This document shows, one piece after another, positions 1 through 64,000 of a DNA stretch of 64,000 nt. Source of the DNA: Arenicola marina. Taxonomy: Eukaryota > Annelida > Polychaeta > Arenicolidae. The notes beneath the pieces are model-generated. The model saw only the letters and a list, made by a program, of their open reading frames with translations. It searched no databases and was not told where the DNA came from. The stretch lies in contig OZ025249.1 in NCBI GenBank assembly GCA_964019135.1, positions 35,725,759 to 35,789,758 on the forward strand, written 5' to 3'. The number at the start of each line of letters is the position of its first letter. Within the stretch, counting starts at the first letter, position 1. Both the position numbers and the translations under genes were made by a program.

Positions 1-118
1 ATGCCCACCACATATCAAAATTTATAAATGCCATCAACACTAATATTGGCAGGATAATGTTATCAGGATCAAAGCATACAATAGGATATCTTATGTATTT
101 ATGAAGATAGCAACTTAC

Positions 119-3100
119 ACTTCGCGGAATGTATGCCACTGGGAACGGAAGAAGTCCCATGCAAAGCCTTTGCCAATTGGGTTTCCAGAGATAGCAGATA
201 TCACACTGGTAGCATCTTGAACTCTGATTTCATCGGCATTCAGCGACATTTCCAGATATCTGAAAATTAGGATCACCAACAAATTGAGACAAATGGGGAT
301 AACAACAACCGCCTCCAAGCCAGTTCTAGCAGTGTCACTGTATTTTATTAGTATTTACGTATTATCTCATGTGCATTATTGTTCGTACCTGTTGAGGATC
401 CATGGCTCTCTAGTGCAGGCCATGGCGGACAGAAGACTTCTAGCCTCGGCGGCGACATTGGATTTCTTGTACTGTTCGTAGGCAAAGTTCCACTCGTCCT
501 CGCCACCTCTCTTGATTCCATTGCAATAGACGGTCGACTTCAGATCTGGCTTAATGCTAAAAATCATAAAGTAACATTGTCAATGTAGTAGATCTGTCAA
601 GCGCAGTTAAGTTATTCGTAACTTGATTGTTTCTCTATCTAGACAACAAATATTCGACCAACACGATGCAATATCTGTCGCAACGGAGCCTTGAGGTTTA
701 ACTCACGGATTGTTGTCGGGGTCCATCATCCACTGTCGATAGAGGTTTGCAGACTGGTCCAAGCAATGGGAATGGCCCACAGCACACAAGTTGGACAGGG
801 TAATGATGCGCATGTACCTAAAATTGTAATTAAGCAATACCACTTATCGGTAAATAAACGTATCTCACTCATCAGTAATTAAAGGTAACGTACAGAGGCC
901 ATAACGGTTGGTACTGACCCGTTATTATTGTGCAGTAAGATTACGACTTGCACCGAACAACAGACCAACTCACTTTTGCAGTAGTTCCTTCGTTTCACTG
1001 TCATAGTCCCAGCCAAGTTCGTTGTAACGAGGCAGCATTTGCATTGTTATGTAGTCCTGGAACACATGGCATACTTACTTTAAATGCTACGTTAAGGTGT
1101 ATGCTGGACGCCAAAGCAAATTACACATATTTTGCTTGATAGAAAAACGCAACTAGTAAGTGAACGATTAAGCTTGTGGAGATGTCACTTCGGTCAAATG
1201 GTTGGCCACACTGGTCATTATTGTGCTAAAGAAACGACCAAGTACTGTTTGCCATACACAAATCAGTTCCTACTTACTTCGTACGCTCCATACGAGGCAG
1301 ATCGCTGTAGCATCCTTCTCACGTAACCCAGGTTGTTAAGTGCCGCTGCCCAAGGGACATATTCTGTCTCACTTCGCAAATATTCTGTCGCTCGTAATCC
1401 GATCAACAAGTCCAAGTATCCAGACCTGAAGATAAGAACTAGTTAAGTACTTCCGCGTTGGCTTATGTTTTAAGAACCAATCAAATACAACTATTTTACA
1501 GCCGACATGACGGACAAACAATCCTTCACTTCAAAGTGATGTCTTTAACAAATCGGCCACTTACTTCCCAAGGTTAAAGGCATCGTCGATCATTTGCGCC
1601 CTGTTTTTCACTGGAATGGCCTACAGGGAAACAAGAAAGACAGTAAAGCGCACGGTTAAAGGGTTGATGATGGTTATATCAAAACGCTGACTGAACACTT
1701 GAGCAATCCCTTTATCCCTTTCTGCATAACAGTTAAAACAAATCCAATTGTAACTGGTTCCCTGTTTTATTACCTCGTGGTTCATCGTCAGTTGGGTCAG
1801 AAGAGCGTCCCAGTTGTTGCTGTCATAATTCACTCGATAGTAGCCGTATTGTCCGACATTCCCTACAATCCATTCAGCGTCTGCGTTCAGGTTGCCGATG
1901 ATCACTGAAGAATGAAAAACGCAAGTGGCAAGATAAATGCAAATGTTTCAAGAGATATAGACTGAACATTTACCATTCCAGAAAGTATTATGCGACTTAC
2001 CATCTTCGCCTTCCATCCAAACAGAAGTAGGATTCTCCCATGATGGCGTTACGCTTGTCGTGTACGTCAAGGGAACAATCCACTTGTATCTATCAAGAAA
2101 CAATGATAGCTGTTAATATTTGAGAGGAACAAACATGGTTCATACAAGGAACATCCAAAGGACTATTATATTGCTTCAAAAATTTAGCTGAGATAAAAAC
2201 AGCTCAAGGACACAAATATAATCAGTGCAATACCCGAACGGGGACTGGTATTTATCGTCTGGTTGTGAGTCCGGGTCCGTCAGGAAGTGTTCTTGTGTGG
2301 CCAGTGCCGTGCTACCGCTCTGATCACGTGATATTGTCACCACAGGGTAGCCCATCTGTTGCACCCAGGTGTCCATGATTTGCGGCACGTTTATGGTGGT
2401 TAACCCTTGAGCTTCTGCTTCCTGTAGTAACAATAAAGTCATTCAATAAAAGCGTAGCAATGGAAAATGAATAATTGCACAACCAAAGCTTCACGCGACC
2501 ACAGTTAGCCAAAATTAATTGGCACTTCGGCCAGTACTATTTGACATATACTCAGTCATCCCAGTTATTATAAACAATAGGAATAGTTTTTCTATGCATT
2601 ACATTACGTTGAGGCGAAAGTCTCCTATTTCCAGTCCTCATGTACCCTTTAAAGAAATCAAACGTAAAAAAACAGTAGTAATATTTAAGCTATGCATATG
2701 GATACGAAATTTGAATTACTCTACCGAATCCTCTTGACGAGATTGTTACTGGTATCAATCTAAACCATTTCAGAGAAAATATACACTCACTTCTTGAAGT
2801 GCGTCCCACAAGTTGGTGTGGTTAGCATTTCCGTACGCGTATCGTCTCAAATACCGCTGTAAAGACAATGTCATATATCACTCAGTGACATGTTGTTGGA
2901 AATTCATTGATGATGTTTCATGTTGAAATATGCGGAGTCTCAACTTTGGTCATGCCTGCCTACACATACCCATGGCTTTCCAATTTGAAATGAATTTCAT
3001 AGTGATAATTTTGTTATTGGTATCATATATAGATACTTGACACTCTCCTAATTGCAACGGGCATTGTCATATTATCATACCGTCAATCCAGCCCGGAATA

Positions 3101-5792
3101 TGTCCTCTCCGAGGAAGTGGTTCATCATTCGGATGACGGAAGATCCCTTCAAAGATAGCACAACGGTGACAGATACATGTCGAGCAAAGCCCATTATGGC
3201 GGTGAGGTCATAACTATGGAATAATCATAATTATACTTTTCAAGTTGTGCTAAATATAAAAATGCATGCAAGCCTTAAGCAATGAATTTGTTCGGAAATA
3301 GGAACACATAAGACAGCTTCATTACCTTCAAGTAAGAAATCCTGTCGAAGATTTCATTGATTTCATCGGGATGGTTGACTGGGACATATAGGGGATGAGA
3401 CGAGCTCAGGCTATCTACTAAGAAGACCGGCTGAATATCGCGTACCAGATATTGCTCAGACTGAAACAGAGGAATGAACCTTGATGTACTAAGCTGCGGA
3501 AATATAAATTATCAAATAGACAAATTGAAACTGTTTTCTAAAAAACGAGTTCCAATCAATCGAAACCAAATGTGCTTAAAAGCACAAAACAACAATCAAA
3601 CGCGATTGCTCGATGAAAAGGAACTCGTGAGGTCTTTGTGGAGTAACTCACCATCTTCCACGTTGGTTCAATTTCGGCCAGACCAACATACTCCATGTAG
3701 CTGGCAAATCCTTCGTTGAGCCACAGGTCATCCCACCAGACAGGTGTCAGCAGGTTGCCAAACCACTGCAAAAGAGACCATCATGTAGCATCTATTCTTC
3801 CTTATTTCTCATGTTTATTTGCTTTAATACATTCATTCCATACTTACTTGATGTGCGAGCTCATGAACAACAACCACTGCCACGCGAACTTTGTTGGAAG
3901 CAGATGACACCATCGGATCGTACAACAGCGCAGTCTCGCGGTAGATAATCAGTCCCCAATTTTCCATCGCCCCCGCAGCAAAATCTGGCACAGCGATCAT
4001 GTCTGAAAAAAAGTATACCTCATGTATAACGCTCAAGTAAGTGAAAACATACATTGTAATGAAGTTCAGGTCACATCCACTCACCGATTTACTGCATTAT
4101 GAAATAAGCCATGTTTTTAAATTAATCACACGTATTAGAGATTACAGGTTGGGACAATCACAACGCTGTCGGAGTGGGGCATTCTCCATGACTCATACTC
4201 ATCTCAATGTAGCCGGGAGAATATTTACCTTGTTTAGGCAGCGGGAAGTCAATATTGAAGTAATGCTCGAAGTACTCCAGGGTTTTGACACCAGTTGTAA
4301 GGGCATAGTCCACTTGGTCAATGGCATCGGGTCGGGCCCACACTCGAAACTGTTTCAAACATTGCAAAAAGTATGTTATGCTATATTCTAGTTGAACACG
4401 TGCCATGTGTTTGCTATTTCATGGTTTTCAGAGAACCAGTACCCATGGATGAGTAAGAGATTTAGTCGATGGTTTGGTGGAAGATATCATTATTTACTGA
4501 GCGTTTATTTAGGTCATTTGGTTAAAAACTATCAATCGAATACGATAAGACAATTAACTCACCAAGGTCTGGCTGTTGTTTGTCCTCATCTCCCTATATT
4601 CAAAGTCGCAGATGATGAAGGCCAGCAGGTACGTCGACATCTTCACTGTCTCTCTGTAAATGTCAGCTTCCCAGCCGTTGCCCCTAGGTGAGCAAAGCAA
4701 TGATATAAAATGTACGGCTGTACACGAAAGCAAATAGCCCGTTGGCCTAAACTGACAGAGAGACAAACGAGATCAGTAACCATTGTCTAGAAGAAAAACA
4801 AACTTGAGAACACGTAGAAAACTTTGCGATCACATTCATTTGCTACGAACCTGTCTTCTGTCCGGATGATATCCATGTTAGACAGAGATTTCAGCTCTGA
4901 CTTCCTCACTAGGGTAGTGTTATAGGTAGTTTTCACTCCGGGTTCGTCAAAGCAGGGGAAGGCCTTGCGAGCGTCAGTCGGCTGCATTTGAGTGGTGACC
5001 AAGTACCTAGTGTAACAAATGACATTGATTTCTTGAAGGAAAATATACAAATTGGAAGTATCTTGTTGCAGTGACAAGCGATGAAAATTACATACAGGCT
5101 ACAAGTCATACCCTCGAGATACTGCATTGTGTCTATAATCTTGTTTCTGCTTCTTAATATTGATCATACGGCGATGCAATCATAATCAGAATGTAGTTTT
5201 TAAACGGTAGGAATGATGCCACTAACCTGGTCTCATCGCCAACCTTGTAGGAACTAAGGTACAGTCCGACTAAGTCCGGTCGCAACGGTCCGCTGAAGCT
5301 CATCTTCACCTTGTACTTGTCGCCTACAGTCAACATGGCTGACAGTTCAATGACCAAGAATTGTCGCACCTTGTCCTCGTGCCATGACATGATGGTGGGC
5401 ACGCTACCGCCAACCATCATGTTTTCAACGCGCAGCGTCCCTTCCTCGATCGTCAACTTGTTGATGTGCATCACCACTCGGTCCGTCGCAACTCGACACT
5501 CCACGAACACCTCCACCTCACCCTCGAACCGGAAGACATCGGGATCAGACCCGTAAAAGTCTGGCTTCAACTCCAGGTTGTAGTGCATGGGATATACATT
5601 CAGGGGTAGCCGTACGTCAACCACGGCAACTGGCGGCGGTTCGTCGTCGCTCGTCACTTCTATGAGCCACTCGCTGATCGGTGCTTCGTTTTGCTCCATC
5701 CACTTGATGTTGGCCTTGCAGTTTTCTATGGCCTGCTCCATGGCTCGTGCTCCGGAGCCAAGGTCGGGGTTGGCCATGCGGAATGCCTCCAT
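119..5792 (-). CDS. M1 peptidase domain 6, cut by the left window edge
   Basis: Exons: 5792-5227 (shared with domain 5), 5006-4851, 4683-4563, 4349-4229, 4002-3848, 3765-3652, 3460-3326, 3146-3081, 2856-2791, 2421-2234, 2089-2001, 1904-1774, 1620-1565, 1425-1278, 1056-974, 817-707, 556-389, 259-119. HELAH is at 3851-3865 and GAMEN at 3959-3973. The last visible exon ends with a normal donor (GTAAGTTG). From the 6107-bp period, the next 82-bp exon should start about 35 bp outside the window, so the domain is incomplete here only because the window ends. Whether a seventh domain or the true C-terminus follows cannot be seen. The intron 2422-2790 (369 bp) contains nothing recognisable. Confidence 0.87.
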
Positions 5793-8700
5793 CTGTCCGG
5801 AACAATCATAACAGTTATCACACATATAAATCTGTAATACCCTTTGATGGATCTTACGCTTTCCACAGATAATTTCATAACAGACGCTAAAGCCAATAAA
5901 GCCCTGTTGTGCGATACTGCAACAGCAATCAACAAGACCCATGAGGCATTGACAACATGTTTTGACGTTTTTCTGCGAAGCGTGTACTGACCTGTTGTAA
6001 TTCAAACTCCGTGTTAAATGATCGTGTGATAGCACTAATCACATTGGAAATGGCGAAGAAGCTTCCACCAAACCTAGGGAGAGAAAATAGCGAGAACGGT
6101 TATTTGTATGCCCACCACATATCAAAATTTATAAATGCCATCAACACTAATATTGGCAGGATAATGTTATCAGGATCAAAGCATACAATAGGATATCTTA
6201 TGTATTTATGAAGATAGCAACTTACACTTCGCGGAATGTATGCCACTGGGAACGGAAGAAGTCCCATGCAAAGCCTTTGCCAATTGGGTTTCCAGAGATA
6301 GCAGATATCACACTGGTAGCATCTTGAACTCTGATTTCATCGGCATTCAGCGACATTTCCAGATATCTGAAAATTAGGATCACCAACAAATTGAGACAAA
6401 TGGGGATAACAACAACCGCCTCCAAGCCAGTTCTAGCAGTGTCACTGTATTTTATTAGTATTTACGTATTATCTCATGTGCATTATTGTTCGTACCTGTT
6501 GAGGATCCATGGCTCTCTAGTGCAGGCCATGGCGGACAGAAGACTTCTAGCCTCGGCGGCGACATTGGATTTCTTGTACTGTTCGTAGGCAAAGTTCCAC
6601 TCGTCCTCGCCACCTCTCTTGATTCCATTGCAATAGACGGTCGACTTCAGATCTGGCTTAATGCTACAAATCATAAAGTAACATTGTCAATGTAGTAGAT
6701 CTGTCAAGCGCAGTTAAGTTATTCGTAACTTGATTGTTTCTCTATCTAGACAACAAATATTCGACCAACACGATGCAATATCTGTCGCAACGGAGCCTTG
6801 AGGTTTAACTCACGGATTGTTGTCGGGGTCCATCATCCACTGTCGATAGAGGTTTGCAGACTGGTCCAAGCAATGGGAATGGCCCACAGCACACAAGTTG
6901 GACAGGGTAATGATGCGCATGTACCTAAAATTGTAATTAAGCAATACCACTTATCGGTAAATAAACGTATCTCACTCATCAGTAATTAAAGGTAACGTAC
7001 AGAGGCCATAACGGTTGGTACTGACCCGTTATTATTGTGCAGTAAGATTACGACTTGCACCGAACAACAGACCAACTCACTTTTGCAGTAGTTCCTCCGT
7101 TTCACTGTCATAGTCCCAGCCAAGTTCGTTGTAACGAGGCAGCATTTGCATTGTTATGTAGTCCTGGAACACATGGCATACTTACTTTAAATGCTACGTT
7201 AAGGTGTATGCTGGACGCCAAAGCAAATTACACATATTTTGCTTGATAGAAAAACGCAACTAGTATGTGAACGATTAAGCTTGTGGAGATGTCACTTCGG
7301 TCAAATGGTTGGCCACGCTGGTCATTATTGTGCTAAAGAAACGACCAAGTACTGTTTGCCATACACAAATCAGTTCCTACTTACTTCGTACGCTCCATAC
7401 GAGGCAGATCGCTGTAGCATCCTTCTCACGTAACCCAGGTTGTTAAGTGCCGCTGCCCAAGGGACATATTCTGTCTCACTTCGCAAATATTCTGTCGCTC
7501 GTAATCCGATCAACAAGTCCAAGTATCCAGACCTGAAGATAAGAACTAGTTAAGTACTTCCGCGTTGGCTTATGTTTTAAGAACCAATCAAATACAACTA
7601 TTTTACAGCCAACATGACGGACAAACAATCCTTCACTTCAAAGTGATGTCTTTAACAAATCGGCCACTTACTTCCCAAGGTTAAAGGCATCGTCGATCAT
7701 TTGCGCCCTGTTTTTCACTGGAATGGCCTACAGGGAAACAAGAAAGACAGTAAAGCGCACGGTTAAAGGGTTGATGATGGTTATATCAAAACGCTGACTG
7801 AACACTTGAGCAATCCCTTTATCCCTTTCTGCATAACAGTTAAAACAAATCCATTTGTAACTGGTTCCCTGTTTTATTACCTCGTGGTTCATCGTCAGTT
7901 GGGTCAGAAGAGCGTCCCAGTTGTTGCTGTCATAATTCACTCGATAGTAGCCGTATTGTCCGACATTCCCTACAATCCATTCAGCGTCTGCGTTCAGGTT
8001 GCCGATGATCACTGAAGAATGAAAAACGCAAGTGGCAAGATAAATGCAAATGTTTCAAGAGATATAGACTGAACATTTACCATTCCAGAAGGTATTATGC
8101 GACTTACCATCTTCGCCTTCCATCCAAACAGAAGTAGGACTCTCCCATGATGGCGTCACGCTTGTCGTGTACGTCAAGGGAACAATCCACTTGTATCTAT
8201 CAAGAAACAATGATAGCTGTTAATATTTGAGAGGAACAAACATGGTTCATACAAGGAACATCCAAAGGACTATTATATTGCTTCAAAAATTTAGCTGAGA
8301 TAAAAACAGCTCAAGGACACAAATATAATCAGTGCAATACCCGAACGGGGACTGGTATTTATCGTCTGGTTGTGAGTCCGGGTCCGTCAGGAAGTGTTCT
8401 TGTGTGGCCAGTGCCGTGCTACCGCTCTGATCACGTGATATTGTCACCACAGGGTAGCCCATCTGTTGCACCCAGGTGTCCATGATTTGCGGCACGTTTA
8501 TGGTGGTTAACCCTTGAGCTTCTGCTTCCTGTAGTAACAATAAAGTCATTCAATAAAAGCGTAGCAATGGAAAATGAATAATTGCACAACCAAAGCTTCA
8601 CGCGACCACAGTTAGCCAAAATTAATTGGCACTTCGGCCAGTACTATTTGACATATACTCAGTCATCCCAGTTATTATAAACAATAGGAATAGTTTTTCT

Positions 8701-11700
8701 ATGCATTACATTACGTTGAGGCGAAAGTCTCTTATTTCCAGTCCTCATGTACCCTTTAAAGAAATCAAACGTAAAAAAACAGTAGTAATATTTAAGCTAT
8801 GCATATGGATACGAAATTTGAATTACTCTACCGAATCCTCTTGACGAGATTGTTACTGGTATCAATCTAAACCATTTCAGAGAAAATATAAACTCACTTC
8901 TTGAAGTGCGTCCCACAAGTTGGTGTGGTTAGCATTTCCGTACGCGTATCGTCTCAAATACCGCTGTAAAGACAATGTCATATATCACTCAGTGACATGT
9001 TGTTGGAAATTCATTGATGATGTTTCATGTTGAAATATGCGGAGTCTCAACTTTGGTCATGCCTGCCTACACATACCCATGGCTTTCCAATTTGAAATGA
9101 ATTTCATAGTGATAATTTTGTTATTGGTATCATATATAGATACTTGACACTCTTCTAATTGCAACGGGCATTGTCATATTATCATACCGTCAATCCAGCC
9201 CGGAATATGTCCTCTCCGAGGAAGTGGTTCATCATTCGGATGACGGAAGATCCCTTCAAAGATAGCACAACGGTGACAGATACATGTCGAGCAAAGCACA
9301 TTATGGCGGTGAGGTCATAACTATGGAATAATCATAATTATACTTTTCAAGTTGTGCTAAATATAAAAATGCATGCAAGCCTTAAGCAATGAATTTGTTC
9401 GGAAATAGGAACACATAAGACAGCTTCATTACCTTTAAGTAAGAAATCCTGTCGAAGATTTCATTGATTTCATCGGGATGGTTGACTGGGACATATAGGG
9501 GATGAGACGAGCTCAGGCTATCTACTAAGAAGACCGGCTGAATATCGCGTACCAGATATTGCTCAGACTGAAACAGAGGAATGAACCTTGATATACTAAG
9601 CTGCGGAAATATAAATTATCAAATAGACAAATTGAAACTGTTTTCTAAAAAACGAGTTCCAATCAATCGAAACTAAATGTGCTTAAAAGCACAAAACAAC
9701 AATCAAACGCGATTGCTCGATGAAAAGGAACTCGTGAGGTCTTTGTGGAGTAACTCACCATCTTCCACGTTGGTTCAATTTCGGCCAGACCAACATACTC
9801 CATGTAGCTGGCAAATCCTTCGTTGAGCCACAGGTCATCCCACCAGACAGGTGTCAGCAGGTTGCCAAACCACTGCAAAAGAGACCATCATGTAGCATCT
9901 ATTCTTCCTTATTTCTCATGTTTATTTGCTTTAATACATTCATTCCATACTTACTTGATGTGCGAGCTCATGAACAACAACCACTGCCACGCGAACTTTG
10001 TTGGAAGCAGATGACACCATCGGATCGTACAACAGCGCAGTCTCGCGGTAGATAATCAGTCCCCAATTTTCCATCGCCCCCGCAGCAAAATCTGGCACAG
10101 CGATCATGTCTGAAAAAAAGTATACCTCATGTATAACGCTCAAGTAAGTGAAAACATACATTGTAATGAAGTTCAGGTCACATCCACTCACCGATTTACT
10201 GCATTATGAAATAAGCCATGTTTTTAAATTAATCACATGTATTAGAGATTACAGGTTGGGACAATCACAACGCTGTCGGAGTGGGGCATTCTCCATGACT
10301 CATACTCATCTCAATGTAGCCGGGAGAATATTTACCTTGTTTAGGCAGCGGGAAATCAATATTGAAGTAATGCTCGAAGTACTCCAGGGTTTTGACACCA
10401 GTTGTAAGGGCATAGTCCACTTGGTCAATGGCATCGGGTCGGGCCCACACTCGAAACTGTTTCAAACATTGCAAAAAGTATGTTATGCTATATTCTAGTT
10501 GAACACGTGCCATGTGTTTGCTATTTCATGGTTTTCAGAGAACCAGTACCCATGGATGAGTAAGAGATTTAGTCGATGGTTTGGTGGAAGATATCATTAT
10601 TTACTGAGCGTTTATTTAGGTCATTTGGTTTAAAACTATCAATCGAATACGATAAGACAATTAACTCACCAAGGTCTGGCTGTTGTTTGTCCTCATCTCC
10701 CTATATTCAAAGTCGCAGATGATGAAGGCCAGCAGGTACGTCGACATCTTCACTGTCTCTCTGTAAATGTCAGCTTCCCAGCCGTTGCCCCTAGGTGAGC
10801 AAAGCAATGATATAAAATTTACGGCTGTACACGAAAGCAAATAGCCCGTTGGCCTAAACTGACAGAGACACAAACGAGATCAGTAACCATTGTCTAGAAG
10901 AAAAACAAACTTGAGAACACGTAGAAAACTTTGCGATCACATTCATTTGCTACGAACCTGTCTTCTGTCCGGATGATATCCATGTTAGACAGAGATTTCA
11001 GCTCTGACTTCCTCACTAGGGTAGTGTTATAGGTAGTTTTCACTCCGGGTTCGTCAAAGCAGGGGAAGGCCTTGCGAGCGTCAGTCGGCTGCATTTGAGT
11101 GGTGACCAAGTACCTAGTGTAACAAATGACATTGATTTCTTGAAGGAAAATATACAAATTGGAAGTATCTTGTTGCAGTGACAAGCGATGAAAATTACAT
11201 ACAGGCTACAAGTCATACCCTCGAGATACTGCATTGTGTCTATAATCTTGTTTCTGCTTCTTAATATTGATCATACGGCGATGCAATCATAATCAGAATG
11301 TAGTTTTGAAACGGTAGGAATGATGCCACTAACCTGGTCTCATCGCCAACCTTGTAGGAACTAAGGTACAGTCCGACTAAGTCCGGTCGCAACGGTCCGC
11401 TGAAGCTCATCTTCACCTTGTACTTGTCGCCTACAGTCAACATGGCTGACAGTTCAATGACCAAGAATTGTCGCACCTTGTCCTCGTGCCATGACATGAT
11501 GGTGGGCACGCTACCGCCAACCATCATGTTTTCAAGGCGCAGCGTCCCTTCTTCGATCGTCAACTTGTTGATGTGCATCACCACTCGGTCCGTCGCAACT
11601 CGACACTCCACGAACACCTCCACCTCACCCTCGAACCGGAAGACATCGGGATCAGACCCGTAAAAGTCTGGCTTCAACTCCAGGTTGTAGTGCATGGGAT

Positions 11701-14700
11701 ATACATTCAGGGGTAGCCGTACGTCAACCACGGCAACTGGCGGCGGTTCGTCGTCGCTCGTCACTTCTATGAGCCACTCGCTGATCGGTGCTTCGTTTTG
11801 CTCCATCCACTTGATGTTGGCCTTGCAGTTTTCTATGGCCTGCTCCATGGCTCGTGCTCCGGAGCCAAGGTCGGGGTTGGCCATGCGGAATGCCTCCATC
11901 TGTCCGGAACAATCATAACAGTTATCACACATATAAATCTGTAATACCCTTTGATGGATCTTACGCTTTCCACAGATAATTTCATAACAGACGCTAAAGC
12001 CAATAAAGCCCTGTTGTGCGATACTGCAACAGCAATCAACAAGACCCATGAGGCATTGACAACATGTTTTGACGTTTTTCTGCGAAGCGTGTACTGACCT
12101 GTTGATAATCAAACTCCGTGTTAAATGATCGTGTGATAGCACTAATCACATTGGAAATGGCGAAGAAGCTTCCACCAAACCTAGGGAGAGAAAATAGCGA
12201 GAACGGTTATTTGTATGCCCACCACATATCAAAATTTATAAATGCCATCAACACTAATATTGGCAGGATAATGTTATCAGGATCAAAGCATACAATAGGA
12301 TATCTTATGTATTTATGAAGATAGCAACTTACACTTCGCGGAATGTATGCCACTGGGAACGGAAGAAGTCCCATGCAAAGCCTTTGCCAATTGGGTTTCC
12401 AGAGATAGCAGATATCACACTGGTAGCATCTTGAACTCTGATTTCATCGGCATTCAGCGACATTTCCAAATATCTGAAAATTAGGATCACCAACAAATTG
12501 AGACAAATGGGGATAACAACAACCGCCTCCAAGCCAGTTCTAGCAGTGTCACTGTATTTTATTAGTATTTACGTATTATCTCATGTGCATTATTGTTCGT
12601 ACCTGTTGAGGATCCATGGCTCTCTAGTGCAGGCCATGGCGGACAGAAGACTTCTAGCCTCGGCGGCGACATTGGATTTCTTGTACTGTTCGTAGGCAAA
12701 GTTCCACTCGTCCTCGCCACCTCTCTTGATTCCATTGCAATAGACGGTCGACTTCAGATCTGGCTTAATGCTACAAATCATAAAGTAACATTGTCAATGT
12801 AGTAGATCTGTCAAGCGCAGTTAAGTTATTCGTAACTTGATTGTTTCTCTATCTAGACAACAAATATTCGACCAACACGATGCAATATCTGTCGCAACGG
12901 AGCCTTGAGGTTTAACTCACGGATTGTTGTCGGGGTCCATCATCCACTGTCGATAGAGGTTTGCAGACTGGTCCAAGCAATGGGAATGGCCCACAGCACA
13001 CAAGTTGGACAGGGTAATGATGCGCATGTACCTAAAATTGTAATTAAGCAATACCACTTATCGGTAAATAAACGTATCTCACTCATCGGTAATTAAAGGT
13101 AACGTACAGAGGCCATAACGGTTGGTACTGACCCGTTATTATTGTGCAGTAAGATTACGACTTGCACCGAACAACAGACCAACTCACTTTTGCAGTAGTT
13201 CCTCCGTTTCACTGTCATAGTCCCAGCCAAGTTCGTTGTAACGAGGCAGCATTTGCATTGTTATGTAGTCCTGGAACACATGGCATACTTACTTTAAATG
13301 CTACGTTAAGGTGTATGCTGGACGCCAAAGCAAATTACACATATTTTGCTTGATAGAAAAACGCAACTAGTAAGTGAACGATTAAGCTTGTGGAGATGTC
13401 ACTTCGGTCAAATGGTTGGCCACACTGGTCATTATTGTGCTAAAGAAACGACCAAGTACTGTTTGCCATACACAAATCAGTTCCTACTTACTTCGTACGC
13501 TCCATACGAGGCAGATCGCTGTAGCATCCTTCTCACGTAACCCAGGTTGTTAAGTGCCGCTGCCCAAGGGACATATTCTGTCTCACTTCGCAAATATTCT
13601 GTCGCTCGTAATCCGATCAACAAGTCCAAGTATCCAGACCTGAAGATAAGAACTAGTTAAGTACTTCCGCGTTGGCTTATGTTTTAAGAACCAATCAAAT
13701 ACAACTATTTTACAGCCGACATGACGGACAAACAATCCTTCACTTCAAAGTGATGTCTTTAACAAATCGGCCACTTACTTCCCAAGGTTAAAGGCATCGT
13801 CGATCATTTGCGCCCTGTTTTTCACTGGAATGGCCTACAGGGAAACAAGAAAGACAGTAAAGCGCACGGTTAAAGGGTTGATGATGGTTATATCAAAACG
13901 CTGACTGAACACTTGAGCAATCCCTTTATCCCTTTCTGCATAACAGTTAAAACAAACCCAATTGTAACTGGTTCCCTGTTTTATTACCTCGTGGTTCATC
14001 GTCAGTTGGGTCAGAAGAGCGTCCCAGTTGTTGCTGTCATAATTCACCCGATAGTAGCCGTATTGTCCGACATTCCCTACAATCCATTCAGCGTCTGCGT
14101 TCAGGTTGCCGATGATCACTGAAGAATGAAAAACGCAAGTGGCAAGATAAATGCAAATGTTTCAAGAGATATAGGCTGAACATTTACCATTCCAGAAAGT
14201 ATTATGCGACTTACCATCTTCGCCTTCCATCCAAACAGAAGTAGGACTCTCCCATGATGGCGTCACGCTTGTCGTGTACGTCAAGGGAACAATCCACTTG
14301 TATCTACCAAGAAACAATGATAGCTGTTAATATTCGAAAGGAACAAACATGGTTCATGCAAGGAACATTCAAAGGACTATATTATATTGCCTCAAAACTT
14401 TAGCTGATATAAAAAAAGCTCAAGGTCACAAATATAATCAGTGCAATACCCGAACGGGGACTGGTATTTATCGTCTGGTTGTGAGTCCGGGTCCGTCAGG
14501 AAGTGTTGTTGTGTGGCCAGTGCCGTGCTACGGCTCTCATCACGTGATATCGTCACCACAGGGTAGCCCATCTGTTGCACCCAGGTGTCCATGATTTGCG
14601 GGACGTTTATGGTGGTTAACCCTTGAGCTTCTGCTTCCTGTAGTAACAATAAAATCACTTGATGAAAGCGTAGCAATGGAAAATGAATAATTGCACAACC

Positions 14701-17700
14701 AAAGCTTCACGCGACCACAGTTAGCCAAAATTAATTGGCACTTAGGCCCGTGCCCTTTGACATACAATAAGTCGTCTCAGGTATTATACACAATAGGAAT
14801 AGCTTTGATATGCATTACATTACGCTGAGGCGAAAGTATCTTATGTCGAGTCCTCGTAAGGTGGTTTCATGATATGTGTACACATTAATTTCCCTTTAAA
14901 AATATTAAACGTTAAACACAGTAGTAATATTTAAGCTATGTACGTGGATACGAAATTTGAATTACTCTACCGTCTCCTAGGGACGAGGTTTTTACTGGTA
15001 TCAATCTAAAGCATTTCGGAGAAAGTATACACTCACATCTTGAAGTGCATCCCACAAGTTGGTGTGGTTAGCATTTCCGTACTCGTATCGTCTCAAATAC
15101 CGCTGTAAAGACAATGTCATATATCACTCAGTGACATGTTGTTGGAAATTAATTTATGATATGCCATGTTCAAATATGCGGAGTCTTAGCATTGGTCATG
15201 CCTGCCTACACATACCCATGGGCTTTCCATGTTGAAATGAGTTTCCTAGTGATAATATTTATTGTTATCATATATAGATACTTCACACTCTCCTAATTGC
15301 AACGGGCATTGTCGTATTATCATACCGTCAATCCAGCTCGGAATATGTCCTCTCCGAGGAAGTGGTTCATCATTCGGATGACGGAAGATCCCTTCAAAGA
15401 TAGCACAACGGTGACAGATACATGTCGAGCAAATCACATATGGCGGTGAGGTCATAACTATGGAATAATCATAGTTATACCATTCAAGTTGTGCTAAATA
15501 TAAAAATGCATGCAAGCCTTAAGCAATGAATTTGTTCGGAAATAGGAACACATAAGACAGCTTCATTACCTTCAGGTAGGAAATCCTGTCGAAGATTTCA
15601 TTGATTTCATCGGGATGGTTGACTGGGACATACAGAGGATGTGACGAGCTAAGGCTATCTACTAAGAAGACCGGCTGAATATCGCGTACCAGATATTGCT
15701 CAGACTGAAACAAAGGAATGAAGCTTGATATATTAAGCTGCTGAAACATACATTATCAAATAGACAAATTGAAGCTGTTTTCTACAAAACGTGTTCCAAT
15801 CAATCGAAACCAAATTTGCTTAAAAACCCAAAACAACAATCAAACGCTCAAATTGCTCCATGGAAAGAAACTCGTGAGGTCTTTGTAAGGTAACTCACCA
15901 TCTTCCACGTTGGTTCGATTTCGGCCATACCAACATACTCCATGTAGCTGGCAAATCCTTCGTTGAGCCACAGGTCATCCCACCAGACAGGTGTCAGCAG
16001 GTTGCCAAACCACTGCAAAAGAGACCATCATGTAGCATCTATTCCTTCTTATTTCTCAGTTTATCTGCTTTAATAAATTCATTTCATACTTACTTGATGT
16101 GCGAGCTCATGAACAACAACCTCTGCCACGCGCACTTTGTTGGAAGCAGATGACACCATCGGATCGTACAACAGCGCCGTCTCACGGTAGATAATTAGTC
16201 CCCAATTTTCCATTGCCCCCGCAGCAAAATCTGGCACAGCAATCATGTCTGAAAAAAGGCATACGTCATGTATAACGGCTCAAGCAAGTGAAAACATACA
16301 TTGTAACGACGTTACGAAGGTCACAGACACTCACCAATTTCCTGTAGTATGAAATAAGCCATGTTTTTAAATTAATCGCACGTATTAGAAATTACACGTT
16401 GGGATAATCACAACCCGGCCGTAGTGGGACTTTTCCTGTGATTCATACGCATCTTAATGTAGCGGAAAAATATTTACCTTGTTTAGGCAATGGGAAGTCA
16501 ATATTGAAGTAATGCTCGAAGTACTCCAGGGTCTTGACACCAGTTGTAAGGGCATAGTCGACTTGGTCAATGGCATCGGGTCGGGCCCACACTCGGAACT
16601 GTTTCAAACATTGCAACAAGTACGTTATGCTATATTCTATTTGAACACGTGCCATGTGCTTAATTACTATTTCATGGTTTTCAGATAACCAGTACCGATG
16701 GATAAGTAAGATTTAATCGATGTTTTGGTGGAGGATATCATTATTTACTGAGCGTTTATTGAGGTCATTTGGGTTTTAAACTATCTATCGAATACGATAA
16801 GACAATTAACTCACCAAGGTCTGGCTGTTGTTTGTCCTCATCTCTCTATATTCAAAGTCGCAGATGATGAAGGCCAGCAGGTACGTCGACATCTTCACTG
16901 TCTCTCTGTAAATGTCAGCTTCCCAGCCGTTGCCCCTAGGTGAGCAAAGCAATGATATAAAATGTACGGCTGTACACGAAAGCAAATGGCTTGTTGGCCT
17001 AAACTGACAGAGAGACAAACGAGATCAGCAACCATTGTCTAGAAGACAAACAAACTTGAGAACACGTAGAAAACTTGGCGATCATACCCATTTGCTACGA
17101 ACCTGTCTTCTGTCCGGATGATGTCCATGTTAGACAGAGATTTCAGCTCTGACTTTCTCACTAGTGTAGTGTTATAGGTAGTCTTCACTCCGGGTTCGTC
17201 AAAGCAGGGGAAGGCCTTGCGAGCGTCAGTCGGCTGCATTTGAGTGGTGACCAAGTACCTAGTGTAGCAAATGACATTGATTCGCTGAAGGTAAATATTG
17301 GAATTGGTGAACATTGGAAGTATCGTGTTGCAGTGGCCAGCGATGAAAAAGACATTCTGGCTACAAGTCATACCCGCCAGATACTGCATTGTGTCTATAA
17401 TCTTGTTTCTGCTTTTTAATATTTATCATACGGCGATGCAATCATAATCAGAATATACTTTTGAAACAGTCGGAATGATGCCACTAACCTGGTCGCATCG
17501 CCGACCTTGTAGGAACTAAGGTACAGTCCGACTAAGTCCGGTCGCAACGGTCCGCTGAAACTCATCTTCACCTTGTACTTGTCGCCTACAGTCAACATGG
17601 CTGACAGTTCAATGACCAAGAATTGTCGCACCTTGTCCTCGTGCCATGACATGATGGTGGGCACGCTACCGCCAACCATCATGTTTTCAACGCGCATCGT

Positions 17701-20700
17701 CCCTTCTTCGATCGTCAACTTGTTGATGTGCATCACCACTCGGTCCGTCGCAACTCGACACTCCACGAACACCTCCACCTCACCCTCGAACCGGAAGACA
17801 TCGGGATCAGACCCGTAAAAGTCTGGCTTCAACTCCAGGTTGTAGTGCATGGGATATACATTCAGGGGTAGCCGTACGTCAACCACGGCAACTGGCGGCG
17901 GTTCGTCGTCGCTCGTCACTTCTATGAGCCACTCGCTGATCGGTGCTTCGTTTTGCTCCATCCACTTGATGTTGGCCTTGCAGTTTTCTATGGCCTGCTC
18001 CATGGCTCGTGCTCCGGAGCCAAGGTCGGGGTTGGCCATGCGGAATGCTTCCAGCTACCAAGATACATCAAATACCGGTTGAATACAAACATACCTTCTT
18101 ACCATCGACGATGAGGTTACGCTCTGTATGCGCTTTAAGGAAGTTTTACTATACCTTAATGTCATTATGCGTTAACTCAATATTGCTTAGCAACATCGAC
18201 ATTCCAATGGCAGATAAGTAAGATATTGATTATACCTGTTGCAATTCAAACTCTGTGTTGAACGATCGTGTAATCGCGGTAATGACGTTTGCGATGGTGT
18301 AGAAATTTCCTCCGAACCTGAGAAGAAATATAAAATATGGAAAGAGGAATGAGCTTTATTTGTATTAATGCAAGTCTATAATAAGTTAAACAGAACGAAT
18401 AAGTGACCAATATTAATTTATTGGAATACCGTTAGAAAGAATAACCCGGCAATGTTGATCGCTACGCGATAAAAGTATTTAGACAACCGGCATGCCACTT
18501 ACAGATCTCGGAATGTATGCCACTGGGAACGGAAGAAGTCCCATGCAAAGCCTTTGCCAATTGGGTTTCCAGAGATAGCAGATATCACACTGGTAGCATC
18601 TTGAACTCTGATTTCATCGGCATTCAGCGACATTTCCAGATATCTGAAAATTAAGATCACCCACAAATTGAGACAAACGGGGATAACAACAACCGCCTCC
18701 AAGCCATTTCGATTAGTGTAACTGTATTTTATTAGTATTTACGTATTATCTTATGTGCATTATCGTTTGTACCTGTTGAGGATCCATGGCTCTCTAGTGC
18801 AGGCCATGGCAGACAGAAGACTTCTAGCCTCGGCGGCGACATTGGATTTCTTGTACTGTTCGTAAGCAAAGTTCCACTCGTCCTCGCCACCTCTCTTGAT
18901 TCCATTGCAATAGACGGTCGACTTCAGATCTGGCTTGATGCTACAAATCATAAAGTTGTATTGTCAATGTAGTAGATCTGTCAAGCGCAGTTAACTTATT
19001 GGTAACTTGATTGTTTCTCTGTCTAGACAACAAATATTCGACCAACACAATGCAATATCTGTCGCAATGGAGGCTTGAGGTTTAACTCACGGATTGTTGT
19101 CGGGGTCCATCATCCACTGTCGATAGAGGTTTGCAGCCTGGTCCAAACAATGGGAATGGCCCACAGCACACAAGTTGGACAGGGTAATGATGCGCATGTA
19201 CCTAAAATTGTAATTAAAACAATATCCCTTATCGGTAATGAAATGCAACGGCCGGTTATAGAAATAAATACTGACACGTTATTGATGTGCAGTAAGGTTA
19301 CGACTTGGACCGAACGACAGACCAACTCACTTTTGCAGTAGTTCCTCCGTTTCACTGTCATAGTCCCAGCCAAGTTCGTTGTAACGAGGCAGCATTTGCA
19401 TCGTTATGTAGTCCTGCAATACATGGCATACATACTTTAAATGGTACGTTAAGGTGTTTGCAGGACGCCAATGCAAATTACAGATATATTTCTTGAAAGA
19501 AAAATGTAACTAAGAGTTACATGTTACTTTGGTCACTTCGTTGGCAACACTGGTCATTTTTGTGCTAAAGAAACGACCGAGTACTGTTTGCCTTACACAA
19601 ATCAGTCCCTACTTACCTCGTACGCTCCATAGGAGGCAGATCGCTGTAGCATCCTTCTCACGTAACCCAGGTTGTTAAGTGCCGCTGCCCAAGGGACATA
19701 TGCTGTCTCACTTCGCAAATATTCTGTCGCTCGTAATCCGATCAACAAGTCCAAGTATCCAGACCTGAAGATAAGAACTAGTTAAGTACCTCCGCGTTGG
19801 CTTATATTATTTAGAACTGATCAAATACAACTATTTTCCAGCCAACATGACGGACAAAAAATCCTTCATTTCAAAGTAATGTCTTTACCAAATCGGCCAC
19901 TTACTTCCCAAGGTTAAAGGCATCGTCAATCATTTGCGCCCTGTTTTTCACTGGAATGACCTACAGAAAAACAAGAAAGACCGTAAAGCGCACGGTTTAA
20001 GGGTTGATGATGGTCATATCAAAACGCTGACTGAACACTTGAGCAACCCCTTTATCCCTTCCTGCATAACAGTTAGAACAGTCAAGCCCAATTGTAACTG
20101 GTTTACTGTCGCATTACCTGGTGGTTCATCGTCAGTTGGGTCAGAAGAGCGTCCCAGTTGTTGCTGTCATAATTCACCCGATAGTAGCCGTATTGTCCGA
20201 CATTCCCCACAATCCATTCAGCGTCTGCATCCAGGTTGCTGATGGTCACTGAAGAGTGAAAAACGCGAGTGGCAAGATAAAGGCAAATGTTATAAGCAAT
20301 ATAGACTGAAAAATTACCATTCCAGAAAGTATTATGCGACTTACCATCTTCGCCTTCCATCCAAACAGAAGTAGGACTCTCCCATGATGGCATCACGCTT
20401 GTCGTGTACGTCAAGGGAACTATCCACTTGTATCTACCAAGAAACAATGATAGCTGTTAATATTCGAAAGGAACAAACATGGTTCATGCAAGGAACATTC
20501 AAAGGACTATATTATATTGCCTCAAAACTTTAGCTGATATAAAAAAAGCTCAAGGTCACAAATATAATCAGTGCAATACCCGAACGGGGACTGGTATTTA
20601 TCGTCTGGTTGTGAGTCCGGGTCCGTCAGGAAGTGTTCTTGTGTGGCCAGTGCCGTGCTACGGCTCTCATCACGTGATATCGTCACCACAGGGTAGCCCA

Positions 20701-23700
20701 TCTGTTGCACCCAGGTGTCCATGATTTGCGGCACGTTTATGGTGGTTAACCCTTGAGCTTCTGCTTCCTGTAGTAACAATAAAATCATTTGATAAAAGCG
20801 TAGCAATGGAAAATGAATAATTGCACAACCAAAGTTTCACGCGACCACAGTTAGCCAAAATTAATTGGCACTTAGGCCCGTGCCCTTTGACATACAATAA
20901 GTCGTCTCAGGTATTATACACAATAGGAATAGCTTTGATATGCATTACATTACGCTGAGGCGAAAGTATCTTATGTCGAGTCCTCGTAAGGTGGTTTCAT
21001 GATATGTGTACACATTAATTTCCCTTTAAAAATATTAAACGTAAAACACAGTAGTAATATTTAAGCTATGTACGTGGATACGAAATTTGAATTACTGCCG
21101 TCTCCTAGGGACGAGGTTTCTACTGGTATCAATCTAAAGCATTTCGGAGAAAGTATACACTCACATCTTGAAGTGCATCCCACAAGTTGGTGTGGTTAGC
21201 ATTTCCGTACTCGTATCGTCTCAAATACCGCTGTAAAGACAATGTCATATATCACTCAGTGACATGTTGTTGGAAATTAATTTATGATATGCCATGTTCA
21301 AATATGCGGAGTCTTAGCATTGGTCATGCCTGCCTACACATATACCCATGGGCTTTCCAAGTTGAAATGAGTTTCCTAGTGATAATATTTATTGTTATCA
21401 TATATAGATACTTCACACTCTCCTAATTGCAACGGGCATTGTCATATTATCATACCGTCAATCCAGCCCGGAATATGTCCTCTCCGAGGAAGTGGTTCAT
21501 CATTCGGATGACGGAAGATCCCTTCAAAGATAGCACAACGGTGACAGATACATGTCGAGCAAAGCACATTATGGCGGTGAGGTCATAACTATGGAATTAT
21601 CATAATTATACCATTCAAGTTGTGCTAAATATAAAAATGCATGCAAGCCTTAAGCAATGAATTTGTTCGGAAATAGGAACACATAAGACAGCTTTATTAC
21701 CTTCAGGTAGGAAATCCTGTCGAAGATTTCATTGATTTCATCGGGATGGTTGACTGGGACATACAGAGGATGTGACGAGCTAAGGCTATCTACTAAGAAG
21801 ACTGGCTGAATATCGCGTACCAGATATTGCTCAGACTGAAACAAGGGAATAAAGCTTGATATATTAAGCTGCTGAAACATACATTATCAAATAGACAAAT
21901 TGAAGCTGTTATCTAAAAAACGTGTTCCAATCAATCGAAACCAAATTTGCTTAAAAACCCAAAACAACCATCAAACGGTAAAATTGCTCCATGGAAAGAA
22001 ACTCGTGAGGTCTTTGTAGAGTAACTCACCATCTTCCACGTTGGTTCGATTTCGGCCATACCAACATACTCCATGTAGCTGGCAAATCCTTCGTTGAGCC
22101 ACAGGTCATCCCACCAGACAGGTGTCAGCAGGTTGCCAAACCACTGCAAAAGACACCATCATGTAGCATCTATTCCTTCTTATTTCTCAGTGTATCTGCT
22201 TTAATAAATTCATTTCATACTTACTTGATGTGCGAGCTCATGAACAACAACCTCGGCCACGCGCACTTTGTTGGAAGCAGATGACACCATCGGATCGTAC
22301 AACAGCGCCGTCTCGCGGTAGATAATCAGTCCCCAATTTTCCATTGCCCCCGCAGCAAAATCTGGCACAGCGATCATGTCTGAAAAAAGTATACCCGATG
22401 TATAACGCTCAGGTAAGTGAAAACACACATTGTCATGGAGTTCAGGTCACATCCACTCACCGATTTACTGCATTATGAAATAAGCCATGTTTTAAACTAA
22501 ATCACACGTTTTAGAAATTACACGTTGGGACAATCCCAACGCTGTCGGAGTGGGGCTTTTTCTGTGACTCATACTCATCTCAATGTAGCCGGGAGAATAT
22601 TTACCTTGTTTAGGCAGCGGGAAGTCAATATTGAAGTAATGCTCGAAGTACTCCAGGGTCTTGACACCAGTTGTAAGGGCATAGTCCACTTGGTCAATGG
22701 CATCGGGTCGGGCCCACACTCGGAACTGTTTCAAACATTGCAACAAGTACGTTATTCTATATTCTAGTTGAACACGTGCCATGTGCTTACTATTTCATGG
22801 TTTTTAGATAACCAGTACCGATGGATTAGTAAGATTTAAGCGATGTTTTGGTGAAGGATATCATTATTTACTGAGCGTTTATTGAGGTCATTTGGTTTTA
22901 AACTATCTATCGAATACGATAAGACAATTAACTCACCAAGGTCTGGCTGTTGTTTGTCCTCATCTCCCTATATTCAAAGTCGCAGATGATGAAGGCCAGC
23001 AGGTACGTCGACATCTTCACTGTCTCTCTGTAAATGTCAGCTTCCCAGCCGTTGCCCCTAGGTGAGCAAAGCAATGATATAAAATGTACGGCTGTACACG
23101 AAAGCAAATAGCCCGTTGGCCTAAACTGACAGAGAGACAAACGAGATCAGCAACCATTGTCTAGAAGACAAACAAACTTGAGAACACGTAGAAAACTTTG
23201 CGATCACACCCATTTGCTACGAACCTGTCTTCTGTCCCGATGATATCCATGTTAGACAGAGATTTCAGCTCTGACTTCCTCACTAGTGTAGTGTTATAGG
23301 TAGTCTTCACTCCGGGTTCGTCAAAGCAGGGGAAGGCCTTGCGAGCGTCAGTCGGCTGCATTTGAGTGGTGACCAAGTACCTAGTGTAGCAAATGACATT
23401 GATTCGCTGAAGGTAAATATTGGAATTGGTGAACATTGGAAGTATCGTGTTGCAGTGGCAAGCGATGAAAAAGACCTTCTGGCTACAAGTCATACCCGCC
23501 AGATACTGCATTGTGTCTATAATCTTGTTTCTGCTTTTTAATATTTATCATACGGCGATGCAATCATAATCAGAATATACTTTTGAAACAGTCGGAATGA
23601 TGCCACTAACCTGGTCTCATCGCCAACCTTGTAGGAACTAAGGTACAGTCCGACTAAGTCCGGTCGCAACGGTCCGCTGAAGCTCATCTTCACCTTATAC

Positions 23701-26700
23701 TTGTCGCCCACAGTCAACATGGCTGACAGTTCAATGACCAAGAATTGTCGCACCTTGTCCTCGTGCCATGACATGATGGTGGGCACGCTACCGCCAACCA
23801 TCATGTTTTCAACGCGCATCGTCCCTTCTTTGATCGTCAATTTGTTGATGTGCATCACCACTCGGTCCGTCGCAACTCGACACTCCACGAACACCTCCAC
23901 CTCACCCTCGAACCGGAAGACATCGGGATCAGACCCGTAAAAGTCTGGCTTCAACTCCAGGTTGTAGTGCATGGGATATACATTCAGGGGTAGCCGTACG
24001 TCAACCACGGCAACTGGCGGCGGTTCGTCGTCGCTCGTCACTTCTATGAGCCACTCGCTGATCGGTGCTTCGTTTTGCTCCATCCACTTGATGTTGGCCT
24101 TGCAGTTTTCTATGGCCTGCTCCATGGCTCGTGCTCCGGAGCCAAGGTCGGGGTTGGCCATGCGGAATGCTTCCAGCTACCAAGATACATCAAATACCGG
24201 TTGAATACAAACATACCTTCTTACCATCGACGATGAGGTTACGCTCTGTATGCGCTTTAAGGAAGTTTTACTATACCTTAATGTCATTATGCGTTAACTC
24301 AATATTGCTTAGCAACATCGACATTCCAATGGCAGATAAGTAAGATATTGATTATACCTGTTGCAATTCAAACTCTGTGTTGAACGATCGTGTAATCGCG
24401 GTAATGACGTTTGCGATGGTGTAGAAATTTCCTCCGAACCTGAGAAGAAAATACTAAATATAACATATGGAAAGAGGAATGAGCTTTATTTGTATTAATG
24501 CAAATCTATAATAAGTTAAACAGAACGAATAAGTGACCAATATTACTTTATTGGAATATAGTTAGAAAGAATAACCACGCAATGTTGATCGCTACGCGAT
24601 AAAAGTATTTAGACAACCGGCATGCCACTTACAGGTCTCGGAATGTATGCCACTCAGAACGGAAGAAGTCCCATGCAAAGCCTTTGCCAATTGGGTTTCC
24701 AGAGATGGCAGATATCACACTGATAGCATCTTGAACTCTGATTTCATCGGCATTCAGCGACATTTGCAGGTATCTGAAAATTAGGATCACCAACAAGTTG
24801 TAACAAATGGGGACAACAACAACTACCTCCAGGCCAGTTCTATTAGAGTTATTGTATTTTATTAGTATTTACGTATTATCTCATGTGCATTATTGTTCGT
24901 ACCTGTTGAGGATCCATGGCTCTCTAGTGCAGGCCATGGCGGACAGAAGACTTCTAGCCTCGGCGGCGACATTGGATTTCTTGTACTGTTCGTAAGCAAA
25001 GTTCCACTCGTCCTCGCCACCTCTCTTGATTCCATTGCAATAGACGGTCGACTTCAGATCTGGTTTGATGCTACAATGATGTTTAATATTGTCAGTGCAA
25101 TAGATCTGTTTAACGCAGTTAACTACGTTACTTGATTTTATATATATATAGACAACAAATATTCGACCAACACAATGTAATAGCTGTCACAACAAAGGCT
25201 TGCGTTTTAACTCACGGATTGTTGTCGGGGTCCATCATCCACTGTCGATAGAGGTTTGCAGACTGGTCCAAGCAATGGGAATGGCCCACAGCACACAAGT
25301 TGGACAGGGTAATGATGCGCATGTACCTAAAATTGCAATTAAAAGCATCTCACTCATCTTTTATTAAATGTCGAGTACAGATCAAGATACGACATAACGG
25401 CTAAATGTAACATACAAAGTTCATAACGGCTGGTTGTAGAAATACATATTGACATATTTCATTAATGTTAAGTAAGGTTATGACTTGCACCGAACAACAG
25501 ACCAACTCACTTCTGCAGTAGTTCCTCCGTTTCACTGTCATATTCCCAGCCAAGTTCGTTGTAACGAGGCAGCATTTGCATCGTTACGTAGTCCTGCAAC
25601 ACATGGCACACGTACTTTAAATGTTACGTTAAGATAAATGCGGCTATTCACTTCTACCAATGGTATTGATTTCATAATAGTGCACAATGTGTCAGATTAA
25701 TAGGCCCCTAAGGTTGCATAGATCACCGTTAGTATTTAGACAGTAGGGTAGATTTAGTTATGCAATGCTATTGAAATGTAAAAATTGTGAATATTGGTCA
25801 GTTTTCTCATTAAAAGCATACTGAAAAAAAAAATGGCATTTGGCTCGAGAATAGCCGCTTTTATCTTTAAGGTGCTCGCAGGACGCCAATGTAAATTACA
25901 GCTATGTCTAGATTAAAATCATTCACTTAAGAGTGAGCGTTTCATCTTGTGGACATTTGGTCACATCGTTGGCATCGCCAGTCATCACTAGTCAACAAGA
26001 CACTACCGAGTATTGTTTGCGATACACTAATCATTGCCTACGTACCTCGTACGCTCCATAGGAGGCAGATCGCTGTAGCATCCTTCTCACGTAACCGAGG
26101 TTGTTAAGTGCCGCTGCCCAAGGAACATATTCTGTCTCACTTCGCAGATATTCTGTCGCTCGTAATCCGATCAACAAGTCCAAGTATCCAGACCTGAAGA
26201 TAAGAACTAGTTAAGTAGCTCCGAGTTGGCTTATGTTATTTAGAACTAATCAAATACAACTATTTTACAGCCAACATGACGGACAAACAATCCTTCACTT
26301 CAAAGTGATGTCTTTAACAAATCGTCCACTTACTTTCCAAGGTTAAAGGCATCGTCGATCATTTGCGCCCTGTTTTTCACTGGAATGGCCTACAGAGAAA
26401 CAAAAAACACATTCAAACGCCCGGCTAAAAAGTTGATGATGGGTTATCTTAAAACGCTGACTGAACACTTGAGCAACCTTATTATCCCGTCCTGCATAAC
26501 AGTGAGAACAGTCAAACCCAATTGTAAACTGGTGCCCTGTCCTATTACCTGATGGTCCATCGTCAGTTGGGTCAGAAGAGCGTCCCAGTTGTTGCTGTCA
26601 TAATTCACCCGATAGTAGCCGTATTGTCCGACATTCCCTACAATCCATTCAGCGTCTGCATCCAGGTTGCCGATGGTCACTGAAGAGTAAAAAACGCAAA

Positions 26701-29700
26701 TGGCAAGATAAACGCAAATGTTATTAGAAATATAGACTGAAAAATTACCATTCCAGAAAGTATTATGCAACTTACCATTTTCGCCTTCCATCCAAACAGA
26801 AGTAGGACTGTCCCATGACGGAGTCGCGCTTGTCGTGTACGTCAAGGGAACTATCCACTTGTAGCTACCAACCAAATTGATAGCTGTTAATATTCGACAG
26901 AAACAAACATGATTCATGCAAGGAAAATTCAAAGTACTATATTATATTGCCTCAAAACCTTAGCTGGTATAAACAAAATTAAGGACACAAATATAATCAG
27001 TGCAATACCCGAACGGGGACTGGTATTTATCGTCTGGTTGTGACTCCGGGTCCGTCAGGAAGTGTTGTTGTGTGGCCAGTGCCGTGCTACCGCTCTCATC
27101 ACGTGATATTGTCACCACAGGGTAGCCCATCTGTTGCACCCAGGTGTCCATGATTTGCGGGACATCTATGGTAGTTAACCCTTGAGCTTCTGCTTCCTGT
27201 AGTAACAATAAAGTCATTTAATAAAAGCGTAGCAATGGAAAATGAATAATTGCACAACCAAAGCTTCACGCGACCCCAGTTAGCCAAAATTAATTGGCAC
27301 TTCGGCCAGTACTATTTGACATATAATCAGTCATCCCAGTTATAACGTAAACGTAAAAGACAGTAGTAATATTTAAGCTATGCACATGGATACGAAATTT
27401 GAATTTCTCTACCGTATCGAAGGGACGAGGTTGTTACTGGTATCAATCTAAAGCATTTCGGAGAAAGTATACACTCACATCTTGAAGTGCATTCCACAAG
27501 TTGGTGTGGTTAGCATTTCCGTACTCGTATCGTCTCAAATACCTCTGGAAAGACAATGTCATATATCACTCAGTGACGTGTTGTTGGAAATTAATTTATG
27601 ATATTCCATGTTCAAACATGCGGAGTTTTAGCTTTGGTCATGCCTGCCTACACATACCCATGGGCTTTCCAAGTTGAAATGAGTTTCCTAGTGATAATAT
27701 TTATTGTTATCATATATAGATACTTCACACTCTCCTAATTGCAACGGGCATTGTCATATTATCATACCGTCAATCCAGCCCGGAATATGTCCTCTCCGAG
27801 GAAGTGGTTCATCATTCGGATGACGGAAGATCCCTTCAAAGATAGCACAACGGTGACAGATACATGTCGAGCAAAGCACATTATGGCGGTGAGGTCATAA
27901 CTATGGAATAATCATAATTATACCATTCAAGTTGTGCTAAATATAACAATTCATTCAAGCCTTAAGCAGTGATTTTTTCGGAAATAGGAACGCATAAGAC
28001 AGCTTCATTACCTTCAGGTAGGAAATCCTGTCGAAGATTTCATTGATTTCATCGGGATGGTTGACTGGGACATACAGAGGATGTGACGAGCTCAGGCTAT
28101 CTACTAAGAAGACCGGCTGAATATCGCGTACCAGATATTGCTCAGACTGAAACACAGGGAATATAGCTTGATATATTGATATGAGCTGCTGGGGCATAGA
28201 TTATGAAGTGGACAAATTGAAGCTGTTCTATAACAACATGTTCTAACAATCGTAATTGAAGCCAAATATTTGTAGAAAAAAAGACAAGAAGGCGCGATTG
28301 TTTTAAGGAACGAAACTCGTGAGGTCGTTATAGAATAACTCACCATCTTCCACGTTGGTTCAATTTCGTCCATACCGACATACTCCATGTAGCTGGCAAA
28401 TCCTTCGTTGAGCCACAGGTCATCCCACCAGACAGGTGTCAGCAGGTTGCCAAACCACTGCAAAATACACCATCATGTAGAATCAATTTTTTCTTGTTTC
28501 TCAGTGTATCTGCCTTAATAAATTCATTCCATACTTACTTGATGTGCGAGCTCATGGACAACAACCTCTGCCACGCGCAGTTTGTTGGAAGCAGATGACA
28601 CAATCGGATCGTACAACAGCGCCGTCTCGCGGTAGATAATCAGTCCCCAATTTTCCATCGCCCCAATGGCAAAGTCTGGCACAGCGACCATATCTGGAAT
28701 TGTGTGCAAAAAATGTATGGTGCTCAAACCCAGAGTTTAATTCATGAGCCTGATGCTGATACTACTCTAATTACCCATTTTACGCAAGCGAATAGATGCC
28801 AAAAATGTGTGGACTGTTTGTCGCTTGAAAAAGTCGCCTGGTAAATCGTCATTGAGCACTTCCAAGATACCGTCTTTGAAGAAAAAAGGTGCGTGGATCT
28901 GGTTTATATTCCGTCTTCGATGTTCGAGCCCACGCAATAAATCAATAATGTAATTTTTAGGCATAAGTAATAAATAAGAAAAGCCGCAACAATGGTTCGC
29001 TATAACTTGAAAGATCAATGGATTTTCGTCACACTTTGAATTTATGTCACCCGCGGTCAAGCCAAGGTGTGATCAGTATGAAGCATTGCTGCAACGTTTT
29101 AAATATATACAACTAGATGTGTGTCGTGTAGGAATCTTGGCTTTCATATGGATCATATAAAAATCAAGTATAATTAATGCCTGATAAAAGTCTGATATCG
29201 GAAATAGTTGCTCGTTACAGATATTTTAATTCAATAAGTGAGATTGCCGTCCCAAAATATTAGGTATGTTGTTTGTATATAAACAAATAATAACCTGTCA
29301 TCAAAGCACTTAAATTTAAATGGAATATGTCTACCACGTTTAAAGCCATGTCTATAGTACACGATGGCCCGCGTAGCCACTATAATGGCGCTTATATCAC
29401 ACGTTTGTCAAAGGCTTTAAAAAAAACTCTACTACTTTATTATCTCAGGGGGATTTCACTGTTAAGTTGCCATACACTTTGGATGTGATCAAAGATTGGG
29501 ACCTGCCTGAATATGTTTCTGCATTTATAAATTCTAAGCGATTATAGATGATGCACATTTTACATATTCTTGTGATAAGCTTGTCTGATAGCCAAGTATT
29601 CCGCAATCACAATATGTGCTTGATGGCAAACATTATATGTGCAAATTAAGTCAATCTGCACGAGAAACACCTTGTCTTAAGGGGACTTAAATACATTAAA

Positions 29701-32700
29701 GAAAAAATATTTACCTTGTTTAGGCAGCGGGAAGTCGATGTTGAAGTAATTCTCGAAGTACTCCAGGGTCTTGACACCAGTTGTAAGGGCATAGTCCACT
29801 TGGTCAATGGCATCGGGTCGGGCCCACACTCGGAACTGTTTAAAAAATACAACGAACGTTTTGAATAATCAAACATGTATGGGGCATTCTACGATAATTG
29901 AACAATTATGGTTCTGCCGAGGAAATCATAATAAAAAGTCGCATTTGGGCCTGTTAGTTTAATTTAGTTGGTCAAATAAATCAAGGTCATCAACAGCACG
30001 TGTTTTATTCTAGCCAGAAATCACCGGTTTATGTATTATTCGGAACGAAAGAGTCATATAGCGCTAATGATGACCTGTCCCAGAAGCCCTGTATTGTCAT
30101 TCCTTGGTGTCTCCATGGACTGAAATTTCGTTATTTCACTACGATTTCTATTTGAATTTATTACATAGATATTACAGCATGTATGAAGGGTGGTCTAATG
30201 TCAGCTATTTCCACATTTCCAGAAATATGTCACGTTGTATGCCTGTCCCATGACTTTCTGTCAGCCCTGTTACCTAGTACATTATGTGGGCTGAGAAGCT
30301 AAGTGCTCCATCCCTGTTGGTAACAAAGTTGCCCAACAGATGGCGACACTGCACAGTAATTCGTGCCACAGACACGTGGCTCTCGCTGAGAGAGAAACGT
30401 CTTCTTTACGACATCAAAGGTCATTTATGGACAGGGTATAGAATATGTGGTCAGCACTGTTACACAGACATTATGTAGATGGTCCAATATTTACCATGAA
30501 AAAAAGTTCTGACCTATTGATAGCTAGCATTACAGAGAACATCTTATGTGATCGATGTGGGCTGACAGTATGGGTCACAGGGCTGACAGTTAGATCATGT
30601 AATAGCTGTTTCTGACATTACAGCTACGTTAGCCACCTTATTCCTAGCACGGGGTATAAGGGACCCTTATCAAGTCGCCTAATAAACTTATAGCTATAGG
30701 GGGTTAGGCGGCGTCCAACCCCACCCCACCACCTTTGGGAACTAGACCATGCACTATAAGTCTGGTCTTCCAACGAAATCTATCTCTAGGTGGAGGATCC
30801 AAGAAATGGGGGATTTAACCCCGCCCCCTCCTCCTCCAGGACTGTTACATAGTTTGAAATTTTTCTCAATGACCCCTATTGGGAAGAATGCCCTTTTCCC
30901 ATGCAAACTCAAGGCCATCTGAGGTCCCCTCCCATGGGCTTGTCCAGGCGGGGGGACACAGGGGGCAGGTGCCCCCCTTTCAGACCCTAGGATATATCTG
31001 TGGCCCCCCCCTTTCAATTTATGTGCCCCCTGCCAGGGGTGGGGGGCACAGAGAGCGCGTGAACCCCCTTCCATTTCGGACCCTAAGGTATACTTAATCC
31101 CATCCCCCCTCTTTCAAATTCTATGCACCACGCTTTCAAGAATTTCAAGAATTGATGCACACGCCCCTGCCTCCTCCCATACGTAAGAAACTTGGTTCAA
31201 CACTTGCGGTCATCCCACCCCACACACAGCCTCCTTTTCAAATTTCTAGATCTACCCAGTCTTCCTGGTCTGCACCGGATCCCCCCCCCCCTTCTCCCCT
31301 TCGGCAATACGTAAAGTTTTTACCTAGTTTCCGATACCTTTCTTATTTTACAAACCTAATAATACATTCAATTAGTGTAAAAAATTAAGCAAGAGTTCAA
31401 AACTTATTTCATTTACATAATGGCAGTCTGCAGTCTGCAGCAGAAGCTAAAGAGAAAACAACTGAATTGGTCTGAAAGGAATATAACGGGCAAAGTAAAA
31501 AGCGTCAATGAAACCTGATAGAGAGCGTGAGTGCGAGTTGAACCCTAAATGATGTACTTAAGGAAAGCAATTATAACATCGGACACTCAACTCATCCATA
31601 TGACTTATTAGTCTGGTTTTGAATACTCGATTTAGTTATCGTTCGCCCTTAGTTGGAATATCCTTTGGAAATAAGGAATAAGCTTTATTTATGACTTATT
31701 GTTTGGCAAATTCAGTTGCAGATAAGCCAAAAAGTCGCCAATGTTACACGTTGATCGTTCGCTTATTAAAGTACAAAAGTTTTATCAAACGACTTTCAAA
31801 TGATAATTTACGGAGAAAATCTGGAGGATAGGTCATTATAGAAGGCAGCTGTTGGATAAAGAGGTCTGGCGACTGAGTTGGCCTTGTTTATGACTGACTG
31901 CGTATAATGATAGAAAATTGTGTTAAGATAATACAATGTTGATTTTAAACCATGTTGGTTTTAAACCATGTTTACGCCATGCTTACGTTTCTAGTTTAGA
32001 CAACATCTTTTCTGCGATCCTTTGTTACGAAATAAACAATTACAGCGAAGATATATAGTTACGCATGTATTCGTCTTTTACTCATTGTCCTGTGCATTTT
32101 CTAAATTGCTAACTTATCTATCACAAAAATACTGGACTACATATTATCTCTCGGGTGCCTAGCCTCTCTTAATTTGCACGGGCGAAGTTTGAAATGATAC
32201 TAAAAATGACCGTCACCGACTTAAAACACGCGCAGATATGAATGTTAGCCATCTCTGGTAGGCCTTTTCAGCGTATGCATGTCCAGTTACAGATGTCAGC
32301 TCTGTTACCACACATATTTCCCATTCTAAATGGTTGACGTTTCACATCATTTACAAATTAGGAATGACCGTCGCTGACGTAAAGCAGGCAAATGTGGATG
32401 GATTAAAGGCACCTCTGTTGGGCATTCTCAGCAATTGACAACACGAATGTCAGCTCTGTTACCAAACGTCAGCCCTGTTACCAGATGTCAGCTCTGTTAC
32501 AACGTGAATATAAATATTTCTTATTCTAAGTGATAGACTGTTCATGGCATTTATACTCTAAGTCATATCCCTCATATCAGTAGCAAAGTTAAGGTTTTTT
32601 TTGTAATAATACAACGATCTTTCTGCACATTAGCAGTAGCATATCAGGCCCAAAAGTGTGATGTTTGGTCGTAACAATTATTTTGGTTCATATTAATATC

Positions 32701-35700
32701 GAACTTTATCCGTTTTCAACAGTTAATTTCATAGTGAAGTGTGAGGCATATTAACCCCATACCATGTAAAGCGAATTATGAGTGAACTAATATTTATTAA
32801 AAGGTTTTAAGCGCGGGGACTTTTTGGGAAATACCTATCAACGCGTAAGCTCGGCTCTGTTTGTTTTCAAAAGCATGGATATCTAGAGGTTACACATCGA
32901 AAATATCATGTGATTTGACATTATTTTTGTCATTTTTGAAATTATTTCTGTAGAATGACCCGTATCCGATAACCACTAATTTATTGGGCTACAGTTCGAT
33001 ATAAAAAGCCCTTCAATGTATTACATTACTAGTCAATGGAAACAAATGTCGACTTCCGGATAGCGTAATTGACCCACCAAAATGTCATTGGTGTGTGTTC
33101 TCATCTCTCTGTATTCAAAGTCGCAGACGATAAAGGCCAGCAGGTACGTCGACATCTTCACTGTCTCTCGGTATATATCAGCTTCCCATCCGTTGCCTCT
33201 AAAAAAGGAAGTCGATGACGTCCATGATAACAATATTTTGCTGATAAAGATGAACACAAGTCGTCGATCTACGATTTTCCGAATTTCCCGAAGAGTCAAC
33301 ACCAACTTCGGGAAGTAAATGTGTGGTGGCAACGTCATAAAATGGGCAATTATATAACTGAAAGAGCATTATCTCTATATAACGTGACCAAAGCGAGCCC
33401 AAGCGAGCTCTTAAGGTAACATGCATGCATATTCAAAGTCCATTTCAAGCATAGGCTTACGACTTTCATTTCGCGTAACAGCCCCCATGAGAGGTTTTTG
33501 GATTCGGAGTAAATATCAGCTGTACTTAAATATATTCAGGCAAAGAGAGAACGGAGCCTATTATGTCATATCTTTAATAATTAAATCAGCCGCCCCAAAA
33601 AATTAACCAATAAATTATTCAATATTAACACTGGATGTATACTTCAAATTAAAGTTAATTCATGAGCGACGCGCTAAATGTCTGTTGCCAAGCAAAGCGC
33701 TCTTGGTGACCGCCCATCGGCTGCTGTCATTCTGAGTAGTTGTGACGTCAAAATGTTATAGTCATGACGTCACGATGTTCCTAAGCAACCGAATGAGAAG
33801 CATGTGCATGGTTTACGTCATACCGCCAAAGATATTCTTTATGGCAAGCCGAAGTGAGATTCATTTTGAATACCAATCTAGATGTATCCCCTCGGAATAT
33901 CTGAATTAATAAATATACGCTCGCCTTTTTTAGGTAGCACCTATCCATATTAGAAGAATCTATGTTTAAAACAACACTTCACATCACCATTTCGCCATTT
34001 TGTTACAAACCTGTCCTCTGTTCTAACGATATCCATGTTCGACAACGACTTCATCTCGGACTTCCTCACAAGCGTAGTGTTATAGGTAGTCTTAATTCCG
34101 GGTTCGTCGAAGCAGGGAAACGTTTTCCTGGCGTCCGTTGGCTGCATTTGAGTGGTGGCCAAGTACCTGATACACGGAGTAACTATTATTGAACGCCGTA
34201 CTTGGTATTATTAACTTTCTGTTGTGGAGTACGAAATTGATATATACATATATTTACTATGTCAATATCCAGCGTTCTTCTTTTTGTGTGTCGCCATGTT
34301 TATCCTTTAGTACTAAACTAAACGCTTAAAATAAAGTGATCTCTCTAACCTGGTTTCATCGCCGATCTTGTAGGAACTAAGGTACAGTCCGACTAAGTCT
34401 GGTCGCAACGGTCCGCTGAAGCTCATCTTCACCTTGTACCTGTCGCCCACAGTCAACATGGCTGACAGTTCAATGACCAAGAATTGTCGCACCTTGTCCT
34501 CGTGCCATGACATGATGGTGGGCACGCTACCGCCAACCATCATGTTTTCAACGCGCAGCGTCCCTTCCTCGATCGTCAACTTGTTGATGTGCATCACCAC
34601 TCGGTCCGTCGCAACTCGACACTCCACGAACACCTCCACCTCACCCTCGAACCGGAAGACATCGGGATCAGACCCGTAAAAGTCTGGCTTCAACTCCAGG
34701 TTGTAGTGCATGGGATATACATTCAGGGGTAGCCGTACGTCAACCACGGCAACTGGCGGCGGTTCGTCGTCGCTCGTCACTTCTATGAGCCACTCGCTGA
34801 TCGGTGCTTCGTTTTGCTCCATCCACTTGATGTTGGCCTTGCAGTTTTCTATGGCCTGCTCCATGGCTCGTGCTCCGGAGCCAAGGTCGGGGTTGGCCAT
34901 GCGGAATGCCTCCAGCTGTTAAGTAGATGAACCGTTAATATACGCATTTTCGAATATAATACTTATAATGTATTGCGATACTAGCGATGGCCAAATGAAC
35001 GTAAAAGATGTGCTCGAGAATTATTCCATACTTATTTACTGTTTACTATTGTTGATTTGTTTACTAATGTTTACCTGTTGCAGTTTAAAATCACTGTTAA
35101 AGGACTTCGTGATAGCAGTAATGATGTTACTCATGGTGAAGATGCTGGAACCAAACCTGAAAGAAACGAAAGTGGAGTCATTGGCCAGCATAATAAAATA
35201 ATATTCTTATAAAGAATTTCGGCCTTTTTGCCGCTGTAAATAGCTACGCCGCCACATGTATTACGTATGATGACATATTAATAAAAGTTATTAATAGTTT
35301 AAATCAGTACACATAAGTTTAACTTAACAATATAACCATGTTATACTTTGCGGTCAACGAACAAAGACGTTTTGCAAAAGCTAAACATGAAAAATTAGTT
35401 ACAGTTCTTTAAACGTGTCCCAGTTGGCGCGGAAGAAGTCCCAGGCAAATACTTCTCCAACAGGATTGTCCGAGATGTACGACATCACACTGGCTAGATC
35501 TTGTGATCGAATCTCGTCGGAGTCCAGCGACATCGAGAGAAACCTACAGCAGTGACGGTAAAGGAAATTTCAAATTTTGAGCAAATTGTTGTTAGCAATT
35601 CCATTGGCGTGTTGTTATTTTAATATTGTGCAATGTATCTTCGCGGCATTACATGTCTGTTAAATAATTTATACCTGCTGAGAATCCATGGTTCTCTGGT

Positions 35701-38700
35701 GCAGGCCATGGCAGACAGAAGACTTCTGGCCTCGGCGGCGACATTGGATGTCTTGTACTGTTCGTAGGCAAAGTTCCACTCGTCCTCGCCACCTCTCTTG
35801 ATTCCGTTGCAATAGACGGTCGACTTCAAGTCCGGCTTGATGCTACAAATCATGCGGGCAATTGAATTCGACAAATTTGCGAAACGTAATCTGGGTTATA
35901 TCATCAAAAACTCTCACCTAAAGATTAAAATAGTATACATCTTTCTGTACTTTAATCTAAATAATAAAATAATATGTATTTATTTGTGCTTTATTCTAAA
36001 TGTTAAAATAATATGTACATTACTTAAATCGCCCCCTTGGACTACTTTCACTCCTGGTGTACAGTACGCGTGACTGAGCTACAAATGAACGGTACAAAAA
36101 TGCACGGTATAATGCAAGGCCTATTTAGAGTTTGATTGCATTTCATAGCAAACTAGTAGTTCGAAGGTTAAACCGAAATCATTTACTTACGGACTGTTAT
36201 CCGGGTCATTCATCCATTGTTGGTAGAGGTTGGCAGCCTGATCGATGCAGTGGGAATGTCCCACTTCACACAAGTTGGAGAGCGCCATGACACGCATATT
36301 CCTGAAAAACAGAAAAATAGTCATGTAAGGCTGGTTATTGTCAAGTCCATAGAAAACGCACATACGCTGTAATTGATCGGCCCCAAGCAGAATTGGAAGG
36401 CAATAATAAGATTGTCGCTTAGCATAAAAGCCTGAAAGATATGTAAATGTAAAATTTTGATCAATGTTTATGCGCGTTTGAGTGTGTTGCTCATGACGAT
36501 GCTGTTTTATTCACTAACGTTCGCAGCAGCTCTTCCGTTTCGATGTCATAGTCCCAGCCAAGATCGTTGTACCGAGGCAGCATTTGCATCTCGATGTAAT
36601 CCTACAACAGACAGTACGTGTACCTACATTGTACCGGCGTCTCTTGAGCGTAGAATCGAGGAGAGACTCCACATTGGACGCCATACAAGAACAATCTATC
36701 ATCCTTGGCGTCGGGCACGATTTAATGTATGTAACGTAATTTCAACGGTTGATTTTGAGTGCCCTTCATAATACGCAGAAATGGTTTCGTGTTCCCTGTA
36801 CAGGTCACTTTGGTCATATCATTAGCCTCAGAAGTAGTTATTATGTTATGGACATGACAGAATACTGTTTGCGATACAGCTCACTAAATCACTGCATCAA
36901 CTTTATCATAGTTGTTGTTAGTCAATAAATCAGCTATTCCGTGCCAAGTTACCTCGTACGCTCCATAGGAGGCAGATCGCTGCAGCATCCGCCTCACGTA
37001 ACCGAGGTTGTTAAGTGCCGCTGCCCAAGGGACATATTCTGTCTCACTGCGCAGATATTCTGTCGTTCGTAATCCGATCAACACGTCCAAGTATCCAGAC
37101 CTGAAAGCAAGGGCTCGTTCATTATCTTCATGCCGACGTTCATTTTTTCCAATCCAAAATAGATTCTATACAAATCATAAAACAATACTTTCATTTAAGC
37201 AGGTGGCTTACTTACTTTCCAAGGTTAAATGCATCGTCTATGAGCTGCGCCCTGTTTTTCACTGGAATAACCTGTGAAAGCAATGACAAACACTTTAGTG
37301 GCGATAAATATCAAATAAATAATACCCTGCTTACGGCATAGGAGTAATATATTAATGACATGGGTCATTCAAATGGTACTTAAATTCATCCATATTATCC
37401 GTTTCACAAGTCAGTAAACTTGTCATCATTGTTACCTGGTGGTTCATCGTCAGTTGGGTCAGAAGGGCGTCCCAGTTGTTGCTGTCATAATTCACTCGAT
37501 AGTAGCCGTATTGTCCGACATTCCCCACAATCCATTCAGCGTCTGCATCCAGGTTGCCGATGGTCACTGAAGTAACAAGGCACAAGTAACAGAATGACAT
37601 TTGTTATTCAAAATGAAGACCGCAAATAACTACCGCACCGGCATGTATTATGCGACTTACCTTTTTCGCCTTCCATCCAAACAGATGCGGGATTCTCCCA
37701 TGATGGAGCCACGCTGGTCGTGTACGTCAAAGGAACCATCCACTTGTATCTACCAAGCAAATGTGATTGCCATGAATATACTAACGGTACAATATAGTTC
37801 ATGCAACAAGTATACCCAACGCACTACATTACATTCCTAGAAACTTAGGATAAGATATCAAGCTCAAGGACACAAATATAATCAGTGCAATACCCGAACG
37901 GGGACTGGTATTTATCGTCTGGGGGTGACTCTGGGTTCGTCAGGAAGTGTTCTTGTGTGGCCAGTGCCGTGCGTCCGCTCTCATCACGTGATATTTTCAC
38001 CACAGGGTAGCCCATCTGTTGCACCCAGGTGTCCATGATTTGCGGGACGTTTATGGTGGTTAACCCTTGAGCTTCTGCTTCCTGTAGTAACAATAGTAAT
38101 TTAATAAAAATATAGCAATGAAAAGGGTCTAATTGTACTACCTTACGAGTCCACAAGTAACCAACATTAAAAACATTGAGCCATTTCACATATAGTTTGA
38201 TGAGCCTTACGTTTATCATTCACCCTAATTATCATGAACATTAGTAAGGAGTTTCAAAATGCATACGCTAGGCTGAACTCTCAGACATCTTTGCAATGTT
38301 GCGCCTTAATGAAGTTGCTTTTGCTATATATAGATAAATTACCCTTAAACGAACCTCAAAAGAATGATTTGATTTAATTAAGGCGACGCATATCATTTTG
38401 AATCTGTATTAGACTGCTATGCCCAAACCCAGCTAAGAATTTCCACAACACGTCATGCACTTACTTCCTGAAGTGCCTGCCACAAGTTGGTGTGGTTAGC
38501 ATTGCCGTACGCGTATTTTCTCAAATACCGCTGTAAACAAGAATAAAATATCCTTTAGTCACACATCGGTCAACAGAGGACACTAACGTTTCTGGGCACA
38601 AATATCCATGTTTGTAGCTAGAATACACGTACAATACCACATTGATAGGCCTATATCATACATGAGTTTTGTTTTGTAAAATGTTGTCATGCACCATCGT

Positions 38701-41700
38701 TTAACTAGCAAGCAAATACTTTGCAAAACGTAATCATACCGTCAATCCAGCTTTGAATATGTCGTCACCAAGGAAGTTGTTCATCATTCGAATGACAGAT
38801 GATCCCTGAAAATAAATAATGATATACACTCCAAGTGTGGGAACAAGGAGTTCTATGTTGGTTCCATGCTAGTTCCCCGGGCCTCACGGCTATAACCTGT
38901 AATTTGCACGTTAACTACATTGCATGGCTATTCTGCACCATTGTTTTAATAATTTACCTTATACATAATTACGGGATCCTCTATGCAAGTATACATAAAT
39001 CTGACCTTCAAGTAGGAAATCTTGTCGAAGATTTCATTGATTTCTTCAGGAAGATTCACTGTGACATGCAGAGGATGTGACGAGCTCAAGCTATCCACAA
39101 GGAAGACTGGTTGTATATCGCGCACCAGATATTGCTCGAACTGCCCAATAACAAAGAAATACAGATAAAGGCGTTTCTGAGCTACAATGTAACGCTAAAC
39201 GATTCATTTTAAAATGTCAAAGACAATGTCAAAGACACACTATACGTCATCTCTCCTTTTTAGACATTTGACTTTTAGACATTTGACCGCTCGATAAAAA
39301 CACAACCTACAAGAAGCTGTTGAAAATATCACACTACTAACCATTTTCCACGATGGTAGAATTCTTTCCATGCCAATATATTCCATGTAGCTGGCAAATC
39401 CTTCGTTGAGCCAAATGTCATCCCACCAGACAGGCGTCAGCAAATTTCCAAACCACTGAAAAGACAATTGTTCAAGAATAAAATTAATGTAACATGTACT
39501 CGCCAGTGAAAAGCGATTCAAGTGAAGTGATAACTGATTTCGCGGAGTCAGGACTCAGATAAGACAAATGCCACATTAACACGCAATATTGACATGTAAT
39601 ATTAAGAGTGATAGCTCAAGCTTGATTTTTCGAGTACATAAAGTACCCTGAAGGGACGTTATACAATTATCGTTAGACGAAACTACAATGCGGAATTGCG
39701 AGAAAAGCGACAGTGAAATCGGCCAACGAAGGATTTCACAAGGAATCCAAAGCATATACAAGCGATCCGCGTACACAACCTTATTGCCAACAGATTTCGC
39801 GCATCATACCTGGTGTGCGAGCTCATGGACAACAACCTCGGCCACGCGAACTTTGTTGGAAGCAGATGACACCATCGGATCGTACAGCAGCGCCGTCTCG
39901 CGGTAGACAATCAGTCCCCAGTTCTCCATCGCCCCCGCCGCAAAGTCCGGTACAGCAATCATATCTGTCAAAACATGATTCATTATCATTAGTGACAGCG
40001 ATCCAGGCGTCGGGGTGATAATTGCACAGTATAGGCACGGTTATTCCAGAATAAATAGTACAACAATAGATCAGCCATATACTTAAAATCATAAAGTGGT
40101 CATCCGTTTTCTGAATAATAATATATGGTCGTACCTTGCTTTGGTAAGGGAAACGGGATATCAAAATATTCCTCAAAGAACTCCAGAGCCTGTACGCCGA
40201 TGCTGAGGGCATAGTCCACCTGGTCCACAGCTTCGGGTCTCGCCCAAACGCGAAACTGTGAACAAAATACAAACATGAAAGGAATTGACTGCGGCTTGGA
40301 TAGTACAAATTGGACGAATTACAACGCGCATGCTGGTGATGTATAGACAATTAACATCAAGAAGGCGGAACTACATTGGATGCAAGCCTATTAATGTATA
40401 TACTGTTGGTTCTCCACCTTCGCAGGGGTCATAACTGATTGGCACCAAATAATTCATCGTTATAAGTGCGTATGGTGATTATTAACTATTCGACAATGAA
40501 ACTTTTCGAGGTGTAGAATACATAAGATATATTATATGAAATTATGTTACTATGTTATTGTGTTGTTGATACTCACCAACACCTGACCGTTGCTTGTAGT
40601 CATTTCTTTGTACTCAAAATCGCAGATGACGAAGGCCAGGAGATAGGAAGACATCTTAACCGACTCTCGATAGACATCTGCTTCCCATCCACCATCCCTT
40701 GAAAAGATGGAGGGTCAAAATGACAAATCAAACGAAAAGTTTAAAGAAAATGTCAATATTTTGTTAAATATCGCAAAACTTCAGTCTATGAAATAGCATG
40801 CCCTTTTTCTTCTAAGTTACCTGGGTTGCGTAGAAGCGATGTCCATATTTGACAGGGATTTCATGTCGGCCTTCCTGAGCAGGGTCACGTTGAAGGTTGA
40901 TTTGAACCCAGGTTCATCAAAGCACGGAAAGGTCTTCCTCGCGTCTACTGGTGCAAACTGTGACACCGCCAGGTATCTGGAAGTACGAGGACGCATGATA
41001 CGTAATAGTGACTTGACGAGTGTGCTTGATACTGGTTGAAAACTCGTTCCCTTATATAACACATAATTAAATAGCAATTATTTATATCTCACCTGGTTTC
41101 ATCTCCGACCTTGTAGGAACTGAGGTACAATCCGATTAAGTCTGGTCGCAACGGTCCGCTGAAGCTCATCTTCACCTTATACTTGTCGCCCACAGTCAAC
41201 ATGGCAGACAGTTCAATGACCAAGAACTGTCGCACCTTGTCCTCGTGCCATGACACGATGCTGGGCACGCTACCGCCAACCATCTTGTTTTCAAGGCGCA
41301 GCGTCCCTTCCTCGATCGTCAACTTGGTCATGTGCATCACCACTCGGTCCGTCGCAACGCGACACTCCACGAACACTTCCACCTCACCCTCGAACTGAAA
41401 GGCATCGGGATCAGACCCGTAAAAGTCTGGCTTCAGCTCCAGGTTGTAGTGCATCGGATCCAAATCCAAGGGTAAGCGAACATCATCAGGTGGCTTCACT
41501 GTTGAAAGGACCGTGTCGTCGGGGCTGGTTGTCGGTGGGGGAGTAGAGGAGGAGGTGGGACTGGGAGTGGGACTAGGAGTGGGACTGGGAGTGGGACTGG
41601 GACTATGGGTGGGGGTAGTACTGGGACTAGGGGTGGGGGTAGCACTGGGACTAGGACTGGGGTTAGCACTGGGACTAGGACTGGGGATGGGGCTTGAAGT

Positions 41701-44700
41701 GGGGCAAGAACAAGGGGTCGGAGCACTGGTCGATGTGCTGGTCACCGTGCTACGAGTGGCACTGTCCGAACACGGCGTGTCACTGACACCTGAAAATGAA
41801 AAAGGGCCATGACTGATACCTATGGTAATAATTTTGTCGTATTGTTGGCCACAATTTGAGTCACCAGACACAACGCAGGTCATATGAAAATGTCTTCGTT
41901 CTGTTAGCACAGGCTTAATTCAAATGCGCTGGTAAATATCATTTTCAACTGGTAGGCATCTTGTAGTTTGAGAAGGACAGCCATGTTGTAGATTCGTTGT
42001 ATCTCCCGAATAATCAGAGACATGTTTTCAGTGCATTATCTAGTAGGTCAGAGGACAAGGTGTAACTTGTCTGAATATTTGTTTTAGAGTGGTCTTGAAA
42101 ATGACACATGTTTTCAGTGCATTATCTAGAATGTCAAAGAAAAAAGTGTAACTTGTCTGACTATTGTTTTAGAGTGGTGTTGATCATGACACATGTTTTC
42201 AGTGCATTATCTAGTAGGTCAGAGGACAAGGTGTAACTTGTCTGACTATTGTTTTAGAGTGGTCTTGATAATGACACATGTTTTCAGTGCATTATCTAGT
42301 AGGTCAGAGGACAAGGTGTAACTTGTCTAACTATTGTTTTAGAGTGGTCTTGATAATGACACATGTTTTCAGTGCATTATCTAGTAGGTCAGAGGGCAAG
42401 GTGTAACTTGTCTGACTATTGTTTTAGAGTGTTCTTGATAATGATACATGTTTTCAGTGCATTATCTAGTAGGTCAGAGAACAAGGTGTAACTTGTCTGA
42501 CTATTGTTTTAGAGTGGTCTTGATAATGACACATGATTTCAGTGCATTAGCTAGTAGGTCAGAGGACAAGGTGTAACTTGTCTGACTATTGTTTTAGAAT
42601 GTTCTTGATAATGATACATGTTTTCAGTGCATTATCTAGTAGGTCAGAGAACAAGGTGTAACTTGTTTGACTATTGTTTTAGAGTGGTCTTGATAATGAC
42701 ACATGTTTTCAGTTCATTATCTAGTAGGTCAGAGGACAAGGTGTAACTTGTCTGACTATTGTTTTAGAGTGGTCTTGATAATGATACATGTTTTCTGTGC
42801 ATTATCTAGTAGGTCAGAGGACAAGGTGTAACTTGTCTGACTATTGTTTTAGACTGGTCGTATGACTCCAATGATAACGCCTTTGGCAACCTCCCTTTAA
42901 CTTGATATTAGTTTTTAAAGAAAAACAAATATCCCATTTACGGGAGGTACATCAAAGGTTGAGATACCATGAATCTCTTGAACTGCGAAGCGCCAACCAC
43001 TTTTATAAACTTGCGATCCTCTGCACGCACAAGTCTGTCTTTGTAGGTAGATATAATGCAACGGTTAAGAATTTAGACAGTAACCTGGAGCAAAAAAGAT
43101 AGCTCCATACAAAATGAAAGAGATCGAGGTTGAAGAGTTTAACGCTTTAATGATTATTTTTTATGTGTTGATGGGCTGTAACTACGTGAGTCGAAAGCCG
43201 AAGGGGTCGGTAAGACTAAATCTTGACTATCTGGTCCTACTCAAAGTGTGACTGTCTCCAATTTACATACGACAACGATGAAGTGATAATAAAAGAACAC
43301 TAAATCTTGTAGAAAGCAACCTATTCAGCAATGTCCGCATTAGACATTCACCTCTACTAGGCATTTCGGGTTATAATGTAAGTGATTGGAGTATCTCAGT
43401 TCCAGTCAAACTGACACGGTGAAACCTTTGTAGATCTTTCATTTGTCAGCTTGATTATTCGGGGTCTGGAAGAGGGGTCCAGTTTCGAATGTCGATTTTC
43501 CCGACGTTCCCTGTCGTTTCTCTTATATCGGTGTTGGAATCAGCGGTTTTTATGCTGGTCTTGCTGGTGTTGAAGTTGGTAATTATGCAATTGGGCTGAC
43601 ACAATTTACGAAGTAGAAATTTGCTCAATGCGGAACGTTGCACAACATGCATGCCCTCATATATTACCGATGGGCCTACATTCAACACTACATTCGCCAC
43701 TATATTGCGGTGTTGGACACCCGTTCAGTTAACGGGGAAGAAAATTGTAGCCGTATGGGCAGTGCCCATGAGAGAATATAGTCTAAAGATACGCTTCCTA
43801 AACAAACAAAAAGTTATAGTTACGAATTCGCATTTTTTATTTTAATCTCAAAAACCCCTATTGTCGCCCCTAAGTCTACTTTCGGTGAGCGCAGACCTTT
43901 AATTTCTCCTATAAACCAATCAGGATTATGGATACGCGAGTCATTACGTCACGGGAGCGAGCGATGGCGTACATGTGCATGTAAATACAGGCCAGCAGAT
44001 ACGGAGAGGTTTCTAGTTCTGTGATGAATTCACCTGTGGAACGTGCATATGTGGTTTTGTAAATAAACTCTGGAAAAGAATAGGGGGCGTCCCTGATCAA
44101 ATAATGTATTTTGCAGCCGTGAACTGTTTAACATGTTTAATGCCTTCGTCATTGACCGCACTGAGCAACGAGCTTCGCAGTGTCGACTGACTAATCATCT
44201 ACACTTACGTTCGGAACATTAAACTAATGACTGGGTTGCGGTGGGTTGAGGATGGTGTTTTGGGGGTGGGGGGGGGGGGGGGGGCGAGGGTAGGTGCTGA
44301 GCCGAGGAATTCACCGATTGAAAGGTCAGACTGTTTCACTTGCGAGACGTACGCCTTACATAGGTAAATGTTAGCGCCACAAAGATACCCATGTTACTCG
44401 ATCCAGCCAGTACGATTAATTGTGATAATATAAGCAGCTAATACGATTGACAGCCGGTGAGTTGTTTTTAAACTCACGAGTGAAATAATAGACGGGCTGC
44501 AACAGCTAGCGGGCGGGCGAGGTGGGAAAAATCGGCCAGTTACCGTGACGTCATCATCAACTGCAATACGCTACCTCTATGACAGGGGCAGCGGTTAGCG
44601 TTCAATCGGTGACTACTCCGTTATCAGATTCATAACAAAATATGTTCTCCTGGGGATAAATTCCTTTGGTTTCATATCGAATAAAAAATCATTCATCGCT

Positions 44701-47700
44701 GGTCGTGGATGGTTTCCCTTTAACATTGGACTTGACAAATAAATGATACTCGTACACGGGTAGACACAAGTAGGCTGGCGGTCAAAGTTATATATAATGG
44801 ATGCGATGGACAGCTGTTGGGTTGGTGATGTTCAGTGCTCATGGTAGTGAGCGAGATTGATTGAAGTGTTTCATAGGTCATAGCACATCAATTTTGGTCG
44901 GTTCGCATTAATTTCAGAAAGCAATTAAATGTTCAACGGCAAGTCAGATCCAGACTATAAAGCGTGGAATATGGTTACACTGATTCTAAGAAAACCGATT
45001 TTCGAGATAGGGCAGCGGAGAACTAACCCTCTTTGACATACTTAGGGGTCTGGGAGGGCTAAATGGCGATACGCGACACGGGCATGCATATTTGAAAAAT
45101 CTACATTCGATATTGACACCTAAATTCCGACACTGAGGATCTTAAAAAGCGACATCGACACATATCTTTGAAAAAATGTAACACTGAACTTACCTAAAAG
45201 TGACACGGAGGGTTGTGAAATATCAACATTCAACACTGAACACCGGACCCCTATACTTATGGGGATTAATGTGGAAGTCCGTTGTTTTGATCCCCTTTTT
45301 GATCCAGGACAGTGACCCTTTGTGGGAGTCCGTTGTTTTGATCCCCTTTTTGATCCAGGACAGTGACCCTTTGTGGGAGCCCGTGTTGAATCATGAGATA
45401 CCTACGGGTGTGTTTATTCCATGTACACATCAAATACGACGCAGAGGAAGAAGTGAATCTTGATCCGCATGAACTACTTTAAGGTTGCCCGGTTACAAAA
45501 CACGACTACCCCCCCCCCCACCCCCCACCCTTCTTGGGAGCTTGAGCATACACTGCAAAACTCGGGCTTTTCAGCGAAATACATTGGAAAGCGACATTTT
45601 GTAGATGCAACCCAGAGGCAGATCCAAGGGGGGGGGGGTTGTTAAAGGGGATGTTAAGGACTTAAAATGGAAAACATGTCCACCCTGCCCCCCCACCCTC
45701 TCGGTTGTAAAAAAATGATGGACCTCCGCGGTCATTTTCAGCGCCCCCCCACCCCGTCGCAGTTTTCATAGACAGTCCCCCTCACCCCGGTCGCAACCCC
45801 CCCCCCTTTTCCAAAATCCTAGATCCGCCCCTGTTCGATAGACAGAACATTAAAATAAACAATAATTATAAACGAACTTTCTGCCCGATTAATTACCGTT
45901 TGTTTTTCATCGCCTGAATGCATAAAAAAATATGCGATAGTGATAATATACACTCACTACTTGCGCTTAGTAAATACATCTCTCTGGTAGATACCTACGA
46001 GTGTGTTTATTTCATGTACACATCAAATACGACGCAGAAGAAGTGAATCTTGATCCGCATGAACTACTTTAAGGTTGCCCGGTTACAAAAATCGTCTATC
46101 GACTTGACATGTCGGCCCCTGGCGTTTCGCGACCGAGACCAGTGTTAAAGTGCGACTCAGTGCTAATGTTTCTTGCGACAAGACTTACGTTTGAAGAGTT
46201 TTTTTCCACAAACTTGACGCATGCATTTTCCTGAATAGGTCACAATATTCATCATATCTGCATCATTCAGAAACTAAACTGGACATTGGATTAACATTAA
46301 ACTATTTTGTTTGAGGCACAGACGGTACATGACTTTAAATATTTGACGCCGTCTCGCTCTGTTGCCGCGTTCTCTTGTCGTCCCACAGCGTTGTGCTAAA
46401 CACTGTATGTATAGCGCCGCCCCATAGAGTCAAAGACCTTCGGCATGTCGCCACCCCATAGAGTCAGAGACCTTCGGCATGTCGGCACCCCATAGAGTCA
46501 AAGACCTTCGGCATGTCGCCACCCCATAGAGTCAAAGACCTTCGGCATGTCGCCACCCCATAGAGTCAAAGACCTTCGGCATGTCGCCACCCCATAGAGT
46601 CAAAGACCTTCGGCATGTCGCCGCCCCATAGAGTCAAAGACCTTCGGCATGTCGCCACCCCATAGAGTCAAAGACCTTCGGCATGCCGATACCCCATAGA
46701 GTCAAAGACCTTCGGCATGCCGCCACCCCATAGAGTCAAAGACCTTCGCCATGCCGCCACCCCATAGAGTTACAGACCTTCGGCATGCCCCCACCCCATA
46801 GAGTCAAAGACCTTCGGCATGCCGCCACCCCATAGAGTCAAAGACCTTCGGCATGCCGCCACCCCATAGAGTCAAGGATCTTCGGCATGACGCCACCCCA
46901 TAGAGTTACAGACCTTCGGCATGACGCCCCCCCGTATAGAGTCAACGACCTTCGGCATGCCTCCACCCCATAGAGTCAAAGACCTTCGGCATGCCGCCAC
47001 CCCATAGAGTTAAAGACCTTCGGCATGCCGCCACCCCGTAGAGTCACAGACCTTCGGCATGCCGCCACCCCCTAGTCAAAGACCTTCGGCATGCCGCCAC
47101 CCCATAGGGTCACAGACCTTCGGCATGCCGCCACCCCCTAGTCAAAGACCTTCGGCATGCCGCCACCCCATAGAGTCAAAGACCTTCGCCATGCCGCCAC
47201 CCCATAGAGTCAAAGACCTTCGGCATGCCGCCACCCCATAGAGTCAAAGACCTTCGCCATGCCGCCACCCAATAGAGTCACAGACCTTCGGCATGCCGCC
47301 ACCCCATAGAGTCAAAGACCTTCGGCATGCCGCCACCCCATAGAGTCACAGACCTTCGGCATGCCGCCACCCCATAGAGTCAAAGACCTTCGGCATTCCA
47401 CGCCATAGAGTCAGAGATCTTCGGCATGCCCCCCACCCCATAGAGTCAAGGACCTTCGGCATGCCGCCACCCCATAGAGTCAAAGACCTTCGGCATGCCG
47501 CCACCCCATAGAGTCAAAGACCTTCGGCATGCCGCCACCCCATAGAGTTACAGACCTTCGGCATGACGCCACCCCATAGAGTCAAAGACCTTCGCCATGC
47601 CGCCACCCCATAGAGTCACAGACCTTCGGCATGCCGCCACCCCATAGAGTCACAGACCTTCGGCATGCCGCCACCCCATAGAGTCACAGATCTTCGGCAT

Positions 47701-50700
47701 GCCACGTCATAGAGTCACAGACCTTCGGCATGCCCCCCACCCCATAGAGTCAAAGACCTTCGACATGCCGCCACCCCATAGAGTCAAAGACCTTCGCCAT
47801 GCCGCCACCCCATAGAGTCAAAGACCTTCGGCATGCCGCCACCCCCTAGTCAAAGACCTTCGGCATGCCGCCACCCCATAGAGTCAAAGACCTTCGGCAT
47901 GCCGCCACCCCCTAGTCAAAGACCTTCGGCATGCCGCCAACCCATAGAGTCACAGACCTTCGCCATGCCGCCACCCCATAGAGTCACAGACCTTCGGCAT
48001 GCCGCCACCCCATAGAGTCACAGACCTTCGCCATGCCGCCACCCCATAGTCACAGACCTTCGGCATGCCGCCACCCCATAGAGTCAAAGACCTTCGCCAT
48101 GCCGCCACCCCATAGTCACAGACCTTCGGCATGCCGCCACCCCATAGAGTCAAAGACCTTCGGCATGCCGCCACCCCATAGAGTCACAGACCTTCGCCAT
48201 GCCGCCACCCCATAGTCACAGACCTTCGGCATGCCGCCACCCCATAGAGTCAAAGACCTTCGGCATGCCGCCACCCCATAGAGTCAAAGACCTTCGGCAT
48301 GCCGCCACCCCATAGAGTCAAAGACCTTCGCCATGCCGCCACGCCATAGTGTCACAGACCTTCGGCATGTCGCCACCCCATAGAGTCACAGACCTTTAGC
48401 ATGCCGCCACCCCATAGAGTCAAAGACCTTCGGCATGCCGCCACCCCATAGAGTCAAAGACCTTCGGCGTGCAGCCACCCCATAGAGTCAAAGACCTTCG
48501 CCATGCCGCCACGCCATAGAGTCTCAGACCTTCGGCATGCAGCCACTCCATAGAGTCAAAGACCTTCGCCATGCCGCCACCCCATAGAGTCACAGACCTT
48601 CGGCATGCCGCCACCCCATAGAGTCAAAGATCTTCGGCATGCCGCCACCCCATAGTCACAGACCTTCGGCATGTCGCCACCCCATAGAGTCAAAGACCTT
48701 CGGCATGTCGCCGCCCCATAGAGTCAAAGACCTTCGGCATGTCGCCACCCCATAGAGTCAAAGACCTTCGGCATGTCGATACCCCATAGAGTCAAAGACC
48801 TTCGGCATGCCGCCACCCCCTAGTCAAAGACCTTCGGCATGCCGCCACCCCATAGAGTCAAAGACCTTCGGCATGCCGCCACCCCATAGAGTCAAAGACC
48901 TTCGGCATGCCGCCACCCCATAGAGTCAAGGACCTTCGGCATGACGCCACCCCATAGAGATACAGACCTTCGGCATGACGCCACCCCATAGAGTCAAAGA
49001 CCTTCGGCATGCCTCCACCCCATAGAGTCAAAGACCTTCGGCATGCCGCCACCCCATAGAGTTAAAGACCTTCGGCATGCCGCCACCCCGTAGAGTCACA
49101 GACCTTCGGCATGCCGCCACCCCCTAGTCAAAGACCTTCGGCATGCCGCCACCCCATAGAGTCAAAGACCTTCGGCATGCCGCCACCCCATAGAGTCAAG
49201 GACCTTCGGCATGACGCCACCCCATAGAGTTACAGACCTTCGGCATGACGCCACCCCATAGAGTCAAAGACCTTCGGCATGCCTCCACCCTATAGAGTCA
49301 AAGACCTTCGGCATGCCGCCACCCCATAGAGTTAAAGACCTTCGGCATGCCGCCACCCCGTAGAGTCACAGACCTTCGGCATGCCGCCACCCCCTAGTCA
49401 AAGACCTTCGGCATGCCGCCACCCCATAGGGTCACAGACCTTCGGCATGCCGCCACCCCCTAGTCAAAGACCTTCGGCATGCCGCCACCCCATAGAGTCA
49501 AAGACCTTCGCCATGCCGCCACCCCATAGAGTCAAAGACCTTCGGCATGCCGCCACCCCATAGAGTCAAAGACCTTCGCCATGCCGCCACCCCATAGAGT
49601 CACAGACCTTCGGCATGCCGCCACCCCATAGAGTCAAAGACCTTCGGCATGCCGCCACCCCATAGAGTCACAGACCTTCGGCATGCCGCCACCCCATAGA
49701 GTCAAAGACCTTCGGCATGCCACGCCATAGAGTCACAGATCTTCGGCATGCCCCCCACCCCATAGAGTCAAGGACCTTCGGCATGCCGCCACCCCATAGA
49801 GTCAAAGACCTTCGGCATGCCGCCACCCCATAGAGTCAAAGACCTTCGGCATGCCGCCACCCCATAGAGTTACAGACCTTCGGCATGACGCCACCCCATA
49901 GAGTCAAAGACCTTCGCCATGCCGCCACCCCATAGAGTCACAGACCTTCGGCATGCCGCCACCCCATAGAGTCAAAGACCTTCGCCATGCCGCCACCCCA
50001 TAGAGTCACAGACCTTCGGCATGCCCCCCACCCCATAGAGTCAAGGACCTTCGGCATGCCGCCACCCCATAGAGTCAAAGACCTTCGCCATGCCGCCACC
50101 CCATAGAGTCACAGATCTTCGGCATGCCACGCCATAGAGTCACAGATCTTCGGCATGCCCCCCACCCCATAGAGTCAAGGACCTTCGGCATGCCGCCACC
50201 CCCTAGTCAAAGACCTTCGGCATGCCGCCACCCCATAGAGTCAAAGACCTTCGGCATGCCGCCACCCCATAGAGTCAAAGACCTTCGGCATGCCGCCACC
50301 CCATAGAGTCAAGGACCTTCGGCATGACGCCACCCCATAGAGTTACAGACCTTCGGCATGACGCCACCCCATAGAGTCAAAGACCTTCGGCATGCCGCCA
50401 CCCCATAGAGTCAAAGACCTTCGGCATGTCGCCACCCCATAGAGTCAAAGACCTTCGGCATGCCTCCACCCCATAGAGTCAAAGACCTTCGGCATGCCGC
50501 CACCCCATAGAGTTAAAGACCTTCGGCATGCCGCCACCCCGTAGAGTCACAGACCTTCGGCATGCCGCCACCCCCTAGTCAAAGACCTTCGGCATGCCGC
50601 CACCCCATAGGGTCACAGACCTTCGGCATGCCGCCACCCCCTAGTCAAAGACCTTCGGCATGCCGCCACCCCATAGAGTCAAAGACCTTCGCCATGCCGC

Positions 50701-53700
50701 CACCCCATAGAGTCAAAGACCTTCGGCATGCCGCCACCCCATAGAGTCAAAGACCTTCGCCATGCCGCCACCCCATAGAGTCACAGACCTTCGGCATGCC
50801 GCCACCCCATAGAGTCAAAGACCTTCGGCATGCCGCCACCCCATAGAGTCACAGACCTTCGGCATGCCGCCACCCCATAGAGTCAAAGACCTTCGGCATG
50901 CCACGCCATAGAGTCACAGATCTTCGGCATGCCCCCCACCCCATAGAGTCAAGGACCTTCGGCATGCCGCCACCCCATAGAGTCAAAGACCTTCGGCATG
51001 CCGCCACCCCATAGAGTCAAAGACCTTCGGCATGCCGCCACCCCATAGAGTTACAGACCTTCGGCATGACGCCACCCCATAGAGTCCAAGACCTTCGCCA
51101 TGCCGCCACCCCATAGAGTCACAGACCTTCGGCATGCCGCCACCCCATAGAGTCAAAGACCTTCGCCATGCCGCCACCCCATAGAGTCACAGACCTTCGG
51201 CATGCCGCCACCCCATAGAGTCAAAGATCTTCGGCATGCCGCCACCCCATAGTCACAGACCTTCGGCATGTCGCCACCCCATAGAGTCAAAGACCTTCGG
51301 CATGTCGCCACCCCATAGAGTCAAAGACCTTCGGCATGTCGCCGCCCCATAGAGTCAAAGACCTTCGGCATGTCGCCACCCCATAGAGTCAAAGACCTTC
51401 GGCATGTCGATACCCCATAGAGTCAAAGACCTTCGGCATGCCGCCACCCCCTAGTCAAAGACCTTCGGCATGCCGCCACCCCATAGAGTCAAAGACCTTC
51501 GGCATGCCGCCACCCCATAGAGTCAAAGACCTTCGGCATGCCGCCACCCCATAGAGTCAAAGACCTTCGGCATGCCGCCACCCCATAGAGTCAAAGACCT
51601 TCGGCATGCCGCCACCCCATAGAGTCAAGGACCTTCGGCATGACGCCACCCCATAGAGATACAGACCTTCGGCATGACGCCACCCCATAGAGTCAAAGAC
51701 CTTCGGCATGCCTCCACCCCATAGAGTCAAAGGCCTTCGGCATGCCGCCACCCCATAGAGTTAAAGACCTTCGGCATGCCGCCACCCCGTAGAGTCACAG
51801 ACCTTCGGCATGCCGCCACCCCCTAGTCAAAGACCTTCGGCATGCCGCCACCCCATAGAGTCAAAGACCTTCGGCATGCCGCCACCCCATAGAGTCAAGG
51901 ACCTTCGGCATGACGCCACCCCATAGAGTTACAGACCTTCGGCATGACGCCACCCCATAGAGTCAAAGACCTTCGGCATGCCTCCACCCTATAGAGTCAA
52001 AGACCTTCGGCATGCCGCCACCCCATAGAGTTAAAGACCTTCGGCATGCCGCCACCCCGTAGAGTCACAGACCTTCGGCATGCCGCCACCCCCTAGTCAA
52101 AGTCCTTCGGCATGCCGCCACCCCATAGGCTCACAGACCTTCGGCATGCCGCCACCCCCTAGTCAAAGACCTTCGGCATGCCGCCACCCCATAGAGTCAA
52201 AGACCTTCGCCATGCCGCCACCCCATAGAGTCAAAGACCTTCGGCATGCCGCCACCCCATAGAGTCAAAGACCTTCGCCATGCCGCCACCCCATAGAGTC
52301 ACAGACCTTCGGCATGCCGCCACCCCATAGAGTCAAAGACCTTCGGCATGCCGCCACCCCATAGAGTCACAGACCTTCGGCATGCCGCCACCCCATAGAG
52401 TCAAAGACCTTCGGCATGCCACGCCATAGAGTCACAGATCTTCGGCATGCCCCCCACCCCATAGAGTCAAGGACCTTCGGCATGCCGCCACCCCATAGAG
52501 TCAAAGACCTTCGGCATGCCGCCACCCCATAGAGACAAAGACCTTCGGCATGCCGCCACCCCATAGAGTTACAGACCTTCGGCATGACGCCACCCCATAG
52601 AGTCAAAGACCTTCGCCATGCCGCCACCCCATAGAGTCACAGACCTTCGGCATGCCGCCACCCCATAGAGTCACAGACCTTCGGCATGCCGCCACCCCAT
52701 AGAGTCACAGACCTTCGGCATGCCCCCCACCCCATAGAGTCAAGGACCTTCGGCATGCCGCCACCCCATAGAGTCAAAGACCTTCGCCATGCCGCCACCC
52801 CATAGAGTCACAGATCTTCGGCATGCCACGCCATAGAGTCACAGATCTTCGGCATGCCCCCCACCCCATAGAGTCAAGGACCTTCGGCATGCCGCCACCC
52901 CCTAGTCAAAGACCTTCGGCATGCCGCCACCCCATAGAGTCAAAGACCTTCGGCATGCCACCACCCCATAGAGTCAAAGACCTTCGGCATGCCGCCACCC
53001 CATAGAGTCAAGGACCTTCGGCATGACGCCACCCCATAGAGTTACAGACCTTCGGCATGACGCCACCCCATAGAGTCAAAGACCTTCGGCATGCCTCCAC
53101 CCCATAGAGTCAAAGACCTTCGGCATGCCGCCACCCCATAGAGTTAAAGACCTTCGGCATGCCGCCACCCCGTAGAGTCACAGACCTTCGGCATGCCGCC
53201 ACCCCCTAGTCAAAGACCTTCGGCATGCCGCCACCCCATAGGGTCACAGACCTTCGGCATGCCGCCACCCCCTAGTCAAAGACCTTCGGCATGCCGCCAC
53301 CCCATAGAGTCAAAGACCTTCGCCATGCCGCCACCCCATAGAGTCAAAGACCTTCGGCATGCCGCCACCCCATAGAGTCAAAGACCTTTGCCATGCCGCC
53401 ACCCCATAGAGTCACAGACCTTCGGCATGCCGCCACCCCATAGAGTCAAAGACCTTCGGCATGCCGCCACCCCATAGAGTCACAGACCTTCGGCATGCCG
53501 CCACCCCATAGAGTCAAAGACCTTCGGCATGCCACGCCATAGAGTCACAGATCTTCGGCATGCCCCCCACCCCATAGAGTCAAGGACCTTCGGCATGCCG
53601 CCACCCCATAGAGTCAAAGACCTTCGGCATGCCGCCACCCCATAGAGTCAAAGACCTTCGGCATGCCGCCACCCCATAGAGTTACAGACCTTCGGCATGA

Positions 53701-56700
53701 CGCCACCCCATAGAGTCCAAGACCTTCGCCATGCCGCCACCCCATAGAGTCACAGACCTTCGGCATGCCGCCACCCCATAGAGTCAAAGACCTTCGCCAT
53801 GCCGCCACCCCATAGAGTCACAGACCTTCGGCATGCCGCCACCCCATAGAGTCAAAGACCTTCGGCATGCCGCCACCCCATAGAGTCACAGATCTTCGGC
53901 ATGCCACGCCATAGAGTCACAGATCTTCGGCATGCCGCCACCCCATAGAGTCAAAGACCTTCGGCATGCCGCCACCCCATAGAGTCACAGACCTTCGGCA
54001 TGCCGCCACCCCATAGAGTCAAAGACCTTCGGCATGCCACGCCATAGAGTCACAGATCTTCGGCATGCCCCCCACCCCATAGAGTCAAGGACCTTCGGCA
54101 TGCCGCCACCCCATAGAGTCAAAGACCTTCGGCATGCCGCCACCCCATAGAGACAAAGACCTTCGGCATGCCGCCACCCCATAGAGTTACAGACCTTCGG
54201 CATGACGCCACCCCATAGAGTCAAAGACCTTCGCCATGCCGCCACCCCATAGAGTCACAGACCTTCGGCATGCCGCCACCCCATAGAGTCAAAGACCTTC
54301 GCCATGCCGCCACCCCATAGAGTCACAGACCTTCGGCATGCCCCCCACCCCATAGAGTCAAGGACCTTCGGCATGCCGCCACCCCATAGAGTCAAAGACC
54401 TTCGCCATGCCGCCACCCCATAGAGTCACAGATCTTCGGCATGCCACGCCATAGAGTCACAGATCTTCGGCATGCCCCCCACCCCATAGAGTCAAGGACC
54501 TTCGGCATGCCGCCACCCCCTAGTCAAAGACCTTCGGCATGCCGCCACCCCATAGAGTCAAAGACCTTCGGCATGCCACCACCCCATAGAGTCAAAGACC
54601 TTCGGCATGCCGCCACCCCATAGAGTCAAGGACCTTCGGCATGACGCCACCCCATAGAGTTACAGACCTTCGGCATGACGCCACCCCATAGAGTCAAAGA
54701 CCTTCGGCATGCCTCCACCCCATAGAGTCAAAGACCTTCGGCATGCCGCCACCCCATAGAGTTAAAGACCTTCGGCATGCCGCCACCCCGTAGAGTCACA
54801 GACCTTCGGCATGCCGCCACCCCCTAGTCAAAGACCTTCGGCATGCCGCCACCCCATAGGGTCACAGACCTTCGGCATGCCGCCACCCCCTAGTCAAAGA
54901 CCTTCGGCATGCCGCCACCCCATAGAGTCAAAGACCTTCGCCATGCCGCCACCCCATAGAGTCAAAGACCTTCGGCATGCCGCCACCCCATAGAGTCAAA
55001 GACCTTTGCCATGCCGCCACCCCATAGAGTCACAGACCTTCGGCATGCCGCCACCCCATAGAGTCAAAGACCTTCGGCATGCCGCCACCCCATAGAGTCA
55101 CAGACCTTCGGCATGCCGCCACCCCATAGAGTCAAAGACCTTCGGCATGCCACGCCATAGAGTCACAGATCTTCGGCATGCCCCCCACCCCATAGAGTCA
55201 AGGACCTTCGGCATGCCGCCACCCCATAGAGTCAAAGACCTTCGGCATGCCGCCACCCCATAGAGTCAAAGACCTTCGGCATGCCGCCACCCCATAGAGT
55301 TACAGACCTTCGGCATGACGCCACCCCATAGAGTCCAAGACCTTCGCCATGCCGCCACCCCATAGAGTCACAGACCTTCGGCATGCCGCCACCCCATAGA
55401 GTCAAAGACCTTCGCCATGCCGCCACCCCATAGAGTCACAGACCTTCGGCATGCCGCCACCCCATAGAGTCAAAGACCTTCGGCATGCCGCCACCCCATA
55501 GAGTCACAGATCTTCGGCATGCCACGCCATAGAGTCACAGATCTTCGGCATGCCCCCCACCCCATAGAGTCAAGGACCTTCGGCATGCCGCCACCCCCTA
55601 GTCAAAGACCTTCGCCATGCCGCCACCCCATAGAGTCACAGACCTTCGGCATGCCGCCACCCCATAGAGTCACAGACCTTCGGCATGCCGCCACCCCATA
55701 GAGTCACAGACCTTCGGCATGCCGCCACCCCCTAGTCAAAGACCTTCGGCATGCCGCCACCCCATAGTCACAGACCTTCGGCATGCCGCCACCCCATAGA
55801 GTCAAAGACCTTCGGCATGCTGCCACCCCATAGAGTCACAGACCTTTGGCATGCTGCCACCCCATAGTCACAGACCTTTAGCATGCCGCCACCCCATAGA
55901 GTCACAGACCTTTGGCATGCTGCCACCCCATAGTCACAGACCTTTAGCATGCCGCCACCCCATAGAGTCAAAGACCTTCGGCATGCTGCCACCCCATAGA
56001 GTCAAAGACCTTCGGCATGCCGCCACCCCATAGAGTCAAAGACCTTCGCCATGCCGCCACCCCATAGAGTCAAAGACCTTCGGCATGCCGCCATCCCATA
56101 GTCACAGACCTTTAGCATGCCGCCACCCTATAGGGTCAAAGACCTTCGGCCTGCCGCCACCCCCCCACCCTCATAGAGTCAAAGACCTTCGGCATGCCGC
56201 CCAATAAGACCCAGATATCACGACTTTTGACACACAAGCATGTGAATCTCCGAGTTAAAACAGAGTATAACATTTCAAGTTGAAACATGAAGCCATTATG
56301 TACACAGCCGGTATATGTAAACTCCTGCTAGGCACGAGAATGCATCTATTGTACTCGTCGGATATTTTTACAACACGGTGTCAGTGGGGTGCTTTTTTTC
56401 GCCAACTACGTGCCGTGCGAGAATGGACCCCACCGTTACATTGTTACTGAATATATATGTTATTCTTGACTTGTTTGTATGCACGGTTCACGTGGTGGTA
56501 GTTCATTCGTACATATATAATGCACTGACACCACACGAAGCATAGTTTGCCGCATCTCGTGAATCTCGTATTCTGCAAACTTTAAGGCAGATACAGACTT
56601 AAATTGATAGAACGTACATCGAGGGTAGACTTCGTCACAGCTAAATCACAACGATATGGCAGCCAGGCTTGCAATGATGAGGTTGAAGAGGAAAACCCGA

Positions 56701-59081
56701 TTATGTTTGGTTAACTAAACGCACATGGTACGTACTAATAATTTCAGTTGACTTCCTTTAAGGTCATTAGGCCACCCATAATGAGTCTCGGCGATTTTGA
56801 GCAGACCTCGGTAAACATCGGCAAACATCGGCGGGTGTCAGTGAAAGGGGAATTCCTAACTCGTTACGTCATTCACAGGGAATCCCCAATTCGTGACGTC
56901 ATTCACAGGGTATTTCCCCGAGAAAGGCTCTTCGTGATAAATTCCGAATATTCAAGAAAAAAACATGGAGAAAACGTGTAAATAGTTCAGAAAACATTCG
57001 TGTAGATCATAATTATATCGGAGACCATTATATATGACCAGATTTATTAAAATGTGAGCACAAGGCGTAAATTACTGATAATTGGTGTGAAATGAGCTCC
57101 TCCAAAAAATATTTCTGAAATAACATTTTCAAGTTTCAGGACGTGTTTCTCGGGAAATTTGCACGGCTACCTATATTTTTCTTTATTTTTATTACAAGAA
57201 CTATGCTTTTAGAAGTTTTTAAACGTGGTTTGGTGTCAGGATTTTCATTTTTGATGAAATTATAGCCAATTTTGTGAAGGTGGTGATTTCGAATTTTGTC
57301 AAAAACGGTCCTGTTTTGGCATAACTGCACTTTATTATTGCCATTCTGTTATTTTTTGTGGCTACTATTTACATTGTTGAATATCATTCCTGTATTGCAC
57401 TAGGTTTAAGCTTTCCGAACAGCTATTACTGATGATAATGACTTAATATTGAGCTGAATTGTAGCAAAATTACATATTCGTGGTAGGTGTCAAGTTTTGG
57501 TCATTTTGTGAAATGGGGTTATACTTGGAAAATGGAGAATATTTTTTTAACGGGACGGTAAAGTATCCAAAAAATTCACCATAATCACAAATACAGAGTT
57601 CTTTTACCTTGCTATTATGGGTGGCTTACCTTAATTAAAGTTATTTCCATTATATGCCTAGATCTAAGGATCTATCTCTGTGATACCGTTGTAGGTTAAA
57701 GGCAAGGCGACTGCATTAGTCATGTTTGATGATAAAACAACTATGTCACCAGACATCAACGGAGGCATGTTGTTTCTTCAAATAACAACTGCCTCGTTGC
57801 CCTTTTATGGGACTATGGTAAAGTCCTACATCGCTATCTCATGCAACTCTTTCGTTGTTACCCAAACAGTGAAAAAACACGTCTTGGCCCTGCGCATAGC
57901 GTGTCGTCTCTGCACACATCCACTCAGGCAGGTTTTGTTTGCACATCGCAGTAAAAGTCAAAACTTGACTTGACGCCGTGCAGTTCGGGTTTGTACTATG
58001 GGCTGCATGTAGAAACGATCTCCTCGAAAAGCAGAACGCAGTTATATATGTTAAATTTTGCCGGACGCTAGCACGTGCTTCACAGATTACCGTATTATAT
58101 TGAATTCTTGCCAAAACGAGTGACTGGTCTTTTCCCTGCAGGCATATGATTGTCAAGCCGCACTGCAGCCAAAGTGTTATATCAGTGTTACGGCTGGATG
58201 GACACTGGGTGCATTTCTTCGGGGCTTAACCGGTATATGCTTCGCGCTTCACCTAACTTGTGACAATGCTCTAATGGCCGTGCCGATATTGCTACGCTGT
58301 ATGCCAATGAAATGAAAACCGGTCATGTCCAGTTCCTTTAGGGGCAATAGCCTAGACCGTCACTTTTCAATCAGCCGCCATCTTCTGCCGAATGCCCGTG
58401 CTGCTTTGAACCTGATAAATGAGCCATACAATCTCCCGGCAGAGGGCGTTACGCGTGCGCCATATTCCCTCTGCCCCACGTCAAATTTAACCATCAGAAT
58501 TATTCTTCATATGCGAAATTTAAATGACTCTCACCGAAGATAAATTCGCAGTTTGGCATTAAGTAAAAAAATTCAATATTCAATCTAAAAAACCCTCTAA
58601 AAACTTTCGTGATCCCAGGACCGTTGGGCTCAACCTTGGCGCAAGTGCCCCCAGGCAAGCCTGCTTCTCTAGGGGCACAACGGTAACAATGTTAAAATCC
58701 TTCGACGTTAGTAGGGAATCGACTGTAGATATTATTATTATTGCACTTAGTAAAACAAAACACATATAAAAAACCTTGCACTCAGAAGAGAAGGATTTTG
58801 TTGCAATGCTTTAAACCATAATGGTTGTTCAACCTACATGCATCCCTCTGGAAGGCGAGCTGGTGACACTCGGCCCACTTTTGGTCCTGTGTCATGGAGG
58901 GTGTGGCGAAGTGGACGATGAGGCCGACACCCGCTGCCAGGATCAAGGCCAGCAGCACGAGGATGAAGGCCAGCGGCGTGCTGACGAAGCAACCCCCGCC
59001 GCGCGGCCGGCTGCTGCCGCCGGAGTCATCGATGCTCAGGTCGGAGAAGCGTGGCATTTTATATTCTCCCGTCGTCGGCAT
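119..59081 (-). CDS. giant tandem-domain M1 aminopeptidase (aminopeptidase N-like), six domains visible, 3' end outside window
   Basis: Multi-exon gene running from 59081 down past position 119. I placed 114 coding exons by GT-AG boundaries and homology: an anchor exon, a stalk exon, then 19-exon units. Every unit sums to 2697 bp (899 codons), so all units splice in one frame. The anchor exon ends with one base of a split codon and the stalk exon needs exactly one, so those two join directly. Family knowledge: M1 aminopeptidases are zinc exopeptidases that remove N-terminal residues from peptides, and the aminopeptidase N type is a type II ectoenzyme. A usual member has one ectodomain of roughly 900 residues; here at least six follow each other with only short linkers. 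About 5,490 codons lie in the window. That all domains share one transcript is inferred from the fused junction exons and the absence of other first or last exons; alternative splicing between units is possible. Confidence 0.88.
5227..11899 (-). CDS. M1 peptidase domain 5
   Basis: Exons: 11899-11334 (shared), 11113-10958, 10790-10670, 10456-10336, 10109-9955, 9872-9759, 9567-9433, 9253-9188, 8963-8898, 8528-8341, 8196-8108, 8011-7881, 7727-7672, 7532-7385, 7163-7081, 6924-6814, 6663-6496, 6366-6226, 6073-5992, 5792-5227 (shared). HELAH is at 9958-9972 and GAMEN at 10066-10080. Before the zinc motif this unit and domain 6 read VAVVVV, where domains 1-4 have Glu in place of the second-listed Val, a change beside the active site. 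The unit is about 99.5% identical to that of domain 6, introns included. The longest intron, 8529-8897, shows nothing recognisable. Confidence 0.88.
11334..18054 (-). CDS. M1 peptidase domain 4 (mosaic unit)
   Basis: Exons: 18054-17489 (shared), 17258-17103, 16935-16815, 16598-16478, 16248-16094, 16012-15899, 15704-15570, 15391-15326, 15102-15037, 14637-14450, 14303-14215, 14118-13988, 13834-13779, 13639-13492, 13270-13188, 13031-12921, 12770-12603, 12473-12333, 12180-12099, 11899-11334 (shared). HELAH is at 16097-16111 and GAMEN at 16205-16219. The 566-bp exon reads GDATR where the other units read GDETR. Exons and introns left of about 14303 match domain 5 base for base with an exact 6107-bp offset. 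To the right they match domain 3. The largest intron, 14638-15036, contains nothing recognisable. Confidence 0.88.
14304..24632. repeat. tandem duplication of the domain 3/4 type, about 6.13-kb period
   Basis: 14304-18502 aligns with 20434-24632 with offsets of 6122-6130 bp, including introns; for example the intron right of the 188-bp exon and the 18318-18502 versus 24440-24632 introns are near-identical. The intervening 18503-20433 is homologous to 12333-14303 but more diverged. This pair is older than the 6107-bp pair, judged by its many small indels. Confidence 0.85.
17489..24176 (-). CDS. M1 peptidase domain 3
   Basis: Exons: 24176-23611 (shared), 23380-23225, 23057-22937, 22725-22605, 22379-22225, 22143-22030, 21835-21701, 21521-21456, 21230-21165, 20767-20580, 20433-20345, 20248-20118, 19960-19905, 19764-19617, 19413-19331, 19201-19091, 18940-18773, 18643-18503, 18317-18236, 18054-17489 (shared). 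HELAH is at 22228-22242, preceded by VAEVVV; GAMEN is at 22336-22350. All introns are short (about 70-400 bp) and the largest, 20768-21164, holds nothing recognisable. High-coordinate introns of this unit closely match those of domain 4, with an offset of 6122-6130 bp. Its low-coordinate part (18.5-20.4 kb) differs from domains 4-6 by several small indels. Confidence 0.88.
23611..34915 (-). CDS. M1 peptidase domain 2
   Basis: Exons: 34915-34350 (shared with domain 1), 34166-34011, 33198-33078, 29835-29715, 28693-28539, 28457-28344, 28146-28012, 27833-27768, 27544-27479, 27196-27009, 26864-26776, 26679-26549, 26389-26334, 26193-26046, 25593-25511, 25326-25216, 25070-24903, 24773-24633, 24439-24358, 24176-23611 (shared with domain 3). 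HELAH is at 28542-28556 and GAMEN at 28650-28664; NEGFA is intact. The alanine usually seen before GAMEN is replaced (FAIGAMEN). This unit is 10.7 kb instead of 6.1 kb because three introns (33199-34010, 29836-33077, 28694-29714) are much longer, and the 83-to-148-bp-exon intron carries a MITE-like insertion. Coding sequence is nearly identical to the younger units despite these unrelated introns. Confidence 0.87.
25633..25866. mobile_element. 234-bp MITE-like insertion flanked by TTAA
   Basis: It lies in the intron between the 83-bp and 148-bp exons of domain 2. The left end reads gataaatgcggctattc and the right end is its near-perfect inverted copy. TTAA flanks both sides (25629-25632 and 25867-25870). 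The paralogous introns of the other units have an uninterrupted site (cgttaaggtg, for example near 1089 and 19448), so this is a filled-versus-empty-site pair. TTAA target duplication is typical of piggyBac-type transposons and their MITEs. No coding capacity was seen. Confidence 0.75.
28694..29714. other. 1.0-kb intron of domain 2, no recognised content
   Basis: The equivalent intron is only 226 bp in domain 6. AT-rich sequence. One minus-strand open stretch (28767-29060) has no splice signals or similarity that I recognise, so it is not called as an exon. Confidence 0.5.
29836..33077. other. 3.2-kb intron of domain 2 with dispersed short motifs and a C-rich repeat
   Basis: The homologous intron in the younger units is about 210 bp, so roughly 3 kb was gained here. 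It contains repeated copies, direct and inverted, of gtcagcyctgttacc (near 30259, 30450, 30568, 30592, 32297, 32449, 32469, 32488). A C-rich interspersed repeat lies at about 30690-31320. The rest is AT-rich with nothing recognisable. Confidence 0.55.
30690..31320. repeat. C-rich interspersed repeat, copy 1
   Basis: Contains segments such as gaccctaaggtatact and ttcaaattctatgc separated by poly-C/poly-G runs. The same words recur at 60340-60681, and the same style of C-rich sequence ends in ccgcccctg at 45833. It looks like a degenerate non-coding transposon family. Confidence 0.5.
33199..34010. other. 0.8-kb intron of domain 2 with TGACGTCA-rich repeat
   Basis: The equivalent intron in domain 6 is 167 bp. 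Around 33740-33780 it carries gtgacgtcaaaatg and gtcatgacgtcacgatg, the same words as in the right flank (62120-62145, 63680-63700), so it probably includes a copy of that interspersed family. Otherwise nothing recognised. Confidence 0.45.
34350..41789 (-). CDS. M1 peptidase domain 1 (membrane-proximal)
   Basis: Exons: 41789-41093, 40976-40821, 40697-40577, 40255-40135, 39964-39810, 39455-39342, 39140-39006, 38805-38740, 38530-38465, 38081-37894, 37749-37661, 37566-37436, 37271-37216, 37100-36953, 36601-36519, 36301-36191, 35842-35675, 35543-35403, 35156-35075, 34915-34350 (shared with domain 2). Zinc site HELAH is at 39813-39827, followed 18 residues later by the glutamate of NEGFA in the next exon. 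GAMEN, which binds the substrate N-terminus, is at 39921-39935; the catalytic tyrosine lies in the exon 39140-39006 (ISY). The C-terminal exons match the helical ERAP1_C-type region. Introns share little with the other units apart from short flanks. The introns of 300-400 bp (38082-38464, 35843-36190, 36602-36952, 39456-39809, 40256-40576) show nothing else recognisable. Confidence 0.87.
41093..41789 (-). CDS. stalk exon: Ser/Thr/Pro-rich linker plus start of peptidase domain 1
   Basis: This 697-bp exon begins in phase 1 after a TTTTCAG acceptor. Its first 100 or so codons (protein residues about 83-182) are almost only Ser, Thr and Pro with a few Cys, in runs such as [11 protein letters not shown]. 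This fits an extended, probably O-glycosylated stalk between membrane and enzyme. The remainder starts at [20 protein letters not shown], the N-terminal beta-saddle start of an M1 domain. At the DNA level the stalk is a 12-bp microsatellite-like repeat (about 41530-41700), so its length may vary. The corresponding exon of domains 2-6 has, in place of the stalk, the C-terminus of the preceding domain. The exon ends in phase 2, as the 566-bp junction exons do. Confidence 0.88.
42017..42858. repeat. 85-bp minisatellite, about 10 copies
   Basis: Units are recognised by acatgttttcagtgcattat followed by ctagtaggtcagaggacaag and a gtgtaacttgtctgac segment. Starts fall every 85 bp (about 42020, 42105, 42191, 42276, 42361 and on). 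Copies differ by only a few bases. The array lies in intron 1, about 230 bp upstream of the stalk exon. Confidence 0.92.
42859..45194. other. intron 1 segment, mostly unrecognised
   Basis: No exon is supported except the possible relict listed separately. It includes a poly-G tract near 44266-44284 and one gtgacgtcatc word near 44546. Confidence 0.4.
43917..44071 (-). pseudogene. possible relict or orphan M1 aminopeptidase exon
   Basis: In one minus-strand frame this reads [13 protein letters not shown] followed by [14 protein letters not shown]. The pattern matches the exon elsewhere read as [19 protein letters not shown] and the following EAR...V.VRV segment of many M1 enzymes. A TTTTCCAG acceptor-like site precedes it at 44071-44078; the downstream GTTTAT donor is weak. 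No neighbouring M1 exons (no CFDEP, GAMEN or HELAH) are visible, so it is a lone, diverged fragment, or chance similarity. Confidence 0.3.
45277..45380. repeat. 51-bp direct repeat, two copies
   Basis: Two adjacent near-identical 51-bp units, each starting tccgttgttttgatcccc and ending ctttgtgggag, in intron 1. No coding role is inferred. Confidence 0.85.
45395..46090. repeat. pair of about 105-bp direct repeats (45395-45500 and 45986-46090)
   Basis: Both copies run from gatacctacg to cccggttacaaaa with a few substitutions and a 3-bp gap. The roughly 485 bp between them include the C-rich MITE-like element at 45613-45833. Confidence 0.85.
45613..45833. mobile_element. 221-bp C/G-rich MITE-like element, copy 2 of the C-rich family
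   Basis: The left end cagaggcagatccaag is roughly inverted in the right end tagatccgcccctg, giving terminal inverted repeats of about 15 bp, with poly-G/poly-C runs inside. I could not find a convincing target-site duplication. No coding capacity. Confidence 0.5.
46415..56203. repeat. 9.8-kb array of a 34-bp minisatellite (about 290 units) with higher-order structure
   Basis: The unit contains catagagtcaaagacctt followed by cggcatgccgcca. Most units are 34 bp; a shorter form (cccctagtcaaag) recurs. Each standard unit holds the perfect 10-bp palindrome CGGCATGCCG, often varied to ggcatgtcg or gccatgcc. Identical variant patterns recur at fixed distances: 2699 bp (48858/51557, 49381/52080, 50124/52823) and 1618 bp (52367/53985, 52823/54441, 53193/54811, 53614/55232). 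The array therefore grew partly by block duplication. It sits in intron 1. Open frames inside it result from repetition and are not called as genes. Confidence 0.95.
56204..58837. other. intron 1 segment between minisatellite and anchor exon, nothing recognised
   Basis: AT-rich sequence without supportable exons. A degenerate 32-bp duplication containing acgtcattcacaggg lies near 56860-56925. Near 58374 there is ccgccatcttctgcc, which resembles a YY1-type site, but no gene start is evident beside it. Confidence 0.4.
58838..59081 (-). CDS. first coding exon: cytosolic tail and signal anchor of the aminopeptidase
   Basis: Encodes 81 codons plus one base. A short Ser/Asp/Arg/Gly-rich cytosolic tail (residues 1-31, ending RPRGGGC) is followed by one hydrophobic segment at about residues 37-58 and no signal-peptidase site, as in type II M1 ectoenzymes. 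I chose the ATG at 59079-59081, which has A at -3. A second in-frame ATG at 59055-59057 (MPRFSD) is nearly as good and would shorten the tail by eight residues. The donor is GTAGGT just left of 58838. It leaves phase 1, matching the stalk exon 17 kb away. This is the only anchor exon seen in the window, so all downstream peptidase units appear to depend on it. Confidence 0.8.
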
Positions 59082-60060
59082 CGTGGCAGGTAGGTGATGC
59101 CCGACTTGGCAGGGGAAAGAGGAGGAGGAGGAGGTGAGGGCTCCTCCAGATCGTGTAAGTCTGGCGCGCACTGAAGATGGCGTACGTCAAACCAATGAGA
59201 AATGCTGCCGCCCGAACAATGCGTCCGAAGCAATAACGCGAGCGATTACTTCTGCCTCTCAATCTGTCTGACCGTCCGCAGGCTGAGACCCGTGACTGTG
59301 TGTAGCCAAACGTTACGAGAAAAATCACTCCGTCATGCTGGTAGTACCAGCGCGAGGGTTTCGGTTGAGTCGGCCCTGCGTTAACTCAGCTGCCAACTCG
59401 CGCGAAAGACCGTGCCCATCCGCCACTCCGACTGCGCCCAGGTAGTAATTGGCCCTGTTATATAGCAGCGGGCCGGAAGGCAGACACGGTGCGCCTCATC
59501 CAGAGCCAAAGCGAGGCACGTCAAACACTAGACACCTCAACTTGACCTTTGGCGGCTTAACAGCCTCTTGAATTCCAGTCTAGATTCGACGGCTTTAATT
59601 CAGGAGGCTTAAGATGACGGTGAGGCGATCGTATTGTCAGCCCGCTACTTCAGTTAGCATAAAAGTGAAAAACACTTGACATCAATCGGGGATTCTGCGG
59701 CGTTAATCTCATACAGGTCCCACCATAAGGCCGGTCACCGTGGTGTTTAAAATAAACGTGACCCCCCGGGGCCGCTTTGTAGCCTACTGGGTTACTCAGG
59801 CGCCGAGAGCCCTGGTCCTGGGTTGGCGTGTTGTTACATTTGCACCATTAGGTTGGCTTAAATGTGATAACTTATTATATTATAGCATATTTGGTGGGTT
59901 ACCGTGAAGGGATTTCAGAAGCAGGGGCATCCATTGACGCGACCGGTAACTTTAGAACCCCGTTTACTCAGTCGGTTGAGCATCGCATGTTTGATCGTAC
60001 GGTGGTGCGTTCAATCCTCCATAATTTCATTCGATTGACGGATGGAAACTATTATTTTCT
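59082..60060. other. 5' flank of the aminopeptidase gene
   Basis: Presumed 5' untranslated region and promoter-proximal DNA of the minus-strand gene up to about 59465. Beyond it is unique-looking sequence with no gene I can support on either strand. Confidence 0.4.
59458..59464 (-). promoter_or_regulatory. possible TATA box of the aminopeptidase gene
   Basis: The minus strand reads CTATATAACAG here. A start about 30 bp downstream would fall near 59430, where gcgcagtcgg resembles an initiator. This implies a 5' untranslated leader of about 350 bp before the ATG at 59081. Motif evidence only; the leader could instead be spliced. Confidence 0.3.
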
Positions 60061-60073
60061 CTGAGAAATGTGG

Positions 60074-60160
60074 TCCTCACCTAGCCCTGAAACATGCCTC
60101 TCTGGGCACGCTCGGTTACCGAGCGTGCCAAGAGAGACATGCTTCAGGGCTAGTCCTCAC
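60074..60160. mobile_element. 73-bp foldback element with 7-bp flanking duplication
   Basis: Arms 60081-60115 and 60119-60153 are near-perfect 35-bp inverted copies (ctagccctgaaacatgcctc at the outer left end) around a 3-bp loop. The direct repeat tcctcac flanks it at 60074-60080 and 60154-60160, as expected of an inserted element. It has no internal sequence to carry any gene. Confidence 0.6.
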
Positions 60161-60299
60161 CCGTGGTCTTCAGATTTTGAAGAAATATATTCCATCCTAA
60201 TATGTGATTCTACTGTCCCTGCTGGTTTTATATCATATTCCACCGATTTCTCACAAAATGATATTACATTAAGTGCTAATGAAAACAAAATAGATACAT

Positions 60300-60681
60300 G
60301 GCTGGAATTCATGGGGCGTGTGAAGGGGGCGAGTGGGGGGGGGGGGGGGGGTGCGCACGTGCCCCTCTTTCAGACCCTAAAGTATACTCCCCCTTATTCG
60401 AATTTTGTGCCTCTGGCCTCTTCTTAGATATCAAACTGCATAAAGCTTCGGCATCTTTGCGCAATTTTGTTCAGACCCCCCCCCCCTGTCTTCAACAATT
60501 TGTAGGACACCCTTTTCGCAATTTTGTTCAAAACCCCTCAATCCGCGGTCGCAAGTCTTCAGTGGACCCACCCCCCCTCCCCAAATTTTGAGGAAGAACG
60601 CTGAGGCGTGCCCCGCCCCCCCCCACCAGGTCGCAAGTTTTTAATGGACCCCCCGTTTTCAAATTCCTGTATCCGCCCCTG
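60300..60681. repeat. C-rich interspersed repeat, copy 3
   Basis: Shares gaccctaaagtatact and the caattttgttca words with poly-C runs. It ends in atccgcccctg, the terminus also seen at 45833. Probably the same degenerate family as 30690-31320. Confidence 0.5.
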
Positions 60682-60779
60682 ATGTTTTATTGTCATTTTA
60701 TTGTCCACCCCCCCTTTTCTCTACAGTCCCCTGCAGAACGCATAGTCCCTGTGTTATTGTCCACTATTCGATGATAGGT

Positions 60780-61275
60780 AATTAAGTTGACGTCATGACA
60801 ACGTTTTTTTTTGGTTGGGTTTTGATTGAGATAACGTGAAAATAGAAGGTGTTTGTTTACGTTTTCCGAACGTTTTTTTCAGATAACGTTGTCCGACATT
60901 TAGTCTGGTATTAAAATTGTGCCTTCTGTGAGAAACAACTGCGTATATGATGAATTAATGATCAGAAGCATGATTGGCAAATACAATCTATAACATATTG
61001 TTTTCATGATGTGTAATTTTTCAGGTAACGTTGTCCTAACGTTGGAAAAACGTCCACTCTCGACTTTTCACCATTTTGTATTTATAACAACTGCTACACG
61101 CAGCCAAGTTTTATCAGTCACTACACATGGCAAAGGTTTTATTTTTATGGGATAAAGGCTAGCAAATATTACTTCAATGTTTGCGACGAACGTTGTAACA
61201 ACGTTGTCCTGGTGTTAACTTTGAGATGACGTGATTACAACCAAAAACCAACGTGTGCGAACGTTGAGTGTTAGC
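60780..61275. repeat. AACGTTGTCC-rich repetitive segment
   Basis: The word aacgttgt or its variants recurs near 60886, 61026, 61190, 61203 and 61258, with tails of variable spacing. Similar degenerate aacgtt repeats are widespread in invertebrate genomes. No gene seen. Confidence 0.45.
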
Positions 61276-61571
61276 AGAAGTAGTAGGAATGATGCACGCG
61301 AACTTCGGCCACTAGCTGCATTGAAGCTAGTTTGGTCCGCATAATACCACCTTGAGTAAGGACTGTCCAGGATACGTTTGTGCAGTCCCAGCGGGGCTAA
61401 CAGGGAAGTGGGAACAGTCATCTAACTGTGAATGTTTGCCTAAAGGCCCCGAGGCACTACCTCTTATTGTCATACCGTGTTGTATCGCCACACAACATTT
61501 AATCTCCATGTTTGGTAAAGGCTCGTACATCAAAGACACATGTCAGGGTATCGTGCGCGCCGTTTAGTTAT

Positions 61572-61600
61572 TATGACGAAAATTTTCAATTTTCGTCATA
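61572..61600. repeat. perfect 13-bp inverted repeat with 3-bp loop
   Basis: tatgacgaaaatt and its exact inverse are separated by ttc. It may be the outer end of the repeat family that fills the right flank. Confidence 0.7.
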
Positions 61601-61631
61601 TGTCGGTCGGTCGTGTTTGTTTGTCTGTTTC

Positions 61632-61678
61632 TATATATGTATATATATATTTATGTATGTATGTATGTATGTCTGTTT
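61632..61678. repeat. TA / TATG microsatellite
   Basis: A run of tatatata followed by several tatg units. Confidence 0.85.
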
Positions 61679-61784
61679 CACGCAAAAACGAGAAGTCTTC
61701 TTATGGCCTAACAACTGCATACATCGGTTCGCAGTCTTCAGTACCTTATAGCCACGCAGTAGGGCTAGAATATACTCGTCACCC

Positions 61785-61811
61785 AGGTCAAAAGGTCAAA
61801 GGTCAAGGTCA
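61785..61811 (+). promoter_or_regulatory. four tandem AGGTCA half-sites
   Basis: AGGTCA starts at 61785, 61793, 61800 and 61806, giving direct repeats with spacers of 2, 1 and 0. These match nuclear-receptor half-sites in form. The run may simply be part of an interspersed repeat, so a regulatory role is unproven. Confidence 0.3.
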
Positions 61812-61849
61812 CAGCGATTTTTTGGAAAAAAACTAAGAATGCATATATC

Positions 61850-64000
61850 TCCGTTAATATTAAAGCGAGAGATTCTGGATGAGTAACAAAATGTGCTACA
61901 CTTTAAGGCGCAGTTTTCGGGTATTGTTCACTTTTTGATGCGTAATAGTCATTTCGAGTAAAATGAGGTCGTACGTTTTGCGGAAAATGCACTAAATGAC
62001 CTCTGTCAGTTTTCTCGCTTTTGAGCACATTTGCCATCAAGCTATCGCTATGATGTTCTAATACGCTATAGAAATATGAATTGAGATGAGTTGTGTCGAA
62101 TGTTAGATTTCTCTGATGCGTCACGTGACGTCACGATGACGTCACTTTTGGTACTTAAAAAAAATCGTCAAAAATCAGAAAAAAATCTCAAAAATGAGTG
62201 AGTAGCATCATATTGTAGGAAACGTAGTTCCTCGTATAGCTGCAAACTAAAAACAATATGTTCCTATCTTACTTCCGGTTCCAGGGCCGACGGCAGTTCT
62301 CTATGGGACTTCCCATGTTAAAGCACTGTATCTTTAGGCTGGGAAAAATGTTTTGTCGTGTATTTCACAAGTGCCTCTATCAAGCGACACCGGCATTTTT
62401 TTCTTAGTTAAACATGATACATAGTAGCCTCAGTGCTTATCGCATGCGATTGGAACAAATAGTGACGTCACAGGATTTTTTTGAAATTTGGCCAATGGTG
62501 AAAGACGGCTTTTGGGTGTTAGCAGAGGCTCCCACGGGTGTCCTATTCAAGCCATCACTCAATGATTGCACCTGTAGATGGATAATACTAAGCTGAGTCA
62601 TAATCTGTCAACATGGTTCCATAGCCACATTACTTTTTGGTATATAGTCGAAATCGTTTAACATGGGATCCTATGGGGAAAAATGAACTTGATCGAATAT
62701 GACCTACTTCCGCTCAAGCTATTTCAGTCTCCTTCGCCACACAGTTAGGTAATAACACCTTAAAGCAAGTTATAAGAAAAACACGGCGATATCTGTATTA
62801 CTTTTTGTTTCCATGGCAACGAAGCCACTGGCCTAATGATAAACATACAGATTCTTGCCATTGAAAGAAAAATCGTCAAAAATCAGATAAAAATGCTAAA
62901 ATTGCATTCTTTTCACCAACTAGTTGCCAATAAGCATCTACAGATCACTTAATGCTTTAAGCAGGCGGATGTTGTCAGTTATGGCGCTAGAGTGCTTCAA
63001 AGTGGGACGACACCTTTGCGGGGCCACCAATGATGAGTGAATGGAGATTGTGTCCATCTTTAAAACAACGTCAAAATTAAGAAAAACATGCCAGAGCTGC
63101 GATCTTTACGCCAAATGGTAGGGACCATCGATCGGCAGAGAACTAGTAAAAGAAACAAATGAGTTGCTGTATCACTTCGCATGCAGTGTTCTTTGTTCTT
63201 GTCCTAGGTCTCCGTGTCTCCGAAATTATGAACTAATGCAAATTTTGGCCATTTCGTCAAGCCATAGCTGAAGGACTATTCTTTCTATCACCTAGCTCTT
63301 CAATCGAATAAGTTGTGGCAGTAAACCTCGGCGTATTGCCACTTGGACGTTGTCGTGCGTCACGTCATAACGTCACTATTACGTCATGACGCCACACATC
63401 GTACGTAAGCTATTACTCAGCTATTATAAGGTATGGCGACTTTCGGGTCGCTTGACGTTGCAGGTCGTGTTTAGGGACAGTTTGTGCCGTGTGTAACTGT
63501 TTTGGCGCAGGGGATAAGTATGCGTCAAAAATGACGTCATAGCTAACGTGCCCCTACGAAATGTTGGGTTTGCTTTACTTTTAGCCACTTTGGCAATAGC
63601 TGTCATAACCCGAGTTGATAAGTAGACATATTAAAGAAATAGAAGCCATCTTGAGAATTTGCGCGAACGTCAAATGACGTCATGTCACGTCACGATGACG
63701 TATTATTAGATCAAAAGTAAAATTCGTAGCGCCATTCATAATGAGTCAAGCAATCGCTCTTGAGAACAAAATTTCATGTTCACTTAAACACGTCGTCTTC
63801 AGAGACACCTATGGCGAGGGGGCTAAGTGTGCGTCAACGTCATAGCTTACGTGCTCCTACGAAAGTTTGGGCCTGCTTGATGTTCAGCTAATTTGGCAAT
63901 AGCTACCATCACCACAAGTTCATGAGTTCACCCATGATTTCGTATGTAGGTATACTTAACAAAATAGAAGCCATCGCGAATATTGTCAGGATCGTCAAAT
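61850..64000. repeat. TGACGTCA-rich interspersed repeat tract
   Basis: Repeated words include cgtgacgtcacgatgacgtc (near 62123), aatcgtcaaaaatcaga (62165, 62872) and cacgatgacgt (63690). The segment around 63541 (agctaacgtgcccctacgaa) recurs in diverged form at 63844, an offset of 303 bp, and continues through aatagaagccatc, so the end of the window is a diverged tandem pair. No gene is supported on either strand. Confidence 0.5.

Follow-up and report, generated by a model that had tools for sequence, protein, structure and literature searches.

One predicted gene for at least six tandem aminopeptidase N-type ectodomains on a single membrane anchor in Arenicola marina

The window analysed here is a 64,000-nt stretch of the Arenicola marina genome (assembly GCA_964019135.1, contig OZ025249.1, positions 35,725,759 to 35,789,758 of the forward strand). 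Self-comparison showed its left part to be tandemly repeated, with a period of ~6.1 kb. An ungapped scan of the three minus-strand frames with 20 anchor peptides, taken from the translated first unit, an aminopeptidase N (APN)-like M1 domain, returned 118 ordered matches at a threshold of at least half the self-score. Eighteen of the 20 anchors were found in six copies each and the two C-terminal ones in five, and no stop codon fell inside any match. The same scan gave no match on the plus strand of the window and none on either of two reversed, non-complemented control sequences. With 118 ordered matches as opposed to zero in three controls, the M1 units of the initial annotation, six of them arranged head to tail, are borne out and lie on the minus strand; we refer to them as U1 to U6, and to the exons between them as junction exons J1/2 to J5/6.

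Elsewhere in the window, overlapping glycine- and proline-rich ORFs at 60312-60720 may represent a dispersed repeat fragment, and two tested ORFs of this region gave no Pfam match. Rfam and tRNA searches returned 0 matches.

A dynamic-programming splice model yielded 114 exons and 113 GT-AG introns, coding for 5,491 residues with 0 stops. The model is open at the window's left edge, with the last in-window exon ending at position 119. Since it enforced phase compatibility, phase agreement alone is not independent evidence. Not built into the model was the agreement in exon length across units: none of the 18 internal exons varies in length among the units in which it is present, and all five junction exons measure 566 bp. 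From these single lengths and the 566-bp junction exons, U1 to U5 come to exactly 899 residues each. The earlier wording ‘complete or nearly complete’ holds for these five units and needs qualifying for U6, of which only 813 of 899 residues lie within the window; the C-terminus of U6, plus the gene end or further units, is beyond window position 1. Among the splice sites that score weakly are the exon 9 donors, the J2/3 and J3/4 acceptors, and those before exon 3 in U3 to U6.

Table 1 Features of the locus, in window coordinates.
Feature	Position	Strand	Basis
Exon 1: start codon, short cytoplasmic tail, predicted transmembrane anchor, first extracellular residues	58838..59081	-	ORF scan, splice model
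34-bp minisatellite, ~289 copies, inside intron 1	46415..56163	.	repeat scan, intron 1 from model
Exon 2: Ser/Thr/Pro-rich stalk and N-terminal part of U1 M1 domain	41093..41789	-	acceptor phase, Pfam
Unit 1 (U1), complete M1 domain, divergent copy	34784..41484	-	anchors, splice model, motifs
Junction exon J1/2, U1 C-terminus and U2 N-terminus in one frame	34350..34915	-	566 bp, 0 stops
Unit 2 (U2), complete M1 domain	24045..34741	-	anchors, splice model, Pfam on spliced stretch
Junction exon J2/3	23611..24176	-	566 bp, 0 stops in frame
Unit 3 (U3), complete M1 domain	17923..24002	-	anchors, splice model, 899 aa, human APN match
Junction exon J3/4	17489..18054	-	566 bp, 0 stops in frame
Unit 4 (U4), complete M1 domain, recombinant	11768..17880	-	anchors, splice model, sliding identity
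Junction exon J4/5	11334..11899	-	566 bp, 0 stops in frame
Unit 5 (U5), complete M1 domain	5661..11725	-	anchors, splice model
Junction exon J5/6	5227..5792	-	566 bp, 0 stops in frame
Unit 6 (U6), M1 domain through exon 17	119..5618	-	anchors, splice model
Introns 18 before the five junction exons	35074-34916, 24357-24177, 18235-18055, 12098-11900, 5991-5793		splice model

Exon 1 begins at an ATG at 59081. Three minus-strand ORFs combined an ATG with a hydrophobic segment, and one of the three, the anchor exon, carried a consensus donor, in agreement with the single anchor exon proposed initially. This minus-strand scan gave no further candidate anchor with a consensus donor; it used one hydrophobicity cut-off and three donor patterns, settings that could overlook a weaker signal peptide. 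The exon 1 ORF matched no Pfam family. Exon 2 is preceded by the acceptor TTTTTCATTTTCAG (before 41789), the phase of which matches the exon 1 donor, and its ORF scored for Peptidase_M1_N in Pfam (6.4e-14). A U1 exon start at 41498 in the first gene model was replaced, the acceptor at 41789 being the better one. The hydrophobic segment in exon 1 and the Ser/Thr/Pro-rich exon 2 suggest the product to be a type II membrane protein with a stalk, a topology read from the features of these two exons.

The stalk is coded by a degenerate Ser/Pro/Thr repeat of 6, 12, 24 or 30 bp (window 41556-41703), perhaps reflecting a length-variable, mucin-like stalk. Intron 1, ~17 kb long, separates the anchor exon from the stalk exon, a length at which the model may have overlooked small intervening exons. 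The minisatellite inside it spans 9.7 kb, with a GC content of about 0.59 and a strong GC skew, and ~10 copies of an 85-bp tandem repeat lie just upstream of the stalk exon (window 42020-42859).

Comparison of the units revealed synonymous divergence to drop along the array from U1 to U6. While U1 differed from all others with a dS of 0.54-0.60 (84-85% amino-acid identity), values fell to 0.13-0.19 for U2 versus U3 to U6, 0.081 for U3-U4, 0.059 for U4-U5 and 0.0075 for U5-U6; the most similar copies thus look recently made. U2 stands apart in its introns 1 to 3, which measure 812, 3242 and 1021 bp (window 28693-34166) as compared to 167-229 bp in U3 to U6, suggesting inserted sequence. U2 exons 1 and 2 share 83-85% identity with U3, as compared to 92-100% for the other internal exons.

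Is the number of units real? An alignment of the repeat periods at 1-6107 and 6108-12214, the two that contain U6 and U5, has no gaps and 27 mismatches in 6,107 positions, so close a match that one unit could stem from an assembly duplication or a joined haplotype; likewise, the U5-U6 dS of 0.0075 could be allelic variation. That the array is partly an assembly artefact, its near-identical units duplicated and the true unit number lower, nevertheless seems unlikely to us, given that the other 14 unit pairs have dS values of 0.059-0.60 and that the intron lengths of U1 and U2 are unlike those of U3 to U6. Moreover, an artefact of this kind could remove one unit, not the fusion: if one unit were an assembly duplicate, at least five would remain, with the fusion untouched.

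The fusion itself is most evident in the junction exons. Their coordinates in the splice model coincide exactly with those given initially at all five junctions, each exon being 566 bp long. Every one of the five has a single open frame with 0 stops, as opposed to 7-13 stops in the other two frames; for J1/2, frame 1 is the open one and the other two contain 12 and 8. In this frame, a linker connects the last residues of an ERAP1_C domain to the beginning of the following M1_N domain (5/5), and the J3/4 ORF scored for Peptidase_M1_N in Pfam (1.6e-14). The linker comprises ~16 residues and is identical at the five junctions.

One could picture a polyprotein, with cleavage of the full-length translation product at its linkers releasing single-domain aminopeptidases that are for the most part soluble. 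The five identical linkers would suit this scenario, as would the fact that the first unit alone adjoins the membrane. However, the linker is devoid of Lys and Arg and so offers no dibasic site, the only type of cleavage site considered, and we rate such processing as improbable.

The units could also belong to a cluster of separate tandem APN genes with hidden boundaries, each transcribed alone. Animals often carry APN genes in tandem clusters, and at two of the five junctions the intron after the junction exon contains a poly(A)-like hexamer (23542 and 17420), out of 68 such hexamers on the minus strand in total. Both, however, lie downstream of the next unit's start. If the genes were separate, each should have its own start, its own anchor or signal and its own stop, and the junction exons contain none of these: at all five, the C- and N-termini of adjoining units share one exon and one frame without a stop, and in the minus-strand scan described above exon 1 is the one anchor exon with a consensus donor. 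We consequently deem a cluster of individually transcribed genes very unlikely.

The preferred reading, which we regard as likely, is a single gene encoding a type II membrane protein with at least six APN-type M1 ectodomains. As a prediction from sequence, it upholds the initial proposal in its main parts: internal gene ends are seen nowhere in the array, with 0 stops across the five junction exons, and one gene would code for a single anchor followed by six or more M1 ectodomains in tandem, the modelled 5,491 residues exceeding the 5,400 that had been put forward as a lower bound.

With respect to family, Pfam analysis of a spliced stretch of 1,301 of the 5,491 residues, running from J1/2 through U2 into U3, returned two Peptidase_M1_N, two Peptidase_M1 and one ERAP1_C match, all above cut-off, with the order Peptidase_M1_N, Peptidase_M1, ERAP1_C found in this stretch. 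U3 matched human APN (4fyq) over residues 3-886 (884 of 899; E 9.6e-245, 818 bits), and a crude 878-residue concatenate of U1 matched the same structure over query residues 5-877 (E 3e-223). Human APN ranked first among solved relatives for both queries, which represent two of the six units. The zinc site HELAHQ-X18-E (HEXXH-X18-E) and the GAMEN exopeptidase motif are intact in all six units, and the positions of human APN Phe472 and Tyr477 are kept in all six. The position of Gln213 is occupied by Gln in U2 to U6 (5/6) and by Ala in U1. According to the docking passage of PMC7226027, human APN Gln213 contacts the free amine of the ligand together with Glu355 and Glu411.

By the features tested, the units are M1 aminopeptidases of the APN type, with the exception of the Gln213 position in U1. 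The chain would accordingly present five canonical APN sites plus one divergent site, in U1, of uncertain strength; U1, the divergent and presumably older copy, may have altered specificity or reduced activity. The dN/dS values are 0.089-0.209 in all 15 unit pairs, pairs that are non-independent because of conversion among copies. That these are pseudogene copies in a decaying or unexpressed array is scarcely credible in the face of 0 stops in 5,491 codons, no frameshifts between units, dN/dS below 0.21 in 15/15 pairs, and checked catalytic residues kept in all six units except for Gln213 in U1.

How might such a gene have grown? The intron before the junction exon is in phase 0 at all five junctions, so that a module of 19 exons—the junction exon and the next 18—is bordered by phase-0 introns, and crossing-over within those introns leaves the frame unchanged. 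Compared in 500-column windows from 12215 upwards, U4 is 99.0-99.8% identical to the U5 repeat for 2 kb, and 89-96% identical beyond, with 63% in the last window. Against the U3 repeat, the same comparison gives 86-93% over the first 2 kb, then 91-99.6%. Judged by this sliding identity, U4 is a recombinant, its 3′ part (low coordinates) U5-like and its 5′ part U3-like, and looks like a crossing-over product. The breakpoint falls roughly at 14.0-14.7 kb (window 12215-18369).

Homogenisation proceeds exon by exon, with U1 and U2 showing synonymous differences per site that range from 0.11 in exon 9 to 0.91 in exon 1. It goes furthest in the junction exon, where all ten pairs of copies have 0-1 synonymous changes in the ~26 sites of the C-terminal part, while the adjoining exon 18 has a pS of 0.81 for U1-U2. 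Intron 18, which lies directly before the junction exon, falls into three dissimilar types—that of U1, that of U2 and U3, and that of U4 and U5—with 100% identity within a type and a forced identity of 57-70% between types. The simplest reading of this pattern would be that conversion is confined to regions where the copies have stayed similar.

We propose the following origin. As the structure of the junction exon suggests, the last exon of one APN gene would have been fused in frame with the first ectodomain exon of its neighbour. The module bounded by phase-0 introns could then have been multiplied by unequal crossing-over with the frame intact, a step for which the recombinant U4 provides direct evidence in the sequence. 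Conversion between units, to which the synonymous divergence points, would keep some exons alike, above all the junction exon. The resulting chain is predicted to have a short tail in the cytoplasm, to cross the membrane once as a helix, and to continue outside through a Ser/Thr/Pro-rich stalk into at least six ectodomains. Most likely, it would operate as a tethered row of independent exopeptidases, with more active sites per anchor and per transcript; from the family, a multivalent surface peptidase can be fairly inferred, and the digestive role suggested initially would be one possibility.

More tentatively, the locus might be a protein-coding VNTR whose repeats are whole enzymes, in which frame-safe crossing-over of the 19-exon module, itself phase-symmetric, changes the number of domains from one individual to the next and conversion holds the junction exon uniform. 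We consider this possible, though short of probable. If true, exopeptidase dose per molecule would be a variable genetic trait. A chain of six or more M1 ectodomains would make it testable whether many tethered exopeptidase sites improve peptide trimming or only raise the dose. In addition, the locus offers a readable record of how a whole-enzyme concatemer may grow, comprising a fusion exon, phase-0 borders, a recombinant unit and exon-limited homogenisation.

No tandem M1 chain was found among the papers listed, which come largely from openly accessible literature. Papers with possible multi-M1 wording were set aside, as the passages in question concern two paralogous genes, M10 C-terminal domains or M16 members. 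Among the matches listed (the best 60 of 120 for the U1 concatenate and 55 for U3), the longest PDB chain has 1,184 residues, which is too short for two units; in the U1 search, six ERAP1 rows reflected a match split into two stretches of one domain. As a prokaryotic control, 80 loci were kept of the 591 M1 loci confirmed among the matches listed, and 0 of these 80—some cut by contig ends—carried more than one M1 signature per ORF. Multi-M1 proteins are possible in other organisms, and multi-domain APN-like predictions may exist in insects.

Among known systems, APN (ANPEP/CD13) is the closest in its domain: the Arenicola marina units resemble it in the near whole-length match, GAMEN, HEXXH-X18-E and the Tyr477 position, and the predicted chain shares its single transmembrane start and stalk. 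Unlike APN, which usually has one catalytic ectodomain per chain, the Arenicola marina chain is predicted to have at least six, and U1 has Ala in place of Gln213. Glutamyl aminopeptidase, ERAP1, ERAP2, LNPEP and PSA contain the same M1 domain over most of a unit (609, 541, 531, 495 and 491 bits with U3, respectively, compared to 818-820 for human APN), with one unit per chain. Two-domain arginine kinases and Artemia polymeric haemoglobin are invertebrate concatemers that arose by whole-domain duplication; they are alike in this mode of chain growth, but are not membrane-anchored aminopeptidases.

Tandem whole-domain ectopeptidases as a kind are already known from somatic ACE, with two M2 domains, and carboxypeptidase D, with three M14 domains. 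Both are membrane-anchored exopeptidases in which an entire catalytic domain was duplicated in tandem and in frame, and in this respect are similar to the chain predicted here. They belong to other families, however, and have two or three domains as opposed to six or more; furthermore, their duplications are old, whereas several in Arenicola marina look recent. If the single-gene reading is true, the repetition of a whole ectopeptidase domain would extend from two copies, as in ACE, or three, as in carboxypeptidase D, to six or more.
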